64,000 nucleotides of DNA from Fibrisoma limi BUZ 3 (GTDB taxonomy: Bacteria > Bacteroidota > Bacteroidia > Cytophagales > Spirosomataceae), in assembly GCF_000296815.2 (NCBI RefSeq), contig NZ_CAIT01000005.1, positions 310,001-374,000 of the forward strand, written 5' to 3'. The notes under the pieces were generated by a model. It ran no database searches. It was given only the letters and a program-made list of their open reading frames with translations, and was not told the origin of the DNA. Both the position numbers and the translations under genes were made by a program. Numbering within the stretch: the stretch's first letter is position 1; each line of letters opens with the position of its first letter. This document shows positions 1 to 64,000 of this stretch, piece after piece.

Positions 1-811
1 ACACAACGTTATGTTTGACGGCGTTCTCCACCAGTAACTGCAGCGTCAACGGCGGTAACTGGTAGCGACTGTACCGCCCATCTACCTGAATCGTTAAGTC
101 GAAGCCTGCGCCGTAGCGGGTACGTAACAAGTGCGCATACGAGTGAATGAACTGCAGTTCCGTGGTCAAATCGGTCAGGTCCTGCTCGTTAGACCGCAGC
201 ACGTAGCGGTAAACAGAACTCAGCTCTTCGGTAAACGTTTCAGCCTTTTTAGGGTCTACGCTGATGAGAGCAATTAATGAATTGAGGCTGTTAAACAAAA
301 AATGAGGATTCACCTGTTGCTTCAGCACGTCCATCTGCTGCTGCATGTGCAGTTGTTTTAACTGGTACTCGCGCCGGGTGCTCTCCCGCAACTGGTTGTA
401 GGTGAAGATCGACTCATGACAGCCCGCCGACGTAACGTTTGTTACAAAACCAATCATCAGCACCCAGGGAATCGTTTCAGGTTTGTAAGGGTATCCGAAC
501 TGGTCGTATGTCCAGTAAATGAGCAGGATTGTCGTCATCATCACCGCAACATAGCCCAGCATGGAATAGAGTAGTCGCTGGCCAAAATCATCAGGCTCCC
601 CGTAGCAGTGACGCATGTATTTCATCCAAAGCGTAAGGGTCACAAACACGAATACAGCCCAGGCATTGGCAATTAAGGTTGTGGGTACGAACAAGGACCA
701 GTCCTTCCAGTAAACTACTCCAAAAATGACGTAGTTAGCGATGTAAATAGCCGGATAGTTGAGCAGATAAATTAAGATGTCGTAGCGGTCGAACCGAGCC
801 CACGGTTTCAT
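1..811 (-). CDS. LytS-type sensor histidine kinase, C-terminus cut by window edge
   Basis: The reading frame starts at the ATG at 811 and runs off the left edge, so about 270 codons are visible. The N-terminal half has several hydrophobic membrane segments (for example around the LIYLLNYPAIYIANYVIF stretch near residue 12 and a segment near residue 85). It is followed by a short linker and the His_kinase motif QQVNPHFLFNSLNSL, whose His is the expected phospho-acceptor. The N-box VENAVKHN is visible at the very edge, so only the last part of the ATP-binding domain is missing. Kinases of this family normally pair with LytTR response regulators, and such a gene probably lies just outside the window. 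The family is clear; the signal sensed is unknown. Confidence 0.88.
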   Translation of the reverse strand, partial: MKPWARFDRYDILIYLLNYPAIYIANYVIFGVVYWKDWSLFVPTTLIANAWAVFVFVTLTLWMKYMRHCYGEPDDFGQRLLYSMLGYVAVMMTTILLIYWTYDQFGYPYKPETIPWVLMIGFVTNVTSAGCHESIFTYNQLRESTRREYQLKQLHMQQQMDVLKQQVNPHFLFNSLNSLIALISVDPKKAETFTEELSSVYRYVLRSNEQDLTDLTTELQFIHSYAHLLRTRYGAGFDLTIQVDGRYSRYQLPPLTLQLLVENAVKHNVV

Positions 812-882
812 GAAGGAGATACGTTAAAGCAATCAAAGATACAGGTTTATCCGGTGTGGATGGTAGTAACTACTCACTTACG

Positions 883-914
883 GCCAGCAGGTTACTAAAA
901 GGTAGCCTGCTGGC
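883..914 (-). other. Intercistronic hairpin after cupin gene
   Basis: The perfect 9-bp arms GCCAGCAGG (883-891) and CCTGCTGGC (906-914) can be extended inward through G-U pairs. The hairpin begins 5 nt after the stop codon of the cupin gene on the minus strand and precedes the sensor kinase gene. No T-run follows it in the minus direction, so it may act as a weak terminator or an mRNA end-protecting structure rather than a classical terminator. Confidence 0.5.
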
Positions 915-919
915 TCTGG

Positions 920-1501
920 TTAAAGAATTGTCAGATAGCGCCGTTGCAGATCAGCCGCAATTCCTTTTTTGATTGCTTGCCGTCCCAGCCAGTTGAGCAG
1001 CGGTTGCATGACGGACATCCAGCCGGTCAGATACGTACCACTGATCATGACGCTGTAACCGAGCGCATACGGATTTTTCGGCATCCCCTGAGCGTTACTT
1101 TGGCCGTCCCGGGCCAGTCCATAACTTATTTGAAGGGTTTGTTCAAAACCAGGGCAACCAGGAGCAATCCGGCACTGAAAACGGCATGGCGCCTGTGACT
1201 GGTTGAAGAAACGGTGCTTGCTACGTACCGGGGCTAAGGCTGACTCACCGGGTTTTAGCCGGATGATTCGTGAGCCAACCTGAATGCTAAGTTCACCCTC
1301 CAGGCAGGTGAATTCTTCGGAAAAGTCTTCGTGGTAGTGTAGTGGATTACCGCCACCGGCTGATAACGTGACTTCTACTAACGTATGGCGACCGCCCGAT
1401 TCCCGGCTGGTTTCCAAAAAGACCACCTCGTCTTTCAGAATAGGATTGGTAATGGTTCGTGAGGAAATGGTTGTTGCGGCTGGTGTTTTTGTGGATTGCA
1501 T
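920..1501 (-). CDS. Cupin-domain protein
   Basis: This 193-aa protein has a single double-stranded beta-helix (cupin_2) domain. The metal-ligand pattern is visible as HYHEDFSEEF (about residues 55-64), followed by the G-E-x-x-x-x-P segment (KPGESALAP) and a later His in RSKHRFF. The fold and probable metal site are clear, but cupins catalyse many reactions and bind many ligands, so no substrate can be named. The C-terminal 60 residues are outside the cupin core and somewhat hydrophobic. The gene stands upstream of the LytS-type kinase on the same strand, with about 110 bp and a hairpin between them. The ATG at 1501 is the only plausible start. It could be a small sensor or a dioxygenase-like enzyme. 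Confidence 0.8.
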   Translation of the reverse strand: MQSTKTPAATTISSRTITNPILKDEVVFLETSRESGGRHTLVEVTLSAGGGNPLHYHEDFSEEFTCLEGELSIQVGSRIIRLKPGESALAPVRSKHRFFNQSQAPCRFQCRIAPGCPGFEQTLQISYGLARDGQSNAQGMPKNPYALGYSVMISGTYLTGWMSVMQPLLNWLGRQAIKKGIAADLQRRYLTIL

Positions 1502-1664
1502 GAGCTTGCGTTTTTAAGTTGATACGGCAAAGGTGCGTTGCACGGGGGCGGATTGCCGAGGGTTAATCAACCCAAACGGTACATATGTCTACTGAAGCAA
1601 GCACATCCGTATACCGGATCGGGCAGGAGTCCTTTTATCACCATGTCAGATTGGGGCAAAAAGA

Positions 1665-1701
1665 GCACAAAAAAGCCCGGTTTCCGAAGATACCAGGCTT
1701 T
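1665..1701 (-). terminator. Probable katG terminator
   Basis: A short hairpin (AAAGCC at 1672-1677 with GGCTTT at 1696-1701, extended by two more pairs past a mismatch) lies just downstream of the katG stop at 1723. On the minus strand it is followed by a T-rich stretch from the A-rich sequence at 1665-1671. Confidence 0.5.
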
Positions 1702-1722
1702 GGGTAACAATTGAGACGCGGA

Positions 1723-4020
<2,298 letters not shown>

Positions 4021-4028
4021 TTAGATTC

Positions 4029-4077
4029 TGCCGTCAAGTCAGTTAGTTGTAGAACCCAGCTTACTGACTTGACGGCA
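4029..4077 (-). promoter_or_regulatory. 15-bp perfect inverted repeat in katG leader
   Basis: TGCCGTCAAGTCAGT (4029-4043) and its exact reverse complement (4063-4077) flank a 19-nt spacer. The repeat ends 20 bp before the katG start codon and would lie within the transcribed leader if the promoter proposed at 4107-4138 is correct. It could be an mRNA hairpin controlling translation or mRNA stability, or an operator for a dimeric repressor. There is no T-run after it on the minus strand, which argues against a simple terminator. Confidence 0.7.
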
Positions 4078-4106
4078 AAACGTTGTGTTTGTGAATGATT
4101 TCAGTG

Positions 4107-4138
4107 CAAATCTGTCGTTTATAAGTAAATAGATCAAA
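4107..4138 (-). promoter_or_regulatory. Candidate Bacteroidota promoter of katG
   Basis: Read on the minus strand, TTTG (4135-4138) is followed after 20 nt by CAGATTTG (4107-4114). This fits the Bacteroidota primary sigma consensus TTTG-N19-21-TAnnTTTG with one mismatch. Transcription would begin near position 4100, giving a leader of about 90 nt that includes the inverted repeat at 4029-4077. Confidence 0.5.
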
Positions 4139-4551
4139 TTAATATTTTCTATAATGTCATTCAAAATATCTATAAGATAGGCTGAGCGCTGAATAGGTCT
4201 TGGGAGGCTATGGAATACTATTGTCGATCATTCATTCAAGAGAAACAGGAGAATAAGCCAGAAGGGTGGATGTGTATAGTCATTTTCTGTATTGCTCTCC
4301 AATCCTATTCGTTATTGTACGATATGTCAGACCAGGAAATAAAATGACCCGAAGCAAGGCCTCGGGTCATTAGGTATCCACCGTAACTTGTAACTCAAGC
4401 GTAATCGATTTCATGTACGACTACTACGTCTTAGCGGATTTGACGTTTATGAAATAGGTCGTTTCCGGATAGTGGAGTTGGATTTCGGTAATCTAATGAT
4501 GAAGTTTGCCGCGTTCTTCAAACTGAACAACACCTGCAACCTGATTGTCAT
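4139..4551. other. Intergenic region between katG and gapN-like gene
   Basis: This is the rest of the 543-bp divergent gap between katG (minus) and the aldehyde dehydrogenase gene (plus). It is AT-richer than its surroundings. Apart from a hairpin at 4343-4371, I see no open frame with coding character; the minus-strand frame from 4551 is only 33 codons. It must contain the promoter of the gene at 4552, but I cannot place it with confidence. Confidence 0.5.
4334..4371 (-). terminator. Terminator-like hairpin pointing leftward with no gene upstream
   Basis: The perfect 10-bp arms AATGACCCGA (4343-4352) and TCGGGTCATT (4362-4371) form a stable stem. On the minus strand the stem is followed by TTTATTTCC, the layout of an intrinsic terminator for leftward transcription. 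No convincing minus-strand gene ends here. It may stop antisense transcription from the gapN side, end a small RNA, or be a leftover from a lost gene. Confidence 0.5.
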
Positions 4552-6180
4552 ATGACTGTCTCGAATTCCTCCCAATTAGCCAATCTCTTTCCGGCCGAAG
4601 ACCAGATCCCGGTCGAGTATCAAATCCAGCCGTTGCACCAGCGCGAATACCTGATCAATGGCGAAATGCGGTCCTGGGACGGGCCGACCACAGACGTTTT
4701 ATCGCCGGTATGCCTGACAGGACCAAATGGTCTTGAGCGAAAACTCGTTGGGAGTTACCCCGTCACCACCGATCGCGAAGCCCTCGAAGCCCTCGACGCT
4801 GCTGTTGCTGCCTACGACAATGGCCGTGGGGAGTGGCCAACAATGTCCGTTGGGGACCGGATTGCCTGTATGGAACGGTTCATCGGTAAGATGCTGGAGC
4901 AGAAAACGACCGTTGTGAATCTGTTGATGTGGGAAATCGGCAAAACACTCGGCGATTCGATCAAGGAGTTTGACCGGACCGTTACGTACATCTACGATAC
5001 CATTGATGCCCTGAAGGATATTGACCGCGCCGGATCCCGATTCAAAATTGAAGAAGGTATCATTGGGCAGATCCGCCGATCACCTCTGGGCGTAGTGTTG
5101 TGTATGGGGCCGTTCAACTATCCCTTAAATGAAACGTACACGACACTCATTCCGGCTATTCTGATGGGGAATACGGTGTTGTTCAAGCCGCCCAAGCACG
5201 GTACGTTACTGCACTATCCATTGCTGGAAGCGTTTCGGACGTGTTTTCCAAAAGGCGTGGTCAATACGATCTATGGACGGGGAGCTAACGTCGTGCCAAC
5301 ACTGATGCAGTCGGGCCGGATCAACGTGCTGACCCTGATCGGTTCGAGCCGTGTAGCCGACAGCCTGAAAAAAATGCACCCTAAAAGCAACCGGCTCCGG
5401 GCGGTATTGAGCCTTGATGCCAAAAACGCGGGCATTGTTCTGCCCGATGCAGATGTAGAACTGGCGGTCAAAGAATGTATGCTGGGTACGTTGTCGTTCA
5501 ACGGGCAGCGGTGCACGGCTATCAAAATTATCTGGGTGCATCGGTCAGTGGCCGATCAGTTTCTGCGCCGGTTGAGTGAAGAGGTAAACAAGCTGAAGCC
5601 GGGCATGCCCTGGGAACCGGGCGTGCAGATTACACCGCTGCCCGAACCGCAGAAACCTCAGTATCTGACCGACTGCATTCGCGAAGCCGAAGCGCAGGGA
5701 GCTACGGTTATGAACGAAGGTGGGGGAGTGGTTGAAGCCTCCTTTGTCTTTCCCGCTGTGGTGTATCCGGTTCAAAAGGGAATGAAACTGTACCGTGAAG
5801 AACAGTTTGGGCCAGTAATACCCGTTGTACCATTTGACGATATTGAAGAGCCGATCGACTACATCATCACCGCCGACCACGGCCAGCAGGTGAGTATTTT
5901 TGGAACCGATACAGGACAGATCGCCAGCCTGATCGATCCGCTGGTAAATCAGGTAAGCCGCGTAAATATCAACGCACAATGCCAGCGGGGGCCGGATACG
6001 TTTCCGTTCACCGGTCGCAAAGATTCCGCTGAGGGAACGCTGTCGGTTGAAGATGCGCTACGATCGTTTTCCATCCGGACAGTGGTAGCGACTAAAAACA
6101 CCGATGGTAATAAAGCCATTCTGAATGACATAGTCGGTCAACACAAATCGCAGTTTTTGTCGACCAATTTCATTTTCTGA
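4552..6180 (+). CDS. gapN: NADP-dependent glyceraldehyde-3-phosphate dehydrogenase (GapN-like ALDH)
   Basis: This 542-aa aldehyde dehydrogenase-superfamily protein is most like non-phosphorylating GapN enzymes, which oxidise glyceraldehyde 3-phosphate directly to 3-phosphoglycerate with NADP. The catalytic Cys is C321 in the motif FNGQRCTA, and the substrate-site Asn is in GPFNYPLNE (N189). The coenzyme segment FKPPKH and the NxxxP-type C-terminal elements are present. The usual general-base Glu (ELGGK) is absent: the aligned motif reads SLDAK (287-291), with Ser at the Glu position and Asp two residues before the Lys. The family is certain, but the substrate is inferred from overall similarity. 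An intrinsic terminator follows at 6192. The gene is monocistronic. Confidence 0.85.
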   Translation: MTVSNSSQLANLFPAEDQIPVEYQIQPLHQREYLINGEMRSWDGPTTDVLSPVCLTGPNGLERKLVGSYPVTTDREALEALDAAVAAYDNGRGEWPTMSVGDRIACMERFIGKMLEQKTTVVNLLMWEIGKTLGDSIKEFDRTVTYIYDTIDALKDIDRAGSRFKIEEGIIGQIRRSPLGVVLCMGPFNYPLNETYTTLIPAILMGNTVLFKPPKHGTLLHYPLLEAFRTCFPKGVVNTIYGRGANVVPTLMQSGRINVLTLIGSSRVADSLKKMHPKSNRLRAVLSLDAKNAGIVLPDADVELAVKECMLGTLSFNGQRCTAIKIIWVHRSVADQFLRRLSEEVNKLKPGMPWEPGVQITPLPEPQKPQYLTDCIREAEAQGATVMNEGGGVVEASFVFPAVVYPVQKGMKLYREEQFGPVIPVVPFDDIEEPIDYIITADHGQQVSIFGTDTGQIASLIDPLVNQVSRVNINAQCQRGPDTFPFTGRKDSAEGTLSVEDALRSFSIRTVVATKNTDGNKAILNDIVGQHKSQFLSTNFIF

Positions 6181-6191
6181 TTCTGTACAGC

Positions 6192-6228
6192 AAACGACCG
6201 GGCAGTTGTCCCGGTCGTTTGTTTTTTG
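6192..6228 (+). terminator. Intrinsic terminator after gapN-like gene
   Basis: The 11-bp perfect arms AAACGACCGGG (6192-6202) and CCCGGTCGTTT (6210-6220) are followed by GTTTTTTGG. This is a classical Rho-independent terminator 12 nt after the stop codon. Confidence 0.9.
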
Positions 6229-6259
6229 GTTATTGCCGCGAAATTGACCTAATCCCAAC

Positions 6260-7249
6260 GTGCTCGAAGCCGATAAACTTTCCCGATCATTCGATGAAGT
6301 AGCCGCTGTCCGGAATGTATCCTTCCGACTGGAGCCGGGGCAGATCATGGGGCTCGTTGGGGCCAGCGGGTCGGGGAAAAGTACGTTACTTAGCTTACTG
6401 GCGGGGCTAACAGATGCTGATGCCGGTGAGGTGCGGCTTAGCGATAAACGGGTACCTGGCCCCGCCGAGGTACTTGTGCCCGGTCATCCAGCTATTCGGT
6501 TGGTTCACCAGGAATATCAGCTTATGCCAAACGTATCCGTTCGGCAAAATATCGCTTATGCTGTCCGGTATTATGAATCTACGTACCGCGAATTTCGGGT
6601 CAACGAATTACTGAAACTTTGCCACCTGACCGACGTACAGGACCGGTTACCGCGCCAAATTTCCGGTGGAGAGAAGCAGCGGACGGCCATTGCCCGGGCG
6701 GTGGCCGACAAGCCATCGGTACTGCTCCTGGATGAACCCTTTAGCCACCTCGATTTACCAAATCGGCAGATTGTTCGGGACATGGTGTTTACCCTGGTCC
6801 GGCAGGAGCAGACAGCCTGCCTGTTTGTTACCCACGATGCTACCGATGCGCTGTCGATCGCGAACTCACTGGGTATTTTGCGGCATGGCCGGCTTATTCA
6901 GCTTGACACACCCCTGACCGTGTACCGGCGGCCCGCCACAGCCTATGCCGCCCGAATGACGGGATCCGTCAATGTACTTCGTGCTAAACACCTGCCAGCC
7001 CTCGGACTGCCCTCAACCAAACCGGCTGATTCACTTTGCGTGATCCGTCCTGAAACGATTCGGCTCGCTGAGACCGGTATTGCGGCTACAATCCGGGCCG
7101 TTTTTTTCAAGGGATACCACTACGAAATTGAAGCGGAAGTTTCGCGCTACGTCTGCCTGCGAGCGTTGACCACCCATGATGGACTGCACCCCGGACAGGT
7201 CATCCACCTTGAACTCGACCCTGCGGCCATCTGGTGGGTTAATGACTAA
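6260..7249 (+). CDS. ABC transporter ATP-binding protein, orphan
   Basis: This 329-aa ATPase has Walker A at 34-42 (GASGSGKST), a Q-loop Gln near 84, the signature ISGGEKQ at 134-140, Walker B LLLDEP at 155-160 and the H-loop His192. Residues from about 230 onward form a TOBE-like C-terminal domain (VIRPETIRL motif), as in importers of the PotA/CysA/FbpC type. No permease or binding-protein gene is adjacent, so the substrate cannot be given. The start is GTG at 6260; an in-frame stop lies at 6245-6247, so no longer frame exists. It could serve permeases elsewhere. Import ATPases with TOBE domains are not the usual partners of MacB-type permeases, so a link with the permease operons in this window is unlikely. 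Confidence 0.88.
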   Translation: MLEADKLSRSFDEVAAVRNVSFRLEPGQIMGLVGASGSGKSTLLSLLAGLTDADAGEVRLSDKRVPGPAEVLVPGHPAIRLVHQEYQLMPNVSVRQNIAYAVRYYESTYREFRVNELLKLCHLTDVQDRLPRQISGGEKQRTAIARAVADKPSVLLLDEPFSHLDLPNRQIVRDMVFTLVRQEQTACLFVTHDATDALSIANSLGILRHGRLIQLDTPLTVYRRPATAYAARMTGSVNVLRAKHLPALGLPSTKPADSLCVIRPETIRLAETGIAATIRAVFFKGYHYEIEAEVSRYVCLRALTTHDGLHPGQVIHLELDPAAIWWVND

Positions 7250-7304
7250 ACTACTAACCTTCCGGCCGGTTTGCAGTTTATTGAGTAAGCAAGCAACTGA
7301 CGTT

Positions 7305-7517
7305 ATGGAAAAGGAACAAAGTGCCGGACAGGAGTATCATGGCAAGGAAGAATCAACGGGAAACAATGGCTTTCTGGTCAGCGAAAAAACTGAGAATGTG
7401 AGCGTTGATGCCGATAAGGTGGATGCGGAAGATCATTCGGTTGGGTCCATTAATGGATCGGAGGTCGATGATTACCTCGGGAAAACGAAAAAGGAAGGGG
7501 CGGATAAGGAAGAATAG
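7305..7517 (+). CDS. Small acidic hypothetical protein
   Basis: This 70-aa, very hydrophilic protein is rich in Glu, Asp, Lys, Ser and Gly, with no Cys and no membrane segment; it looks intrinsically disordered. It lies 55 bp after the ABC ATPase gene on the same strand. An alternative ATG at 7242 overlaps the end of the ATPase gene (ATGACTAA) and would add 21 residues including a hydrophobic stretch. I chose 7305 because the acidic composition begins there. I recognise no family. Short acidic proteins of this style are common in Cytophagales, but their role is unknown to me. Confidence 0.5.
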   Translation: MEKEQSAGQEYHGKEESTGNNGFLVSEKTENVSVDADKVDAEDHSVGSINGSEVDDYLGKTKKEGADKEE

Positions 7518-7518
7518 A

Positions 7519-7601
7519 GCGAGTAAAGGAGGAGGGGGATGAAAGGGAGAAGGAATTGTTGTTCCCTCTTTTCCTTTCATCCCCCTCATCCTTTACTCCC
7601 T
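7519..7601. terminator. Long inverted repeat between converging genes (bidirectional terminator)
   Basis: The arms at about 7519-7555 and 7562-7601 are almost complementary. They include a perfect 15-bp core (GAGGGGGATGAAAGG with its complement) and extend outward through GAGTAAAGGA / TCCTTTACTC. The repeat fills the gap between the small acidic gene (plus) and moxR (minus). This fits a bidirectional transcription stop, although the stem is longer and more purine-biased than most terminators. Confidence 0.65.
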
Positions 7602-7602
7602 C

Positions 7603-8565
7603 TTATAACATTCGCTTGACTAGCTGATCTACCGTAATGCCTTCGGCTTCGGCCTTAAAATTACGGACCACCCGGTGACGCAGAATCGGCAACGCAACAG
7701 CCCGTACGTCTTCAATGTCAGGTGAGTATTTGCCGTTTAACAGCGAGTTGCATTTTGCCGCCAGAATCAGTGCCTGCGATGCCCGCGGACCGGCTCCCCA
7801 TTCCAGGTACTGATTGGCATCATTCGCTGCCAGTTCGGTGTTGGGCCGGGTTTTGTGAACGAGTTTAACGGCGTACTCCACTACGTTATCAACAACCGGT
7901 ACGCGCCGGACCAATTGCTGAAATTCCCGGATCTCTTCGCCGGTAATAACCCGCTGCACCTGATGACGGTGGTCAGATGTTGTGCTTTTGACAATATCCA
8001 GTTCCGACTGATACGACGGGTAATCGAGGTAGATATTGAACATGAAGCGGTCTAGCTGGGCTTCCGGCAAGGGATACGTTCCTTCCTGTTCAATGGGGTT
8101 CTGTGTAGCCAGTACGAAAAATGGCCGACCGAGCGAATACTTCTGACCCGCAATCGTTACGGCATATTCCTGCATCGCTTCCAGCAACGCCGACTGGGTT
8201 TTGGGGGGCGTCCGGTTAATCTCATCGGCCAGGATTATATTGGCAAATACCGGTCCTTTGATGAATTTAAAGTTGCGCTCTTGGTCGAGGGTTTCGGAGC
8301 CCAGAATGTCCGACGGCATCAGGTCAGGCGTAAACTGAATTCGGTTGAAATCCAGATCGAGGGCACCCGCAATAGTCTGGATCAGCAACGTTTTCGCCAA
8401 CCCCGGAACACCGACCAGCAGACAGTGCCCCTGACAGAAAATAGCCGTCAATAGCAAACGCACGGTGTCGTCCTGGCCAATGACTACTTTAGAAATTTCG
8501 TTTTTGAGTTTATTATACGATTCTGTTAAGGCTTCGGCAGCCGCGACATCCGATGAGTAGGCCAC
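7603..8565 (-). CDS. MoxR-family AAA+ ATPase
   Basis: This 320-aa protein has AAA_3 and lid domains. Walker A is GVPGLAKT (52-59), Walker B and sensor region ILADEINRTPPKTQSALLEAM (from about 111), and ATQNP is the sensor-1 segment. MoxR ATPases are chaperone-like factors that help the maturation or metal insertion of partner proteins, often with von Willebrand factor A proteins. No DUF58 or VWA gene is adjacent here. Instead the gene lies 98 bp downstream of two periplasmic PpiC-type isomerase genes on the same strand and may be cotranscribed with them. The family call is firm. The client protein is unknown. Confidence 0.93.
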   Translation of the reverse strand: MAYSSDVAAAEALTESYNKLKNEISKVVIGQDDTVRLLLTAIFCQGHCLLVGVPGLAKTLLIQTIAGALDLDFNRIQFTPDLMPSDILGSETLDQERNFKFIKGPVFANIILADEINRTPPKTQSALLEAMQEYAVTIAGQKYSLGRPFFVLATQNPIEQEGTYPLPEAQLDRFMFNIYLDYPSYQSELDIVKSTTSDHRHQVQRVITGEEIREFQQLVRRVPVVDNVVEYAVKLVHKTRPNTELAANDANQYLEWGAGPRASQALILAAKCNSLLNGKYSPDIEDVRAVALPILRHRVVRNFKAEAEGITVDQLVKRML

Positions 8566-8663
8566 AAATAAAACGGTTAAAAGGTTTACGGTTTACTGAA
8601 AATAGTTGTTCTGGACTCAGTTTCGCAAATTAAGCGGAAAACGGAAGAATCAATACCAGAAAA

Positions 8664-10040
8664 CTATTCACCGCCCCCACTTGTACCGGCTGCACTAGCC
8701 TGTGAGGTGCCGAAAATTCGGCAACCCTGGTACTCAGGATCAACGGTAATGTACACATCGCCTACTGATTTACGAAACCAGTCGTCGATGGCGCGGTTCT
8801 TTTTATTAGCCAGGACGATATTCTGGAGCTTTTCAAAATCAAGCTTGAAATCGGCCGTGTGAGGCTGTACTTTGCTCTTGAAGTACAAAAGCCGTACCGC
8901 ACTTTTACCGTCCTCAGTCCGGTAGGGCAGCGGAGCCGAGATGCTGCCGACCGTCATCGTATCAAGCAATGTAAACAGGGCGTACTCCATTGAGCCGTCC
9001 ATTGCCAGCCGGCTGCTGCCCGACTGCGGATCGCGGAGCAGTCCGCCGGCATCGGCCGAGGTCTTGTCTTCCGAAAAGTCGCGGGCGGCCTTCTCAAACT
9101 TGATGGAATCGGCCTTGATCAGCGTACGCAGGCTGTCGAGGAAGTGAGTAGGTTCGTTCGTATCCAGGCGGTTATAATCGGGACGGAGCAGAATGTGCCG
9201 GGCGTGGTATTCGGCCCCCCGGGTATCGAGCAACTGAATCAGGTGCAGACCGAAATCGGACTCGACTACGTCTGACATTTCATTTGGCTTGAGTTTCAGG
9301 GCTGCTCCTTCAAACGGTGCCACCATCATGCCGCGCTTGGCATAGCCGAGGTCGCCACCATTCTGGGCAGAGCCTACATCTTCCGAAAATTCTTTGGCCA
9401 GCGCTGCAAAATCTTCGCCAGCCTGAACCCGTTTCTTTATGTCGAGCAACCGCTGCCGCAGGGCGTCTTTCTGCTCCTTGGTCGGTTTGGCGTAACGCAC
9501 AATCTGGCCTACTTCCACTTCCGCGGGCATGTAAGGCAAACTGTCTCTAGGGATTGAATCGAAAAACTTACGAACCTCGCGGGGGGTCACCTTCACGTCG
9601 TCCGTAATTTTCTGCTGCATTTTCTGCACCACCTTCTGGTCTTTCACCTGCTGGCGCAGTTCGCTCTTGAGCATCTCAAGGCTCTTGCCGTAGGCTTCCA
9701 CAATGTTTTTCTCGGAGCCGAACTGCTGAATCATGTACGACATCCGGGCGTCGAGTTCACTGTCCACCAGTTTATCGTCCACCACAACCGAGTCAATATC
9801 CGCTTTGGCCAGCATCATCTTGTTGATGACAAGGCTTTCGAGCAACTGGCATTTCTGCGGGGGCGTCTGGTTCTGACCAACGTACGATTGGTACGCTTCT
9901 TCGAGGTCAGACTTAAGAACGTAGTAGTTATCAACCTTGGCCACAATTTTGTTGAGGCTGATACCACCCTGACCCAGTACGGGTCCGGCGAGTAACCAGC
10001 TAAACGTAGCAATAAGGCCTTGTATGAGCAATCGTTTCAT
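8664..10040 (-). CDS. SurA-like periplasmic peptidyl-prolyl isomerase
   Basis: This 458-aa protein has a signal peptide (hydrophobic core about residues 5-22, cleavage near VLGQGG). Residues about 28-160 form a SurA-type N-terminal chaperone region. Two PpiC rotamase-like modules follow: the first is strong (VGQIVRYAKP ... FAALAKEFSEDVGSAQNGGDLGYAKRG), the second (ARHILLRPDY ... FSEDKTSADAGG) more divergent. It is expected to fold or escort outer-membrane proteins in the periplasm. It is followed by moxR and preceded by a larger PpiC lipoprotein gene, a layout suggesting one envelope-biogenesis operon. A Cys appears late in the mature protein (YQGCRIF). The SurA role is inferred from architecture. 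Confidence 0.88.
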   Translation of the reverse strand: MKRLLIQGLIATFSWLLAGPVLGQGGISLNKIVAKVDNYYVLKSDLEEAYQSYVGQNQTPPQKCQLLESLVINKMMLAKADIDSVVVDDKLVDSELDARMSYMIQQFGSEKNIVEAYGKSLEMLKSELRQQVKDQKVVQKMQQKITDDVKVTPREVRKFFDSIPRDSLPYMPAEVEVGQIVRYAKPTKEQKDALRQRLLDIKKRVQAGEDFAALAKEFSEDVGSAQNGGDLGYAKRGMMVAPFEGAALKLKPNEMSDVVESDFGLHLIQLLDTRGAEYHARHILLRPDYNRLDTNEPTHFLDSLRTLIKADSIKFEKAARDFSEDKTSADAGGLLRDPQSGSSRLAMDGSMEYALFTLLDTMTVGSISAPLPYRTEDGKSAVRLLYFKSKVQPHTADFKLDFEKLQNIVLANKKNRAIDDWFRKSVGDVYITVDPEYQGCRIFGTSQASAAGTSGGGE

Positions 10041-10105
10041 GTTCTAAAGATAGTCACTGAACGTCAAACGTTCTGATTTTTAAGATTTTTTAAGGCCTAC
10101 AAGCC

Positions 10106-12445
10106 TTATTTTGCCAATTTACGAATCTCTTCCTCGTTGATCTTTGTCGGATATTTCTGCCGCAACTGGGCCAGCCACTGCTGTTCGAGCACGGACTGGT
10201 AATCGTTGATAACAGCTCCCCGGGCTTCATCGAACGTTTTGGCGCGGGCCGGCTCAATGCGCGTGATCGTTACAGCAACCGACTTGCCGTTACGCTTGAT
10301 GGTCGTGGTGCCTACCTTCCAGTCCATACCATCGAGGTAGGGATTGCCACCGTCGGCAAACGTACCTTCGGTGATCGAGACGGCTTCTTCCGTGGCCTGA
10401 GGCTGTCGGCTATTAATAACCTTGGCAATGTCGGCCTTTGAAGACGTCAGGTATTGGAAAGTCACCCGGCGCTGAGCAGCCGCGTCTTTAATGCCCGGGC
10501 GCATACCCTGGTAATCTTTCTCCGTAATGCGAGTCAGCGAGATACCGTTCTGCTGAAGATAATTCACAACAGCCCGGATACGTCCGGTCGATACCGAATC
10601 GCGCTCGGTGGCATCGTGAGAGCCGCTCACTTCAACGATGTAGTTCGGGTTGCGAACCATCGCTACCAGAACGTCGAACAGACTTTCGCGCTGCTGGCTG
10701 GTCAACCCGGTTCGGTTCTTGTCGAAGGTCAGGTCCGCAGCCGACCGCCGAAGCTGATACGGGGGGCGACCCGTCAGCATTTCCTGCGTCTGTTTCAACA
10801 AATCGTCGTTCTGCGCTACGATCACGGTGGCAACAGCCCGCTCGGGGAAGCGGTATTTGGCTTTATGCTGTTCGTAGTACTGTCGCTGACCCGTCGAGTC
10901 GGCCATCGAGCGTTCCCATACGTTCTGTTCCATCACCTGTGACAGCAGTACGCCATCGCGGATTTCGTTCAGCAACGCGCGAAACTCCGGATACTTTTTC
11001 TCCAGATTAGCTTCCTCGGCAGCCATCAACTGATCGCCGATGAACCGATCAAATAACCGACGCATCGCTACGGTCGGTACGCCCACAGCGGGCGCATCGG
11101 TGGCAATGCGGTTATCCCGGCGGGCGGGTTGCTGGCGCTGGCGAACGTAGGCGAAGAAGTCGTTAACCGTGTAAGTTTTGTTGGTAACGGTAAGCAATGG
11201 TTTGGCCTCAAGTGTTGGATCAAGTGGTTCGGTATAACGCCATTGACCCCGAAGCAGGCTGCTGTCTGCTTTGGTCAGGACCGCGTCGACCACCGGCTTG
11301 TTTTCCTGGACGGCATACTCTTTGGTCAGTTTCTGAACAGAAGCCTGCCGCAGCACTTCCGCACGGGTATCCGTCGTGACGCGCTGACGGAGGGCTGGGG
11401 CGAGTTCCGTGTACGGTTCGATACTCCGCCGTTCGATGAGCTTGATGATGTGCCAGCCGTAGTTCGTCCGCACTGGTTTTGAGTAGCTGCCGGGCGTTGT
11501 GAGCGCAAAAGCGGCTTCCTCAAACGCTGGTACCTGCCGACCCGTTTCGAAGAAGGGCAGGAGTCCGCCGTTCGACTTTGACGTTACATCGTCGGACACT
11601 TCGCGGCAAATGGTTTCGAACGATTCACCCTGCTGCAAGCGGTTGTAAGCCGTATCGATACGTGCCTGAGCAGCCCGCTGTCCGGCTTCGTCGGCGCTGG
11701 GGCTCAGCCGTACCAGGATGTGCGCCACCCGCACCTTGCCCCGGCTGGGTCGGCGGTCATTAACTTTGATGAGGTGGTAGCCAAAGCGCGTCCGAACGGG
11801 GGCTGACACACCACCCACCGGTGTTGCATAGGCCGCCGTTTCGAAGGGGTACACCACCGAAAAGGCTGTAAAAAAGCCCAGACCTCCGCCGGCTGGGGCG
11901 GTGCTTGGATCTTTGGAGTACTCCCGAGCCAGTTTGGCGAAATCCTCACCGGCTACTGCCCGGGTACGTAATGACTGAACCGCCTGATAGGCCGCCAGGG
12001 TATCGGCCGGGGCCGCGTCTTCGACCACGGGAATCAGGATGTGGGAGGCATTAATTTCTTCCTGCATCCGCTCGTAGGCTTCGGTCGCCAGTTGTTCAAC
12101 CAGAACTTTATCGGTCAGGTACGATTGCGAAAGCTGCTTGCGGTAGGTTTGCATTTCTTCCCGAAAAGCCTCGGTCGTGTCGCGTCCTTCGGCTTCGGCC
12201 GCCAGCACCTTCAGTTTCAGGTTGGTGTATAAATCAAGGTAACTCTTGACGTCGGTGCGCTGGGCTGAATCGGCCGAGAGCTGATTCTTGGTGAACGACT
12301 GGAAGAAATCGTCCGTAGTGAAGGATTTATTGCCCAGGGTAAGAATAACCGGCTGCGGAGGAGCTTGTTGTTGAACAACCGGTGCGGACGTTTTGCAGGC
12401 CGTTAAAAACGCAGCCAGCAGGAGACCGCCAGTGAGTTGACGCAT
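10106..12445 (-). CDS. PpiC-type isomerase lipoprotein with OmpA-like domain
   Basis: This 779-aa protein starts at the ATG at 12445, chosen because it gives a lipoprotein signal with lipobox LTAC, whereas longer frames bury it. Two consecutive PpiC rotamase domains occupy about residues 130-340 (motifs ASHILIP ... GGGLGFF ... FGYHLIKV and VAHILVRL ... NGGLLPFF ... YGWHIIKL). A parvulin-like N-terminal helix region precedes them. Residues about 570-666 resemble an OmpA-like domain: a FDKN start, NPNYIVEVSGSHD, a Ser-x-x-R-I-R-A-V-V helix and RRVTFQYL. This combination is unusual for a foldase. The protein is probably anchored to a membrane and acts on outer-membrane proteins together with the 458-aa SurA-like protein encoded 65 bp downstream. 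Confidence 0.85.
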   Translation of the reverse strand: MRQLTGGLLLAAFLTACKTSAPVVQQQAPPQPVILTLGNKSFTTDDFFQSFTKNQLSADSAQRTDVKSYLDLYTNLKLKVLAAEAEGRDTTEAFREEMQTYRKQLSQSYLTDKVLVEQLATEAYERMQEEINASHILIPVVEDAAPADTLAAYQAVQSLRTRAVAGEDFAKLAREYSKDPSTAPAGGGLGFFTAFSVVYPFETAAYATPVGGVSAPVRTRFGYHLIKVNDRRPSRGKVRVAHILVRLSPSADEAGQRAAQARIDTAYNRLQQGESFETICREVSDDVTSKSNGGLLPFFETGRQVPAFEEAAFALTTPGSYSKPVRTNYGWHIIKLIERRSIEPYTELAPALRQRVTTDTRAEVLRQASVQKLTKEYAVQENKPVVDAVLTKADSSLLRGQWRYTEPLDPTLEAKPLLTVTNKTYTVNDFFAYVRQRQQPARRDNRIATDAPAVGVPTVAMRRLFDRFIGDQLMAAEEANLEKKYPEFRALLNEIRDGVLLSQVMEQNVWERSMADSTGQRQYYEQHKAKYRFPERAVATVIVAQNDDLLKQTQEMLTGRPPYQLRRSAADLTFDKNRTGLTSQQRESLFDVLVAMVRNPNYIVEVSGSHDATERDSVSTGRIRAVVNYLQQNGISLTRITEKDYQGMRPGIKDAAAQRRVTFQYLTSSKADIAKVINSRQPQATEEAVSITEGTFADGGNPYLDGMDWKVGTTTIKRNGKSVAVTITRIEPARAKTFDEARGAVINDYQSVLEQQWLAQLRQKYPTKINEEEIRKLAK

Positions 12446-12573
12446 ACGATACGGAAAGTGGTTGGTATTACGATCAGGTACATTAAGAACAAGGATACCC
12501 ATAAAAACATTCGTTTGCAGTGGCCGAAGTATACCCAAGGCACCGCGGTTAAAGAACGATTCTGTCGGGAGGC

Positions 12574-13254
12574 TTATTGGGTTTTGGGACGGATTTTCAT
12601 GGTTTTCAGCCTGATGTCGTAGACTAGTTCATAGGCGTAGCGGTCGCGCAGGTGGCGGCCGCTGAACGTAGCCGGTACCTGAAACGTGCGCTCTTTTTTG
12701 GCCCTAAGCTCCTGTTCGGATAGCTCAATGCTGCTTTGCCCGAGCAGTTCGTCGGCATCGACCCGGTCGAGCAGGCGGATGCCAACACCGGCCGCAACCA
12801 GCCCCGCCGTTACGTATTTTAGCGGTGTCAGCACCTCGGTCGCTGTCAGCAGCACCGAGGCCGGGAGGCTCACTACGTTGTGAATCCGTCGGATCTGATC
12901 GAGCGCCTGCTGAGCCCTGGCATAATCGTCTACTTCGATCAGCACGAGCGACGCCACGATCTTTCCGTTTTTCGGTACGGCGAGACTGATGGGCTGTGCC
13001 GTTGCTAAGTTGGCCTGCTGTCCGGTTGCCATTGGTTCGACGCCCCACCCGCCGTTGACGACCGCGACCGGTTTGTTGCGGGCATCGTAGCTGGTGATCG
13101 AATACGCCATCATGACTTCATCCCGACGACTGATCGTTTCTTCCAGGTTGATGGCTTTCAGGCTTTGCGGGACCAGCTCGGCCGTGAGCGGTTTTTGCGA
13201 ATTGCAGCCACTGAGCAACAGCAGGAGCGTGATGTAGCGAGTGTATCTACGCAT
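12574..13254 (-). CDS. Lipoprotein of unknown function
   Basis: This 226-aa protein has a lipoprotein signal (MRRYTRY, hydrophobic stretch, lipobox LSGC at about residues 14-17). The start at 13254 overlaps the end of the preceding gene by 8 nt and places the signal at the N-terminus; a longer frame from 13278 would add 8 residues. The mature part has no motif I recognise. A short Gly/Ala/Val-rich hydrophobic patch (VTAGLVAAGVGI) occurs near residue 155. It is the last gene of a four-gene minus-strand run (agmatine deiminase, APH-like kinase, small protein, lipoprotein) with overlapping or tightly spaced cistrons, so cotranscription is likely although the functions look unrelated. Confidence 0.75.
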   Translation of the reverse strand: MRRYTRYITLLLLLSGCNSQKPLTAELVPQSLKAINLEETISRRDEVMMAYSITSYDARNKPVAVVNGGWGVEPMATGQQANLATAQPISLAVPKNGKIVASLVLIEVDDYARAQQALDQIRRIHNVVSLPASVLLTATEVLTPLKYVTAGLVAAGVGIRLLDRVDADELLGQSSIELSEQELRAKKERTFQVPATFSGRHLRDRYAYELVYDIRLKTMKIRPKTQ

Positions 13255-13603
13255 TGGTTTCGGTAAACTCCTCAACAATCGATTCGCCCGACGACAGATC
13301 TCCGCTGGTCCACTGCCAGCGTTCGTGCAGCCGGAGCCGTCCGTCGGCCAGGAACTCGGGCGTTGACCGGCAGCGGCCCGTCATCAGATCGCCGGTCTGG
13401 TTGACGTGCTGGTAGCGCATGTCCAGGCTACCATCCGGCTGAACCGTAGCCAGCAGAAACCCTTTGACGATAGACCCGCCCGCGTAGTCGGCCCAGACAA
13501 GGTTGCCGTCCTGGCGATAATGAAATACCGTTTCAGCCCCCACCTCTCCGTTCTCGGTGTTGACAACCGACCGGAACCGTTTGTTATCGTACATCTTATT
13601 CAT
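13247..13603 (-). CDS. Small conserved protein, N-acetylglutamate-synthase-named family
   Basis: This 118-aa soluble protein begins at 13603 with ATGA overlap (4 nt) to the end of the kinase gene upstream. The core contains NGEVGAETVFHYRQ, YAGGSIVKGFLL and LRLHERWQWTSGD, a layout I recall from short Bacteroidota/Firmicutes proteins often labelled 'n-acetylglutamate synthase' in databases. It has no GNAT acetyltransferase signature, so that label is probably a propagated misannotation. The sequence suggests an all-beta fold with repeated short strands. It overlaps the downstream lipoprotein gene by 8 nt, so translational coupling is likely. Function unknown. Confidence 0.75.
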   Translation of the reverse strand: MNKMYDNKRFRSVVNTENGEVGAETVFHYRQDGNLVWADYAGGSIVKGFLLATVQPDGSLDMRYQHVNQTGDLMTGRCRSTPEFLADGRLRLHERWQWTSGDLSSGESIVEEFTETNA

Positions 13604-14379
13604 TTTAACTCATCCAGTAGCCGGAAGTAGCGCAGTTTATCCGTATCAACAGCCCTCAGCCCGTAGGCCGACAGAAAGCAGGCATCGTAGCGGTTCGTGC
13701 CAAGCTCATCGGCCAGATCACGCAGACAAAGGGCGAGGTCCTGATACCGGTCGCCCACCCCCAGTCCTCCAACATCGATGAATCCGCTGAGCCGCCAATC
13801 AGTCAGTATGAGATTTGGCAGGCAGAAATCACCATGCGTTACAACCAGATCATCGTCAGCCGGTTGTTCGGCATACAACTGCTCCAGAATATGTTCCGGC
13901 GTCCGCGCCTGATTCTCGTCGTCAAAATCGTCGGCATCAACCAGACCACGCTGGACGAGGCTGGTCACTTCCCGCAGTTTGGTGTCCGTCCGTTGGTCGA
14001 ATGGGCAACTGGCCGGTTCCAGGCTGTGCAGCGCCAGCATGCTCACGGCCAGCGTTTCGGCTAACCGCTTTGGATTGGTCTTCCACTCGTCGGCCGAGGC
14101 CGGAGAACCGACCAGCTCCCGGATCAGCAGGTAATCAATGCCGGTCAACCGTTCGTAGTAAACGACCTCCGGGGCGGGCAGATAGGCCCGTAGCCACACC
14201 AGAGCGTCTGCTTCGGTTTTCAGACCGCCCCAGGGATCAACCGGATTGATCTTCAGGTAAAAGCTTTCAGGACCTTCAAGCCGAAACGTTTGTGCCGACG
14301 ACATACCCAGCGTATCAGCCTGCCAGCTTGTCTTCTGGAGCAGTCGCTGCAGCTCAGTTGGCAATGTGTACCTGACCAT
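13600..14379 (-). CDS. APH(3')-family aminoglycoside phosphotransferase-like kinase
   Basis: This 259-aa kinase belongs to the aminoglycoside 3'-phosphotransferase family. The catalytic loop is VVTHGDFCLPNLIL (D and N at the expected places), followed by the metal motif GFIDVGGLGVGDRYQDLALC, very close to the classical APH(3') pattern. The nucleotide-binding Lys is in the FYLKI segment. The start at 14379 lies 11 nt after the stop of the agmatine deiminase gene and gives the usual family length near 260 residues; a longer frame overlaps that gene and adds nothing conserved. It could phosphorylate aminoglycosides or another amino-sugar-like substrate. The setting is an ordinary chromosomal operon without mobile elements, so it is more likely an intrinsic kinase than an acquired resistance gene. 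Confidence 0.85.
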   Translation of the reverse strand: MVRYTLPTELQRLLQKTSWQADTLGMSSAQTFRLEGPESFYLKINPVDPWGGLKTEADALVWLRAYLPAPEVVYYERLTGIDYLLIRELVGSPASADEWKTNPKRLAETLAVSMLALHSLEPASCPFDQRTDTKLREVTSLVQRGLVDADDFDDENQARTPEHILEQLYAEQPADDDLVVTHGDFCLPNLILTDWRLSGFIDVGGLGVGDRYQDLALCLRDLADELGTNRYDACFLSAYGLRAVDTDKLRYFRLLDELK

Positions 14380-14390
14380 ATTGCGGTCGT

Positions 14391-15467
14391 TTAAACGGCT
14401 GGTTCCTGCTGGCTCAGGCAATGGAAACTGCCCAGACCCCATACAATCTCCGTCGAGTCGATACCTACCACCTTGCGGGTTGGGAAGCACTGGCCGATGA
14501 TGTCGAGCGCCTGCTGGTCCTTGTCGCAGCGGAACGTTGGTACGATTACCGAGCCGTTGGTGATCAGGAAATTAGCGTAGGAAGCCGGAAGGCGAATGCC
14601 GTCGCTCACGACGGGGTCTGGCATGGGCAACTCCACGATGTTGAGCTGTTTGCCGTTGAGCAGCCGCATCGTTTTCAGTTCGTGGTGGATCTCCTGCAGA
14701 AACGGGTAATTGTCGTCGTTCGGATTCGGTTCGTAAGCCGCAATGACCGTATCCTCGTTTACGAACCGGACGGTGTCGTCGATGTGGCCGTCGGTATCGT
14801 CGCCAACGATGCCTTCTTCGACCCAGAGTACCTGCTGCACACCGTAGTAGTCGCAGAGGTACCGCTCAATGTCGGCCTGCGACAGGTGGGCGTTCCGGTT
14901 CTGGTTGAGCAGGCAGGCCCGGCTGGTCAGTACGGTTCCGGCACCGTTGAATTCAACGGAGCCTCCTTCCATGATAATGCCCGGCGTTACGTAGTCGAGG
15001 TCGCAGTAATGCGCTATTTCGACTGGAATCAGGTCGTCGCGGTCGTAAGGCGGGTACTTATTGCCCCAGGCATTATAGCCCCAGTTCACGATCATCCGCT
15101 GCTTGCGCTCGGGATTGATCAGAAAAGCGGGGCCGTGGTCACGGCACCATGAATCGTTGGTCGGGTGGGGCAGCAGCGTTATCTTTGAGAGATCGGCGTC
15201 GGCCACCAGTAATCGCAGCTTAGCCGCCTGAATAACAATGTCATTGTGGGCGTTGATGCACACCTGTTCGCTCTCGGCAATGGCCTTGATAAAGTCGATA
15301 TAGGCCGGAAACATCAGTTCCTGCCGCTCTTTCGACCACGACGCTTCGGTGTGTGGCCAACTGAGCCAGGTTGCTACGTGTGGGTGCCACTCGGCAGGGA
15401 AGAAAAAGCCCTCCTGGGCTGGTAAAATTTCCTGATTGGCCGTTTCAGACAATGGCGGTATATTCAT
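14391..15467 (-). CDS. aguA: Agmatine deiminase
   Basis: This 358-aa enzyme of the peptidyl-arginine-deiminase-like (guanidino-modifying) superfamily is expected to convert agmatine to N-carbamoylputrescine and ammonia in polyamine biosynthesis. The N-terminus (EWHPHVATWLSWPH) matches the family, as do WCRDHGPAF, MEGGSVEFNG and DDTDGHIDD with the catalytic Asp/His. The nucleophile Cys350 is in the C-terminal GLGSFHCLSQQEP. The length is slightly below the usual 360-370 but complete. It is the first gene of the minus-strand run ending at 12574. Its start lies 38 bp from the divergently transcribed LRR gene, so both promoters are packed together or overlap the coding ends. Confidence 0.95.
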   Translation of the reverse strand: MNIPPLSETANQEILPAQEGFFFPAEWHPHVATWLSWPHTEASWSKERQELMFPAYIDFIKAIAESEQVCINAHNDIVIQAAKLRLLVADADLSKITLLPHPTNDSWCRDHGPAFLINPERKQRMIVNWGYNAWGNKYPPYDRDDLIPVEIAHYCDLDYVTPGIIMEGGSVEFNGAGTVLTSRACLLNQNRNAHLSQADIERYLCDYYGVQQVLWVEEGIVGDDTDGHIDDTVRFVNEDTVIAAYEPNPNDDNYPFLQEIHHELKTMRLLNGKQLNIVELPMPDPVVSDGIRLPASYANFLITNGSVIVPTFRCDKDQQALDIIGQCFPTRKVVGIDSTEIVWGLGSFHCLSQQEPAV

Positions 15468-15505
15468 GCAGACATTTAAACTACTCCTACAAAAGTACGA
15501 AAATT

Positions 15506-18500
15506 ATGTGGCTCACTACCCGAAATCGCTGGTTGTTGGTGCTCGGACTGGTGTTGGGAGCCTTCACGAATGTACAGGCTCAATACGGACAAAAACCGAT
15601 GTCGGAACTGGATCTGCTGCGTATCTGGTATCCAGCTTATAAACCGACTTTGGCTGATTTTCAGACGTATCGCGTCCCGCAGCCCAATGCTTACCTTGAT
15701 CTTGACGACCTTCTCAAAAAAGCCGACAGCACGGCTAAAATTGAAGCCCTGGTCATCTCGGGCGACGTGCTGCGTAAAGGTGGTCTACTTCGGTTGGCAC
15801 GGCTTCCGCACGTACGGGTGTTGACCGTGAACGGTTTGACGGCCCCCTATGCGGATTCGTTGTTTGCGGCCATTGCCCGGTGGCCGGTTCTGGAGCGGCT
15901 GACAATTGACGTATCGCAGGCCGATGGTAACCGATCACAATCAGCACAATCTTTTACGCTGCCTTCTACCATTCAGCGTTTTCCAAAACTGAACGATTTA
16001 CGCATCCGGGGCAACGGCCTGAACTGGGAGCCGTCTATTCAGGTGCTAGCCGGAATGAAAACGCTCCATCGGCTGGAAGTCGATCACTGGCAGCCGGTCA
16101 GCCGCAAGCTGCCCAGTCTGGCACCCCTGCAGCAGTTGCGGGCGTTGAAGGTGACGGGGCAGGGGTGGATAGTCGATGCCGAGACCATCAGGGGATTGAA
16201 GGGACTTACCGATCTCGCTCTACAGGATGCGCAGATAGATACCGCTACGTTCCAGCAGGCCATCGATCAACTCGGTGCATTAGAGAGCCTGTCGATAAAC
16301 AGTCTTTCAGGCCATACGCTGACCTTTACCCACCTCAAAGGACTTAAGTCATTGGAGTTAAGTGGTTCAATGATGGTGGATGCAACCACACTGATTGGTT
16401 TGACGGCTATCGAACGGTTGACAATCAGGTCCAGTCAATCCGTTGATTTATCGGGTCTCTGTGGATTGGCCCGGCTGCGGACGTTGTGGGTCAGCTCCAG
16501 CGGTAAATCCGTTCAGCTACCTGACTGTATCGGCCGGCTTAGCCAGCTAACCGAACTACAGGTGGAGAACGGGCTAATGAACCGGCTGCCCGCTACGATA
16601 GGCTCCTTGCGTCAACTGAGAAAACTAGTGCTGCTCCGGTGCGGGCTCGATTCGTTGCCCGCTACCATCGGGCAGCTAACGAAGTTGCAGGAATTGAATG
16701 TTTCGAGCAACAAACTTTGTCAATTACCTAATTTGGGACAATTGCGTGAGTTGAATCGATTGGACGTTACTCAGAATCAACTCACGACACTACCGGATGA
16801 CATTGGGCAGCTTACTCAGCTAACTACGTTAAATGCGGGCCAGAACAGATTGCGAGAATTGCCGGCTTCCATAGGCCGGCTGACCAAATTAAGCTTCCTT
16901 CTACTTTTCAACAATCAGTTGGAGCGCTTACCTGACGAGCTTGGTAAGCTGAAAAAGTTACGTATTCTGATGATTGGTGATAACCAACTGACTTCGTTGC
17001 CCAATTCACTGGTTAGGTTAGATTCACTGGAGAGTCTTGGGATTGGGAAGAATCGATTACGGGCATTTCCGACGAGTTTCACCCGGTTGCGAAATCTGAC
17101 TAATTTGTACATCGGTGCCAATGATTTCACCGCATTGCCTGCTGATCTGGGTGAGTTGCGTCAATTGCAATTCCTGACGATCAGTGACGTACCAATTACG
17201 GAACTGCCCTCGGCCATTTGTGAATTGGTCAATTTACGTTCCCTACAAATCTCTAACACAAAACTTCGGCTTTTACCCGACAACATCGGTGCGCTGTCAA
17301 AACTGACCAACATCATGTTGTTCAACAACGAACTGATTGCCCTGCCGAATAGTATTGGTCAGTGGAAAGAAGTAATGATGCTGAACCTGTCTCAGAACCG
17401 CCTGGAAGGCTTACCGAACGGCATCGGCGGCATGACGAAACTGGCTATCCTGACTATTACCGGTAAGGAAAAGTCCATCGAAGGGGCAACCGGCGGAATT
17501 CAGCAATTACCCGACAGCATCGTAAACTGCACGAACTTACGGTATATATGGCTTCAGCACCAGCCTCAACTGGATGTTGATGACCTGTTCCGGAAACTGA
17601 ACCGTATGAAAAACCTGAGCGAGCTGACGGCTATCAACTGCAATATAAGTCGCCTGCCGGAAGCCGGGTGGAAAGACGTAACAATTGAAGGGCTGAACGT
17701 ATCAAGCAACCTGCTCACTGAATTGCCCACTGGTCTGCTGGAAGCTCCCCGGCTGCGGAGAGTTATGCTGCGGGACAATCGGCTTCCAGACCTGCTTAAC
17801 CGTGATTTTTTCAGTCTGGATGCGTTGCGGGTGGCTCTGATGGAAGCCGGTACGTTACCGATGTCGGCCATAGCCAAACCCAATCGGCAGGTCAGCAATG
17901 CCTATCAGCAGATGGCCAGTCAGAAGGCTACTCGCCGGGATTGGGAAGGGGCTATGAGTGATCTGCAAAAAGCCATTGACTATATGCCTGATACGACGGT
18001 GTCGTTGCCCTACGCGCAGCGGGCCGAAATGCATTTCTTCCGCAAGGAGTACGCAGAAGCGCTGGCCGATTTTGATCAGGCGATAAAGTACGCTCCGAAT
18101 CTGAACTGGCAAAAGCAGGCTGATTCGTCGTTTGCCAACCAGATGCTGGCTCAGTTCTGGCAGCGGAAATCTGCCGTACTTGGAGCAACGGGTAAGTATG
18201 ACGAAGCGCTGTCAGGCGTCAACCAGGCCGCTAGGCTGCTGCCCGCTTCGGCGAGTGGGCAACTGACGGCCATTATCCAGATTGATCGGGGACGGTACCT
18301 CACCCTGAAAAATAAGCTGGCCGATGCCGATTCGAGCTACCGAAAGGCGATTCAGGCCTACGAAAAATTGCCTTACGCGGAGCCACCGGTACGGTTGACC
18401 GTTGTTGAACTGAATCTGCTGACGGGGCAGTACGACCGGGCACAACGTGCCATTGCGGCCATTCCTGCCGACCGCCTACAGGGCGGTTTTGCTACGTTGA

Positions 18501-18727
18501 AGGAGTATCTTCAATCCTGCCTCCTGGTGCTTAAAGGTGATCAGGCCGGGCCGAAAGTGACCGAGCAGCTAACGTCCTATCTGGCCAAGCACACGGCCCC
18601 CATCTACGGCTGGAGCTTCGATCTGTTCGACAACTGGCTGAACCGTACTAAACTGCCAACGGAAAAGGTAACTGCCCTGCGGCAACTGACGGAGGCTACC
18701 AAAGAACGACTGGCCAAACCCCAATAA
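15506..18727 (+). CDS. Secreted leucine-rich repeat protein with C-terminal TPRs
   Basis: The 1073-aa protein starts at the ATG at 15506, which gives a clean signal peptide (hydrophobic core then NVQAQYG cleavage); a longer frame would bury it. From about residue 85 to 790 it carries many leucine-rich repeats. The central set has the regular LPxxIGxLxxLxxLxLxxNxL pattern (for example LTTLPDDIGQLTQL), and the flanking ones are more degenerate. From about residue 800 there are at least three TPR-like units (A-x-x-D-x-x-x-A-I-x-x-x-P). Both repeat types are protein-interaction surfaces, so it is probably a periplasmic or outer-membrane scaffold. No catalytic domain or sorting signal is visible. 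It converges with the HAD gene 10 bp downstream. Confidence 0.85.
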   Translation: MWLTTRNRWLLVLGLVLGAFTNVQAQYGQKPMSELDLLRIWYPAYKPTLADFQTYRVPQPNAYLDLDDLLKKADSTAKIEALVISGDVLRKGGLLRLARLPHVRVLTVNGLTAPYADSLFAAIARWPVLERLTIDVSQADGNRSQSAQSFTLPSTIQRFPKLNDLRIRGNGLNWEPSIQVLAGMKTLHRLEVDHWQPVSRKLPSLAPLQQLRALKVTGQGWIVDAETIRGLKGLTDLALQDAQIDTATFQQAIDQLGALESLSINSLSGHTLTFTHLKGLKSLELSGSMMVDATTLIGLTAIERLTIRSSQSVDLSGLCGLARLRTLWVSSSGKSVQLPDCIGRLSQLTELQVENGLMNRLPATIGSLRQLRKLVLLRCGLDSLPATIGQLTKLQELNVSSNKLCQLPNLGQLRELNRLDVTQNQLTTLPDDIGQLTQLTTLNAGQNRLRELPASIGRLTKLSFLLLFNNQLERLPDELGKLKKLRILMIGDNQLTSLPNSLVRLDSLESLGIGKNRLRAFPTSFTRLRNLTNLYIGANDFTALPADLGELRQLQFLTISDVPITELPSAICELVNLRSLQISNTKLRLLPDNIGALSKLTNIMLFNNELIALPNSIGQWKEVMMLNLSQNRLEGLPNGIGGMTKLAILTITGKEKSIEGATGGIQQLPDSIVNCTNLRYIWLQHQPQLDVDDLFRKLNRMKNLSELTAINCNISRLPEAGWKDVTIEGLNVSSNLLTELPTGLLEAPRLRRVMLRDNRLPDLLNRDFFSLDALRVALMEAGTLPMSAIAKPNRQVSNAYQQMASQKATRRDWEGAMSDLQKAIDYMPDTTVSLPYAQRAEMHFFRKEYAEALADFDQAIKYAPNLNWQKQADSSFANQMLAQFWQRKSAVLGATGKYDEALSGVNQAARLLPASASGQLTAIIQIDRGRYLTLKNKLADADSSYRKAIQAYEKLPYAEPPVRLTVVELNLLTGQYDRAQRAIAAIPADRLQGGFATLKEYLQSCLLVLKGDQAGPKVTEQLTSYLAKHTAPIYGWSFDLFDNWLNRTKLPTEKVTALRQLTEATKERLAKPQ

Positions 18728-18737
18728 GAAAGCGCTG

Positions 18738-19406
18738 TTAGTCAATTAACTGCCGAAGTTGATTCACGGTCAGGGCCGTAAAGTCGTCGATAATCAGCGC
18801 GGCACCGGTGTCTGCCAATTCCTCGTGCATGTGAGTGGTGGCCAGTGCTACTACGTGCATGCCCGCCCGAAGACCGGCTTCGATGCCAGCAAAGGCATCT
18901 TCGAACACAATGCACCGGGCTGGTTCAACGCCTACACGCTCGGCGGCTTTGAGGTAGATCTCGGGATCGGGTTTGCCGCGCCTGACCATGCTGGCATCAA
19001 CAACGGCGTCGAAGTAGGGTCGCAGATTTAGCCCGTCGAGCGTGAAACTGACGTTGCTGGCCGGTGCCGACGTACCGACCGCCGTCCGAACGCCCTGGGC
19101 CTTCAGGGCGTCCAGAAAAGACATCAGGCCCGGAGCGGGCTGGAGGTGGGGTTGATACAGCTCCCGGTAAATTGACTCTTTTTCTTCGGTCAGGGCGGCT
19201 AACTCATCCGCCGGGATGGGACGTTGAAGCACGTACGCCATGGCGTCGGCTGAAACGCGGCCGTTGATATGTTCGATGTATAAATCCCGGGTAAGGGGAA
19301 AATTGCGGAGTTGCGCAAACTGAATCCACGCATTGATGTGAAACTCGGTGTTGTCAATTAGGACGCCGTCCATGTCGAACAGGACGGCCCAGGGGGCGGT
19401 GGTCAT
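18738..19406 (-). CDS. HAD-superfamily phosphatase/phosphomutase (beta-PGM-like)
   Basis: This 222-aa protein has HAD motif I FDMDGVLIDN (nucleophile D11, acid D13), motif II in GTSAPASN, motif III Lys in RRGKPDPEIY and motif IV VFEDAFAGIEAG. The helical cap inserted after motif I, with EFHINAW, resembles beta-phosphoglucomutase and related sugar phosphatases. The ATG at 19406 is preferred over an upstream GTG at 19433. Motif I is followed by N rather than the T or S of many sugar phosphatases. Substrate unknown; it is either a hexose-phosphate mutase or phosphatase. It diverges from the GAF gene across a 119-bp gap that holds a perfect 44-bp palindrome. Confidence 0.88.
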   Translation of the reverse strand: MTTAPWAVLFDMDGVLIDNTEFHINAWIQFAQLRNFPLTRDLYIEHINGRVSADAMAYVLQRPIPADELAALTEEKESIYRELYQPHLQPAPGLMSFLDALKAQGVRTAVGTSAPASNVSFTLDGLNLRPYFDAVVDASMVRRGKPDPEIYLKAAERVGVEPARCIVFEDAFAGIEAGLRAGMHVVALATTHMHEELADTGAALIIDDFTALTVNQLRQLID

Positions 19407-19455
19407 GCCGTGAAGCGAATGGGTTACGGCCACAAAGAAAGGTATTGTTGGCCAA

Positions 19456-19499
19456 CCGTTTCATCAGCGGTCGAATTAATTCGACCGCTGATGAAACGG
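19456..19499. repeat. Perfect 44-bp palindrome in divergent intergenic region
   Basis: The 22-nt half-site beginning CCGTTTCATCAGCGGTCG is followed without any spacer by its exact reverse complement; the centre is AATT|AATT. It starts 50 bp upstream of the HAD gene start and ends 26 bp upstream of the GAF gene start. There is no T-run on either side and the flanking genes point away from it, so it cannot be a terminator for either. It may be an operator controlling both genes, or a transcribed leader hairpin. Confidence 0.85.
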
Positions 19500-19525
19500 A
19501 ACGACCGATGATGAGTTAATCCTGC

Positions 19526-20053
19526 ATGACTACTGATAAATCGCTTCCAGAGGTAATTGATGAATTATTGGCTCAGGCTCAACCACCGGCGACTCTACTC
19601 AACCAGGTTGTTGAGCTAGTCGGTAAGACCCTTGATGCCGACCGTTGTTTTCTATATGTTCGGCAACCAACTAAAAAGCGCGGCCGTATCGCTTTCTGCT
19701 GGCGCAAAGATGAAACGGTACCGAACGTCATCCAACCCGACTGGCAGGAAGCCGATTCAATTGAGTTGCCACAAGAAGACCCGTTGTTCCGGGCCGCAAT
19801 AACATTGCAACCTTCCGTGTATGTCGATGATGTGGAAACGGCCGGCCCAGACGTACTGAACCGCGAGTTTGAGCACAAAACGTTTGGCCACCGGGCGCTG
19901 ATTCACGCGCACATTACGCGGGATGGTGAATTATGGGGAATCTTACAGCCGTGTGTGTTCGGCAAGCCAAGACGCTGGACAGACGAGGAAAAACGTCAGA
20001 TCGAAGCCATCCTGTCCCGCTTACAACCCGTGATTGTGCATTACGTCCGATAA
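19526..20053 (+). CDS. GAF-domain protein
   Basis: This 175-aa protein is essentially one GAF domain (about residues 15-172). It contains LDADRCFLYVRQP near the start and HKTFGHRALIHAHITRDGELWGIL toward the end, as in phytochrome-type and other GAF sensors. There is no output domain, no HTH and no membrane segment, so it probably binds a small ligand or chromophore and acts through a partner. A Cys occurs in DADRCFLYV and another in IAFCWRK. It is transcribed alone, diverging from the HAD gene over the palindrome and ending in a bidirectional terminator shared with the cytochrome gene. Confidence 0.82.
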   Translation: MTTDKSLPEVIDELLAQAQPPATLLNQVVELVGKTLDADRCFLYVRQPTKKRGRIAFCWRKDETVPNVIQPDWQEADSIELPQEDPLFRAAITLQPSVYVDDVETAGPDVLNREFEHKTFGHRALIHAHITRDGELWGILQPCVFGKPRRWTDEEKRQIEAILSRLQPVIVHYVR

Positions 20054-20055
20054 AA

Positions 20056-20096
20056 CAAAACCGCATCAGGTAGTTGTTTAGCCTGACGCGGTTTTG
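20056..20096. terminator. Bidirectional terminator
   Basis: CAAAACCGCATCAGG (20056-20070) pairs with CCTGACGCGGTTTTG (20082-20096) with one G-U position. A-rich and T-rich ends on the two sides allow it to terminate both the GAF gene and the converging cytochrome gene. Confidence 0.85.
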
Positions 20097-20121
20097 CTTA
20101 ATTTGGAACGTAACAACTGGA

Positions 20122-23100
20122 CTACTTTTCGGCCTTCTCTTCTTTCAGCGTTGACAGGAAGCTCACGACGTCGCGGATTTCGCGTTTCGTCAGCAGATAC
20201 TTCATGTCGGGCATGCTGGACGGCGCATTTTCCCGTTTGGCAATCTGGTCTTTCGCGATGGTTATGTCCGGCTGATCTCCGACCTTCATGACGATCTCCT
20301 TAGCGGTTTCGTTCTGGACAATACCGCTGACTGTTTTCCCATCTTTCAGTTGCAACGTGGCCGTTCCAAAGCCAGGTGCCAGTCGGGCGCTTGGGTTAAT
20401 CACGGCTTCCAGTAACTGCTCCCGCGACAGTCGGCTGGCAACGCCATTCAGACGCGGCCCCGCGTTTCCGCCAAGATCGTCGTAGGCGTGGCAGCGAATG
20501 CACTGCGCCGTTTGGTGGCGGAAGAAAATCCGGCGACCCTGGTTGGCGTCGCCCCCGAAAAGACTACCCTTATAAGAGGCCAGCAGATCGTCGGGCGATA
20601 GCTTGGCACTGATGGCTTTGTAGCGGGCGGTCAACTGGGGCGAACGGGTATTGTTGACGGCCTCCTCCAGTTCCAGGCCGACTTCCGTAGGCAACGTACC
20701 GTTCTCCATTTTCGTCAATAACTGCTCGAATACCTTCTGTGTGTTGGCCACCGGCAGTTTGCCGAGCGTAACCAGCGCGGCCTGTTTCTCTTCCGTGGTG
20801 CGGGTGTTGATTACATCGGAAAGCAAGGCCACCATCCGGTCTTTGGCCATAGCCGTTTTGTCGACCAGGTCGAGGGCGGCTACCCGGACGGTTTTTTCGC
20901 CGTCCGACAGTGCCTGTTCAATGGCCTTGCCAATGTTCGGATTCTTCATAGCAGCCAGCGCACGCAGGGCTTCCACCCGTATGGTCGGGTCGCTATCGTT
21001 TTTCAACCGGTCAAACAACCCGTTGGCCGCTTCGTTGATCCTGAGCTTACTGATGGCTTTCACCGCGCTCATGCGAATCGCCAGATCCGAGTTTGTCAAC
21101 AGTTTCGTGTACATACCGCCCGCTTTGGCTTTTACTACGTTCGGGTCGCGCTGTACCTCGCCCCGGTAGCGACCATCAACGCGGTCCAGTACTGATGGCT
21201 TGGCCCAGGTACTGAGGGCGTCCATTGCTTCGGCCCGCATGGCAGCCGGATTGCCTTCTTTTTCGGCGTACGTAATCAGGTTTTGCATGGCCGCTGGCGT
21301 ACCAACCCGAAGGTTCGCGTTGATAGACCGCCGGATCAGCGCTTCGTTTGTAAAGCGGGTCGTTGCCAGCAGATTGCCCAAAGCTGGAAGAGCTTCTTTG
21401 ACAGACAGGTCATCGTTGATGCCGCGGGCTGCTTCCGTGACAACAAATTCATCCGAATCGGCCAGGAACGCTGCGATGCCCGGATTGCTCATCCGACGAA
21501 GCGCCACAACGGCCGCAATCCGTAGCGCACGCGATGGGCTTTTCGCCAGCGCTACCACCGGTTCCGCTTTTCCGATGCGGGACAGCGCCAGACTCCCGGC
21601 GTGACGGAGGTACACGTCCTCGTCGTTGTTGGCCTCCAGCATAGCGATAATCGGCTGAACCGCCGGTTCGTAGGCAATCCGGCCCAGAGCCTCAGCCGCG
21701 AAGAACCGGGCCCGGGCGTTGTCGTCTTTCAGCAGCGGCATCAGGGCCGGACCCGCTTCCTTGTAGCGAATGTCGCCCAGCCATTTAGCCGCCTGCGCCC
21801 GAATTTCCGGATCGGAATCCTTGAGCAGCGGCAATAGCAACGGAGCATACTGCTTATCCTTACGGGCCAACTGACTGATACCCCAGATACCGTGTACCCG
21901 CGCCAGTTGATTGTCCGTTTGCTTGATCGCTGCCGAAAAGATCGTAGCGCCTTTAGCCCCCCGCTTGGCTAGTTCGAACTGCGCTTTCTGCCGAACCCGC
22001 ATGTCCGGATTTCTCAGGTAATCGCCCAACTGGTTTTCCGAGGTCTTTGTGAAATCGTCGGCCAGCAGCTTTTTGGTCAGCAACCGTTCGGCTGAACCCG
22101 CCCCGTCTTTGTCGTCGAGTTTCCAGATACGGCCGTATTCCTTGGTGTCCCAGCCGTTGATCCAGTCGGCTACGTACATGGCGCCGTCCGGTCCGAAATC
22201 GATGCCGGTAGCCAGTACGTTACCCAGAATTTTTTTGTGTTCACCCAGTTCGAACGAAGCGCCCTTGGGCTTCAGCTTGAACGAATGGATACCCGAACGG
22301 GCCGGGCTACCAACAAATTCGCCGATGAAGAACGTGTTTTTATACTTCGGGCTGAGCGCCGTACCGGGGTTGTAGAGCATACCCGTCGGACCGCTCACGA
22401 AGTTGGCCAGCGTTGGGGTAAAGTACGCAGCCTGCCCATCGAAACGGGGTTTGTACATCCCTTCGTCCATCCAGACCTTATAGGTATTGTTGTTTGGGTC
22501 GCGGTATTTACCGTACTGCCAGTTACTACGCCAGCCCGTATCCGACCCATTGACGATGTACACCAGTCGTTCTTTTTCGCCGGGGTGGTCGCCGTCATTG
22601 TCTTCGCTGATCAGGTTGCCGTATTCGTCGAACACAAACTCGTGGGTGTTCCGGACGCCGTAGGCAAAGACTTCGAAATCGCTGCCGTCGGGGTTGGACC
22701 GAACCACGACGCCACTGTTCGGGTGCTCCCATTTTTTGCCGTCGGGGCCTTTGCCGTTAAAGCCGATGTCGCCAATCTGCCAGTAGATTTTACCGTCCGG
22801 ACCCATTTCGATGCCCGACATACCGTGGCCGCTGAAGCCAACGTGGATGCCGTATCCGTGGGAAAGCGATGTTTTTTCGTCGGCGATGCCATCCCCGTTT
22901 TTATCACGCATGCGCCAGAGGTCCGGCGCGACGGCCACGTACAGATCATTACCTTCGGCCAGAACGCCACCGGCTACGTCGGTCACTTCATCGTGAAAAT
23001 CCTCGACAACCAGTTGCGATAGATCTGCCACGCCATCGTTGTTACTGTCTTCGAGCCGGTATATGTGCTCTTTCTCGACGGCCAGGTCACGCCAGTCGTG

Positions 23101-23559
23101 CGAGCCGTCGCCGTTGAGGTCCTTCAGCCATTCGTTCTTCTTGCTATTGGCCGGCGACAGTACGTTGCGCAGAAACGCGCGTCGGTCTTCCACCGTCTGG
23201 AGCCGGTTCGAGGGGATTTCCCAGTCCTGATGGCCACGAATGTCGAACTCGGAGTTTTTCTGCCTGTTGGTGCGGGTGTAGAACAGCCGCCCTTTGTCGT
23301 CGATATCAATGGCGATGGGGTCGGCCACGAGCGAGTCGACGCCCCATATCTTCAGGGTTAATCCTTCGGCCAGTTCGGGTGTAACCAGGGCTTCGATGGA
23401 TTTGGCGAGTTCGGCGGCTTTTTCGGGAGCCATCCGTTTGATACGTTTGCCGATGGGGTCATCCTGATAGCTGCCCAGTATGACAAACGGAGCTACAGCC
23501 AGGGAGGAGTACCAGACAATTTTTTTGAGTGAGGGTAACGTCGTAATTGGTTTTTTCAT
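20122..23559 (-). CDS. PVC-type dehydrogenase: beta-propeller, HEAT repeats and cytochrome c
   Basis: This 1145-aa exported protein starts at ATG 23559 (MKKPITTLPS...), with a hydrophobic signal segment (WYSSLAVAPFVILG). The N-terminal ~470 residues form a glucose/sorbosone-dehydrogenase-like beta-propeller of the membrane-bound dehydrogenase type (SGHGMSGIEMGPDGKIY, NPDGSDFEVFAYGVRN, ATGIDFGPDGAMYVADW). Residues about 480-960 are HEAT-like helical repeats (DSDPEIRAQAAKWLGD). The C-terminus is a class I cytochrome c with haem motif CIRCH (around residue 1020) and likely axial Met in APSSMPDM. Proteins of this build oxidise sugars or other organic substrates in the periplasm. A DUF1080 (keto-disaccharide hydrolase-like) gene lies upstream on the same strand, which fits carbohydrate oxidation. 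The substrate is unknown. Confidence 0.88.
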   Translation of the reverse strand: MKKPITTLPSLKKIVWYSSLAVAPFVILGSYQDDPIGKRIKRMAPEKAAELAKSIEALVTPELAEGLTLKIWGVDSLVADPIAIDIDDKGRLFYTRTNRQKNSEFDIRGHQDWEIPSNRLQTVEDRRAFLRNVLSPANSKKNEWLKDLNGDGSHDWRDLAVEKEHIYRLEDSNNDGVADLSQLVVEDFHDEVTDVAGGVLAEGNDLYVAVAPDLWRMRDKNGDGIADEKTSLSHGYGIHVGFSGHGMSGIEMGPDGKIYWQIGDIGFNGKGPDGKKWEHPNSGVVVRSNPDGSDFEVFAYGVRNTHEFVFDEYGNLISEDNDGDHPGEKERLVYIVNGSDTGWRSNWQYGKYRDPNNNTYKVWMDEGMYKPRFDGQAAYFTPTLANFVSGPTGMLYNPGTALSPKYKNTFFIGEFVGSPARSGIHSFKLKPKGASFELGEHKKILGNVLATGIDFGPDGAMYVADWINGWDTKEYGRIWKLDDKDGAGSAERLLTKKLLADDFTKTSENQLGDYLRNPDMRVRQKAQFELAKRGAKGATIFSAAIKQTDNQLARVHGIWGISQLARKDKQYAPLLLPLLKDSDPEIRAQAAKWLGDIRYKEAGPALMPLLKDDNARARFFAAEALGRIAYEPAVQPIIAMLEANNDEDVYLRHAGSLALSRIGKAEPVVALAKSPSRALRIAAVVALRRMSNPGIAAFLADSDEFVVTEAARGINDDLSVKEALPALGNLLATTRFTNEALIRRSINANLRVGTPAAMQNLITYAEKEGNPAAMRAEAMDALSTWAKPSVLDRVDGRYRGEVQRDPNVVKAKAGGMYTKLLTNSDLAIRMSAVKAISKLRINEAANGLFDRLKNDSDPTIRVEALRALAAMKNPNIGKAIEQALSDGEKTVRVAALDLVDKTAMAKDRMVALLSDVINTRTTEEKQAALVTLGKLPVANTQKVFEQLLTKMENGTLPTEVGLELEEAVNNTRSPQLTARYKAISAKLSPDDLLASYKGSLFGGDANQGRRIFFRHQTAQCIRCHAYDDLGGNAGPRLNGVASRLSREQLLEAVINPSARLAPGFGTATLQLKDGKTVSGIVQNETAKEIVMKVGDQPDITIAKDQIAKRENAPSSMPDMKYLLTKREIRDVVSFLSTLKEEKAEK

Positions 23560-23614
23560 GCGCAACGAAAATCGAGAGCGTGGGTTTACACAGGTGTTAT
23601 CAGCTAACCAGCCG

Positions 23615-23656
23615 TGGTGCTTCCGAATACACTCTGGGTCGTACCCGGAAGCACCA
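23615..23656 (-). other. Hairpin between small ORF and cytochrome gene
   Basis: The perfect 11-bp arms TGGTGCTTCCG (23615-23625) and CGGAAGCACCA (23646-23656) lie 6 nt past the stop of the 80-aa gene and about 55 bp before the cytochrome gene start. No T-run follows on the minus strand. It could be a partial terminator or an mRNA processing or stability element that sets relative expression. Confidence 0.5.
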
Positions 23657-23662
23657 GGCCTG

Positions 23663-23905
23663 TCAATTCAATGGAGGCTGCGCGTCAACGTCGCCGGCCA
23701 GCACCGCGGCTTCGTGGAGCAGTTCAGTCGCTACCAGTTCGTCCGTCAGTTCTTCAATACGTTCGTCGATGGCATCCAGCCCATCGTCTAAAGCAGGCGC
23801 GGGCGTTTGCATACCCAGTAGGAAACGGCCTACGTACAGTAAACTAAGCGAAAAACGTAACTCGGGCAGGGCGCGACTGTGTCGGGTAATCGGTTCTGTA
23901 TGCAT
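23663..23905 (-). CDS. Small hypothetical protein
   Basis: This 80-aa protein starts at the ATG at 23905. It has a moderately hydrophobic N-terminal half (LRFSLSLLYVGRFLLG) and an acidic, Leu/Ala-rich helical second half (DAIDERIEELTDELVATELLHEAAVLAGD) that could form a coiled coil. The codon choice resembles that of the neighbouring genes. It sits between the DUF1080 gene and the cytochrome gene on the same strand (69 bp after the first), consistent with one transcript. I recognise no family. It may be a small partner protein, or the frame may be fortuitous. Confidence 0.5.
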   Translation of the reverse strand: MHTEPITRHSRALPELRFSLSLLYVGRFLLGMQTPAPALDDGLDAIDERIEELTDELVATELLHEAAVLAGDVDAQPPLN

Positions 23906-23973
23906 GGTATACGTAAAACAAAAGCCGCGGCTGGTTGGGTTCGCGTGTAGACCGGCCACCTACGACGCCCGGG

Positions 23974-24660
23974 CTACAATTCTTTGATCCGGATATTGCG
24001 GAAATAGATCGGCGCCCCAGCGTGTTTGCCCTGCAGGCCAATATGGCCTTTCAGGGGCAGTTCGGCGGGTGGTTTACTGAGCCATTCGGGTACCGCCGAG
24101 CCATCGGGATTCGTTTTGGCCGAGGTAAACGTTGACAGGTCGATGGTATTGATTAATTCATTATTCAGGACAACGTAAATTACCTTGTCCTGACACGTAA
24201 TGGTATAGCGGTTCCACTCACCGGGTTTTTTTACGAGGCTTTTGGTAGCGGGCTGGTGACCGAAAAAAGCCCCGCACCGCCAACTGGCCGGCGATTCGGC
24301 CCATTGCTTCGCGTAGTCGTCGGCAATCTGAATCTCGACCGAATTTGGAATCCAGTTCGCCGTATCACTCGCGTGGACAATCACGCCACTATTGGTACCA
24401 TCGGCGGTTTTGAAGAGCAGGTCCAGCACAAAATTTTCGTAAGGCTGCGCCGTCCAGATGGCTTTGTCGTCCGTAGCGGTCAGGACGCCTTCTTCGAAAC
24501 TCCAGACGCCTTTCGGGTAGCGGGCATTTGACAGGTCGTCGCTGAATAATGGTCGCCAGCCGGCTCCAACGGGATTTGGGTGCCCTTTGGGTGGGGTCTG
24601 AGCCAGCGCCTGCGTGGCAAGCAGTACAGCCAATCCAAGGAGACGAAGTGGGTGTTGCAT
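23974..24660 (-). CDS. DUF1080 (3-keto-disaccharide hydrolase-like) secreted protein
   Basis: This 228-aa protein starts at the ATG at 24660, giving a signal peptide (MQHPLRLLGLAVLLATQALAQ). The rest is one LamG-like beta-sandwich of the DUF1080 family: GWRPLFSDDLSN near the start, NSGVIVHASDTANWIPNSVEIQIADD in the middle and GHIGLQGKHAGAPIYFRNIRIKEL at the end. Some DUF1080 proteins hydrolyse 3-keto-glycosides made by periplasmic oxidoreductases; that role here is inferred from the family and from the exported cytochrome-linked dehydrogenase encoded downstream. The gene follows the mnmA terminator, so it probably has its own promoter. Confidence 0.88.
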   Translation of the reverse strand: MQHPLRLLGLAVLLATQALAQTPPKGHPNPVGAGWRPLFSDDLSNARYPKGVWSFEEGVLTATDDKAIWTAQPYENFVLDLLFKTADGTNSGVIVHASDTANWIPNSVEIQIADDYAKQWAESPASWRCGAFFGHQPATKSLVKKPGEWNRYTITCQDKVIYVVLNNELINTIDLSTFTSAKTNPDGSAVPEWLSKPPAELPLKGHIGLQGKHAGAPIYFRNIRIKEL

Positions 24661-24681
24661 GGAGGTAGGAAACGGTTTGTA

Positions 24682-24726
24682 TAAAAAGCAAACGGCCGGG
24701 GCAATTTCCTCATTGCCACCGGCCGT
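24682..24726 (-). terminator. mnmA terminator
   Basis: The arms ACGGCCGGGGCAAT (24692-24705) and ATTGCCACCGGCCGT (24712-24726) pair with one bulge. On the minus strand they are followed by TTTGCTTTTTAT. This is an intrinsic terminator about 45 nt after the mnmA stop. Confidence 0.85.
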
Positions 24727-24771
24727 AAACATTCGCCTGATGCCTGGCTATCTGTACGCTGATGTTGCTGG

Positions 24772-25944
24772 TCAAGCCGTGGCTAACTGAGCCTCGCCAT
24801 CGGTACTGATCGCCGATTGAACATCGCTCCGGCGGAAGCTTTTCATGATCCAGCCGCCACCCACTACGTCGTCGCCTTCATAAAACACGGCCGCCTGGCC
24901 CGGTGCGATAGCCGACACGCCATCATGGAACAGGACCTGTATTTTATCCCCCGCCTGGTGAATTGTAGCCGGTGTGCCCGGGTCTTTGTACCGCACTTTC
25001 GTCACGGTTTCCAGTGGGCCGGCGATGCGGTCGTATTTCTGCAAATTCAATCGGCTGACGATCATGCCGTCGCGAAACAGGTCTTTATCGACACCGAGCA
25101 CCACCTCGTTTGTGTCTTTCCGAATCTCGGTCACGAACACCGGATAGCCCAGCGCAATGCCGAGGCCTTTCCGCTGGCCGATGGTATAGAACGGGTAGCC
25201 TTCGTGTTTGCCGACAACTTTACCGCTGCCTTCCAGAATGAAATTACCGCCGGCGACTTCCTGCTCCAGACCCGGTACGCGCCGTTTCAGGAAACCCCGG
25301 TAGTCGTTGTCCGGTACGAAGCAGATTTCATACGATTCGGATTTGGTGACCAGCTCGATAAAACCGCGTTCTTTCGCCATCTCCCGAATTTCTGACTTGC
25401 GCAGATGACCCAGCGGTAACTTCGTCCGGCTCAGGCTCTCCTGCGAGACGCCCCATAGCACGTACGACTGATCTTTAAGGTTGTCGACGCCTTTCGAAAT
25501 CACATACCGGCCGTGCGACGGACCGCCGTTCTCGTTCCGGATGTTCGCGTAGTGGCCCGTCGCAATGAACTCACAGTCCAGGCGGTCGGCCCGGCGGAGC
25601 AGCGCGTCCCATTTGATGTGGGTGTTGCAGAGCACACACGGATTGGGCGTCCGGCCCTCCAGGTACTCGCCCGTGAAGTGGTCGATGACATAATCACCGA
25701 ACTCATTGCGGATGTCGAGGATGTAATGCGGGAAACCCAGGCTGACGGCGATGTTACGGGCGTCGTTGATGCTGTCGAGACTGCAGCAGCCGGTTTCTTT
25801 TTTAGTGCCACCTGACGACGCGTAGTCCCAGGTTTTCATGGTCATGCCGATGACCTCGTAGCCTTCTTCGTGCAGCATAACGGCCGCGAGCGAAGAATCG
25901 ATGCCGCCACTCATGGCGACCAGAATTCGTCCGTGTTTGCTCAT
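24772..25944 (-). CDS. mnmA: tRNA 2-thiouridine(34) synthase MnmA
   Basis: This 390-aa enzyme thiolates U34 of Glu, Gln and Lys tRNAs. The PP-loop is AMSGGIDSS (10-18). The two catalytic Cys are in NPCVLCNTHIKW (nucleophile side) and SYEICFVPD (persulfide side). The C-terminal beta-barrel domains end with the conserved PGQAAVFYEGDDVVGGGWI. Compared with the proteobacterial form it has the CCSLDSINDARNIA segment seen in Bacteroidota paralogues. The ATG at 25944 starts just before the conserved core; an in-frame ATG at 26001 would add 19 Ser/Arg-rich residues and cannot be excluded. The gene is monocistronic and divergent from the toxin-antitoxin-like pair. Confidence 0.95.
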   Translation of the reverse strand: MSKHGRILVAMSGGIDSSLAAVMLHEEGYEVIGMTMKTWDYASSGGTKKETGCCSLDSINDARNIAVSLGFPHYILDIRNEFGDYVIDHFTGEYLEGRTPNPCVLCNTHIKWDALLRRADRLDCEFIATGHYANIRNENGGPSHGRYVISKGVDNLKDQSYVLWGVSQESLSRTKLPLGHLRKSEIREMAKERGFIELVTKSESYEICFVPDNDYRGFLKRRVPGLEQEVAGGNFILEGSGKVVGKHEGYPFYTIGQRKGLGIALGYPVFVTEIRKDTNEVVLGVDKDLFRDGMIVSRLNLQKYDRIAGPLETVTKVRYKDPGTPATIHQAGDKIQVLFHDGVSAIAPGQAAVFYEGDDVVGGGWIMKSFRRSDVQSAISTDGEAQLATA

Positions 25945-26074
25945 GGATGATCTGCCAGGGTTCAAAGCCCTGCGATTTGATGTTTTGCTAGGAGAACTCA
26001 TTTTTGATTAAGGATAGTTCATGGTAAAGCGGGTAAATCAAGTGCCAGTGACCAAAACAGGGCGAAAAATTGTT

Positions 26075-26082
26075 TACATTTG
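26075..26082 (+). promoter_or_regulatory. Candidate -7 element for the PIN module
   Basis: TACATTTG (26075-26082) is an exact match to the Bacteroidota -7 consensus TAnnTTTG. It lies 18 bp upstream of the ATG at 26101, so transcription would begin just before the gene. This argues against the upstream in-frame TTG at 26080 as start codon. A good -33 TTTG is not obvious. Confidence 0.45.
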
Positions 26083-26100
26083 GTAAAAGCTCTACTAGCT

Positions 26101-26298
26101 ATGCAGGGATCAAAATTAAGTTCGCTTCAACTCGAACTGCTAAAAGTGTACTCCTTTCAACCCAGCGACGAGGATTTAATAGCTGTCCGTAAGTTGCTGG
26201 CAACTTACTTTTCCGACAAAATGACGAAAAAGATCGGCCAGGCTATAGATGAGAAAGGCATTAAGGAAGAGGATCTCGAGCGTTGGTTGAATGAATAA
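26101..26298 (+). CDS. Putative antitoxin-like small protein upstream of PIN toxin
   Basis: This 65-aa, mostly helical charged protein carries the segment [33 protein letters not shown]. Its C-terminal part ([13 protein letters not shown]) resembles short partners encoded before PIN-domain toxins. It overlaps the PIN gene by 8 nt, typical of translationally coupled toxin-antitoxin pairs. No ribbon-helix-helix or AbrB motif can be seen, so DNA binding is uncertain. The ATG at 26101 is preferred because a -7 promoter element overlaps the alternative TTG at 26080. The antitoxin role is inferred from position. Confidence 0.7.
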
Positions 26299-26719
26299 AC
26301 TGCGCTTGGTATTGGACACTAATGTGTTCATGGTTTCACTGGCTCCTCAGTATAAATATCATTGGATATATCAGTGCTTGATTCAGGAAAAGTTTGAGCT
26401 GGCTCTATCAAATGAGATCTTGACCGAATATCATGAACAGATTGTGTCTCGGTATGGTATTGACCGCACAGACGCTCAACTGGATTACCTGCTTTTATTA
26501 CCAAACGTTACATTGACTAATCCTTCGTTTCTTTGGCAACTGGTTGAACATGATAAAGACGATAACAAGTTTGTTGACTGTTATTTTGCCAGTCAGTCAG
26601 ATTATATCGTCAGTAATGACCGGCATCTGCTTGGAGTAGCCACCGACGAGTTTCCGCCCATATCTGTTTTGTCGTACGATGAGTTTGAACGCCGGTATAA
26701 GCAAGAATTGCTCGCCTAA
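26291..26719 (+). CDS. PIN-domain ribonuclease, putative toxin
   Basis: This 142-aa protein is of the PIN-family toxin type (COG1569-like). The metal-binding acidic residues are visible: D in LVLDTNVFM (about residue 9), E in [12 protein letters not shown] in [14 protein letters not shown] and D in [11 protein letters not shown]. These ribonucleases typically cut tRNA or mRNA when freed from an antitoxin. The gene follows the 65-aa partner with an 8-nt overlap and ends 11 bp from the converging AEC transporter gene. The region is slightly AT-richer than its neighbours, consistent with a mobile toxin-antitoxin cassette but not proof of transfer. Confidence 0.88.
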
Positions 26720-26730
26720 CGGCCCAACGG

Positions 26731-27657
26731 CTATTGTTGGCTGAACAGCAGCAAACACGCCACCGGCACCAGCACCAGCGAGACTAACGACGAGAGGGAT
26801 ACCAGTAAAGAGGCATTCTCCGTTTCAGTTTCCAGAAACGTAGCAAATACAACCAGGTTCGCGGCAATTGGAAAGGAAGCAATCAGCAGCAGCAGCTTCT
26901 GTTCATCGCCTTCAAGTTGCGAGATCATCAGCGACTCCGCCAGGACTAATCCGCCCATCAACACAGCCGCGACAACGTAACGGATGCCCAGTAGTTTGCC
27001 AAACTTCGCGTAGTCAACCTTTTTGAAATCTACTTCCGTCAGCGTAATACCGATGATGAGCATACCCAGCGCCGAGAGCGTCCAACTAGCTCCTTTGGTA
27101 AAAGGCTCGATGCTTTCGGGTAGTTCAAAGCCCTGAAGGTTGGCGATGATGGCAGCAATACAGGCGTAGATAGCCGGAATCTTCAACACGTTCTTCACCG
27201 AATCGCTGATGGGCAGGTCCTTGCTGCGCGACACCAGATAGAAGCCGATGGTGTCGCCATACAGTACGTTACCCATGTACGCGCTGATGATCAGCGGCAT
27301 CTTTTCTTCTCCAAACAAGGCCATTACAACCGGAATCCCGAACCAGCCGATGTTGAAGTACGAATAGGAACAACTCAGCAGGTTCTGGTTCATGTCCCTG
27401 TCTACGTAGCGACCGGCCAGCAGAGCGGGTAAATTCATCAGCAGTGCCAGTATGAAAATGATTGCGGCCACAATGGCCAATTGGCTCAACTCCGCTTTCA
27501 GGATGTTGTCGAAAATGACCAGTGGAATCAGAACGTAGAGCAGGATTTTAGAGATCGGTTTGCTTTCCAGACCGAATCGACGACTGGCGAAGTAGCCCGC
27601 TATAATGAAACCGTAGAGTGGCAGTACGTTAGTCAGCAGGCTGGGCAATACGTTCAT
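26731..27657 (-). CDS. AEC-family transporter
   Basis: This 308-aa membrane protein has about ten hydrophobic segments. It fits the auxin efflux carrier (AEC/BASS-fold) family: two five-helix halves, with the N-terminal NVLPLYGFIIAGYF motif and a conserved SCSYSYFNIGWFGIPVV crossover segment in the first half. Bacterial members carry malate, malonate or other organic anions; the substrate here cannot be told. Its start overlaps the end of the FAD-protein gene by 29 nt, so the two are almost certainly cotranscribed and perhaps act on a shared substrate. Confidence 0.88.
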   Translation of the reverse strand: MNVLPSLLTNVLPLYGFIIAGYFASRRFGLESKPISKILLYVLIPLVIFDNILKAELSQLAIVAAIIFILALLMNLPALLAGRYVDRDMNQNLLSCSYSYFNIGWFGIPVVMALFGEEKMPLIISAYMGNVLYGDTIGFYLVSRSKDLPISDSVKNVLKIPAIYACIAAIIANLQGFELPESIEPFTKGASWTLSALGMLIIGITLTEVDFKKVDYAKFGKLLGIRYVVAAVLMGGLVLAESLMISQLEGDEQKLLLLIASFPIAANLVVFATFLETETENASLLVSLSSLVSLVLVPVACLLLFSQQ

Positions 27658-29164
27658 AAGACAGTCGTCGTAGGATGGCGTTGGTTAGTTGATCAGTCCG
27701 GGCTACCAGGAACCACAGCGCATTGGTGTCGAGCAGTTCGCCAATCAATAGATGGCCGATACCATAGAGAGGGGCGTCCGGATGATCGGGTACGATGAGT
27801 TGCAGCGTATCGACATCAGCCCGTATACCGCCCGGTTCATATGGAGTAATCAGATGCTTGCTAAGCAATTGCTGGAGGATTGGAACGTCCATTTTCTCAA
27901 TATTGCTGGCCGGGCCGGTTGCATTGATCACGTAGTCGACCTGTTCGGTTTTTCCGTCGTCGGTTGTGACGTAAAACACGTTCTCCTCGGCGTGCCAGTC
28001 CACTTCTTTGGAATGAGCTGTAACGGTCAACTGCCCGGATTCCATGAAGCCGCGCAGCCGTTCGGCATTCCGCAAGGGTATGGCGTGGCGGTTAATATCG
28101 TTGTAGGGTTTCAGCCATTTCAGAAACAGCAGCTTCTGGTCGGGGGGCAGCAGTTTCCAGATGTCGAACGAGTCGTAGCGGGTTGAATACAGGATGTTTT
28201 CAAATACGTTTTCGCCCTTAAGAGCCAGATCAATATCTTCGTTCAACAAATCCAGTTGTGGTTTATCAATCCGCTTAAACCGCTTCCAGTCCTGCCTGCC
28301 CATGACGCGTTCCGCTTCCTGCTGAAACAGACGGAACAGATCCTTTGTCCGCAGCGGGCGCTTCTTCTCTCGGATCAGCTTTCGGATGTTGGCCATCGTC
28401 AGCATCTGCCGGTCAAACGGAACTTCTTTGGGCGACTGGACGCGGGGTAGCAGGCCGTCCGGCGAAAACATCTTCAATGGTCCCGTATGGCCGTTGTTCG
28501 TCAGGGTAATTACCGCGTCCAGGGCCGTCAGGCTGGCCCCCAGGATGCAGACGGTAGCCGCTTTGTCGGTAATGGTGTCGGTCAGCCGTTCTTCAGGCCA
28601 GGGCGAATCCAGGTAGTTGGGCGAGCGTTCGAGGTGGTTGAAATTATTGGACTTGGGCGTACCGGTAGCCAGTACCGCTACGTCGGCCTGAATCTGCCGA
28701 CCCGATGCCAGCGTCAGAGTTACCGTATCATCCGTTACATCAGCGTCAACGGCCTCTTCGTTACAAAGCTCAACGTCAATGGAATGCCGTTTTGCCACCT
28801 CAACGTACTCGTCAAACATGGTCTGGAGGTAGTGGCCGTATAAATTTCGGGGCGGATACGCTTCCGGCTTAATTTCCGTACCGGGATACTCCTTCTCAAC
28901 GAAATCACGATTTGCCCGCATCCAGTCGACGAAATGAAGGGGTTCCTCGGCAAAGATGCCCATCAACCCGGCCGACGTATTGAGCAGATGGCCTTTCTGC
29001 CCTGTTCCGTATGCCAGTCCGGGGCCAAACTCGTCGCGGGGTTCGATGATGACAAGGGAGATAGGAGCAGGGGAAGGCTCGACAACTAATTTCAGGACGA
29101 GGTGAATAAAGGTCGCTACTCCGCTGGCGCCCCCGCCAACGATAGCAATTGTTTTAGCTTGCAT
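27629..29164 (-). CDS. FAD/NAD(P)-binding protein (NAD_binding_9 type)
   Basis: This 511-aa flavoprotein-like protein has an N-terminal dinucleotide-binding motif IAIVGGGASGVATFIHL (7-23). IEPRDEFGPGLAYGTG then matches the FAD-NAD(P)-binding_9 family, and a second Rossmann segment TVCILGASLTALDAV lies near residue 205. A third ATGP motif (VINATGPASN) is near the C-terminal third. Members of this family are poorly characterised oxidoreductases, some linked to amino-acid or hydroxamate modification. No catalytic chemistry can be assigned. The gene overlaps the AEC transporter gene by 29 nt. No terminator or second gene lies upstream on this strand within 200 bp. Confidence 0.82.
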   Translation of the reverse strand: MQAKTIAIVGGGASGVATFIHLVLKLVVEPSPAPISLVIIEPRDEFGPGLAYGTGQKGHLLNTSAGLMGIFAEEPLHFVDWMRANRDFVEKEYPGTEIKPEAYPPRNLYGHYLQTMFDEYVEVAKRHSIDVELCNEEAVDADVTDDTVTLTLASGRQIQADVAVLATGTPKSNNFNHLERSPNYLDSPWPEERLTDTITDKAATVCILGASLTALDAVITLTNNGHTGPLKMFSPDGLLPRVQSPKEVPFDRQMLTMANIRKLIREKKRPLRTKDLFRLFQQEAERVMGRQDWKRFKRIDKPQLDLLNEDIDLALKGENVFENILYSTRYDSFDIWKLLPPDQKLLFLKWLKPYNDINRHAIPLRNAERLRGFMESGQLTVTAHSKEVDWHAEENVFYVTTDDGKTEQVDYVINATGPASNIEKMDVPILQQLLSKHLITPYEPGGIRADVDTLQLIVPDHPDAPLYGIGHLLIGELLDTNALWFLVARTDQLTNAILRRLSYERIAQPAD

Positions 29165-29308
29165 GAATAACGTTGAGGTATGTGGTAGATACGGATTTTG
29201 TGATGTATCTCTATACGCTAACTGAGGGTTTTAATCTTTTGTTTTTCAGCAGTGAATACCGGGCCAGACTAAGGGCAGACGAGTTAGGCGTTGTCGAAGC
29301 TCACACCA

Positions 29309-29343
29309 AAAAGCCGCATCAGCGAAGACCGAACGCGGCTTTT
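29309..29343 (-). terminator. Terminator of the SDR gene
   Basis: AAAAGCCGC (29309-29317) pairs with GCGGCTTTT (29335-29343). On the minus strand the stem ends in a T-run (CTTTTTGG). It lies 27 nt after the SDR stop codon. Confidence 0.8.
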
Positions 29344-29369
29344 AGGCAGAGTTATCGGAATGAAAGTGA

Positions 29370-30377
29370 TTAAGGCTGACCACTACCTCCGGCAGCTCCG
29401 TATACCTGGCCGGTGGCATAGCTGCCGTCGCTGGCGGCCAACTGCACGTAGATCGACGCCAGCTCAACGGGTTGGCCCGGGCGGCCCAGCGGAGTATCAC
29501 CGCCAAAGTTTTTAAGCTTCTCCGGCGTAGCGCCACCGCTCGGTTGCAGGGGTGTCCAGATCGGTCCCGGTGCGACGCCATTCACCCGAATGCCTTTCGG
29601 TCCGAGTTGCTTGGCCAGCGACTTGACGAAGTTCATATTGGCCGCTTTAGTCTGCGCGTAGTCGAATAAATTCGCTGAAGGGTCGTATGCCTGCTCGGAG
29701 GTTGTGCTGATGATCGTCGAGCCGGGCGGCATGTGCGGCAGGGCGGCTTTGGTAATCCAGAACGGCGCGTATATATTGGTTTTTATCGTCGCGTCGAAAT
29801 CCTCGGATGTCAGGTCCAGCAGCGATTCACGCTGTTGTTGCCGGGCTGCGTTGTTAACCAGTATGTCCAGACCGCCCAGGCCCTTGACAGCCTGATCGAC
29901 CAGCCGCTTGCAGAAGGCTTCGTCGCGAATATCGCCGGGAATGGCAATGGCCTTGCGGCCTTCTTTCTTAATCAGGTCAATCACCTCTCTGGCGTCGGGT
30001 TCTTCTTCCGGCAGGTAGTTGATGGCTACGTCGGCCCCTTCGCGGGCATAGGCAATAGCCGCGGCCCGTCCCATTCCCGAGTCGCCACCGGTAATCAGGG
30101 CTTTGCGGCCCTGTAAACGCCCCGATCCTTTGTAGCTGGTTTCGCCATGATCCGGACGCGGATTCATTTTGCTGACCAGACCCGGCCAGGGCTGCATGGG
30201 CGTATTAAACGGCGGTTTGGGGTATTTTGTCGTTGGGTCGGTAAGCGGTGTAGGGGCGGCCGCGTTTGTGCGTTGTCCTTCCGAGGCAGCAAATACCGGT
30301 GTTGCCATCACAGTAGCCGCCAAACCACTGCCAATGCCGCCGATGACCTGGCGTCTGTTTAACTGGTGCTCATTCAT
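29370..30377 (-). CDS. Tat-exported short-chain dehydrogenase/reductase
   Basis: This 335-aa protein has a twin-arginine signal (NRRQVIGG with R8 R9, then an Ala/Gly-rich hydrophobic stretch). The SDR domain starts near residue 88: cofactor motif TGGDSGMG (96-103), structural motif LVNNAA, and catalytic S227, Y240 and K244 in YAQTKAA. The sequence before the SDR core (PPFNTPMQPWPGLVSKMNPRPDHGETSYKGSGRL) is typical of the YghA/YdaD-like SDR group, often called general stress or glucose/ribitol dehydrogenases. Export of a folded, cofactor-bound SDR by Tat is the notable feature. Substrate unknown. A 7-bp inverted repeat (ACTACAG-N5-CTGTAGT, 30410-30428) lies 33 bp upstream and may be an operator. 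Confidence 0.9.
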   Translation of the reverse strand: MNEHQLNRRQVIGGIGSGLAATVMATPVFAASEGQRTNAAAPTPLTDPTTKYPKPPFNTPMQPWPGLVSKMNPRPDHGETSYKGSGRLQGRKALITGGDSGMGRAAAIAYAREGADVAINYLPEEEPDAREVIDLIKKEGRKAIAIPGDIRDEAFCKRLVDQAVKGLGGLDILVNNAARQQQRESLLDLTSEDFDATIKTNIYAPFWITKAALPHMPPGSTIISTTSEQAYDPSANLFDYAQTKAANMNFVKSLAKQLGPKGIRVNGVAPGPIWTPLQPSGGATPEKLKNFGGDTPLGRPGQPVELASIYVQLAASDGSYATGQVYGAAGGSGQP

Positions 30378-30690
30378 AGTTGTATTCGGTCGTTGAGTAA
30401 TTGATAAATACTACAGAAAAACTGTAGTTGAAGGGCTAACTAACCGTTATACGTTAAGGTTAGATTTTCATCTCATTTAATTCGCCAGCATGCATTCATT
30501 GTCAGTCACTTCTTTGTATCGTATGGTGCCAGCAGTTGTGCATCTGGTTCTGCGTTGGTATTGGCAGCCTGCGGTTTGCCGAACTCTTGCCGGAATAGGT
30601 TTCAGGCATTTGTAGTACGCCACTAAAAAAGAAAACACCCGGCTCTTGACAGAAAAGCCGGGTGTTGTGGTTGACGTACGAGACTTCCGG
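30378..30690. other. Intergenic region upstream of SDR gene
   Basis: The 313-bp gap holds, from left to right, the ACTACAG-N5-CTGTAGT repeat at 30410-30428 near the SDR start, an AT-rich stretch and the terminator of the upstream small gene. A minus-strand open frame covers most of it but overlaps the small basic gene out of frame and lacks any recognisable sequence; I see no real gene here. Confidence 0.5.
30623..30666 (-). terminator. Terminator of small basic protein gene
   Basis: AACACCCGGCT (30634-30644) pairs with AGCCGGGTGTT (30656-30666). On the minus strand it is followed by TTCTTTTTTAG. A strong intrinsic terminator 24 nt after the stop codon. Confidence 0.88.
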
Positions 30691-31005
30691 TCACTGACCG
30701 GCCGTGGCTGCGTTCTTTTTACGGGTTGCCGCTGCTTTTTTGGCGGATGCAGAACGCTCTTCCGGTGTGCGCGACGCCGAGGCTGCACCGCCTTTCTTAC
30801 CACCTTTATGAGCCGGCTCTTTGTTTTCAGCATGTCCACGGCCTGAACCGCTTTTGTTACCTCCTCCCGATGTTTTGTTCACCGTTGCCCAGGCCCGGCG
30901 CTCGGCTTCTTCTTCGGACACTCCACGGTCTTCGTAGCTTTCTTCGATGTGTTCTGCCTGCCGTTTTTGCTTATCGGTATAGGCCGATTTGTCCCCTCTT
31001 GGCAT
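30691..31005 (-). CDS. Small basic plasmid-stabilisation-named protein
   Basis: This 104-aa protein begins MPRGDKSAYTDKQKRQAEHI and continues with a charged helix (SYEDRGVSEEEAERRAWATVNK). It then becomes low-complexity (Gly/Ser/Lys and Ala/Lys). The N-terminal ~50 residues match a widespread short family that databases often label 'plasmid stabilisation protein' without functional proof. The lysine/alanine-rich tail (SASAKKAAATRKKNA) resembles histone-H1-like nucleic-acid-binding tails. It is monocistronic with its own terminator. It may bind nucleic acid or respond to stress; the function is unknown. Confidence 0.8.
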   Translation of the reverse strand: MPRGDKSAYTDKQKRQAEHIEESYEDRGVSEEEAERRAWATVNKTSGGGNKSGSGRGHAENKEPAHKGGKKGGAASASRTPEERSASAKKAAATRKKNAATAGQ

Positions 31006-31152
31006 AGTTCTAGTTGGTTAAACGTTGAGATAGTTGAGGGTAAACAAATTCGATGTGGGTTGTGTTTAGTGCTGTTAATCATTGGCGGTCCGCCGGGAAT
31101 ATGATCGGGGATTGGCAAGAATTTAATCGATGACAGCCCTGCCTTAGCGCTC

Positions 31153-33738
31153 TTACTTCGTCAAGCCTACGTAATCGAGCCAAAGGCCGAGGGGCTGGCT
31201 GGCCTGTTCGGGATTGATGTCCTGCCCGACCCGAATCTCAACTTTTTCGATGTTGGTAACATTAAACGGAGTCGACTTGGCGGGTTGAAACGTAAGGGGC
31301 TGAAAGTCTGGGTAGGGTCGTGGCAGCAGGAGCATCGCATCCGGAGTCAGGCGGCTGAGCGGCACGTCGACCTGGGTCATCTGGCTCGGGAGGCTAACGA
31401 CGGTGCCGTACCCGTTTCCGTCCCGGTCGATCAGACTAATGTTGACCCGCACCGACTCTGCTTTATCCGACCGACCCCGGACAACCAGCCTGGTGCAGGC
31501 AGCTAGTTCGGCTACCCGACCGCTGATTTTATCCCCAAAATAGAACTGAAATCCCAGCGGCCGGTTGGGATAGGGTTTGGCAAGACTGGCTTTGAGGAGC
31601 AACTGACCAGGGTTTTCGTCAGGAACGAACTCGACCGTATTATTCCGGAAATCGGGGTTGTATACCAGCAAACGGTTGCGGTCGGTGTGGCTGACGAACA
31701 GATCCAGACGACTGGTTTCGGGCGTGACGATCGTTTGGTACTTATCGGTCGGCAGGTAGTCCCAGGCGTTCGGGTTGCCCTTATGGCTATTGGGATACGT
31801 TCGGTAGTGCTGGCCTTGCTGTACAACGATGCGGTAGGTCAGTACCCCTGCCTTCACAACCTCTGCTGGTACGTCCGCTTCGTAGTGATAGGGAGCGACG
31901 GGCTTGAGGGGCAGTATGCGTGATCGACCCGGACCCGTAGCCGACCGAATCTCAACGCTGGCTTTATCTGCTGACTCTAAGCCAACGACAGTAGCCGACA
32001 GAACAAACGGCTTCTGCGCTGACACGGCCTCGTAGGGCGTGTGGACGAGAACTAGTTCGGGGTCGGTCGGAGCCGGGGGCGCGTAAAACTCGCTCAGGCC
32101 GATAACGGCGTTTGGTGAGGATACCGGCAGTTTAGCCGTGCCTTTTTTCAGCAGGTACGTACCGGGACGAACGGAAAACTGACCGCTGGTGGCCGACGAC
32201 GAAAACGAATTCCCTTCGTTCTGCCCGATCACGGCAAACGATGCCCCCAGGTCGGGGAGGTCGATGCGCATTGGCCAGGTGGCGTAGCGGATGGTGGTCA
32301 CTTCTTTCCGGAGCGACGGCCGCTCGAATGGGTCCCGCACCTGAATGGCGTCGGGCATGACTTCAAGCCGCCAGACACCATTGTCGATTTTGTCCAGGAA
32401 ATACGCGCCCTTTCCCTGATACGTAACAATTGGTGAGCTACCCACACCGGCAATGTGCAGCAGTCGGGTCGGGTTGACAGGCTTGCTCTGGGTTGGATTC
32501 GAGTGGTAAAACGCCGTCTCGCTGTTCATTTCGCTCAATGCCCGGGCGTAACTCACCCGAAACGGCCCGAACGTCGTGTCCTGTGGGTACGTGCCGTAGG
32601 TTTTGAAGCGGGGCGTTTCGTGGAAGACCCGCCCGGCTATCAGCATGCTGATGGCTTTCGACGGCGTGTAAGCCAGATTCAGGTAGTGCGTCTGGTAGTC
32701 GGTGTTAGCGTAGGCGAAGGCCATTGGGTCGTAGGCAAACTGCGTAGCCCACTGAAAACCGGCGCCCCGAAAACTACGTGCCATGGCCGGATACATGAAC
32801 GGCGCATACACGTCGCCCGCATCGAACTCATACACCATCCGGGCTTTGTTTTTGAACGCGGAGATGGTATCAAACGGAATCCGGTACGTGTCCACGTGCG
32901 GGAGCGTATTGCCCTCCAGCGTGCGTCCGGCCACCAGACCCGTTGGGTACCACTGAAAACTGTGGCCATTTACATCCGATTTCGCCACGGCATCGGCATA
33001 CCACGGATTCTGTGCAATGTTGTAGAAAATGGGTTTGTCCCAGCCGGTGCTCCGAAGAGCGGCATTGACCCGATTGATGTACTCAGTCACTTTGGGTTTA
33101 GGACCGTTGTGGCTTGGCTCGTTGTTAAGTTCAACCGCAATGACGGATTCGTCGGCACCGTAGGTCGTTTTCGTGTACGGGTTTACGTGCTGGAACAACT
33201 GCCGGATGTATTCTTCCTGCGCCCGGATGGCGTTTTCGTTGACATTGGCCTGCCCTTTGCCATATACCCGCGAAAAGCCAGGCGTTCGTTCGTCGGGTTC
33301 AGGATAGCCGTTGCCCCAGTAGGCGATGGGGGTAATTACAATCCTGATGTTACGTTTTTTGAGCTGGGCCAGCAGGTAGTCGAATAGGCGTAGGTGTTCG
33401 TTGTTGAGCAGGTTGCCCAGCGAATCACTGATTTCGGTATCCCACATGTGTACCCGAAAGGCATCAACCCCCATGCGGGCGAAGTGATACACATCCTGGT
33501 CAATAGCTTTCTCGTGGTCAAGGCCAAGGGATTTGACGGCCCGATACCCGTGCGCAAACGGCAGGCAGTAGTTCACGCCGTAGAAAGCCGCTTCCTGGTT
33601 ATTTTTTGTGTCGCGGATGACCCCGGTTTCATCCACGTACACAAGGTTTTTGGGATTTCGTTTGGTCTGGGCTGCGGTATCAGTGACTGCCAGCGCAAAC
33701 AGCATCCATAGCGTAAATTGTTGAGCAAAAAATCGCAT
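31153..33738 (-). CDS. Secreted GH5-like glycoside hydrolase with accessory beta domains
   Basis: This 861-aa protein starts at the ATG at 33738, which gives a signal peptide (FTLWMLFALAVTDTAAQ); an upstream in-frame ATG at 33828 would hide it. Residues about 28-430 form a TIM barrel of the cellulase/mannanase (GH5/clan A) type. The likely acid/base is E207 in AVELNNEPSH and the likely nucleophile E304 in ARMVYEFDAGDVY. FRVHMWD and the FYNIAQNP segment fit the same fold. The C-terminal half has beta-rich modules, the last (from about residue 690) resembling a carbohydrate-binding module ending in LWLDYVGLTK. It probably cleaves a plant or microbial beta-glycan in the periplasm or outside the cell; the exact substrate is unknown. 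It lies downstream of the three-permease operon, with no clear terminator between. Confidence 0.82.
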   Translation of the reverse strand: MRFFAQQFTLWMLFALAVTDTAAQTKRNPKNLVYVDETGVIRDTKNNQEAAFYGVNYCLPFAHGYRAVKSLGLDHEKAIDQDVYHFARMGVDAFRVHMWDTEISDSLGNLLNNEHLRLFDYLLAQLKKRNIRIVITPIAYWGNGYPEPDERTPGFSRVYGKGQANVNENAIRAQEEYIRQLFQHVNPYTKTTYGADESVIAVELNNEPSHNGPKPKVTEYINRVNAALRSTGWDKPIFYNIAQNPWYADAVAKSDVNGHSFQWYPTGLVAGRTLEGNTLPHVDTYRIPFDTISAFKNKARMVYEFDAGDVYAPFMYPAMARSFRGAGFQWATQFAYDPMAFAYANTDYQTHYLNLAYTPSKAISMLIAGRVFHETPRFKTYGTYPQDTTFGPFRVSYARALSEMNSETAFYHSNPTQSKPVNPTRLLHIAGVGSSPIVTYQGKGAYFLDKIDNGVWRLEVMPDAIQVRDPFERPSLRKEVTTIRYATWPMRIDLPDLGASFAVIGQNEGNSFSSSATSGQFSVRPGTYLLKKGTAKLPVSSPNAVIGLSEFYAPPAPTDPELVLVHTPYEAVSAQKPFVLSATVVGLESADKASVEIRSATGPGRSRILPLKPVAPYHYEADVPAEVVKAGVLTYRIVVQQGQHYRTYPNSHKGNPNAWDYLPTDKYQTIVTPETSRLDLFVSHTDRNRLLVYNPDFRNNTVEFVPDENPGQLLLKASLAKPYPNRPLGFQFYFGDKISGRVAELAACTRLVVRGRSDKAESVRVNISLIDRDGNGYGTVVSLPSQMTQVDVPLSRLTPDAMLLLPRPYPDFQPLTFQPAKSTPFNVTNIEKVEIRVGQDINPEQASQPLGLWLDYVGLTK

Positions 33739-33924
33739 TGGTAAGCAACGTGTCTGTAATGGATTAATAAGGCACCGGGGTATAGGGTCGGTTCCAATGC
33801 AGACACCTTGCTGTATTTTATTTTTCAAAACGTCGTGAACCGGTCTGCCCGGCTACCAACGGCCTGGGGGAACCAAGACGATACGTATTGGGCATCGTTT
33901 GGCAGCAAACCCGCAGATGATGGC

Positions 33925-36615
33925 TTACTCCGTCCGTAAACTCTTGACCGGGTTCATCAGCGCGGCTCTGATGCTCTGGAAACTGACGGTCAGCAGGGCA
34001 ACCATAATGGCGAATGCACCGGCTACGGCAAATACCCACCAGTCGATGTTGATTTTGTACTCAAAATTCTTGAGCCACTCACTGACGCCGTACCACGCAA
34101 TGGGCGCGGCCAGGAGCATAGCCACCAGAACGGGCTTGAGAAAATCTTTGGACAGCAAGGCAACGATACTGGCAACGGATGCACCCAGCACTTTCCGGAC
34201 GCCAATCTCCTTGGTACGGGATTCGGCCGCGAAGGTGGCCAGACCAAACAGCCCCAGGCACGCAATCAGAATCGCGACTAACGTAGCGGTTTCGATGAGT
34301 TGCGCCGTTCGGGTTTCGTTCTGGTAGGCCTGCGCCAGGGTTTCGTCCAGAAATTCATACGAGAACACCTTGTTCGGAAAGGTCGCTTTCCAAACCGTTT
34401 CAATGGTCGATAGTGTCGCGTTGAGCGTCTCTGCCGATAAGTTTTCGGTCGCTAACTTGATCCCGGCCTGATGAAAGTGCTTTGGAACGACTTGCATCAA
34501 CGTTGGATCAATGCCCTGGTGCAGCGAGTTGACGTGAAACGTTTTTACTACGCCAATGATGGGGGCCGATTCCTGACTGTCTCCAAAATAGACCATCTGA
34601 CCAATGGCCTTCTCAGGTCGGTCGATGCCCAGGCGCTTGAGAAATACCTCGTTGGCAATGAACTTAGGCAGTGTGTCGCCCTCGCGGAAGGCGTCGCCCG
34701 CAATGAGCTGAATGCCATACGTCTCTAAAAAATGCGCGTCGACCATCTTCATCTGGGTTCTGATTTCGATGGGGTCAGTCCCGTTGCGGTATTGTATGCC
34801 CTGCATCCAGTTGCTTTCGGCTGATGGACTGTTGAAGGAGAAGCTGACGTCTTTGATTTGAGGAGATGCTACCAATTGACTGCGGAGCGTTTGCAGTTTG
34901 CCAGGGTCGTTGTTAGGCAGTCCGACGGTAATGATGGCGTTCTGGTTAAAACCCAGGTTAGCGTTTTTGAACAGCGACAATTGCCGATTAATGAACAGCG
35001 TACTGCTGATGAGGATCATCGAGACCGTAAACTGTACGACCACCAGGCCCTGACGGAACGTAATGCTGCCGCCTGCTTGTGGGAGTTTGTTGCTTTTCAG
35101 CGCCCAGATGGGCGGCATACCCGACAGCCGGAAAGCAGGATACGTACCGGCCAGCAAGGTAGTGAGCACGACCAGCAGCACCACAAAGGCACCAGCCTGC
35201 CACGAAAATAAATCGGAGGTCTTAAGCGGCAAACCCATCAGGTTGGCTGCCGACGGGAGCATCACCCAGGCTAATAGCAGTGCCAGCAGCGTGGCTATGC
35301 TTATCAGCAGGCCCGCTTCGGTCATGAACTGGTAAATCAGCGCCAGCCGGTTGCTGCCAACGGCTTTGCGAATACCAATTTCTTTGGCTCGTCTGAGGGC
35401 TTTGGCCGTGGTCAGGTTCATGAAGTTGATACAGGCAATCAGCAGCACAAACGCGCCAATGAGCGACAGGATGTTTAACAGGTTGACATTGGCCTGCCGC
35501 CCCGAGAAGTTGTAGCCATAATGGAGCTGCGCTAGCGAATTGAGCACAAAGTGTTGGTTCTTAATGGTTTCGGGGTCTTTCTGATATTTCACCTGAATGC
35601 CATGAAAACGCTTCGTCAACTGCTCGGGCCGGATGCCCTGTCTCAGCAACGTATACACCTGGTAATTGTCGCCGAAACCACCCCAGCCGTGCGTATCGTA
35701 ATCCGGACTGATACGCTTCAGGGTAGGCAGCGAAACCAGTACGTCGAACGGGAAATTGGTATTGGCCGGATGGTCTTTGAGTACACCCGCAACGGACAGG
35801 TTGATATCATCGCCCAGCAGAACGGTCTTTCCGACGGCATCCGTCGTACCGAAAAATTTCTGCGCGTAGGATTCGGTTAGTACCACCTGATTCGGTCGCA
35901 GCAGTGCCGTACGGGCATCGCCACTACTCCACTCGTAATCGAGCAGCGCAAACAACCCGTTCTCGGTAAACGCAATGGGTTCTTTGAATGATTTACTCTC
36001 CTGAGGAACAGCCAGCGATTGCCCGGAAGCCCGGTATATAGGTACCACCCGTTCAATTTCGGGCACCTCATTCCGCAGGACGGCCGTCATCTCGGTATAC
36101 GTACCGGCATGGGCTTCGCTGTTGCGTACATTGACCGTTTCGACCCGGTACATCCGGTCGCCGTTTTTATGGTATTGATCGTAGCTGGTTTCGTGATGAA
36201 CCACCACGAAAATAAGCAGGGCGCTGGCCAGGCCTAAGGCCAGGCCGAAGCCGTTGATAAGCGAAAAGCTTTTGGCATGAACCAGGTTACGCCAGGCGAT
36301 TTTTACATAGTTGCGAATCATAGCAGGACTGAGTAAAAAAGGGGGAGGATACTCATTAGGTTGAGCAGCTTTACGTTTAATAATCAATGGGCGCAGGTAC
36401 GTGATTGTCTGCCACCAGTAGAAGCGACGGGCCTGGTCAGGCCCGACTTCCTCAACCTGCTTGCGGTACACCTCGTGCAGGTCGCCCAGCAGGTCTTCGC
36501 GCAGATGCGGAGCCACCAGCCAGTTCAACAGACGGTCGGCCAGACGGGGTGGTCCGGGTGGTCGGGGAGTAGGGGGGGCATCGCGGGGCAGGGATGCAGG
36601 CCGACGCTTAAACAT
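33925..36615 (-). CDS. FtsX/MacB-type permease with prefix domain (operon 1, third permease)
   Basis: This 896-aa protein carries a Pro-rich N-terminus and a prefix domain at about 24-95 (ADRLLNWLVAPHLREDLLGDLHEVY). TM1 is at about 119-139, followed by a MacB-type periplasmic domain and a three-helix FtsX module (ACINFMNLTTAKALRRAKEIGIRKAVG). A second periplasmic domain and a second FtsX module (RTKEIGVRKVLGASVAS) close with ALMNPVKSLRTE. The duplicated FtsX layout matches orphan permeases described from Acidobacteria (ADOP type) and common in Bacteroidota. It begins 3 nt after the stop of the preceding permease, the tightest junction in operon 1. No ATPase gene is present. The cargo is unknown. 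Confidence 0.9.
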   Translation of the reverse strand: MFKRRPASLPRDAPPTPRPPGPPRLADRLLNWLVAPHLREDLLGDLHEVYRKQVEEVGPDQARRFYWWQTITYLRPLIIKRKAAQPNEYPPPFLLSPAMIRNYVKIAWRNLVHAKSFSLINGFGLALGLASALLIFVVVHHETSYDQYHKNGDRMYRVETVNVRNSEAHAGTYTEMTAVLRNEVPEIERVVPIYRASGQSLAVPQESKSFKEPIAFTENGLFALLDYEWSSGDARTALLRPNQVVLTESYAQKFFGTTDAVGKTVLLGDDINLSVAGVLKDHPANTNFPFDVLVSLPTLKRISPDYDTHGWGGFGDNYQVYTLLRQGIRPEQLTKRFHGIQVKYQKDPETIKNQHFVLNSLAQLHYGYNFSGRQANVNLLNILSLIGAFVLLIACINFMNLTTAKALRRAKEIGIRKAVGSNRLALIYQFMTEAGLLISIATLLALLLAWVMLPSAANLMGLPLKTSDLFSWQAGAFVVLLVVLTTLLAGTYPAFRLSGMPPIWALKSNKLPQAGGSITFRQGLVVVQFTVSMILISSTLFINRQLSLFKNANLGFNQNAIITVGLPNNDPGKLQTLRSQLVASPQIKDVSFSFNSPSAESNWMQGIQYRNGTDPIEIRTQMKMVDAHFLETYGIQLIAGDAFREGDTLPKFIANEVFLKRLGIDRPEKAIGQMVYFGDSQESAPIIGVVKTFHVNSLHQGIDPTLMQVVPKHFHQAGIKLATENLSAETLNATLSTIETVWKATFPNKVFSYEFLDETLAQAYQNETRTAQLIETATLVAILIACLGLFGLATFAAESRTKEIGVRKVLGASVASIVALLSKDFLKPVLVAMLLAAPIAWYGVSEWLKNFEYKINIDWWVFAVAGAFAIMVALLTVSFQSIRAALMNPVKSLRTE

Positions 36616-36618
36616 GAC

Positions 36619-39249
36619 TTATTCTGAACGTAAGGATTTAACCGGATTTGTCAGGGCTGCTTTGATACTCTGCGAAAAAATAGTGCTGATGGCCAGTAAA
36701 GAAAGAAGGGTAAAGCCAGGTAAAATGATGTTTAAACCAAGGCTAATCCGATTGGCGAAGTTGTTTAAAATCTGACCACTGATATAAATCCCCAGGGGAA
36801 TAGATAGCCCAAAACTGATGAGTAATAAAATCAGAAATCCTTTGGATAAGGTAATGATAATGTCTCCCTCGGTAGCTCCTAATACTTTTCGTAAACTTAT
36901 CTCTTTCTGTCGTTTCTCGACCGAATAAATGGCCATCCCCAACAGTCCCATCATACCAATCAGCACACTCAGGAGGGTAAAGAAGGTGATGACTTTATTC
37001 ACATCTTTACTGATAGCAAAATTGTTCTGAATAGTAGTTTCATAAAACTCACCCCGAAATTCATACCCAGGGGCTATATCTTTCCAGGCCGATTGTAAAC
37101 TGGCAATGGTTTTCTCGGTGCTATGTGGCAAGATTTTAACGTTCAGCAGGTTCCATTCGGCGGGATTATTTCGCAATAGCAGCGGTTCTAAAGCATCGTC
37201 GGCGGGCTTGAACAGAAAATCTTTTACTACGCCTTTTATCGTGGCGGTTGTAGAATCGTTCAGATAAATTAGTTTTCCAATCGACTCCGAAGCATTGCCT
37301 AAGTGGTATTTTTTTGTGAAAAGCTCATTAACAATTACTTCTTTATTCGTTTCATTCACTGACGGGATAGACGAAAAGTTTTTGCCCGCTACCAACGTCA
37401 AATCTAAGTTAGGTATGAAATCGTTATCAACGGAATAGCTACTAACTGACTCATAATTATCTGCTTTTTTAATTTTAATGGCTATGGGAGAATCCGAGTA
37501 GGTACCTATCGGTTTATTTACGGAAGAAATACGCTCTACACCTGCGATAGTGGCAAATTTTGATTTTGCCATGCTGGCAGAAACGCCCTGTAGCTGAATG
37601 TTATATACCTGCTCTGCTGAGAAGCCATAATCCATAGCAATGGCAAAGTCTATTTGCTTGTGTACGGTGGTGATTATCATCATAAACAGCATCGTAAAAG
37701 CAAATTGAAGGACCAGAAGTGTTCTGACCAAACCGATTCGTTTGAATAGGTTAAGGTTTTCAATTTTGTGAATAGCAGCAAGCGGATTGAGTTTTGAGAT
37801 CGTAATGGCTGGCAAGAATCCCGCGATGGCACCCATTGATAAAGCAAAAACTAAAAAGTAGATAAATGAGCTTGGGGTTATGCTTACGTTCAGATCGAAA
37901 AATTGGAAACTTTGCAGTTCACTTAGTTCATTTTTAAAGTACATCACAAACCCTACTGCGAACAGCAAAGCGATTAATGAAAGCACAATTCCTTCGCTGA
38001 CTATCTGACTTAAAACCTGCGTTCGGTTTGCTCCCATCACTTTTCTTACCCCAATTTCCTTGGCTCTGCTGAATGACTTCGCCAAGGTTAGGTTGGTGTA
38101 ATTAAACAGGGCAGACGATATGACAATAAATCCCATTAAGGCCAGAAACCACAGCAGATGACTGGGCAGTCCTTTTCCCATGGCATTGGCAATACTATAC
38201 CCGGGTGTGATATCCGGAAGCGCTTGCAAATCAAACCGGTAACTCGCGTCGCGAGTGGATATAGGTAGATTTTTATATCTGGGCAGTATCTCGTTATTAA
38301 TAGCCGATACGGCTTGTTCAATATTGGTATTGGGTTTTACTTTAATATAGGTGTAAGTAGAATAATAATTAGCCCAGCTCTCGGTGGTATTTTCCAGTAG
38401 CGTAGCAGATAGTAATGCATCAAATTCAAAATGAGTTTTACCAGGATTAGGCTTGAGAATACCCGTAATTTTATAGTGTCCCCGATTACCGATCTGAACA
38501 GTTTTATTTACCGGATTCTCGTCTCCAAATAGTTTTTTGCTTAAATCGGCCGTCAGAACGATAGAGTTGGGTTCTTGCAAGGCATTGGCAGGACTACCAC
38601 GCTGGAGATTAAAGTTGAAAATTTCCAGAAAGTTCTTAGTTGTGGCTTTTCCTCTAAAATCAAACCGTTGGTTGTCTTTAATGATGACATCATCAACAAC
38701 TTTTAAGGTAGCTACGTTGTCTACCCAGGCAAATTTTGACTCTATCACATTACCAATCGGATTAGGACTTGTGGCGTAAGGCTCGATGTCGCCATTTTTT
38801 CGGTTGGCTACGGTATTTACGCGGTATAGTAAATCGGCATCCTTATGAAATTTGTCATAATTATAGCCGTCCTGGTATAAGAGCAGAATCAGTAATCCTA
38901 CCGACATGCTTAGGGCCAGTCCGAATACATTGAGTATGGAGAATGTTTTATGTTTCAGCATATTTCTCCAGGCAATTTTGACGTAATTACGTAGCATGTC
39001 AGTAAGTGCGGGGGTTGGGTAGTCAGACGATTTTTGTCGATAAAAAAACGGCGTCAAATAATGCAGCACGGCCCAGGCGTACTCGCGTCGGGCGCGGGCC
39101 AGGCCCACCTGCTGCACACGCTTCTGGAAGACCTCCTGCAAGTCGCCCTGTAGGTCTTCCAGCAGATGCGGAGCCACGAACCATTCCAGCAGCCGATCAG
39201 CCCAGGGGGGTGGAGTTGACGGGTCGGGAGGTGGTGTTTCGTAAGCCAT
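36619..39249 (-). CDS. FtsX/MacB-type permease with prefix domain, AT-rich core (operon 1, second permease)
   Basis: This 876-aa permease has the prefix at about 13-75 (STPPPWADRLLEWFVAPHLLEDLQGDLQEVF), TM1 at about 105-125, and two FtsX modules (LAKSFSRAKEIGVRKVMGANRTQ and RQKEISLRKVLGATEGD). The ending is ALTNPVKSLRSE. Its body is clearly AT-richer than its neighbours, using many AAT, TTA, ATA and AAA codons. The first ~190 nt of coding sequence are instead GC-rich and almost identical to the start of the next permease gene. This mosaic suggests that a foreign permease core acquired a resident prefix by recombination. It is translated 21 bp after the upstream permease and 3 bp before the downstream one. 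Sequence-wise it is the most divergent permease of operon 1. Confidence 0.9.
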   Translation of the reverse strand: MAYETPPPDPSTPPPWADRLLEWFVAPHLLEDLQGDLQEVFQKRVQQVGLARARREYAWAVLHYLTPFFYRQKSSDYPTPALTDMLRNYVKIAWRNMLKHKTFSILNVFGLALSMSVGLLILLLYQDGYNYDKFHKDADLLYRVNTVANRKNGDIEPYATSPNPIGNVIESKFAWVDNVATLKVVDDVIIKDNQRFDFRGKATTKNFLEIFNFNLQRGSPANALQEPNSIVLTADLSKKLFGDENPVNKTVQIGNRGHYKITGILKPNPGKTHFEFDALLSATLLENTTESWANYYSTYTYIKVKPNTNIEQAVSAINNEILPRYKNLPISTRDASYRFDLQALPDITPGYSIANAMGKGLPSHLLWFLALMGFIVISSALFNYTNLTLAKSFSRAKEIGVRKVMGANRTQVLSQIVSEGIVLSLIALLFAVGFVMYFKNELSELQSFQFFDLNVSITPSSFIYFLVFALSMGAIAGFLPAITISKLNPLAAIHKIENLNLFKRIGLVRTLLVLQFAFTMLFMMIITTVHKQIDFAIAMDYGFSAEQVYNIQLQGVSASMAKSKFATIAGVERISSVNKPIGTYSDSPIAIKIKKADNYESVSSYSVDNDFIPNLDLTLVAGKNFSSIPSVNETNKEVIVNELFTKKYHLGNASESIGKLIYLNDSTTATIKGVVKDFLFKPADDALEPLLLRNNPAEWNLLNVKILPHSTEKTIASLQSAWKDIAPGYEFRGEFYETTIQNNFAISKDVNKVITFFTLLSVLIGMMGLLGMAIYSVEKRQKEISLRKVLGATEGDIIITLSKGFLILLLISFGLSIPLGIYISGQILNNFANRISLGLNIILPGFTLLSLLAISTIFSQSIKAALTNPVKSLRSE
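39044..39232. repeat. 189-bp direct repeat, copy 1 (prefix coding region)
   Basis: This segment matches 41744-41932 at exactly 2700 bp distance. I counted six differences over 189 positions. It encodes the prefix domain of the AT-rich permease. The match ends abruptly just inside the start codon and at the prefix/TM1 linker, marking the exchanged unit. Confidence 0.88.
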
Positions 39250-39270
39250 ACGGTAGGTGGGTGGACGTGA

Positions 39271-41961
39271 TTATTCCGAGCGTAACGATTTCACCGGGTT
39301 CATCAAAGCCGCTTTAATGGCCTGAAAGCTGACGGTCAGCAGCGCAATCCCTACGGCTAATAGAGTAGCCAGGGCGAATACCCACCAATCTATGGAAATC
39401 CGGTACGGAAAATCGTTCAGCCAGCTATTCATGGTCCACCAGGCTACAGGTATAGCAATAACAGAAGCCACGAAAACCAGCATAATAAAATTCCTGGAAA
39501 GCAGCCCTGTGATTGCCAGTGTGCTCGCTCCTAATACTTTCCGGATGCCGATTTCTTTAACCCGTTGTTCTACGCTGAACGCGGCCAGTCCGAACAATCC
39601 CAGGCAGCCCACAACAATGGCAAGCACCGCAAATAGCCAGAGCAGCTCGCTCAGTTTTTCTTCGGTGCTGTACATGTTTCCGTAGGTCTCGTCCATGAAC
39701 TTATAATCCAGGGAAAAATTGGGAGAGAACCGGTTCCATACGGTATTGATATACGCTATCGTCTCGGGCATATCGGCCTCTCTGACCTTTACAGCCACTT
39801 TGAACAGCTCCTGCGGCACCATGTGTATCACGGCCGCCGTAACTTTCTCATGAAGGCTTTTATAGTGAAAATCCTTAACTACCCCAATTATCTTTCCTTT
39901 TTTAACCGGATCAGTCGTATCGGCGGGCGTCCATTCATTCCAGTTTATCCGCTTACCCAGCGCTTGCTGCGGAGAACTGAAGCCGAACTCCTTCACGGCC
40001 GTTTCGTTGATAATGAAGGCTTCCCGCACATCGGTCGACATGTCTTTCGAAAAGTCCCGGCCTGCAATGAGCTGTAGACCGACTGTTTTCAGGTAGTCAT
40101 GGTCGCCCACGAACATGCTTACCGAATATTCTTTTCCTGCATTCTGGCCTGGAAGCGTAACGCCATCGCCCGCAAACTGGTCGCCCGGAAGGCCGTACCC
40201 CGACGTAACCGCCAGCACATTGGGGGAGCGTTTCAGTTCGTTTTTAAAGGCTTCCAGCCCTTTTCCGGCTACATCACCCTGCGCCTGAAAATAGATCAGT
40301 TGTTCTTTGCTGAACCCCAGATCCTTGTTGTTCATATACTGGGTTTGCTGAAATACGATAATGGTCGAAATAATAAGCAGGGAAGAAAGCGCGAACTGCA
40401 CCACAACCAGCGCCTGCCGGAGCCAGGGGGTACCGTTGCGGGATAGCTGTATGTTTTTCAACACCTTCACCGGCTGAAAACCTGATACGACGATGGCCGG
40501 GTAGCTACCCGCCAACGTGCCTACCAACAGGGTTGCCCCGAGCAGTAACAAGCCCAACTGCGGATCGGTGAACGGGTTAAACGCTATGGCTTTGTCGGTG
40601 AAACGATTCAAGGCCGGAACGACGATAAACAGGGCAACTACCGCGATGAGCATAGCAATCAGCGATACCAGTATCGTTTCGCCCAGAAATTGGAAAAGGA
40701 GGTGTCGGCGTTCGGCGCCAACTACCTTTCGTACGCCGATTTCCCGGGCCCGCCGGAACGAGACGGCTGTAGCCAGGTTGATAAAATTGAAACAGGCAAT
40801 GACCAGCACAAACAACGCAACGATCATCAGCGCATTGACATAGCTTTCATTACCGCGGATGGCATTGTCGAACGTAAAGTCAGCCGAGCCAAGATGAACA
40901 TCGTGGAGTCGCTGGAAGAACGGGAGCATGACGGTCTCGCCGGGTTTGATGATATTGGCTTTTATATGCGCCTGGAACTTGTTCTGTAGGCGTTCAATAT
41001 CGGTTCCCGGTTTTAGTTTTACGTACGTATAGAACTGATTCCAGGTCCACCGTTCCATTCGTTCCTGCGGGATACCCACGCTGGAGAACGACATCAGGTA
41101 ACGAAAATTCAAGTGAAAATGGTCTGGTAAGGGGGCCAGTACGCCTTTTACAGTATATTCCAGCGTATTGATTTTGATTGTTTTACCAACAGGGTTCTCC
41201 TTGCCGAAATACTGTTTTGCCAGTTCGCTGGTAAGAATAATGGAATTTGGCACATCAAGAATACCGGCAACTGTCCCCGCTTCCAGGGGTAAAGCGAATA
41301 CCTGTAGAAACGACGATTCTGCAAACCAGCCTTTGTCTTCGTAGTTTTTTTGGTTGCCTAACTCCATCAGGAACCGGTCGGGAGCCATCAGGATCCGGGT
41401 AGTCGTATCGACTTCAGGGTATTGCTGTTGCAGGTAGGTACCATAAGCCGGTGCCACAACCGCTGCCTTCGTGGTTGTATTGTCTTTGGTCCGTTCGGTG
41501 TAAAGGCGGTAGATATTCTCGCTATCGGGAATGGTTTTATCGAATTTCCATTCATCCCAGACAAACAGGCCGATCGCCAGGCAGCCGACCATACCGATCG
41601 CCAGCCCGGTAATGTTGATGGACGAGTATACCTTGTTCTTAACGAGATTACGCCAGGCGATTTTAAAATAATTACGTAGCATATCAGTAAAAGCGGGTTT
41701 AGGGTAGTCGTCGAATCGTTGAACCGTATGTTTGCGTTTAGAGAAAAACGGCGTCAAATAATGCAGTACGGCCCAGGCGTACTCGCGTCGGGCGCGGCCC
41801 AAGCCCACCTGCTGCACACGCTTCTGGAAGACCTCCTGCAAGTCGCCCTGTAGGTCTTCCAGCAGATGCGGGGCTACGACCCATTCCAGCAGCCGATCAG
41901 CCCAGGGGGGTGGAGTTGACGGGTCGGGAGGTCCGACGTTTCGGGGAGTTTCGTGAGCCAT
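39271..41961 (-). CDS. FtsX/MacB-type permease with prefix domain (operon 1, first permease)
   Basis: This 896-aa permease follows padR by 12 bp. The prefix covers about residues 14-80, and TM1 is GLAIGMVGCLAIGLFVWDEW. The periplasmic domain continues to the first FtsX module (CFNFINLATAVSFRRAREIGVRKVVGAERRH). A second MacB-type periplasmic domain and the last FtsX module (EQRVKEIGIRKVLGASTLA ... ALMNPVKSLRSE) complete it. The predicted topology is four helices per half, with both large loops outside. It has no nucleotide-binding site. Composition is like the surrounding chromosome, unlike the next permease. MacB relatives couple ATP hydrolysis to periplasmic movement; without an ATPase here, a mechanosensory or ATPase-in-trans role must be considered. 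Confidence 0.9.
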   Translation of the reverse strand: MAHETPRNVGPPDPSTPPPWADRLLEWVVAPHLLEDLQGDLQEVFQKRVQQVGLGRARREYAWAVLHYLTPFFSKRKHTVQRFDDYPKPAFTDMLRNYFKIAWRNLVKNKVYSSINITGLAIGMVGCLAIGLFVWDEWKFDKTIPDSENIYRLYTERTKDNTTTKAAVVAPAYGTYLQQQYPEVDTTTRILMAPDRFLMELGNQKNYEDKGWFAESSFLQVFALPLEAGTVAGILDVPNSIILTSELAKQYFGKENPVGKTIKINTLEYTVKGVLAPLPDHFHLNFRYLMSFSSVGIPQERMERWTWNQFYTYVKLKPGTDIERLQNKFQAHIKANIIKPGETVMLPFFQRLHDVHLGSADFTFDNAIRGNESYVNALMIVALFVLVIACFNFINLATAVSFRRAREIGVRKVVGAERRHLLFQFLGETILVSLIAMLIAVVALFIVVPALNRFTDKAIAFNPFTDPQLGLLLLGATLLVGTLAGSYPAIVVSGFQPVKVLKNIQLSRNGTPWLRQALVVVQFALSSLLIISTIIVFQQTQYMNNKDLGFSKEQLIYFQAQGDVAGKGLEAFKNELKRSPNVLAVTSGYGLPGDQFAGDGVTLPGQNAGKEYSVSMFVGDHDYLKTVGLQLIAGRDFSKDMSTDVREAFIINETAVKEFGFSSPQQALGKRINWNEWTPADTTDPVKKGKIIGVVKDFHYKSLHEKVTAAVIHMVPQELFKVAVKVREADMPETIAYINTVWNRFSPNFSLDYKFMDETYGNMYSTEEKLSELLWLFAVLAIVVGCLGLFGLAAFSVEQRVKEIGIRKVLGASTLAITGLLSRNFIMLVFVASVIAIPVAWWTMNSWLNDFPYRISIDWWVFALATLLAVGIALLTVSFQAIKAALMNPVKSLRSE
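41744..41932. repeat. 189-bp direct repeat, copy 2 (prefix coding region)
   Basis: This is the counterpart of 39044-39232 and encodes the prefix of the first permease of operon 1. The core regions downstream of the two copies share only the general permease pattern, so the identity is local. Confidence 0.88.
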
Positions 41962-41973
41962 AGTCTCCGCTGA

Positions 41974-42309
41974 TTAACCAATGAGTTGCAGCTTGCCTTG
42001 CGGAATAGCCTGCCACAGTCGCTGGCGCATCTCCTGGATCTCCAGCAAAGCCCGGCTGCCTAAGGCCGTTACGGTGAAAAAGCGCTTACGTCGCCCACCC
42101 CGTTCGGCCGTAGCACCGCCCATCTGCGAGGATAGGTACCCTTTTTCTTCCAGTCGGTAGAGCGTAGCGTGTACGGCGCTGATGGTGATGCTGCGGCCGG
42201 TCTGCTCCTGTAGCTGCTCCCAGATGATGACTCCGTAGGCATCGTCAGTACAGGCGGCTACTACCAGCAGCACCACTTCTTCAAACTCACCCAGAAAGGT
42301 TCGCTTCAT
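41974..42309 (-). CDS. PadR-type transcriptional regulator (operon 1)
   Basis: This 111-aa winged-helix protein starts with FLGEFEEVVLLVVAACTDDAYGVIIWEQL. The recognition helix region is SAVHATLYRLEEKGYL and the wing MGGATAERGGRRKRFFTVT. The C-terminal helix is short, so it belongs to the small PadR subgroup that dimerises through one helix. It is the first gene of operon 1 and probably regulates the operon, but its operator may be distinct from the TGTCC element found upstream. The N-terminal LGEFEE is shared by all three PadR proteins in the window. Its effector is unknown. A sigma-54-like promoter lies 40 bp upstream of the start codon. Confidence 0.92.
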   Translation of the reverse strand: MKRTFLGEFEEVVLLVVAACTDDAYGVIIWEQLQEQTGRSITISAVHATLYRLEEKGYLSSQMGGATAERGGRRKRFFTVTALGSRALLEIQEMRQRLWQAIPQGKLQLIG

Positions 42310-42348
42310 GTTGTCCCGTGTCCAGAATGATTAGTTGTAATAATGCAA

Positions 42349-42365
42349 ATCAAATCCGGTGCCAG
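42349..42365 (-). promoter_or_regulatory. Sigma-54-like promoter of padR operon 1
   Basis: Read on the minus strand the 17-mer is CTGGCACCGGATTTGAT, to compare with the sigma-54 consensus YTGGCACGRNNNTTGCW. The -24 GG and the -12 TTG are intact with correct spacing; only two positions differ (C for G after TGGCAC, and A for the C after TTG). It lies 40 bp upstream of the start codon. Confidence 0.65.
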
Positions 42366-42423
42366 AATGTGTTATGGCTGTTTTGAGCGTAATCAGACGC
42401 ATGGGTTATCCAAAAATGCGCGC

Positions 42424-42464
42424 AACCTGTCCGTTTTTGGACAGGTTGTGCGTAATACCGGACA
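42424..42464 (-). promoter_or_regulatory. Upstream activating site 1 (TGTCC-N6-GGACA-N16-GGACA)
   Basis: The inverted repeat TGTCC (42428-42432) / GGACA (42439-42443) sits in a longer palindrome with 10-bp arms CAACCTGTCC and its complement, plus imperfect extensions. A third half-site GGACA (42460-42464) stands 21 bp from the second. The promoter-proximal edge is 63 bp from the sigma-54-like element. The same array occurs before the other two padR genes. Confidence 0.75.
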
Positions 42465-42599
42465 ACGTACTACTCGTTTAACTGGTCTGGTGGTAATGCG
42501 GCTTAGCGTATGGACTTACAGGCTGATCTGAACACTCAACCGTTGACAGAACCAGACAGCGAGTGGTCAATGATGGAATGGAATCCTGTGCGTTATGCG

Positions 42600-43535
42600 T
42601 CAGTCGTACATGGCCATATGCCGGAAAATCTTCAGCGCCCCGCCTGGCTCCCGACGCCAGATGCGGATGTCTTTGCCGGTACCTACCCCCGACCAATCCC
42701 CGTTTTTAACGACGGCGATGTGACTGGCGTACTCGATAACAAACCGACCTGAATCATCGATCTGGTCGTTACGAATCGCGAGTTTCTCAAAAACAGGGAG
42801 TTGCTTTACGTGTTCTTTCAGGAAGGCGTCGATTTCTAAACGTCCGCTGTAGGGGCGATTGTGACTATACAGGAAGCGGGCATCGTCGGTGTAGAACTGC
42901 GCCCATAGTCTTTCGTCGTGCTGGCTGATGATTGCCTCCTGAAAGAGATTCAGGGCGGCCAGTTCGAAATGTAGGGGCGTAGATACCGGCACGTGGGCGT
43001 CAAGCGCAACATTGATTACCGGCACTTCTGCAAACAGTAGTTCGTCGCGCCATGGAACGGGGTGGTTGTAATTCCACGCTTCCGTGAGGAGCAATAGCTG
43101 GCCCGTCGCTGACTGGCTCCAGATTGTCAGGTATTTGCCTTGTAGCTCGTGCTGTTGCCCGGAGCTTTTGTGGACTAGATTCATGGTGAATAGGCTCACT
43201 TCAACCACTCGTGTACCTAAGTCAAAAACCTCTACATCCTGCCGACTATAGGCCAGCACCCGGAACCGGGCCAGGAAAGACTGGTAGTACAACCGAGCAT
43301 TGAATTTACTCTTTACGGTTTTCTGGTATTCGGGCATTAGCCGGACGCTGTCGGCGTAATAATCCTGAATGAACGTACACGTACCGGCCAGCAGGCTGTT
43401 GGTGTACGCCGTACGAAACTGATTCAACCGGGCGAGGGTCTGGCCGTCTGCCTTCGTTACGGGCTGAGCAACGCCGTATAGGGTGAGCCCGGTAAAGGTC
43501 GCTATCAGCAGCCACTGAAATGGGTTTCGGAACAT
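42600..43535 (-). CDS. Secreted protein with tandem SnoaL/DUF4440-like domains
   Basis: This 311-aa protein has a signal peptide (FQWLLIATFTGLTLYGVAQP). Two NTF2-like (SnoaL or DUF4440) halves follow. The first covers about 30-150 (FIQDYYADSVRLMPEY), the second about 180-311 (FQEAIISQHDERLWAQFYTDDARFLYSHNRPYSGRLEIDAFLKEH ... WRREPGGALKIFRHMAMYD). The second half has the usual W-R-R/K-x-x-x-G-x-x-K-I end of such domains. NTF2-like folds bind small hydrophobic molecules or act as isomerases or hydrolases; nothing more specific can be given. It ends 135 bp upstream of the operon 1 regulatory site and is preceded 33 bp upstream by the esterase-like gene, probably as one transcript. Confidence 0.75.
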   Translation of the reverse strand: MFRNPFQWLLIATFTGLTLYGVAQPVTKADGQTLARLNQFRTAYTNSLLAGTCTFIQDYYADSVRLMPEYQKTVKSKFNARLYYQSFLARFRVLAYSRQDVEVFDLGTRVVEVSLFTMNLVHKSSGQQHELQGKYLTIWSQSATGQLLLLTEAWNYNHPVPWRDELLFAEVPVINVALDAHVPVSTPLHFELAALNLFQEAIISQHDERLWAQFYTDDARFLYSHNRPYSGRLEIDAFLKEHVKQLPVFEKLAIRNDQIDDSGRFVIEYASHIAVVKNGDWSGVGTGKDIRIWRREPGGALKIFRHMAMYD

Positions 43536-43567
43536 GGATAGTTAAGTTGGAGGTAGCCGGAGTACGG

Positions 43568-44656
43568 TCAGTGGCTGGCTTCAAAAACCAGGTGCCGGTT
43601 CAGGAACGGCAAAAGGCGGGTGTAAAACCGGCCGTCGGCCGTCCAGGTGCGGTTCCAGGGGTCGCCCCGGTACTCTTCCGCTTCGTGTTCTACGCCCAGG
43701 TCTTCGAGTTTGCGGCTGAACGCCCGGTTCGACAGTACATGCGCCTGGTTGGGGTCAAAGCGGCCCCAGTCGAAGGCCAGGCCGCGCAGGGTTCGCAGGT
43801 TGGCCGCCGACTCTTCCAGTGTTTCTTCCAGGTGAAAGCCCCGCTTGGTTTTGCGGGCGTTTTCCGGGTGCAGTTTCAGTTCGCCGTTTTGTGGCTCAGT
43901 GAAAAAATCGCAGTAGAACGGTGGGCGGTTCAGGTTCGGTAAAAAAGCCTGGCTGATGGTGACGAACAGCCGGGTGGGACCATTGTTGCTCAGGTCCGCG
44001 TACGATTTAGCCTGGTGAATGCTTTTCCAGTCAATGGAAAGCGACGCCCAGGGTAAATCACCATTGCCGGTGGCTACCGGATGCAGGGCATACACCGAAC
44101 CAAACACATCGGGATACTCCATCGCCAGCTTCAACGCACCCCGGCCACCCATAAAGTCGCCCGTTACGGCCCGACTGTCGCGGTGGCGAAGGGTACGGTA
44201 GCGACGGTCAATGAACGGCACCAACTCCTGTGTGGTGAAGTCCAGCCAGCGCCCTGATACGAGTGAATTTTCGTAGACGCTGCCGGTGGTTGGGGTACTG
44301 TAATCCGCAGCTACAAAAATGAATGCCTGGGCGATACCGTTGGCAAAGCCCCGGTCGAGCAGGGCTGCCAGTTTCCCGTCTTCAAACAGCCTCTCATTAT
44401 CCCAAAAAATGTTGTGGCAGTAATACACAACCGGATAGGCTTTTCCGGAGGTGGCATAGTCGGGGGGCAGATAAACCTTGATGCGTCGGTTGGTGACGAG
44501 GCCGATGTGGTTCTCGCGGAGGATGGCGGATGACAAGGTCTCGGTCACTACAGTTCCCCGTTTTGGCGGGGCAAGGTCAGGGGCGCCTGGTTGAGCGGAT
44601 AAGCGCGTCGGCGTCAGACCGATCAGCGTAAGTAGTAGGCAGGCATGAAGGTGCAT
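43568..44656 (-). CDS. Secreted esterase-like alpha/beta-hydrolase lacking the nucleophile serine
   Basis: This 362-aa protein has a signal peptide (ACLLLTLIGLTPTRLSAQP) and an esterase D/Fes-type alpha/beta-hydrolase fold. Markers are KVYLPPDYATSGKAYPVVYYCHN, FIFVAADYS, FIDRRYRTLRHRDSRAVTGDFMGGRGALKLAM and a late His in RFYTRLLPFLNRH. In this family the nucleophile elbow is G-x-S-M-G-G. Here it reads G-D-F-M-G-G, with Phe168 (codon TTT) where Ser (TCT would be one base away) is expected. The rest of the fold is intact, so it may be a binding-only paralogue. It is probably cotranscribed with the SnoaL-like gene 33 bp downstream and is divergent from the LytS gene. Confidence 0.82.
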   Translation of the reverse strand: MHLHACLLLTLIGLTPTRLSAQPGAPDLAPPKRGTVVTETLSSAILRENHIGLVTNRRIKVYLPPDYATSGKAYPVVYYCHNIFWDNERLFEDGKLAALLDRGFANGIAQAFIFVAADYSTPTTGSVYENSLVSGRWLDFTTQELVPFIDRRYRTLRHRDSRAVTGDFMGGRGALKLAMEYPDVFGSVYALHPVATGNGDLPWASLSIDWKSIHQAKSYADLSNNGPTRLFVTISQAFLPNLNRPPFYCDFFTEPQNGELKLHPENARKTKRGFHLEETLEESAANLRTLRGLAFDWGRFDPNQAHVLSNRAFSRKLEDLGVEHEAEEYRGDPWNRTWTADGRFYTRLLPFLNRHLVFEASH

Positions 44657-44935
44657 GGGGGGCTGGGGACAACAGTTTGCGTATCTGGCAAATCAATAAT
44701 CCGCCCGTTTCATTGTAAAAACCGTATGACCACCTGCCGCAATTACTTGATGAAACGCCAGAAACCAGCCCAAAGACAACCTGTCGCAGTCCGGCGGGGC
44801 AAAATGCCCCATCGTATTGCAGGACGCGTCATTCGTCAGGTTATGTAGGCCGTTGGTCAATCAGACCGACGTAAGGGTGTAAATTTTGACTACCTTGGAA
44901 ACAGGTCTGTAGTTCGCCAATCGTATCAGCCAGTC

Positions 44936-46057
44936 ATGCGCATGTCGTTTCGTAGTCAGGCCAGTCGGAACTGGTTTTTTCGGTACAAGCTGTATCACCT
45001 GCCATTCTGGTTTGTCTATCACTACCTCTGGTGGGTACTCACCTTTGGCGACCCCTTCAAGGTTATTCAGACCTTAGCCATCCTGCCCTATACGCTCAAA
45101 TACAGCGTTTACGTCGTTTTTCAGGCTCTGGCGGTTTATGCCAACCTGTACGTTCTGATTCCGCGCTATCTCGAAAAAAGCCGGTTCGGGTTCTACCTGG
45201 CGTACTGGCTGCTGACGGTGGTGTGCGCTACGCTCTGCATCGTGGGCGGCTATTACTTCAGCGCCTACGTCAGCCACCGGAGCATTCAGGATTTATACGG
45301 TGAATCGGCCCGGTTTTACGTTTTTCTGGGTAATGCGTTACCGTCCACCGTAGCCAGTATGACGCTGGCGATGAGCATTAAGCTAACCAAAAACTGGGTG
45401 CAGACCCGGCAGCGGCAGCAATTGCTCGAAAAGGAAAAGCTGGAAACCGAACTAAAGTTTTTAAAGAATCAGTTCAACCCGCATTTTCTGTTCAACACAA
45501 TCAACTCCATCTTTTTCCTGATCCATAAAAACCCGGATATGGCTTCGGCATCGCTGGCGAAGTTTTCTGAACTGCTACGGTATCAGCTTTACGAATGCAA
45601 CGATGGGCCGATTCCGCTGAAACGCGAAATTACGTACCTCAAAAACGTGATGGAACTGGAGGAACTCCGCCTGAACGACAACGTAAGGGTGACGTTCGAC
45701 GTTGAGCTGGCGCTGGCAGAACAGTTGGGTATTGCGCCTTTCATTCTAATGCCCTTTGTTGAAAACGCCTTCAAACATGTCTCCAAACAACGTGATCGTC
45801 TGAACTGGATTACCATCAAACTGGCCGTAACCGGCGGACAACTCGACTTTCGGGTAGCCAATAGCACAGACTCAGACGCGGCTCGGGAAGTGGTTCAGTA
45901 TGGCGGCATTGGTCTGAAAAACGTGCAGCGCCGACTCGATTTGATTTATCCCGATCAGTACAAATTGACTATTCAGCATGACCCCGGCCAGTTTACCGTA
46001 ACGCTACGGGTTATGCTGGCCGAACTAACGCCATCACCTACATTGCAAGTGGTCTGA
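44936..46057 (+). CDS. LytS-type sensor histidine kinase
   Basis: This 373-aa membrane kinase has four hydrophobic segments (about 21-38, 47-77, 86-112, 128-148). A short coiled-coil (RQRQQLLEKEKLETELKFL) precedes the phospho-acceptor motif NQFNPHFLFNTINSI (H183). The N-box PFVENAFKH and glycine box YGGIGLKNVQRRL complete the HATPase domain. It has no separate extracellular sensor domain, so it likely senses within the membrane. It is followed after 3 nt by the LytTR regulator gene, with which it forms a two-component system. The pair sits between two permease operons; a functional link is possible but unproven. Confidence 0.93.
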   Translation: MRMSFRSQASRNWFFRYKLYHLPFWFVYHYLWWVLTFGDPFKVIQTLAILPYTLKYSVYVVFQALAVYANLYVLIPRYLEKSRFGFYLAYWLLTVVCATLCIVGGYYFSAYVSHRSIQDLYGESARFYVFLGNALPSTVASMTLAMSIKLTKNWVQTRQRQQLLEKEKLETELKFLKNQFNPHFLFNTINSIFFLIHKNPDMASASLAKFSELLRYQLYECNDGPIPLKREITYLKNVMELEELRLNDNVRVTFDVELALAEQLGIAPFILMPFVENAFKHVSKQRDRLNWITIKLAVTGGQLDFRVANSTDSDAAREVVQYGGIGLKNVQRRLDLIYPDQYKLTIQHDPGQFTVTLRVMLAELTPSPTLQVV

Positions 46058-46060
46058 ACC

Positions 46061-46792
46061 ATGAACCTGAACTGTGTCATCATCGACGATGAGCCGCTGG
46101 CCCGCGAGGGGCTGGCCAGCTACGTGCGCGAGATCGATTTTTTGCACCTGACTGCGACCTGCGAGAACCCACTCGAACTGCTTACCCTGCTGGATCGGCA
46201 GCCGGTCGCCCTGATTTTTCTGGATATTCAGATGCCCAAGATGAACGGAATCGATTTTTTGAAAGTGGTATCCAACCCACCGTTGGTCATCCTTACCACG
46301 GCCTACCCGACTTTCGCACTGGAAGGATTTCAACTGAATGTGCTGGATTACCTGCTTAAACCCATCACGTTCGACCGCTTTGTGAAGTCGGCGAATAAAG
46401 CCCGTGATTACCACCGGCTCCTGACCCAATCAGCAACAGCCCCTCTACCGAATACCGAAGCCCAGCCCGATTATTTTTTTATCAAATGCGGTAACAAGTA
46501 TGAGAAGCTGGTTTACGAGGATATTCTGTTTGTGGAGGGGCTACAAAACTACGTCACCATCGTCACCCGAAAAGCCAGGTACGTAACGCTGCTGAACCTG
46601 AAAAGTCTGGAACAAAACCTGACCAGCCCTGCTTTTATTCGGGTGCATAAATCGTACCTGGTTGCCACGCAAAAAATTGATGCCATTGAAGGAAACGAGC
46701 TGTTTATTCAATCCTATCGCATCCCGATTAGTCGTAACTACCGCGATCAGGTCCTGAACGAAGTGCTGACGAACCGACTCTGGAAGAAGTGA
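46061..46792 (+). CDS. LytTR-family response regulator
   Basis: This 243-aa protein has a receiver domain at 1-118 (acidic pocket D9/D10, phospho-acceptor D55 in LIFLDIQMPKMNG, T in ILTTAYP and K in YLLKPI). A LytTR DNA-binding domain at about 145-243 contains FIKCGNKYEKLVYEDILFVEGLQNYVTIVT and IRVHKSYLVATQKIDAIEGNELFI. It is the partner of the upstream kinase, with genes 3 nt apart. LytTR regulators bind direct repeats upstream of few target genes; none can be assigned here. The ATG follows the kinase stop directly. A convergent permease gene ends 48 bp downstream. Confidence 0.95.
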   Translation: MNLNCVIIDDEPLAREGLASYVREIDFLHLTATCENPLELLTLLDRQPVALIFLDIQMPKMNGIDFLKVVSNPPLVILTTAYPTFALEGFQLNVLDYLLKPITFDRFVKSANKARDYHRLLTQSATAPLPNTEAQPDYFFIKCGNKYEKLVYEDILFVEGLQNYVTIVTRKARYVTLLNLKSLEQNLTSPAFIRVHKSYLVATQKIDAIEGNELFIQSYRIPISRNYRDQVLNEVLTNRLWKK

Positions 46793-46840
46793 CGGGGAGA
46801 GAGTAGGGGAAATAAATACGCTATACGTTTAAAGAGGTGT

Positions 46841-49504
46841 TTATTCGGCCCTCAAACTCTTCACCGGATTCATCAAAGCCGCTTTGATACTCTGGTAGCT
46901 CACCGTCAGGAAAGCAACAAGGACGGCCAGCAAACCCGCCAGCCCGAAAAGCCACCACGACAGTTCCTCATGGTAAGCAAACGTACCCAGCCACTGGCTC
47001 AAGGCCCACCACGCCAGCGGTACAGCCAGCACAAGCGCGATCAGGACCAGGAGCAGAAAATCTTTGGAGAGTAATCCAACAATGTTGGTAACGCTGGCAC
47101 CCAGTACTTTCCGCACCCCAATTTCTTTGGTACGTTGTTCGGCCGTGAAAGCCGCTAAGCCAAACAGTCCCAGGCACGAAATTAGAATTGCCAATATGCC
47201 AAAGTAGTTGACCAATGTGTTGACCTGCTGCTCACTCCGGTACAGTTTTTCGTATTCTTCATCCAGAAAGTGGTAATTAAACGGATAGTCTGGAGTAAAC
47301 TTCTTTGAAATGTTAGTCAGATCAGCCAGGGCCTGCTGCGTTTGTCCCGGACGGGTTTTAACCAGTAAGTATTCGACGTTCAACCCGTTGAAACAAAGAA
47401 TCAGGGGCTTGATTGGCTCATGAAGCGAATGCAGATGAAAGTCTTTCATCACCCCAACAATCCGGCCTTTGCCCATCCAGAACGTCACCTCCTTGCCGAC
47501 AGGGTCTTTCATGGCTGGAGCCGATTGGGCCATCATTCTGGCGGTTGCCTCGTTAATGATGTAATTGGACGAATCGGCGGGGCTATCGGCCCGGAAGTCG
47601 CGCCCGTCGGCCAGTTTAATGTTCATGGTACGGGTAAAATCACTGCCCACAAACATGGCCCAAACCGACGAAGACTGATTCGGGTCCATTCCTGGCCAGC
47701 TCAGATCGCCCGATGAACCTTGTACATTCACCGGCAAAGAGCCCGCCGTGGTCACCGATGCGATGGAAGGCTGCCGTAGTATTTCCTGCCGTAGCGCGTT
47801 GAACTTCGTTGGTTCGTTGATCCCTTCAATGGGCCAATACAGCACGTTCTCCCGGTCGAGGCCCAGATGCTTCGTGCGTAGATAATTCATCTGCCGACCA
47901 ACGGCCAGCATGCCTACAATCAGAAAAATGGACATTGAAAACTGAAACACGACCAGCATGCGCCGAAAGAGGGCCGGACCTGCGCCAAATTGCAGCCGGC
48001 CTTTCAGGATCTTGATCGGTTGCAGCGATGACAGAAACAGGGCCGGATAACTACCCGAGAAAAAGCCTGTAATCAGCACTAAGCCGCCGAGTAAAAGCCA
48101 AAAGTCAGACTGGTTGAAATCGAGGGTTAACTGCTTGTTGAATAAGGTATTGAATGTAGGCAGTACGGATAAAACCAAAACCAGGGCAAGCGCAGCAGCC
48201 AGCAAACTGGTGAGTAGGGATTCGCTCAGAAATTGGCCAATCAGCGACGTACGTAAGGCGCCAACTACTTTCCGGACTCCGACCTCCCGCGCTCGTGTTG
48301 CCGAGCGGGCGGTGGCCAGGTTCATAAAATTGATGCAGGCAATCAAGAGAATGAACAGGGCTACGATTGCGAAAACCCGGACGTACTCAATGCGGCCACC
48401 GGCTGGTTTACCATTCTCGTACTCGCCGTACAGATGCAGGTCCGTGATGGCTTGCAGCGTTGGCCGACCGGTATCGAAATTTTTGCCGGCCCGACGAGGG
48501 TAAATGTCCTTCATAGCGGCTTCAGCCTGGGCCAGCGTTACGTGCGGTTTTAGTCGGACAAACGTCTGGAAGGAGTTATTACCCCATGTTTTCATCCAGT
48601 TCTCTTCCTGAACTTTCCAGTTAACAAGCCAGTCGAACTGCAACGAGGAATTGGACGGCAGGTTTTCAATCACGGCGCCAACTACGTAAAATTTGTCATT
48701 ATTGAGTTGCAGCGTTTTCCCCAAAGCCAGTCCATTGGGAAAGAACGTTTCGGCAACTTTTCGAGTAATGACAATCTGGTTGGTTTGCTTCAGAGCCGCT
48801 TTGGGATTGCCGTATACGGCAGGCAGATCAAACACACCGAAAAAATCATCGGTAGCGTAATGACCTTTCTCTTTGGCCGCTTTATCGCCTACCTTGATCA
48901 GATATTCCGGGCCGTAGTTGATTTTGGTAACAGCCGCCACCTCGGGTACATCCTGCGCGATGGCCTCCTGCAAAGGACCGGGTGTAACCCAGTTTGTTAC
49001 GGGGACTTCGCCGGTGTTAGGATCAACAAAATTAACCCGCACGAAGGCTATCTTTTCGGCATCGGGCAGGAAGCGGTTGTAACTGAATGCATCCTTCACC
49101 CACAGCCCAATCAGCAGGCTGCAGGCCATGCCCAACGCCAGTCCAAAAACGTTGATGAACGAATAGACCTTATTTTTCGCCAGGTTTCGAGAGGCTACTT
49201 TAATGTAGTTGCGGATCATAATGGGACTTAGAAAGTAAGGTTGAGAATAATCGCTTTGGGTACGCTGCTGATGCCTGATTCGTCGCTTCAGAAAGTAAGG
49301 CCGACAGAACCTGAGCACCTCCAGCGCGTACAATCGTCGGGCTTTGGCTTCACCTAGTTCGGCGGCCTGCTCCGCAAACTGTTCGTGTAAATCGCCCAGT
49401 AGTTCTTCCAGCAGATCGGCTGGCAGCACTCGCTTCAGGAGTCGGTCAGCCCAGCGGGGTGGCCGGCGATCGGGTGGAGTGGGATTTGTGGAATGAAGTG
49501 CCAT
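46841..49504 (-). CDS. FtsX/MacB-type permease with prefix domain (operon 2, sole permease)
   Basis: This 887-aa permease starts 3 bp after the padR stop. Its prefix (about 17-75) is more divergent than those of the other permeases: PPRWADRLLKRVLPADLLEELLGDLHEQFAEQAAELG, with VLPADLLEE replacing the usual VAPHLxE. TM1 is FGLALGMACSLLIGLWVKD. FtsX modules are at ACINFMNLATARSATRAREVGVRKVVG and EQRTKEIGVRKVLGASVTNIVGLLSKDF, with the end ALMNPVKSLRAE. A C-rich or lipid motif is absent. It is the only permease of its operon and its prefix does not share the near-identical DNA seen in operons 1 and 3. It converges on the LytTR gene. Confidence 0.9.
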   Translation of the reverse strand: MALHSTNPTPPDRRPPRWADRLLKRVLPADLLEELLGDLHEQFAEQAAELGEAKARRLYALEVLRFCRPYFLKRRIRHQQRTQSDYSQPYFLSPIMIRNYIKVASRNLAKNKVYSFINVFGLALGMACSLLIGLWVKDAFSYNRFLPDAEKIAFVRVNFVDPNTGEVPVTNWVTPGPLQEAIAQDVPEVAAVTKINYGPEYLIKVGDKAAKEKGHYATDDFFGVFDLPAVYGNPKAALKQTNQIVITRKVAETFFPNGLALGKTLQLNNDKFYVVGAVIENLPSNSSLQFDWLVNWKVQEENWMKTWGNNSFQTFVRLKPHVTLAQAEAAMKDIYPRRAGKNFDTGRPTLQAITDLHLYGEYENGKPAGGRIEYVRVFAIVALFILLIACINFMNLATARSATRAREVGVRKVVGALRTSLIGQFLSESLLTSLLAAALALVLVLSVLPTFNTLFNKQLTLDFNQSDFWLLLGGLVLITGFFSGSYPALFLSSLQPIKILKGRLQFGAGPALFRRMLVVFQFSMSIFLIVGMLAVGRQMNYLRTKHLGLDRENVLYWPIEGINEPTKFNALRQEILRQPSIASVTTAGSLPVNVQGSSGDLSWPGMDPNQSSSVWAMFVGSDFTRTMNIKLADGRDFRADSPADSSNYIINEATARMMAQSAPAMKDPVGKEVTFWMGKGRIVGVMKDFHLHSLHEPIKPLILCFNGLNVEYLLVKTRPGQTQQALADLTNISKKFTPDYPFNYHFLDEEYEKLYRSEQQVNTLVNYFGILAILISCLGLFGLAAFTAEQRTKEIGVRKVLGASVTNIVGLLSKDFLLLVLIALVLAVPLAWWALSQWLGTFAYHEELSWWLFGLAGLLAVLVAFLTVSYQSIKAALMNPVKSLRAE

Positions 49505-49507
49505 AAC

Positions 49508-49834
49508 TTACGACCAGGAAGGGTTAGGAATAGCGTTCCACAGCTCATTACGGACCTCGCGCATGTCGCTCAGTGTTTGCTTACCCGCGGCCGTTATGGT
49601 GAACAGGCGTTTACGTCGGCCACCCCGGGCGGCCGTGGCTCCGCCCAGCTCGGAGCGCACGAAGCCCTTTTCCTCTAAACGATACAGCGCTATATGCACC
49701 CCACTCAGGCTAATCGTGCGGCTGGTCCGTTGTTTGAGTTCGGCCGCAATCGTGACGCCATAAGCCTGACCTTCCAGAATAGCCACGGTTAGTAAGACCA
49801 ATTCTTCAAATTCACCTAAGTAGGGTCTGCCCAT
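49508..49834 (-). CDS. PadR-type transcriptional regulator (operon 2)
   Basis: This 108-aa winged-helix protein has YLGEFEELVLLTVAILEGQAYGVTIAAEL, the helix SGVHIALYRLEEKGFV and the wing LGGATAARGGRRKRLFTIT. It is closely related to the other two PadR proteins in the window but ends differently (NPSWS). It is the first gene of operon 2, followed after 3 bp by a permease. Its promoter region (49835-49995) is separated from operon 3 by a terminator, so it is independently expressed. A sigma-54-like element lies 32 bp upstream of the start codon. Confidence 0.92.
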   Translation of the reverse strand: MGRPYLGEFEELVLLTVAILEGQAYGVTIAAELKQRTSRTISLSGVHIALYRLEEKGFVRSELGGATAARGGRRKRLFTITAAGKQTLSDMREVRNELWNAIPNPSWS

Positions 49835-49865
49835 AGCGACATTGGTATTTGCTTATAATTTGCTA

Positions 49866-49882
49866 AACAAATGCCCTGCCAG
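49866..49882 (-). promoter_or_regulatory. Sigma-54-like promoter of padR operon 2
   Basis: Read on the minus strand: CTGGCAGGGCATTTGTT. It keeps YTGGCA, the G-R pair and TTG with sigma-54 spacing; mismatches to YTGGCACGRNNNTTGCW are G for C after TGGCA and T for C after TTG. Confidence 0.62.
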
Positions 49883-49933
49883 AATCAAAATCAGCTGATT
49901 ATGAGTGGTTTGTTGCTGGTAGATATTGTTTTG

Positions 49934-49970
49934 TGTCCAAAAACGGACAGAAATCGTTCGGAGGTGGACA
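49934..49970 (-). promoter_or_regulatory. Upstream activating site 2 (TGTCC-N6-GGACA-N16-GGACA)
   Basis: TGTCC (49934-49938) and GGACA (49945-49949) flank a 6-bp spacer, and a third half-site GGACA is at 49966-49970, again 21 bp from the second. The edge nearest the promoter is 52 bp from the sigma-54-like element. That is 11 bp less than in operons 1 and 3, about one turn of DNA. Confidence 0.75.
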
Positions 49971-49995
49971 GCTTTCAGAAGCGGTTGCGAAGCCA

Positions 49996-50032
49996 GGAAA
50001 AATAAAAAGCACCACCTTACTGGTGATGCTTT
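49996..50032 (-). terminator. Terminator of permease operon 3
   Basis: AAAGCACCACC (50006-50016) pairs with GGTGATGCTTT (50022-50032) with one G-U position. The minus strand continues with TTTTATTTTTCC. It follows the last permease of the four-gene operon by 20 nt and insulates operon 2. Confidence 0.85.
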
Positions 50033-50051
50033 CCAACTGATACCGTATTGC

Positions 50052-52694
50052 TTATTCCGTCCGCAAACTCTTGACCGGATTCATCAGGGCGGCTTTGATG
50101 CTTTGAAAGCTGACCGTCAATAGCGTGATGAGCAGGGCGCCAGCACCCGAAGCCGCAAAAATCCACCACGATAGCTCCGTCCGGTACTCATACTTCTGTA
50201 GCCAGTCAGACATGGCGTAGTAAGCCAGGGGCGTAGCCAGTAGAAAAGCGATAAGAACCAGGAAAACAAAATCTTTCGATAACAGAGCCCATAGGTTCAA
50301 CACCGATGCGCCCAGCACTTTGCGGATGCCGATTTCTTTGGTGCGCTGCTCAGCCATAAAGGAAGCGAGTCCGAACAAGCCTAAGCAGGAGATTACTATA
50401 GCCAGGAAGGCAAAAACGGATGCCAGTTTACCAATGCGTTCTTCAGCGGCAAACTTGGCCCCATACTCCTGGTCGGCAAACTTGTAATCAAAGGGAGCCG
50501 TTGGGATGAGCCGTTTGAATACCGCTTCAATTTTGGGCAATGCTTCGGCCGCACTTACCTGTGGATTGAGCTTGATGTTTATCCAATTGTAGTTGTCCTC
50601 CAGAAAGAAAACGGTCGGTATGGCTGACTCATAGGGCGATAGAGCCACCATATCATTCACTACACCTAAAATGGTGTACGTCTTGGCTTTTCGCCAGCGC
50701 GGATTCCAGGTAACGACTGCTCCCACCGGATTAGTCAGCCCCAACAGTTTGGCGAATGATTCGTTAATGACGAAGCCAGCCGAATCGGACGAGAACGCTC
50801 GATTAAAGTCTCTTCCCGCTACAAATTGCCAGCCGACCGTTTGGCCGTACTCCGTTGAAACGGGCAACGTACCACAACCGTTTGGACAGGTTATCTCAGT
50901 GCCTTTTCGCCAAAAACCGCCATTCCACATGGTTATACCGGTTGTTGAACTCCTTGATTCGGCCACTTCGAAAACCACGCCGGTGTTTTTCAGTTCGCTT
51001 CTGAGTAGCGCATGTTTGCCTTTGAAATCAGCCGTTTTCTGCTCTATCAGCAAAAGCCCTGCTTTGTCGTACCCAATGGGTCGGTTTTTAGCGTACTGAA
51101 TCTGTCGGTATACGACGAACGTACCGGTAATCAACGTTACCGAGACGGTAAACTGGAGCACAATCAGGAGCTTACGCGGGGTAACTGCCAACCGCCTGCT
51201 GTTCAGGGTTCCTTTGAGGACTTTAACCGGCTGGAATGACGACAGGTAGAACGCGGGATAGCTGCCTGCTACAAAGCCGGTCAACAGGATGAAGCCCAAC
51301 CCGGCCATCCAGAAGTAGGGATTTGTCCAGCGAAAGGTTAACTGCTTGGCTGCGATGTTATTAAACCAGGGCAATGACAGATGTATCAACAAGATTGCAA
51401 CTAGGAAAGCCACGCTCACGACCAGAAACGATTCGCTGAGGAATTGGCCCACTAACTGCCCCCGTAGCGAACCCACTGCCTTCCTGATACCTACTTCTTT
51501 CGCTCGTTTCATGGAACGGGCCGTACTTAGGTTCATAAAGTTGATGCAGGCTAACAGCAATACAAATGCGCCAATTAGGCCAATCAACCACACCATCTGT
51601 ACCGGCCCCTTATCGTCTTCATAGTAGTTGCCGTACAGGTGCCATCGACTCATTGGAAGCAAGGCTATTTGCGGTTGCCGGGCTACCTGTTCCTGCCTGT
51701 CTTCTATATGCCTGATCTTGTTCAATTCAATATCCTTAATAATCGCAGATACCTGGGCAAAGTCCACGTTCGGCTGCATTTGGACATAAATAGATAGAAA
51801 CCAGTTATTCCATTGCTGTTCTTTTACCCAGGGATTGACCGAAGTCCAAAGCTCGAAGGGGGCGAGAAATTTTATCCCGTTGAACTCCGTATTATGGGGA
51901 AAGTCTTCGTACACGCCGGTCACTCTGGCGTCCATGTCCGTGTTGATTTTGACGTGTTTACCCATTGGATCAGCATTTCCGAACAGAGCCTGAGCCGTCG
52001 ATGCCGACAGTAGAATGGAATGAGGATCTTGCAGCCCTGCCCATGTCCCTTTCAGCATCGTTAACGTAAGCATTTCGGGTGCCCCTGCCTCAATAAACCG
52101 GCCTGTCTCCGTTAGCTTTGTCTGGTCAGCCGTCAGGATATGCTCATCGGGGTCATTGGCAATCAGAATGTGCTTAAAAAAGCGTTGGTAGCTGGTTTTC
52201 AGCTCTGTTGCCAGCGGATAGGGTAGTGATGTATTTGAATAACGTCTCCCATCTTCCCGAATACCGCGCTCCCTAACCTGCGCAATTCGGCCGTAATTCT
52301 GGTGATATTTGTTGAAAGACAACTCGTCGTGAATCCACAGGCCAATCAGCATAGCGACAGCCATGCCCACCGCTAGGCCACCGATGTTAATAGCTGAGAA
52401 AGCTTTGCTTTTGGTGAGGTTTCGCCAGGCGATTTTAAGATAGTTGCGCAGCATATCAGTATGGCTTGGATTTGGATATTGGTTGGGTTTGCATCTAATA
52501 AATCCGGGGCGCACGTAGGCCAGCACCTCGCGCCAGTACGTTCGCCGGGCCGCCCGCTCACCCAGCCGCTGCACCCGCAGGGCGTAGCGTTCGTGAATGT
52601 CGCCCAGCACCTCCTCCCGCAGGTGGGGTGCGATGAGCCGGTTGAGTAGGCGGTTGGGCCATTTAGGGGGCGGAGGTGGTTGGTTCGGGTTCAT
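50052..52694 (-). CDS. FtsX/MacB-type permease with prefix domain (operon 3, fourth permease)
   Basis: This 880-aa permease starts at the ATG at 52694 (MNPNQPPPPPKWPNRLL); upstream in-frame codons run through the intercistronic hairpin and are not expected to be translated. The prefix covers about 10-70 (RLIAPHLREEVLGDIHERYALRV) and TM1 is GGLAVGMAVAMLIGLWIHDELSF. The first FtsX module is ACINFMNLSTARSMKRAKEVGIRKAVGSLRGQ and the second EQRTKEIGIRKVLGASVLN. The end is ALMNPVKSLRTE. The first periplasmic loop is close to that of the preceding permease (shared NKYHQNYGRIA-type motif), so these two are recent paralogues. The mature loop has an unusual Cys pair (CPNGCG). It is last in the operon and is followed by a terminator. 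Confidence 0.9.
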   Translation of the reverse strand: MNPNQPPPPPKWPNRLLNRLIAPHLREEVLGDIHERYALRVQRLGERAARRTYWREVLAYVRPGFIRCKPNQYPNPSHTDMLRNYLKIAWRNLTKSKAFSAINIGGLAVGMAVAMLIGLWIHDELSFNKYHQNYGRIAQVRERGIREDGRRYSNTSLPYPLATELKTSYQRFFKHILIANDPDEHILTADQTKLTETGRFIEAGAPEMLTLTMLKGTWAGLQDPHSILLSASTAQALFGNADPMGKHVKINTDMDARVTGVYEDFPHNTEFNGIKFLAPFELWTSVNPWVKEQQWNNWFLSIYVQMQPNVDFAQVSAIIKDIELNKIRHIEDRQEQVARQPQIALLPMSRWHLYGNYYEDDKGPVQMVWLIGLIGAFVLLLACINFMNLSTARSMKRAKEVGIRKAVGSLRGQLVGQFLSESFLVVSVAFLVAILLIHLSLPWFNNIAAKQLTFRWTNPYFWMAGLGFILLTGFVAGSYPAFYLSSFQPVKVLKGTLNSRRLAVTPRKLLIVLQFTVSVTLITGTFVVYRQIQYAKNRPIGYDKAGLLLIEQKTADFKGKHALLRSELKNTGVVFEVAESRSSTTGITMWNGGFWRKGTEITCPNGCGTLPVSTEYGQTVGWQFVAGRDFNRAFSSDSAGFVINESFAKLLGLTNPVGAVVTWNPRWRKAKTYTILGVVNDMVALSPYESAIPTVFFLEDNYNWINIKLNPQVSAAEALPKIEAVFKRLIPTAPFDYKFADQEYGAKFAAEERIGKLASVFAFLAIVISCLGLFGLASFMAEQRTKEIGIRKVLGASVLNLWALLSKDFVFLVLIAFLLATPLAYYAMSDWLQKYEYRTELSWWIFAASGAGALLITLLTVSFQSIKAALMNPVKSLRTE

Positions 52695-52779
52695 GGTTTG
52701 TGGGGCCGGGGGCGAAGGGCTGAGCCTGGTCACCCCAAGCCCCCGGCCCCACACCCTTAGCCAATTACTCGGACCGTAA
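52518..52779. repeat. About 262-bp junction repeat, copy A
   Basis: This segment contains the prefix coding region of one permease gene, its start codon, a GC-rich hairpin and the last codons of the preceding permease. It is nearly identical to 55222-55483 and 58020-58280; only scattered base changes separate the copies. Each copy starts at the same point in the prefix and ends at the stop codon of the upstream gene. Confidence 0.88.
52699..52753 (-). other. GC-rich intercistronic hairpin A
   Basis: TGTGGGGCCGGGGGC (52699-52713) and GCCCCCGGCCCCACA (52739-52753) are perfect 15-bp arms separated by 25 nt. The hairpin occupies the gap between the last two permease genes of operon 3. There is no T-run. 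It may stabilise or process the transcript or attenuate downstream expression. Confidence 0.7.
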
Positions 52780-55398
52780 GCTTTTGACCGGGTCCAATGT
52801 AGCCGCTTTGATGCTTTGATAACTGACCGTTAGCAACGTAATGCCCATTGCCCCTGCGCCCGTTACTGCGAAAATCCACCAGGATATATCGGTTCGGTAC
52901 TCATATTTCTCGAGCCAGTTGCTCAGGAAATACCAGGCAAGGGGCGTGGCGATACTGAAGGCAATGGTGACCAGAACCACAAAATCTTTCGAGAGTAGGC
53001 CCCACAAACTGAAGACTGTAGCGCCCAACACTTTCCGGACGCCAATCTCTTTAGTGCGCTGTTCGGCTACAAACGAGGCCAGCCCAAATATGCCCAGGCA
53101 ACTGATAAAGACGGCGAGTATAGCGAAGACCGAAGCGAGTTTACCAATCCGTTCTTCAGCGGCAAATTTCAGAGCGTATTGCTGATCGGTGAATTTGTAA
53201 TCGAACGGACTTCCGGGGTTGAATTTTTGAAATACGGTTTCGATTTTAGCCAGCGATTCGGGCGCGCTCTCCTTTGGATTGAGTTTAATGTTAATAACAT
53301 TCGCCCAGCCATAGTTCAGCATGAAAACCGTCTGGTAAACCGGTTTGAACGGCGAGCCCATCACCATGTCTTTGACAACGCCCAGCACCCGCATGGGTTT
53401 GCCATTCCATTTCACGATCATGCCCACGGGTGATCCGGTTTTCAGGTTCATGTACTTCGCTGCCGTTTCGTTCATGACCAGGGCTGCCGAATCAGTGGAG
53501 AAAGCCCGGGAAAAATCGCGGCCTTCCTTAAACTGCCAGCCAACCGTTTTTCCAAAGTCGTGAGTAACGGCAATTGTCCCGAATTGGGCATTAAAATTGG
53601 GATCTTTTCCTTCCCAGTCGAATCCGATATTTTGTGAATTCAGGTCCGTTGCGGGCGTCGATGAGGTAGACATGTCCACCACCGCACCGGTTCGTAACAG
53701 CTCTTCCCGGAGGGCATTATAATGGTTATGCAACTCAGGCGTGTTCATGGCTACCGTAATCAGTCCATTGCGGTCATAGCCAATCGGACGATTTTTGGCG
53801 TACTGAATCTGGCGGAAAACCAGAATCGTTCCAATGATGAGCGTAACCGAAACCGTAAACTGGACAACCACCAATACCTTCCGGGGCACACTGGCGAATC
53901 GACCTGCCCTGAACGTACCTTTCAGAACTTTAACCGGCTGAAATGAGGACAGGTAAAACGCGGGGTAACTACCGGCTATAAGGCCTGTAAACAGGCTAAA
54001 TCCGACTACCGAAACCCAAAACACAGGACTATCCCATAAGATACCTACTTGTTTGTCGGCCACTTCATTGAAGAGGGGGAGCGCAAGGATTACCAGGAGC
54101 AGCGACAAGGTTAACGCACACGCAACAACCAGTAGCGATTCACTGAAAAACTGACTAATGAGTTGAGAGCGCACCGACCCCACCGCTTTTCGAATACCCA
54201 CTTCTTTGGCTCGCTTTTCGCTTCGGGCCGTACTCAGATTCATGAAGTTGATGCAGGCCAGCAGCAACACAAACAGGCCAATAAGACCGAAGAGCCAGAC
54301 ATACTGAATGCGTCCTTCCAGGTTTCCCTGTTTATCCCAGCCGGTGAATAAATGCCAGCGACTCATGGGTTGTAAAAATACCTCCGCTTTGTAAGGAGCC
54401 GTTTCCGGAACATGCTTGACCCGTAGCCCTTTGATTTTGGCATTAACAGCATCGAAAGTAGCGTTAGGGGCGATCTGAGCCAGTATTTGCCAGGAGTTAT
54501 TGTTCCATTCCATATTGTCCTGCGCTCGCTTTACCCATGCCTCCGACGACACATATAAAGCCCAGGGAGCTATAAAGGTCATGTCTCTGAACTCGGTGTT
54601 ATAAGGCAGGTCTTCGTATACACCCGTTACCATTACGTTCAGTTTGTTGTCGATCATTACGATTTTCCCCAGCGGGTTGTCGTTCCCGAAAAGTGCCTGA
54701 GCGACAGACTCCGACAGCATAATAGACGCCGGATCTTTTAAGCCCGCCCGTGTGCCCCGCAGCATCTTCAGGGTAAACATATCCGGGGCTTCCGGACTGA
54801 GATAACTTCCCTGTTTGGTGAATTTTTTGTCGCCGTAAGCCAGAATATGCTCCCCATTCCAGGACGCCATGACAACGTAGGTGAAGTCGTCGGCGAAATT
54901 GGTACGTAATTCATTGCCTAACGGAAGGGGCATATGGCTCCCTGCACCAAACGCCCCTTCAAATGTGGCGCTTTGCATGACCCTGGCAATGCGGTTATAA
55001 TTCTGGTGGTATTTGTTGAAGGAGAGTTCGTCGTAAATCCACAACCCAATCAACATGGCCACAGCCATACCTACGGCCAGTCCACCAATGTTAATAGCCG
55101 AATAGGCCTTGTTCTTGGCAAGATTACGGAGGGCGATTTTGAGATAGTTTCGTAGCATAGTCGTATTAGTTGGTTGAGGGTGTTTTGGTTGTTCCCGACG
55201 AATGAAGCGGGGCCGCACATAGGCCAGCACCTCGCGCCAGTACGTTCGCCGGGCCGCCCGCTCACCCAGCCGTTGCACACGCAGGGCGTAGCGCTCGTGG
55301 ATGTCGCCCAGCACCTCCTCCCGCAGGTGGGGTGCGATGAGCCGGTTGAGTAGGCGGTCAGGCCATTTGGGGGGCGGAGGTGGTTGGTTCGGGTTCAT
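52765..55398 (-). CDS. FtsX/MacB-type permease with prefix domain (operon 3, third permease)
   Basis: This 877-aa permease starts at the ATG at 55398 (MNPNQPPPPPKWPDRLL). The prefix is at about 10-70. TM1 follows AINIGGLAVGMAVAMLIGLWIYDEL. The first FtsX module is LACINFMNLSTARSEKRAKEVGIRKAVGSVRSQ and the last EQRTKEIGVRKVLGATVFSLWGLLSKDF. It ends ATLDPVKSLRSE, where the usual ALMNPVKS or ALVNPVKS box reads TLDPVKS. Its two periplasmic domains are most like those of the downstream permease. The gene begins 71 bp after the previous stop, across hairpin B. Topology and lack of an ATPase are as in the other members. Confidence 0.9.
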   Translation of the reverse strand: MNPNQPPPPPKWPDRLLNRLIAPHLREEVLGDIHERYALRVQRLGERAARRTYWREVLAYVRPRFIRREQPKHPQPTNTTMLRNYLKIALRNLAKNKAYSAINIGGLAVGMAVAMLIGLWIYDELSFNKYHQNYNRIARVMQSATFEGAFGAGSHMPLPLGNELRTNFADDFTYVVMASWNGEHILAYGDKKFTKQGSYLSPEAPDMFTLKMLRGTRAGLKDPASIMLSESVAQALFGNDNPLGKIVMIDNKLNVMVTGVYEDLPYNTEFRDMTFIAPWALYVSSEAWVKRAQDNMEWNNNSWQILAQIAPNATFDAVNAKIKGLRVKHVPETAPYKAEVFLQPMSRWHLFTGWDKQGNLEGRIQYVWLFGLIGLFVLLLACINFMNLSTARSEKRAKEVGIRKAVGSVRSQLISQFFSESLLVVACALTLSLLLVILALPLFNEVADKQVGILWDSPVFWVSVVGFSLFTGLIAGSYPAFYLSSFQPVKVLKGTFRAGRFASVPRKVLVVVQFTVSVTLIIGTILVFRQIQYAKNRPIGYDRNGLITVAMNTPELHNHYNALREELLRTGAVVDMSTSSTPATDLNSQNIGFDWEGKDPNFNAQFGTIAVTHDFGKTVGWQFKEGRDFSRAFSTDSAALVMNETAAKYMNLKTGSPVGMIVKWNGKPMRVLGVVKDMVMGSPFKPVYQTVFMLNYGWANVINIKLNPKESAPESLAKIETVFQKFNPGSPFDYKFTDQQYALKFAAEERIGKLASVFAILAVFISCLGIFGLASFVAEQRTKEIGVRKVLGATVFSLWGLLSKDFVVLVTIAFSIATPLAWYFLSNWLEKYEYRTDISWWIFAVTGAGAMGITLLTVSYQSIKAATLDPVKSLRSE

Positions 55399-55483
55399 GG
55401 TTTGTGGGGCCGGGGGCGAAGGGCTGAGCCTGGTCACCCCAAGCTCCCGGCCCCACGCCCTTAGCCAATTACTCGGACCGTAA
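55222..55483. repeat. About 262-bp junction repeat, copy B
   Basis: This copy covers the prefix of the third permease of operon 3, its start, the hairpin and the stop of the second permease. One change in the right hairpin arm (C to T) still allows a G-U pair, so the structure is kept. Confidence 0.88.
55404..55456 (-). other. GC-rich intercistronic hairpin B
   Basis: GTGGGGCCGGGGGC (55404-55417) pairs with GCTCCCGGCCCCAC (55443-55456) with one wobble. It is located between the second and third permease genes of operon 3. Confidence 0.68.
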
Positions 55484-58195
55484 GCTTTTTACCGGATTTA
55501 CAAGGGCCGCTTTGACAGCCTGAAAACTCACTGTCAGCAGTGCCAGGCCTATGGCTGCCGATCCCGCTGCCACAAACAGCCAGCCGCTCAGCGTTGTACG
55601 GTAGGCAAAGCCCTGGAGCCAGCCATCCATGAAATACCAGGCCAGTGGACTGGCGATTAACAAGGCGATCAGGATCAATCCCACGATCTCCTGACAAAGC
55701 ATAACCACAATGCCCGATACCGTAGCCCCTAATACCTTCCGAATGCCGATCTCCCTAGCCCTTCGTTCCGTCGAGAAAACGGCCAGCCCCAGCAGGCCTA
55801 AACAAGAGATTAAAACGGTGATCACCATCGCCATATTGGTCAACCGCTCGGTGCGAAGATCGTCCGCATACAGACTAGCAATGCTATCCTCAAGAAACGA
55901 ATAGGCAAACGGCTTTTCGGGAAAGACCCGCTTCCATTCATCCTCTATTTTGCCCAGGAGCGTCTGCAATTCCCCAGCGGCCATGCCTTTGGCGGCTATT
56001 TTGACCGCAATGACCGTCTCTCGGGTGGGGTTGTGTCGGATGACGATTGGCCAACTCGCCTGATGAAACGAGTTCTCATAAAAATCAGCCACCACGCCAG
56101 CGATCGGGTAGACCTCGACGGGGCTGGCGACCAACTCTCGACCAATAGCCTGGTTCACATCGGTAAACCCTAAAGCATGCGCACAAGTCTCACTGATCAG
56201 CACCTCTCGGGCACTGTCGCCTGGAAGCAGATTTCGGCCCGCCACCAGCTTCATCTCATAAAAAGGGACGTAATCCTGGTTGCCGAAATGAAAAGATAGA
56301 TCGATTGGTTTCTCCGTGCTGTTTTTCAGACCACCACCGCCGAATCCACTATGCTTCTGGTCCATCGGTGACTTCCACTGCCTGATCACCTGCTCGACAC
56401 CGGCCAGTTGTCGGATCTTTTCGGTCAATACCGCTAGCTTACCCGTCTCATCTATAGGGGGTAGCCTCGGCTTAGTCTTGTCCGACCCGATCGCTGCGTG
56501 ATGCATACTATTGTCAGGCGGACCACCGAGCGTGATAATGGCATCTGTTTTGAAACCCAGATCCGCCTGCAGCACGTACCGTAACTGCGAACCAATGACC
56601 AGGGATGCTATGATAAACACCAACGATATGGTAAACTGGAAGATGATGAGACCTCGGCGCAGCGTTCCTTTTCCGCTGCCTGTTGCCGCCGTGATTCCTT
56701 TCAGGGTCAGTATAGGCTGATAACTCCCCAGCACCTTAGCGGGATAAAACCCCGCCAGCAGGGTTGTCACCGCCGTCGCCAGCAGTAAAAATAATCCGGT
56801 AGCACGATCCACCCGAAAATGAACGCCCCCCGGGATCAAGTCGGCGAACCCATTCATCACCGGTCTTATCATCAGTACGGCAAGACCTACGGCGGCTAGA
56901 GTCAATACCAGGGATTCGGTAAAAAATTGCCCGGCGATGCCCGACTGGTTACCGCCCAACACCTTTCGAACCCCGATCTCTCGGGCTCGTTGCATGGCTT
57001 GCGCGGTCGACAAATTGACAAAATTGATAACGGCAAGAATAAGGATAAATCCTGCCGCTGCCATGAGTGTGTACAAAACCGGTAAACTGGCCTTTCTGCC
57101 TGATCCACCATATTCGGGATGGAAATGGCTACCCAACAGCGGTTTCAACTGAGCGGAGAAGTCGGGTTTTGGGCCGTAATGCCGTTTGGCAAAGGCGATA
57201 AATTGAGCATCAATCTGGGCAGGTTTTACCTCCTTTGCCAGTTTGATGATGACCTGGCTGGACCGATTTAACTTATCCCAGCTCTCCAGCGTGAACTCTC
57301 TTTTCAAAAAACTGGCTGGGATCGTCGCATAGGAGATCCATTGGCTGAAATTAAAATCACTGTTACCCTGCCAATCGGCGACAACCCCGGTTACGGTGAC
57401 CATCAGCGAATCCTGGTAATAGAGGGTTCGGCCGATGACCCGGTGTGGGTCGAGATCGCCAAAGTATTTTCTGGCTCGTTCGGCGGTAAGCACAACGGCG
57501 TTGGGCTGGGACAGGGAAGTGGCGGCATTTCCGCTTAACCATTGGTAGCGAAAAATGTCGAAGTATTGGGGTTCGACGATAGCGATGCTCCCCTCGTAAT
57601 TAAAGCGCTTTGATTTTCCATTCTGATCGCCGGGTATCGTCACACTGGCACCATAGGTCTGAAAACCGGCCACAGTCTCGAAGCCTGTCATTTCACGGCG
57701 CATGGCGGCCGGCATAGGACCGGGTACGCAATTCCAACGCCCACCAAAAACGACCGCATCTACACAATAAATGCGATCAGCGTCGGCATGAAACGTATCA
57801 AAACTGAATTCGTAGCGGGTAATCAGATAAATGCCCAGACAGGTACCAATGCCCAATGCTAAGCCTACTACGTTGATGAACGAATAAACCTTGTTGCGGG
57901 CTAGTTTGCGAACGGCAATTTTGACATAATTACGTAGCATGTCGGTATTTGTTGGTTTTGGGTAAGCCCGGTACGCCGGAACGTTCGGTTTTCGTTTGAT
58001 GAACTGAGGCCGCATGTAAGCCAGCACCTCGCGCCAGTACGTTCGCCGGGCTGCCCGCTCACCCAGCCGCTGCACACGCAGGGCGTAGCGCTCGTGGATG
58101 TCGCCCAGCACTTCCTCCCGCAGGTGGGGTGCGATGAGCCGGTTGAGTAGGCGGTCAGGCCATTTGGGGGGCGGAGGTGGTTGGTTCGGGTTCAT
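55469..58195 (-). CDS. FtsX/MacB-type permease with prefix domain (operon 3, second permease)
   Basis: The 908-aa protein starts at the ATG at 58195 and shares the MNPNQPPPPPKWPDRLL prefix. The core is unlike the two downstream permeases. TM1 is VGLALGIGTCLGIYLITRYEFSF. The first FtsX module is ILAVINFVNLSTAQAMQRAREIGVRKVLGGNQSG, with V-I-N in place of the usual A-C-I-N-F. The second is ERRAREIGIRKVLGATVSG with end ALVNPVKSLRSE. It is the longest permease here, owing to a longer first periplasmic loop. A glycine-rich insertion (KHSGFGGGGLKN) lies in the second periplasmic domain. The identical prefix on a divergent core supports prefix exchange between permeases. Confidence 0.9.
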   Translation of the reverse strand: MNPNQPPPPPKWPDRLLNRLIAPHLREEVLGDIHERYALRVQRLGERAARRTYWREVLAYMRPQFIKRKPNVPAYRAYPKPTNTDMLRNYVKIAVRKLARNKVYSFINVVGLALGIGTCLGIYLITRYEFSFDTFHADADRIYCVDAVVFGGRWNCVPGPMPAAMRREMTGFETVAGFQTYGASVTIPGDQNGKSKRFNYEGSIAIVEPQYFDIFRYQWLSGNAATSLSQPNAVVLTAERARKYFGDLDPHRVIGRTLYYQDSLMVTVTGVVADWQGNSDFNFSQWISYATIPASFLKREFTLESWDKLNRSSQVIIKLAKEVKPAQIDAQFIAFAKRHYGPKPDFSAQLKPLLGSHFHPEYGGSGRKASLPVLYTLMAAAGFILILAVINFVNLSTAQAMQRAREIGVRKVLGGNQSGIAGQFFTESLVLTLAAVGLAVLMIRPVMNGFADLIPGGVHFRVDRATGLFLLLATAVTTLLAGFYPAKVLGSYQPILTLKGITAATGSGKGTLRRGLIIFQFTISLVFIIASLVIGSQLRYVLQADLGFKTDAIITLGGPPDNSMHHAAIGSDKTKPRLPPIDETGKLAVLTEKIRQLAGVEQVIRQWKSPMDQKHSGFGGGGLKNSTEKPIDLSFHFGNQDYVPFYEMKLVAGRNLLPGDSAREVLISETCAHALGFTDVNQAIGRELVASPVEVYPIAGVVADFYENSFHQASWPIVIRHNPTRETVIAVKIAAKGMAAGELQTLLGKIEDEWKRVFPEKPFAYSFLEDSIASLYADDLRTERLTNMAMVITVLISCLGLLGLAVFSTERRAREIGIRKVLGATVSGIVVMLCQEIVGLILIALLIASPLAWYFMDGWLQGFAYRTTLSGWLFVAAGSAAIGLALLTVSFQAVKAALVNPVKSLRSE

Positions 58196-58280
58196 GGTTT
58201 GTGGGGCCGGGGGCGAAGGGCTGAGCCTGGTCACCCCAAGCCCCCGGCCCCACGCCCTTAGCCAATTACTCGGACCGTAA
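58020..58280. repeat. About 262-bp junction repeat, copy C
   Basis: The third copy runs from the prefix of the second permease of operon 3 through the hairpin to the stop of the first permease. A further, more diverged prefix copy lies at about 60800-60930 in the first permease gene, without the downstream part of the unit. Confidence 0.88.
58201..58253 (-). other. GC-rich intercistronic hairpin C
   Basis: GTGGGGCCGGGGGC (58201-58214) and GCCCCCGGCCCCAC (58240-58253) form perfect 14-bp arms between the first and second permease genes of operon 3. Confidence 0.7.
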
Positions 58281-60983
58281 ACTCTTGACCGGATTTACAA
58301 GGGCGGCTTTTATCGCCTGGTAGCTGACGGTCGCTAAGGCAATGAGTATAGACAAGATCCCTGCTACGGTAAACATCCACCATTCCACATCAATGTGGTA
58401 AGCAAACTCTTGTAGCCATTGATGAGTAGCCCACCAGGCCAGCGGAAAGGCGATGCCATTGGCAATCAAGACTAACTTCAAAAAATCTTTGGAAAGTAGA
58501 GCGGTAAGGTTCAGGACGCTTGCTCCTAGCACTTTCCGAACACCTATTTCTTTAATGCGTTGTTCGGCGGCATAGGTAGCCAACCCGAAGAGGCCCAGGC
58601 AGGCAATGAAAATCGTAGCCAGTGCTACCCAGATCAGCAAGGTTTCCCGGCGCTGGTCTTCGGCGTAGAAACGGGCCAGTTGCTCATCCAGAAAGTGATA
58701 TTCCAACTGGTGCGTAGGATCAATACTGGTCAAAACGTCGTTCATTTTGGCCAAGGTCGCCGGAATATCCCTGCCTTCGATTCGGGCTGTATAATAATCG
58801 ATCGGAAAGACCGGATTCTGCTGGTAAGCCAACACCAGCGGGGCAATCTTTTCGCGTAAGGATTGAAAGTGAAAATCCTTTACAATACCGACGACCCTTG
58901 CGTTAAAAGGCTGGTTAGCCTCGTTGAGTGGGCTATAGCTTCCCCCCATTCCTCGGGCGGGTATCTCAACTTGCTGCGCCGAAGCCTCCCGGATACCGAG
59001 TAGTTTAGCGGCTGTTTCGTTTACGATGACGGATGTCGAATCGCTCATTCCGCTAAAATTTCGACCGTTCAGCAACTGTACTTCAAAGGTCCTGGCGAAG
59101 TTCTCGTCGGCTCCAATCAGGTAAGCGATTTTGTGTTCGTCGGTATTTCCCTCGGGCCTGATTTTGACCGTAGAAATTGTCTTCCACTCGCCTGGTACTC
59201 GCGAGGTCGCCGATACGTTTTTGACGGTTGGAATCCGGCTAAATTCGGTTTTGATCGTTTCGGCACCACTCCGAATTTTGCCACTGTTGATGTCGATTAC
59301 CACCAATAGCTCTTTGTTGAAGCCCAGATCCTTGTTGTTGGCAAATCGAACTTGCTGGAAAAGCACGATGGTGGCGATCATCATGACGACCGAAATTGTA
59401 AACTGGAACACGACCAATCCTTTCCGCAGTGACAGATCGCCTTTGTTTTGCAGTTTAAGATTCTTCAGCAGCAAGAGGGGACTAAAACGAGACAGTAAGA
59501 AGGCGGGATAACTGCCCGATAACAAGGCCGTGATAATCAGGGCGACAAAGGTGTATAGCCAAATTCGATAATCACTAAAAATGCCTAACGAGAGTTCTTT
59601 ATCGGTGAATTCATTAAAGGCAGGAAGCAGTAGATTGACCAATACCACGGCCAGCAGAAAAGAAATAGCCGTTACCACCAGCGATTCGGTCAGGAACTGA
59701 TGGATGAGATGGCTCTGAAACGCGCCACTGGCTTTACGAACACCAATTTCCTTCGACCGGTTGGAAGCCCGGGCTGTGGCGAGGTTCATGTAATTAATGC
59801 AGGCAATGAGCAAGACAAACAAGGCCACAACCGCAAAGATTTTGATGTAAAGCAAAACCCCCTGGCTCATCGCTTCTACGTTACCGTTTCTGGCGCCATC
59901 CTCAATGTTTTCGGAGTATAAGTGCATGTCAGCCAGGGGTTGAAGTGAATACCTCACTGAATGCCCGGCCTCCCGTTTCAGATTGATATTGAGCAGGTTG
60001 TTAATCTTCTGAGCCGCGACTTCCGGATTGGCCTGTTGCTTCAATAGGAAAAACGTCAGGAAATTTTGGTCATCCCAATTAGCTATCCATTGAGCAAAGT
60101 CGTCGCTGTTGACGATGGTCGCTTCCGAGATGATCGAATTGAAGGTAAAACTTGAATTGCGGGGATGACTTTTCAGGACGGCCGTAATCTTCAGCGGTTT
60201 ATCGGGCATGAATTCAACGATGACGGTTTTGCCAACAACCTGCGTGGTGTTGAAAAGCCGTTGCGCTAACTCCTCGACGATGACAATCGTATTTGGTTCG
60301 TTTAACCCCGACTTGCTGTCGCCGTCAAGGGCTTCAAAATCGAACATCTCCAACAGCCCTGAGCTACCGAAAGCGATTGTTTCCTGAAATGTATTCTTAT
60401 TGTCCGGGTTTGAGAGATTTGCCCTTCCAACCCGGTTAATCCGGGCCGAGTTTTCGATTTCGGCAATCTGTTTTTTGGATTCTTCGGCCACTTTGTAGCT
60501 CGATGCCGCCATCGTCAGATCTTCGGTAGGCGTTTTTTTATGCTGGATAGCCCGGTAAATCCGGTTTGTTCGGCTGTGTTGCTGATCAAACGTTAGTTCA
60601 TCGAAGAGGTACAATCCGATCAGTAAAAAACAAGTGACACCGAAGGTCAGACCGGCCACGTTGAGGCCCGTGTACAGCTTGTGTCGGCTCAGGGTTCGAA
60701 AAGCAATTTTGAAGTGGTTGCGTAGCATGTCGGTATTTGTTGGTTTTGGGTAAGCCCGGTACGCCGAAACGTTCGGCTGGCGTTTGATGAATCGAGGTCG
60801 TACATAGGCCAGCACCTCGCGCCAGTAGGTTCGCCGGGTTGCCCGCTCACCCAATCGTTGCACCCGCAGGGCGTAGCGCTCGTGGATGTCGCCCAGCACC
60901 TCCTCCCGCAGGTGCGGAGCCACCAGCCAGTTGAGCAGCTTGTCGGGCCAATTAGGCGGTTGCGGGGTCGGTAATGGGTTCAT
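58266..60983 (-). CDS. FtsX/MacB-type permease with prefix domain (operon 3, first permease)
   Basis: This 905-aa permease starts at ATG 60983 (MNPLPTPQPPNWPDKLLNWLVAPHLREEV). TM1 is AGLTFGVTCFLLIGLYLFDEL. The first FtsX module is ACINYMNLATARASNRSKEIGVRKASGAFQSH and the last EQRIKEIGVRKVLGASVLNLTALLSKDF. The ending is ALVNPVKSLRSE. Many periplasmic residues are Asn, Lys, Ile and Asp, and the coding sequence is somewhat AT-richer than that of the following genes. A 50-bp stretch after TM1-proximal codons (about 60727-60777) is nearly identical to 57938-57990 in the next permease. It lies 87 bp after padR, across a further long hairpin. Confidence 0.9.
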   Translation of the reverse strand: MNPLPTPQPPNWPDKLLNWLVAPHLREEVLGDIHERYALRVQRLGERATRRTYWREVLAYVRPRFIKRQPNVSAYRAYPKPTNTDMLRNHFKIAFRTLSRHKLYTGLNVAGLTFGVTCFLLIGLYLFDELTFDQQHSRTNRIYRAIQHKKTPTEDLTMAASSYKVAEESKKQIAEIENSARINRVGRANLSNPDNKNTFQETIAFGSSGLLEMFDFEALDGDSKSGLNEPNTIVIVEELAQRLFNTTQVVGKTVIVEFMPDKPLKITAVLKSHPRNSSFTFNSIISEATIVNSDDFAQWIANWDDQNFLTFFLLKQQANPEVAAQKINNLLNINLKREAGHSVRYSLQPLADMHLYSENIEDGARNGNVEAMSQGVLLYIKIFAVVALFVLLIACINYMNLATARASNRSKEIGVRKASGAFQSHLIHQFLTESLVVTAISFLLAVVLVNLLLPAFNEFTDKELSLGIFSDYRIWLYTFVALIITALLSGSYPAFLLSRFSPLLLLKNLKLQNKGDLSLRKGLVVFQFTISVVMMIATIVLFQQVRFANNKDLGFNKELLVVIDINSGKIRSGAETIKTEFSRIPTVKNVSATSRVPGEWKTISTVKIRPEGNTDEHKIAYLIGADENFARTFEVQLLNGRNFSGMSDSTSVIVNETAAKLLGIREASAQQVEIPARGMGGSYSPLNEANQPFNARVVGIVKDFHFQSLREKIAPLVLAYQQNPVFPIDYYTARIEGRDIPATLAKMNDVLTSIDPTHQLEYHFLDEQLARFYAEDQRRETLLIWVALATIFIACLGLFGLATYAAEQRIKEIGVRKVLGASVLNLTALLSKDFLKLVLIANGIAFPLAWWATHQWLQEFAYHIDVEWWMFTVAGILSILIALATVSYQAIKAALVNPVKSLRSE

Positions 60984-61002
60984 AGCGTAGGGCTTGAGGC
61001 CG

Positions 61003-61063
61003 GGGGCGCAGGGCGTGGTGACCTGGGCTTACCCTAAGCCCCTTGCCCCACGCCCTGCGCCCC
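61003..61063 (-). other. Hairpin between padR and first permease of operon 3
   Basis: GGGGCGCAGGGCGTGG (61003-61018) and CCACGCCCTGCGCCCC (61048-61063) are perfect 16-bp arms around a 29-nt loop. It lies between the padR stop (61071) and the permease start (60983). Its sequence differs from hairpins A-C, but its position and GC-richness are alike. With no T-run, an attenuating or stabilising role is more likely than full termination. Confidence 0.7.
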
Positions 61064-61070
61064 AAGCTGG

Positions 61071-61406
61071 TTAACTCCACTTGAGTATGGTTTGCGGAAT
61101 GATCCGGTCCCAGAGCCGGTTGCGTACCGAACGAACTTCGCTCAGCACGCGACCACCCAGCGCCGTAACGGTGAACAGCCGTTTGCGTCGACCACCCCGT
61201 TCGGGCGTGGCTTCGCCCAGTTCCGAGCGGAGGTAGCCCTTTTGTTCGAGTCGTTGGAGAGCCGCGTGAACCGCCCCGGTGCTGACGGTCTGGCCCGTTT
61301 CCCGTTCGAGTTCTTCGGCGATAACCACCGAATACGCCCTGGGCGAGAGTACGGCCACGGCCAGCAAAACGACCTCTTCAAACTCGCCTAAATCACTCCG
61401 TCGCAT
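61071..61406 (-). CDS. PadR-type transcriptional regulator (operon 3)
   Basis: This 111-aa winged-helix protein has DLGEFEEVVLLAVAVLSPRAYSVVIAEEL, the helix TGAVHAALQRLEQKGYLRSEL and the wing GEATPERGGRRKRLFTVTALG. Compared with the other two, YG in the AYGV segment is AYSV and Y-R-L is Q-R-L, the only notable changes in otherwise shared motifs. It is the first gene of the four-permease operon, divergent from an AraC-family gene. Its start at 61406 is 53 bp from a sigma-54-like element and 132 bp from the TGTCC site. Confidence 0.92.
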   Translation of the reverse strand: MRRSDLGEFEEVVLLAVAVLSPRAYSVVIAEELERETGQTVSTGAVHAALQRLEQKGYLRSELGEATPERGGRRKRLFTVTALGGRVLSEVRSVRNRLWDRIIPQTILKWS

Positions 61407-61458
61407 GGGTAGAAAGTAGCGGTTACTATGGGTTGTAGTATTTTATCTATTTCCGTAT

Positions 61459-61475
61459 GTCAAATGCCTTGCCAA
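61459..61475 (-). promoter_or_regulatory. Sigma-54-like promoter of padR operon 3
   Basis: Read on the minus strand: TTGGCAAGGCATTTGAC. It keeps YTGGCA, G-R and TTG with the sigma-54 spacing. Mismatches to YTGGCACGRNNNTTGCW are A for C after TGGCA, A for C after TTG, and C at the final W. The central GGCATTTG is the same as in operon 2. Confidence 0.6.
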
Positions 61476-61537
61476 AAAGTAAAGTTGCCTTTACTGTGTT
61501 GGAAATGGGGGTTTATGGTGTATCATTACGTACTGGC

Positions 61538-61574
61538 TGTCCAGAAACGGACAGAATTTGTACGAGCGCGGACA
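61538..61574 (-). promoter_or_regulatory. Upstream activating site 3 (TGTCC-N6-GGACA-N16-GGACA)
   Basis: TGTCC (61538-61542) and GGACA (61549-61553) are separated by 6 bp, and the third GGACA (61570-61574) is again 21 bp farther. The promoter-proximal edge is 63 bp from the sigma-54-like element, identical to operon 1. It also lies 67-103 bp upstream of the divergent AraC-family gene, so an additional effect on that gene is possible. Confidence 0.75.
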
Positions 61575-61640
61575 AGCCGGATCGATACGCTTTGCAGGAG
61601 TATACTGAGCTTACTTTTGCATTAATTCATACGTAAGCTG

Positions 61641-62450
61641 ATGACCGAGATCTTCGACAACATTCGAAAGCTGTACCGGTTCTACGTACCCACTAACGAA
61701 CTGGCGGAGTACATTGAATTTTTCTCGGAGTCATCTGCTGAGGAAACGTACCGGCATGTGGCCGACAATAGATTTACGGTCAGAATGTTTCCGAGCTGGA
61801 CACCCACCTGCTACATTAATCTGGGCGAACCGTATCAAATGGTAGTTGGAACCAGTCGGTATCTGGTCCGGAAGGAGATTGACGTATTGCTGCTCCGAAA
61901 TTCAGTTGTCGAACGCTTCAACCTGCCAACCGACCACATCTTCACGATCAAGTTTTACCCCGGAGGGCTGGAAGCGGTGCTTGGTGTTAATCAGGTTCAC
62001 CTGGTCGATCAGGTTGTCCGGTTGGAGACGATACTGCCCGCTGAGCTAATCCAGCGCATTAAACGGCTAACTGCGTTTGAAGAACGAATCGAACTGCTTG
62101 AGTCATTCTTTTTAAGCCAATACCTGAGCCGGAAACGAGCGGATCATTACCAAACCATCGTGTCCAATACAATTGGTACGTTTGAAGCGAGCGGATTAGT
62201 CCTTAACCCTGGCCAACTGGCCGACCGGACATTCGTGACATCTAAAACCATCAACCGCTACTTTCACCGGGTCGTTGGTACGTCACCCAAGCAGTACTTG
62301 TCTGCCGTAAGAGTCAGGGCGGCCCTAACTGGCTACGTCGCCAATCGCAACCAATTCTCGCCCGACGACTTCGGCTACTACGACATGAGCCATTTTTATA
62401 AAGATGTCGTCAGGTTCACGGGGCAGAAATTGAGTCGGTTAAGGAAGTAG
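61641..62450 (+). CDS. AraC-family transcriptional regulator
   Basis: This 269-aa protein has a two-helix-turn-helix AraC DNA-binding domain at the C-terminus (from about 165). The first helix set is LADRTFVTSKTINRYFHRVVGTSPKQYLSAVRVRAAL and the second FGYYDMSHFYKDVVRFTGQKLSRLRK. The N-terminal ~150 residues form an AraC-binding-like beta domain of the DUF6597 type (FYVPTNELAEYIEFF, MFPSWTPTCYINLGEP). The effector is unknown. It diverges from padR of operon 3 across 234 bp that contain the upstream site. It may be autoregulated, or part of a switch with the permease operon, although the other two operons lack such a neighbour. Confidence 0.9.
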   Translation: MTEIFDNIRKLYRFYVPTNELAEYIEFFSESSAEETYRHVADNRFTVRMFPSWTPTCYINLGEPYQMVVGTSRYLVRKEIDVLLLRNSVVERFNLPTDHIFTIKFYPGGLEAVLGVNQVHLVDQVVRLETILPAELIQRIKRLTAFEERIELLESFFLSQYLSRKRADHYQTIVSNTIGTFEASGLVLNPGQLADRTFVTSKTINRYFHRVVGTSPKQYLSAVRVRAALTGYVANRNQFSPDDFGYYDMSHFYKDVVRFTGQKLSRLRK

Positions 62451-62839
62451 CGCTGGATTTATGACGTAGCGGTTAATAACCCGAAGAAAGGCCTGCTTAA
62501 GCCAGTAGCCTTAGAAGCTGTTTGAGTTAGCGAAAAACCATTTGATGGTTCGTCGAATATAGACACAAATGAAATTTCGGGCCGAAACATGTGAATAACC
62601 AGCTTATCCCCAGCCGGTTGCCTTCTACTGGTCCGCTCCTTTGAAGTCACCATATACTCCTGAGGGAACGTTTAGACTAAAAAAAGCAAGTTAATCGAGT
62701 CAATGACTAGGCTTGATATGTTTATTTGATATGTTTTTGAACAGTCACGTAAAATAGTAAGTTACTAAAACTATTTTAGTGCATAAGACGCAAGTCAATG
62801 TCTGGTCCTGATTTGTTCGATACTTAGTATCTTCCTTCG
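62451..62839. other. Intergenic region upstream of PAS sensor gene
   Basis: The 389-bp gap has an AT-rich right half. It contains a direct repeat TTGATATGTTT (62713-62723 and 62726-62736) and the inverted repeat TAAAATAGT / ACTATTTTA (62750-62758 and 62770-62778), about 60-125 bp upstream of the PAS gene. I see no coding sequence. A minus-strand frame at 62459-62653 has no recognisable content and lacks the composition of neighbouring genes. Confidence 0.45.
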
Positions 62840-64000
62840 ATGAACGGTGATGAAAAAACATCTGATTCAACAAAGAATTTATATGAACAACTTAATATCC
62901 AGTTCGCCTTACAGGTATCTGGGCTAGGCGTTTGGGAGCTCGATCCGAAAACGTACCAAGTCCGTTGGGATGACCGCTGCCGGGAGTTATTTGGACTGGT
63001 AAAGGATAACGTCCTGCCTTACCAACAGGTCATCCAACATATCCATCCGGAAGATGCAGAGCGCGTCAATCAGGCCCTGCAGCAAGTATTGACTGGCGAG
63101 TCTGACGGAATCTATGATCAAACCTACCGTACCATCGGGGCTGACGATGGCCAGTTGCGGTGGGTACGTTTCTACGGCAGAGCTTATTTTGCTCAAACTG
63201 GTGATCTGTATCGATTTGCCGGGGTGGCTCAGGATGTCACCCAGCAGGTACTGGACCAGCAACAGGAAGCGGCCACCCGCCAGCAGGCCCAGCGGCAGCA
63301 GCGGATCTACGAAGCCATTACGGCCAGTACCCCCGATCTGATATATGTCTTTGATCGTTCGTATCGGTTTACCTATGCCAATCGAGCCCTGCTGGAGATG
63401 TGGGGCAAAAGCTGGGAAGACTCGATTGGAAAAAGCTTGCTGGAAATTGGCTACGAGCCCTGGCACGCCCAGATGCACGAACGGGAAATCGACCAGGTGG
63501 TGGCTACCAAACAATCTATTCGGGGCGAGGTGTCCTTTATCCATGCCACCTTGGGCAAACGAATTTATGACTACGTATTTGCGCCTGTGCTCAATGAGCA
63601 GGGCGAGGTAGAGGCCATAGCCGGCACCACTCGCGATATTACGGACATCAGGCAAGCGCAGGATCGTTTGCAGGAACGGGAAGCCTTCCTGCAGTCTATC
63701 ATTGACTTAGCCGAGGTAGGCATCTACACGATCGATTTAAGTACGAATCAACTAATCAAGTCGCCACGGGTTGCTGGCTGGTATGGATTACCGGAAGTGA
63801 CCGATGTTGCAACATCGGTCAGTGTTATTGAGGTCAGCGATCAGGAGCGCGTTTTTCAGACGTATACGGAAGCGCTTGCATCGAATGCCAGTGGGTATTT
63901 CAACTTGGAGTATGGGGTTGTCAATGCCCTGAATGGTCAGCGACGTGTGCTACGTACATCTGGCCAAATTGTTTATAATCGGGAAGGTCAACCCGTGCGT
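62840..64000 (+). CDS. PAS-domain sensor protein, C-terminus cut by window edge
   Basis: This frame opens at the ATG at 62840 and continues beyond the right edge; 387 codons are visible. It contains three PAS domains in series. The first is about 18-135 (VSGLGVWELDPKTYQVRWDD ... YRFAGVAQDVT), the second about 157-275 (TPDLIYVFDRSYRFTYANRALLEMWG ... IAGTTRDITD) and the third starts near 290 (LAEVGIYTIDLSTNQLI). Short Gln-rich coiled-coil linkers join them. No signal peptide or membrane segment is seen, so it is cytoplasmic. Such arrays usually end in a histidine kinase or GGDEF output, which lies outside the window. The ligands of the PAS domains are unknown. Confidence 0.85.
   Translation, partial: MNGDEKTSDSTKNLYEQLNIQFALQVSGLGVWELDPKTYQVRWDDRCRELFGLVKDNVLPYQQVIQHIHPEDAERVNQALQQVLTGESDGIYDQTYRTIGADDGQLRWVRFYGRAYFAQTGDLYRFAGVAQDVTQQVLDQQQEAATRQQAQRQQRIYEAITASTPDLIYVFDRSYRFTYANRALLEMWGKSWEDSIGKSLLEIGYEPWHAQMHEREIDQVVATKQSIRGEVSFIHATLGKRIYDYVFAPVLNEQGEVEAIAGTTRDITDIRQAQDRLQEREAFLQSIIDLAEVGIYTIDLSTNQLIKSPRVAGWYGLPEVTDVATSVSVIEVSDQERVFQTYTEALASNASGYFNLEYGVVNALNGQRRVLRTSGQIVYNREGQPVR

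Follow-up and report, generated by a model that had tools for sequence, protein, structure and literature searches.

MacB/FtsX-type permeases with neither an ATPase of their own nor a known substrate are abundant in the genome of Fibrisoma limi BUZ 3. The window, as the whole 64,000-nucleotide stretch analyzed is called here, contains three operons in which a padR gene precedes permease genes, and a preliminary description proposed that an NtrC-type activator, acting on sigma-54 promoters, turns on all three as one regulon. The features concerned are as follows.

42428..42464, minus strand: tandem-dyad activator site (predicted) of operon 1, exact array match
42351..42365, minus strand: -24/-12 element of operon 1, CTGGCACCGGATTTG, with the array 62 bp away
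41974..42309, minus strand: padR gene of operon 1, 111 aa (Pfam PadR 30.8 bits, cut-off 27)
33925..41961, minus strand: three tandem permease genes of operon 1 (39271-41961, 36619-39249 and 33925-36615, the last two assigned by size, order, and strand only)
49934..49970, minus strand: tandem-dyad activator site (predicted) of operon 2, exact array match
49868..49882, minus strand: -24/-12 element of operon 2, CTGGCAGGGCATTTG, with the array 51 bp away
49508..49834, minus strand: padR gene of operon 2, 108 aa (PadR match at C10:359568-359777, above the cut-off)
46841..49504, minus strand: permease gene of operon 2, 887 aa (assigned by size, order, and strand)
61538..61574, minus strand: tandem-dyad activator site (predicted) of operon 3, exact array match
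61461..61475, minus strand: -24/-12 element of operon 3, TTGGCAAGGCATTTG, with the array 62 bp away
61071..61406, minus strand: padR gene of operon 3, 111 aa (Pfam PadR 34.3 bits; padR_acidobact below the cut-off)
50052..60983, minus strand: four tandem permease genes of operon 3 (58266-60983, 55469-58234, 52765-55437 and 50052-52754, all but the first assigned by size, order, and strand)

The pattern TGTCC-N6-GGACA-N16-GGACA is present in the window in three exact copies, compared with none in 100 dinucleotide shuffles, and the three sites with their fixed spacing are as first described. The N16 stretch, however, conceals the partner half-site that completes a second dyad, and the unit is therefore not a dyad plus a half-site, as had been supposed, but a pair of 16-bp dyads, TGTNCR-N4-YGNACA, with centers 21, sometimes 22, bp apart. 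Of the two dyads of operon 1, the one farther from the promoter is degenerate (TGTCCGGTATTACGCA) and the nearer one is perfect (TGTCCAAAAACGGACA). In a domain scan, permease 39271-41961 of this operon showed two MacB_PCD and two FtsX stretches without an ATPase domain. Both window permeases scanned, this one and 58266-60983 of operon 3, exceed the cut-off of 35 for NF038404 (permease prefix domain 2 transporter; 92.8 and 96.1). They resemble the duplicated ADOP permeases of Acidobacteria and their PadR proteins (TIGR03434, TIGR03433) in the two MacB_PCD and two FtsX stretches and in the PadR gene in front, but differ in carrying permease prefix domain 2 and in missing the curated ADOP cut-off of 622.3 bits (284.7 for 58266-60983, and 339.2). 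An array likewise lies upstream of a true ADOP from Acidipila rosea (L123, 878.2 bits).

Sixteen array places were counted in the 7.63-Mb genome, preceding all nine padR-permease operons, two FtsX-permease clusters, three small DUF3244-like genes, one adaptor/ABC operon, and one ABC ATPase; the arrays are thus not randomly located, and the single regulon of the preliminary description is supported but reaches beyond padR-permease operons. The full 15-base array occurs exactly seven times genome-wide (about 0.014 expected), six times before padR-permease operons and once before an FtsX-permease cluster. A relaxed tandem-dyad pattern with up to three mismatches gave 21 and 22 matches on the two strands versus 6 and 4 for a reversed control, and all matches with at most one mismatch lie at one of 11 array places. 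It should be noted that C9:1127737, one mismatch from the array, was mapped and left out of the count; C9:503916 matches the relaxed pattern with two mismatches. The composite GGACA-N48..70-TGGCA-N6-TTG gave 16 matches versus 5 in controls, 9 of the 16 being regulon places. The inner palindrome alone was rejected as a marker, its eight places genome-wide equaling the eight of the reversed control; six of these eight lie within 83 kb of contig C10.

PadR operators have the form ATGT-N8-ACAT, and the dyads, which likewise end in TGT...ACA and stand before all nine padR-permease operons, might be operators through which PadR proteins repress their own operons. Eleven PadR genes in the genome exceed the cut-off. 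The nine that are followed by permeases all have a dyad and an element, eight of them with two dyads (some degenerate) and the ninth, at C9:290037, with one dyad and a half-site, whereas the two without permeases have neither dyad nor element upstream. This distribution argues against autorepression, as do the seven own-genome places without padR (before FtsX, DUF3244-like, adaptor/ABC, and ABC ATPase genes), the dyads of other genomes that precede adaptor, ABC, and permease genes beside relatives of the candidate activator NtrC65 (see below), and the location of the dyads upstream of the promoter element, not over it, on a ladder of about 10.4 bp. An operator function of the dyads is accordingly regarded as very improbable; within a regulon governed by an activator, the role of PadR is probably local feedback.

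The YTGGCA-N6-TTG element is present on the minus strand before each padR gene, although its starts had been placed 2 bp too low; the gaps to the array are 62, 51, and 62 bp by the present count, as opposed to 63, 52, and 63, and the 11-bp step stands. Alone, the element is unremarkable (5 in the window versus 1.44 expected) apart from its fixed place beside the array. Of 13 own-genome arrays, 12 have the form TGG[CT][AC]-N6-[TA][TA]G at 51-65 bp toward the gene and 1 has it on the other side, whereas over 2000 shuffles the number averaged 0.07 and never exceeded 2 of 13; the thirteenth array, which has no such element on the gene side, has TTGGCTAAAGATTTG at 53 bp. The 27 own-genome sites of the form YTGGCAC-N5-TTG show no enrichment as a set (9 + 18 versus 13 + 13 in controls).

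Comparison with other genomes involved at least 123 sites in 118 listed GTDB stretches, a sample that is neither random nor complete. All 118 stretches entered the spacer, position, and neighbor counts, and the genus labels for the position count, like the genome lists for co-occurrence, were compiled by hand. Matches in Clostridia MAG (L088, L103, L178) and Nocardia (L160) stretches were kept within the 123; by sequence they look like other repeats or chance. Among the matches listed, TGG[CT]A and TTG are separated by 6 bases in 90 cases and by any other spacer from 2 to 11 in at most 9 (123 sites). The sigma-54 consensus has GC at -13/-12, and the fit to it that was first claimed holds for the N6 spacing but not for the -12 C, which is found in 10 of 91 elements in other genomes among the matches listed; the G at -13 was demanded by the search rule and so provides no evidence for a sigma-54 match. 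The sigma factor presupposed by the preliminary description is encoded in the genome (rpoN, 187.7 bits, cut-off 22.8). It is also found in 143 of the 148 genomes of the host's order, so that its presence does not discriminate, and the remark that sigma-54 is absent from many Bacteroidota fails in this order.

Among the matches listed in other genomes, TGG[CT][AC]-N6-[TA][TA]G was found 40-75 bp from the array at 92 of 123 sites, compared with 3 elements in 237 windows moved by 200 bp. By this rule the element is missing at 31 of the 123 listed sites, including 6 of 6 in Sphingomonadales; in that order some arrays abut the start codon. The distances of the 96 elements among these matches fall at 42-43 bp (5), 47 bp (1), 50-54 bp (59), and 61-67 bp (31), with none of the 96 at 55-60 bp. 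The best period in the range of 6 to 16 bp is 10.3 bp for the 96 elements and 10.4 bp for 63 genus/class/distance combinations, and the observed coherence at periods of 9.5-11.5 bp was reached by none of 5000 smooth simulations, these representing one smooth (Gaussian) null. Phylogenetic dependence was only partly removed. The conserved helix-face placement proposed from three sites thus extends to 96 elements at 123 sites among the matches listed, and the pattern of spacing and phase fits a sigma-54 promoter with a face-of-helix enhancer.

The lack of the -12 C in most elements, together with the partial likeness of the ATTTG at the end of the padR promoters to TAnnTTTG, raises the possibility that TTGGCA-N6-TTG is part of a housekeeping Bacteroidota promoter with a TAnnTTTG -7 box and that a repressor or other factor binds the dyads. 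The TA of the -7 box is not conserved, however (of the 64 elements tallied from the first 80 stretches, among the matches listed, 8 have the T and 16 have the A, the GG and G letters being fixed by the search rule), and the strong N6 preference, the phase between array and element, and the sigma-54-type activators next door also speak for a sigma-54 promoter and make a housekeeping promoter very unlikely.

NtrC-type activators, also part of the original proposal, are present as 11 strong AAA+ matches and 4 weak ones (28-34 bits). Two are relevant here.

C11:897532-898947: NtrC65, candidate activator, with receiver, sigma-54 AAA+, and Fis-type HTH domains
C9:1442688-1444034: NtrC63, a paralogue with 46% identity to NtrC65

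NtrC65 adjoins the gene of its putative partner, a histidine kinase with PAS and HATPase domains, and scores below the curated cut-off for all of the best 25 of 81 NCBIfam models. Its loop is GAFTDA, not GAFTGA. In the accessible part of PMC4641369 the GAFTDA variant is listed as compatible with activation, and sigma-54 targets are listed for a Desulfovibrio GAFTDA protein; in that of PMC10714721, sigma-54 is absent from the pull-down with a Dickeya GAFTDA regulator. Relatives of NtrC65 (44.8-68.4% identity) adjoin the array and read away from it at 20 of 123 sites among the matches listed, and at 17 of these 20 an adaptor, ABC, or permease gene reads away on the opposite side. In F. limi itself, an array with 22-bp spacing and with TTGGCACGACTATTG at 53 bp precedes the adaptor/ABC operon close to NtrC65; one other gene separates NtrC65 from this operon.

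An NtrC65-like protein (best E <1e-140) is encoded in 35 of 36 array genomes versus 37 of 112 others of the order (Fisher p 1.1e-12). The sole array genome without one (G036) has its array 53 bp from an element, near a contig end and before an adaptor 47% identical to that of F. limi. The 37 array-less genomes with such a protein imply drift of the site or, alternatively, different binding sites for some of the homologues, and as the reversed pattern matches in 3 of 148 genomes of the order, a few single-array genomes may be due to chance. Eighteen array places were fetched from 18 of the 36 array genomes, selected for few arrays: two lie beside NtrC65 or its adaptor, three precede permease or DUF3244-like genes, and 13 precede genes matching no reference protein, 6 of the 13 with an element at 51-65 bp.

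Adjacency and co-occurrence make NtrC65 the likely reader of the arrays. The system could operate as described with another reader, such as NtrC63, or with several activators that have overlapping sites. Besides its similarity to NtrC65, NtrC63 lies within a similar adaptor/OMP/ABC/FtsX operon, with this layout repeated in the operon's start region at 52 bp, and NtrC63-like proteins (hits between 1e-100 and ~1e-133) are mildly enriched with arrays (16 of 36 versus 17 of 112 genomes). Arrays occur, however, in 0 of 6 genomes with only an NtrC63-like protein, 19 of 45 with only an NtrC65-like protein, 16 of 27 with both, and 1 of 70 with neither, and NtrC63 is the closest match of a neighbor at 0 of 123 sites among the matches listed. 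Also, its own dyad has TGTGCG half-sites, and that G is found in 1 of 52 tallied half-sites, counts that are slightly diluted by 2 misplaced rows of 13, or 2 of 26 dyads (L050 4958, spacing 22; L050 14379, which should be 14400). A different reader is therefore judged unlikely.

We consider it highly probable, from comparisons of sequence, that phosphorylated NtrC65 binds the arrays and activates sigma-54 polymerase at one regulon, and the preliminary interpretation appears essentially right. The PAS-domain kinase would be the partner of NtrC65, and the tandem dyads would bind two dimers of the phosphorylated response regulator, which, correctly phased on the helix some four, five, or six turns upstream of the -24 box, would open the polymerase at TTGGCA-N6-TTG. 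The genes turned on together would be the nine padR-permease operons, two FtsX-permease clusters, and three small DUF3244-like genes, and also the adaptor/ABC-ATPase operon in the neighborhood of NtrC65 and one more ABC ATPase; their products may form an envelope-stress or export program.

Promoters of the sigma-54/NtrC type (AtoC, ZraR, NtrC) are similar in having a receiver-AAA+-Fis HTH activator with a kinase partner and dyads upstream of a -24/-12 element with a helix-phase preference. The present system differs in that the sites lie in one-turn steps close to the promoter, the -12 C is not conserved, the loop is GAFTDA, and many targets are permeases without an ATPase. MacAB-type exporters are comparable in that operons of adaptor, ABC ATPase, and FtsX permease share the site and flank NtrC65 relatives, but the ORF list shows neither an ATPase nor an adaptor ORF within the window operons. 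The sigma-54 regulon of Flavobacterium psychrophilum, another of the Bacteroidota, has -24/-12 promoters identified by start-site mapping and targets that include envelope-stress genes, but the accessible part of its description names no activator site or padR-permease operons (PMC9723704). Among the papers listed in a literature search, none dealt with this array site or regulon, and none of the terms Bacteroid-, Flavobacter-, permease, PadR, MacB, and Acidobacter- occurs in the accessible text of PMC3162934. The regulon would appear to be new and widespread, but of a known kind.

Through one predicted activator and a recognizable DNA site, many orphan permeases would be linked to one signal and, within the same predicted regulon, to adaptor and ATPase genes. 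It may tentatively be suggested, as a rather doubtful extension, that one two-component system co-induces adaptor, ABC ATPases, and ATPase-less permeases so that the orphan permeases draw on common ATPases within a modular export machine, and that GAFTDA activators co-evolved with sigma-54 promoters free of the -12 C in Bacteroidota and, in variant form, in Acidobacteriota and Sphingomonadales. The stepwise spacing of about 10.4 bp, seen in 96 elements among the matches listed, is an unusually clean natural case of face-of-helix enhancer placement, and the absent -12 C together with the GAFTDA loop poses a concrete question for sigma-54 biochemistry.

The three arrays (tandem-dyad putative activator sites) and the three sigma-54-like -24/-12 elements of the preliminary description were located in the window at the positions claimed. 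The array itself is present as described, except that its lone GGACA proved, from the flanks, to be the outer end of a second, often degenerate, dyad, so that the array unit comprises two TGTNCR-N4-YGNACA dyads whose centres lie 21 bp from each other. The promoter-side dyad is the perfect one in all three window operons. A site at locus L238 has three consecutive dyads.

The window corresponds to C10:310001-374000 in the host assembly. The exact 15-base array has 7 matches in this 7.63-Mb assembly, and a relaxed pattern finds more tandem dyads, all matches with at most one mismatch amounting to 11 array places. A non-exhaustive search combining the relaxed-pattern places, arrays with 22-bp spacing and arrays reached from the promoter side gave 16.

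Array places in the host genome (contig:position)
padR-permease operons (9): C10:352428, 359934, 371538, 385611, 418905, 434958, 444400; C6:134153; C9:290037
FtsX-permease clusters (2): C11:856552, 867525
DUF3244-like genes (3): C5:346292, 348275; C9:564052
Adaptor/ABC operon: C11:895573
ABC ATPase: C8:487617

The places differ in quality; at C9:290037 and C11:895573 a half-site accompanies a single full dyad. Eleven host PadR genes scored over the cut-off; the site stands before all 9 that precede permeases and is absent at both of those that do not. Many other FtsX-type permease genes, e.g. at loci L048 and L053, are not themselves preceded by an array. A LytTR two-component pair (window 44936-46792; His_kinase, then Response_reg-LytTR) lies between padR-permease operons 1 and 2. 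Small DUF3244-like proteins, judged by eye to be probably secreted, are a repeated array target in host and Spirosoma loci (L054 7761-8165 and 9751-10161; L052 10204-10575); two of the three host genes were scanned for the DUF3244 profile, and both scored barely over the cut-off.

An element of the form TGG[CT][AC]-N6-[TA][TA]G lies 51-65 bp from the array, on the gene side, in 12 of 13 host arrays, as against a mean of 0.07 and a maximum of 2 of 13 with shuffled flanks; at C11:867525 TAG replaces TTG, and the C6:134153 element reads TGGCT. A single GTDB pattern scan yielded at least 118 stretches from other genomes, holding at least 123 sites. Among the matches listed, an element is found 40-75 bp away at 92 of 123 sites (3 elements in 237 shifted windows) and is missing by the search rule at 31, and a 6-base spacer occurs 90 times, whereas no other length is seen more than 9 times. 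The distances of 96 listed elements fall at 42-43 (5), 47 (1), 50-54 (59) and 61-67 bp (31), with none at 55-60 bp. Their best period, 10.3-10.4 bp, is kept when these matches are collapsed to 63 genus/class/distance combinations, and its coherence was reached in 0 of 5000 smooth-null simulations, which upholds the earlier claim of face-of-helix placement. At L224, a site outside the 123, the element is 74 bp away. At -12 the listed matches have G 35, T 28, A 18 and C 10 times, so that the C of the consensus GC is not conserved.

None of the six Sphingomonadales sites among the matches listed (L142, L166, L167, L170, L183, L189) has an element by the rule; three adjoin NtrC65 relatives, and arrays of this order, which can directly adjoin the start codon, may work differently. 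The rule finds an element at one of four listed Acidobacteriota sites, and the other three show TGGC(A/C)-N6-NTGC forms by eye, a post hoc reading. In Acidipila rosea, of a different phylum from the host, an array lies upstream of a true ADOP permease (L123 4495-7175; 878.2 bits). Three genomes of one family (L231, L232, L233) have the array between the same unclassified genes, with no -24/-12 element found by the rule. The TGTCC-type palindromes of Clostridia MAG loci L088, L103 and L178 are of a different sort, probably an unrelated repeat.

The host genome has 11 strong matches to sigma-54 activators. The candidate for the array is NtrC65 (C11:897532-898947; receiver/AAA+/Fis-HTH), whose gene is adjacent to that of a kinase, both with the expected domains; it carries a GAFTDA loop, a variant on which published reports are mixed (PMC4641369, PMC10714721). 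Among the matches listed, a related gene adjoins the array at 20 of 123 sites (8 Pontibacter, 4 Runella, 3 Sphingomonadales, 2 Larkinella, 2 Chitinophaga, 1 Flavobacterium); in 17 of these cases the array is flanked on its opposite side by an adaptor, ABC or permease gene. The L107 array is near a fragment weakly similar (27%) to a different activator. Across 148 Cytophagales genomes, the array is present in 36 (reversed control, 3), and an NtrC65-like protein in 35 of these 36 versus 37 of 112 array-less genomes; in the exception, G036, the array precedes a same-family adaptor near a contig end.

The paralogue NtrC63 (C9:1442688-1444034) fits less well, and arrays occur in none of the 6 genomes with an NtrC63-like protein only. 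The NtrC63 operon shows the same arrangement (L063, ~2896-2999), with a dyad TGTGCG-N4-CGCACA 52 bp from TTGGCACATCATTTG. These TGTGCG half-sites, from one operon, suggest that half-site position 4 distinguishes NtrC65 from NtrC63, but one TGTGC half-site array about 100 bp from the NtrC65-like gene of genome G140 argues against a strict rule.

Sigma-54 promoters have been mapped in a Bacteroidota member, Flavobacterium psychrophilum (PMC9723704), and no paper that describes the site, its activator or a role of sigma-54 in controlling padR-permease operons was found in a literature that included few subscription journals; the kind of system is already known, and the regulon appears to be new. 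A signal would drive phosphorylation of the regulator, two dimers of which would bind side by side at the predicted site and make contact over a short loop, and the sigma-54 polymerase would be opened. The evidence, which is entirely sequence-based, has points against this reading: the sites that lack an element, the mixed reports on GAFTDA and, among 18 genomes selected because they have few arrays, 13 of the 18 places fetched, which precede genes matching no reference protein. PadR, encoded by the first gene of each padR-permease operon, is probably a local brake. Because ATPase-less permeases, two ABC ATPases and one adaptor carry the same site, the arrangement suggests that the permeases may share ATPases.
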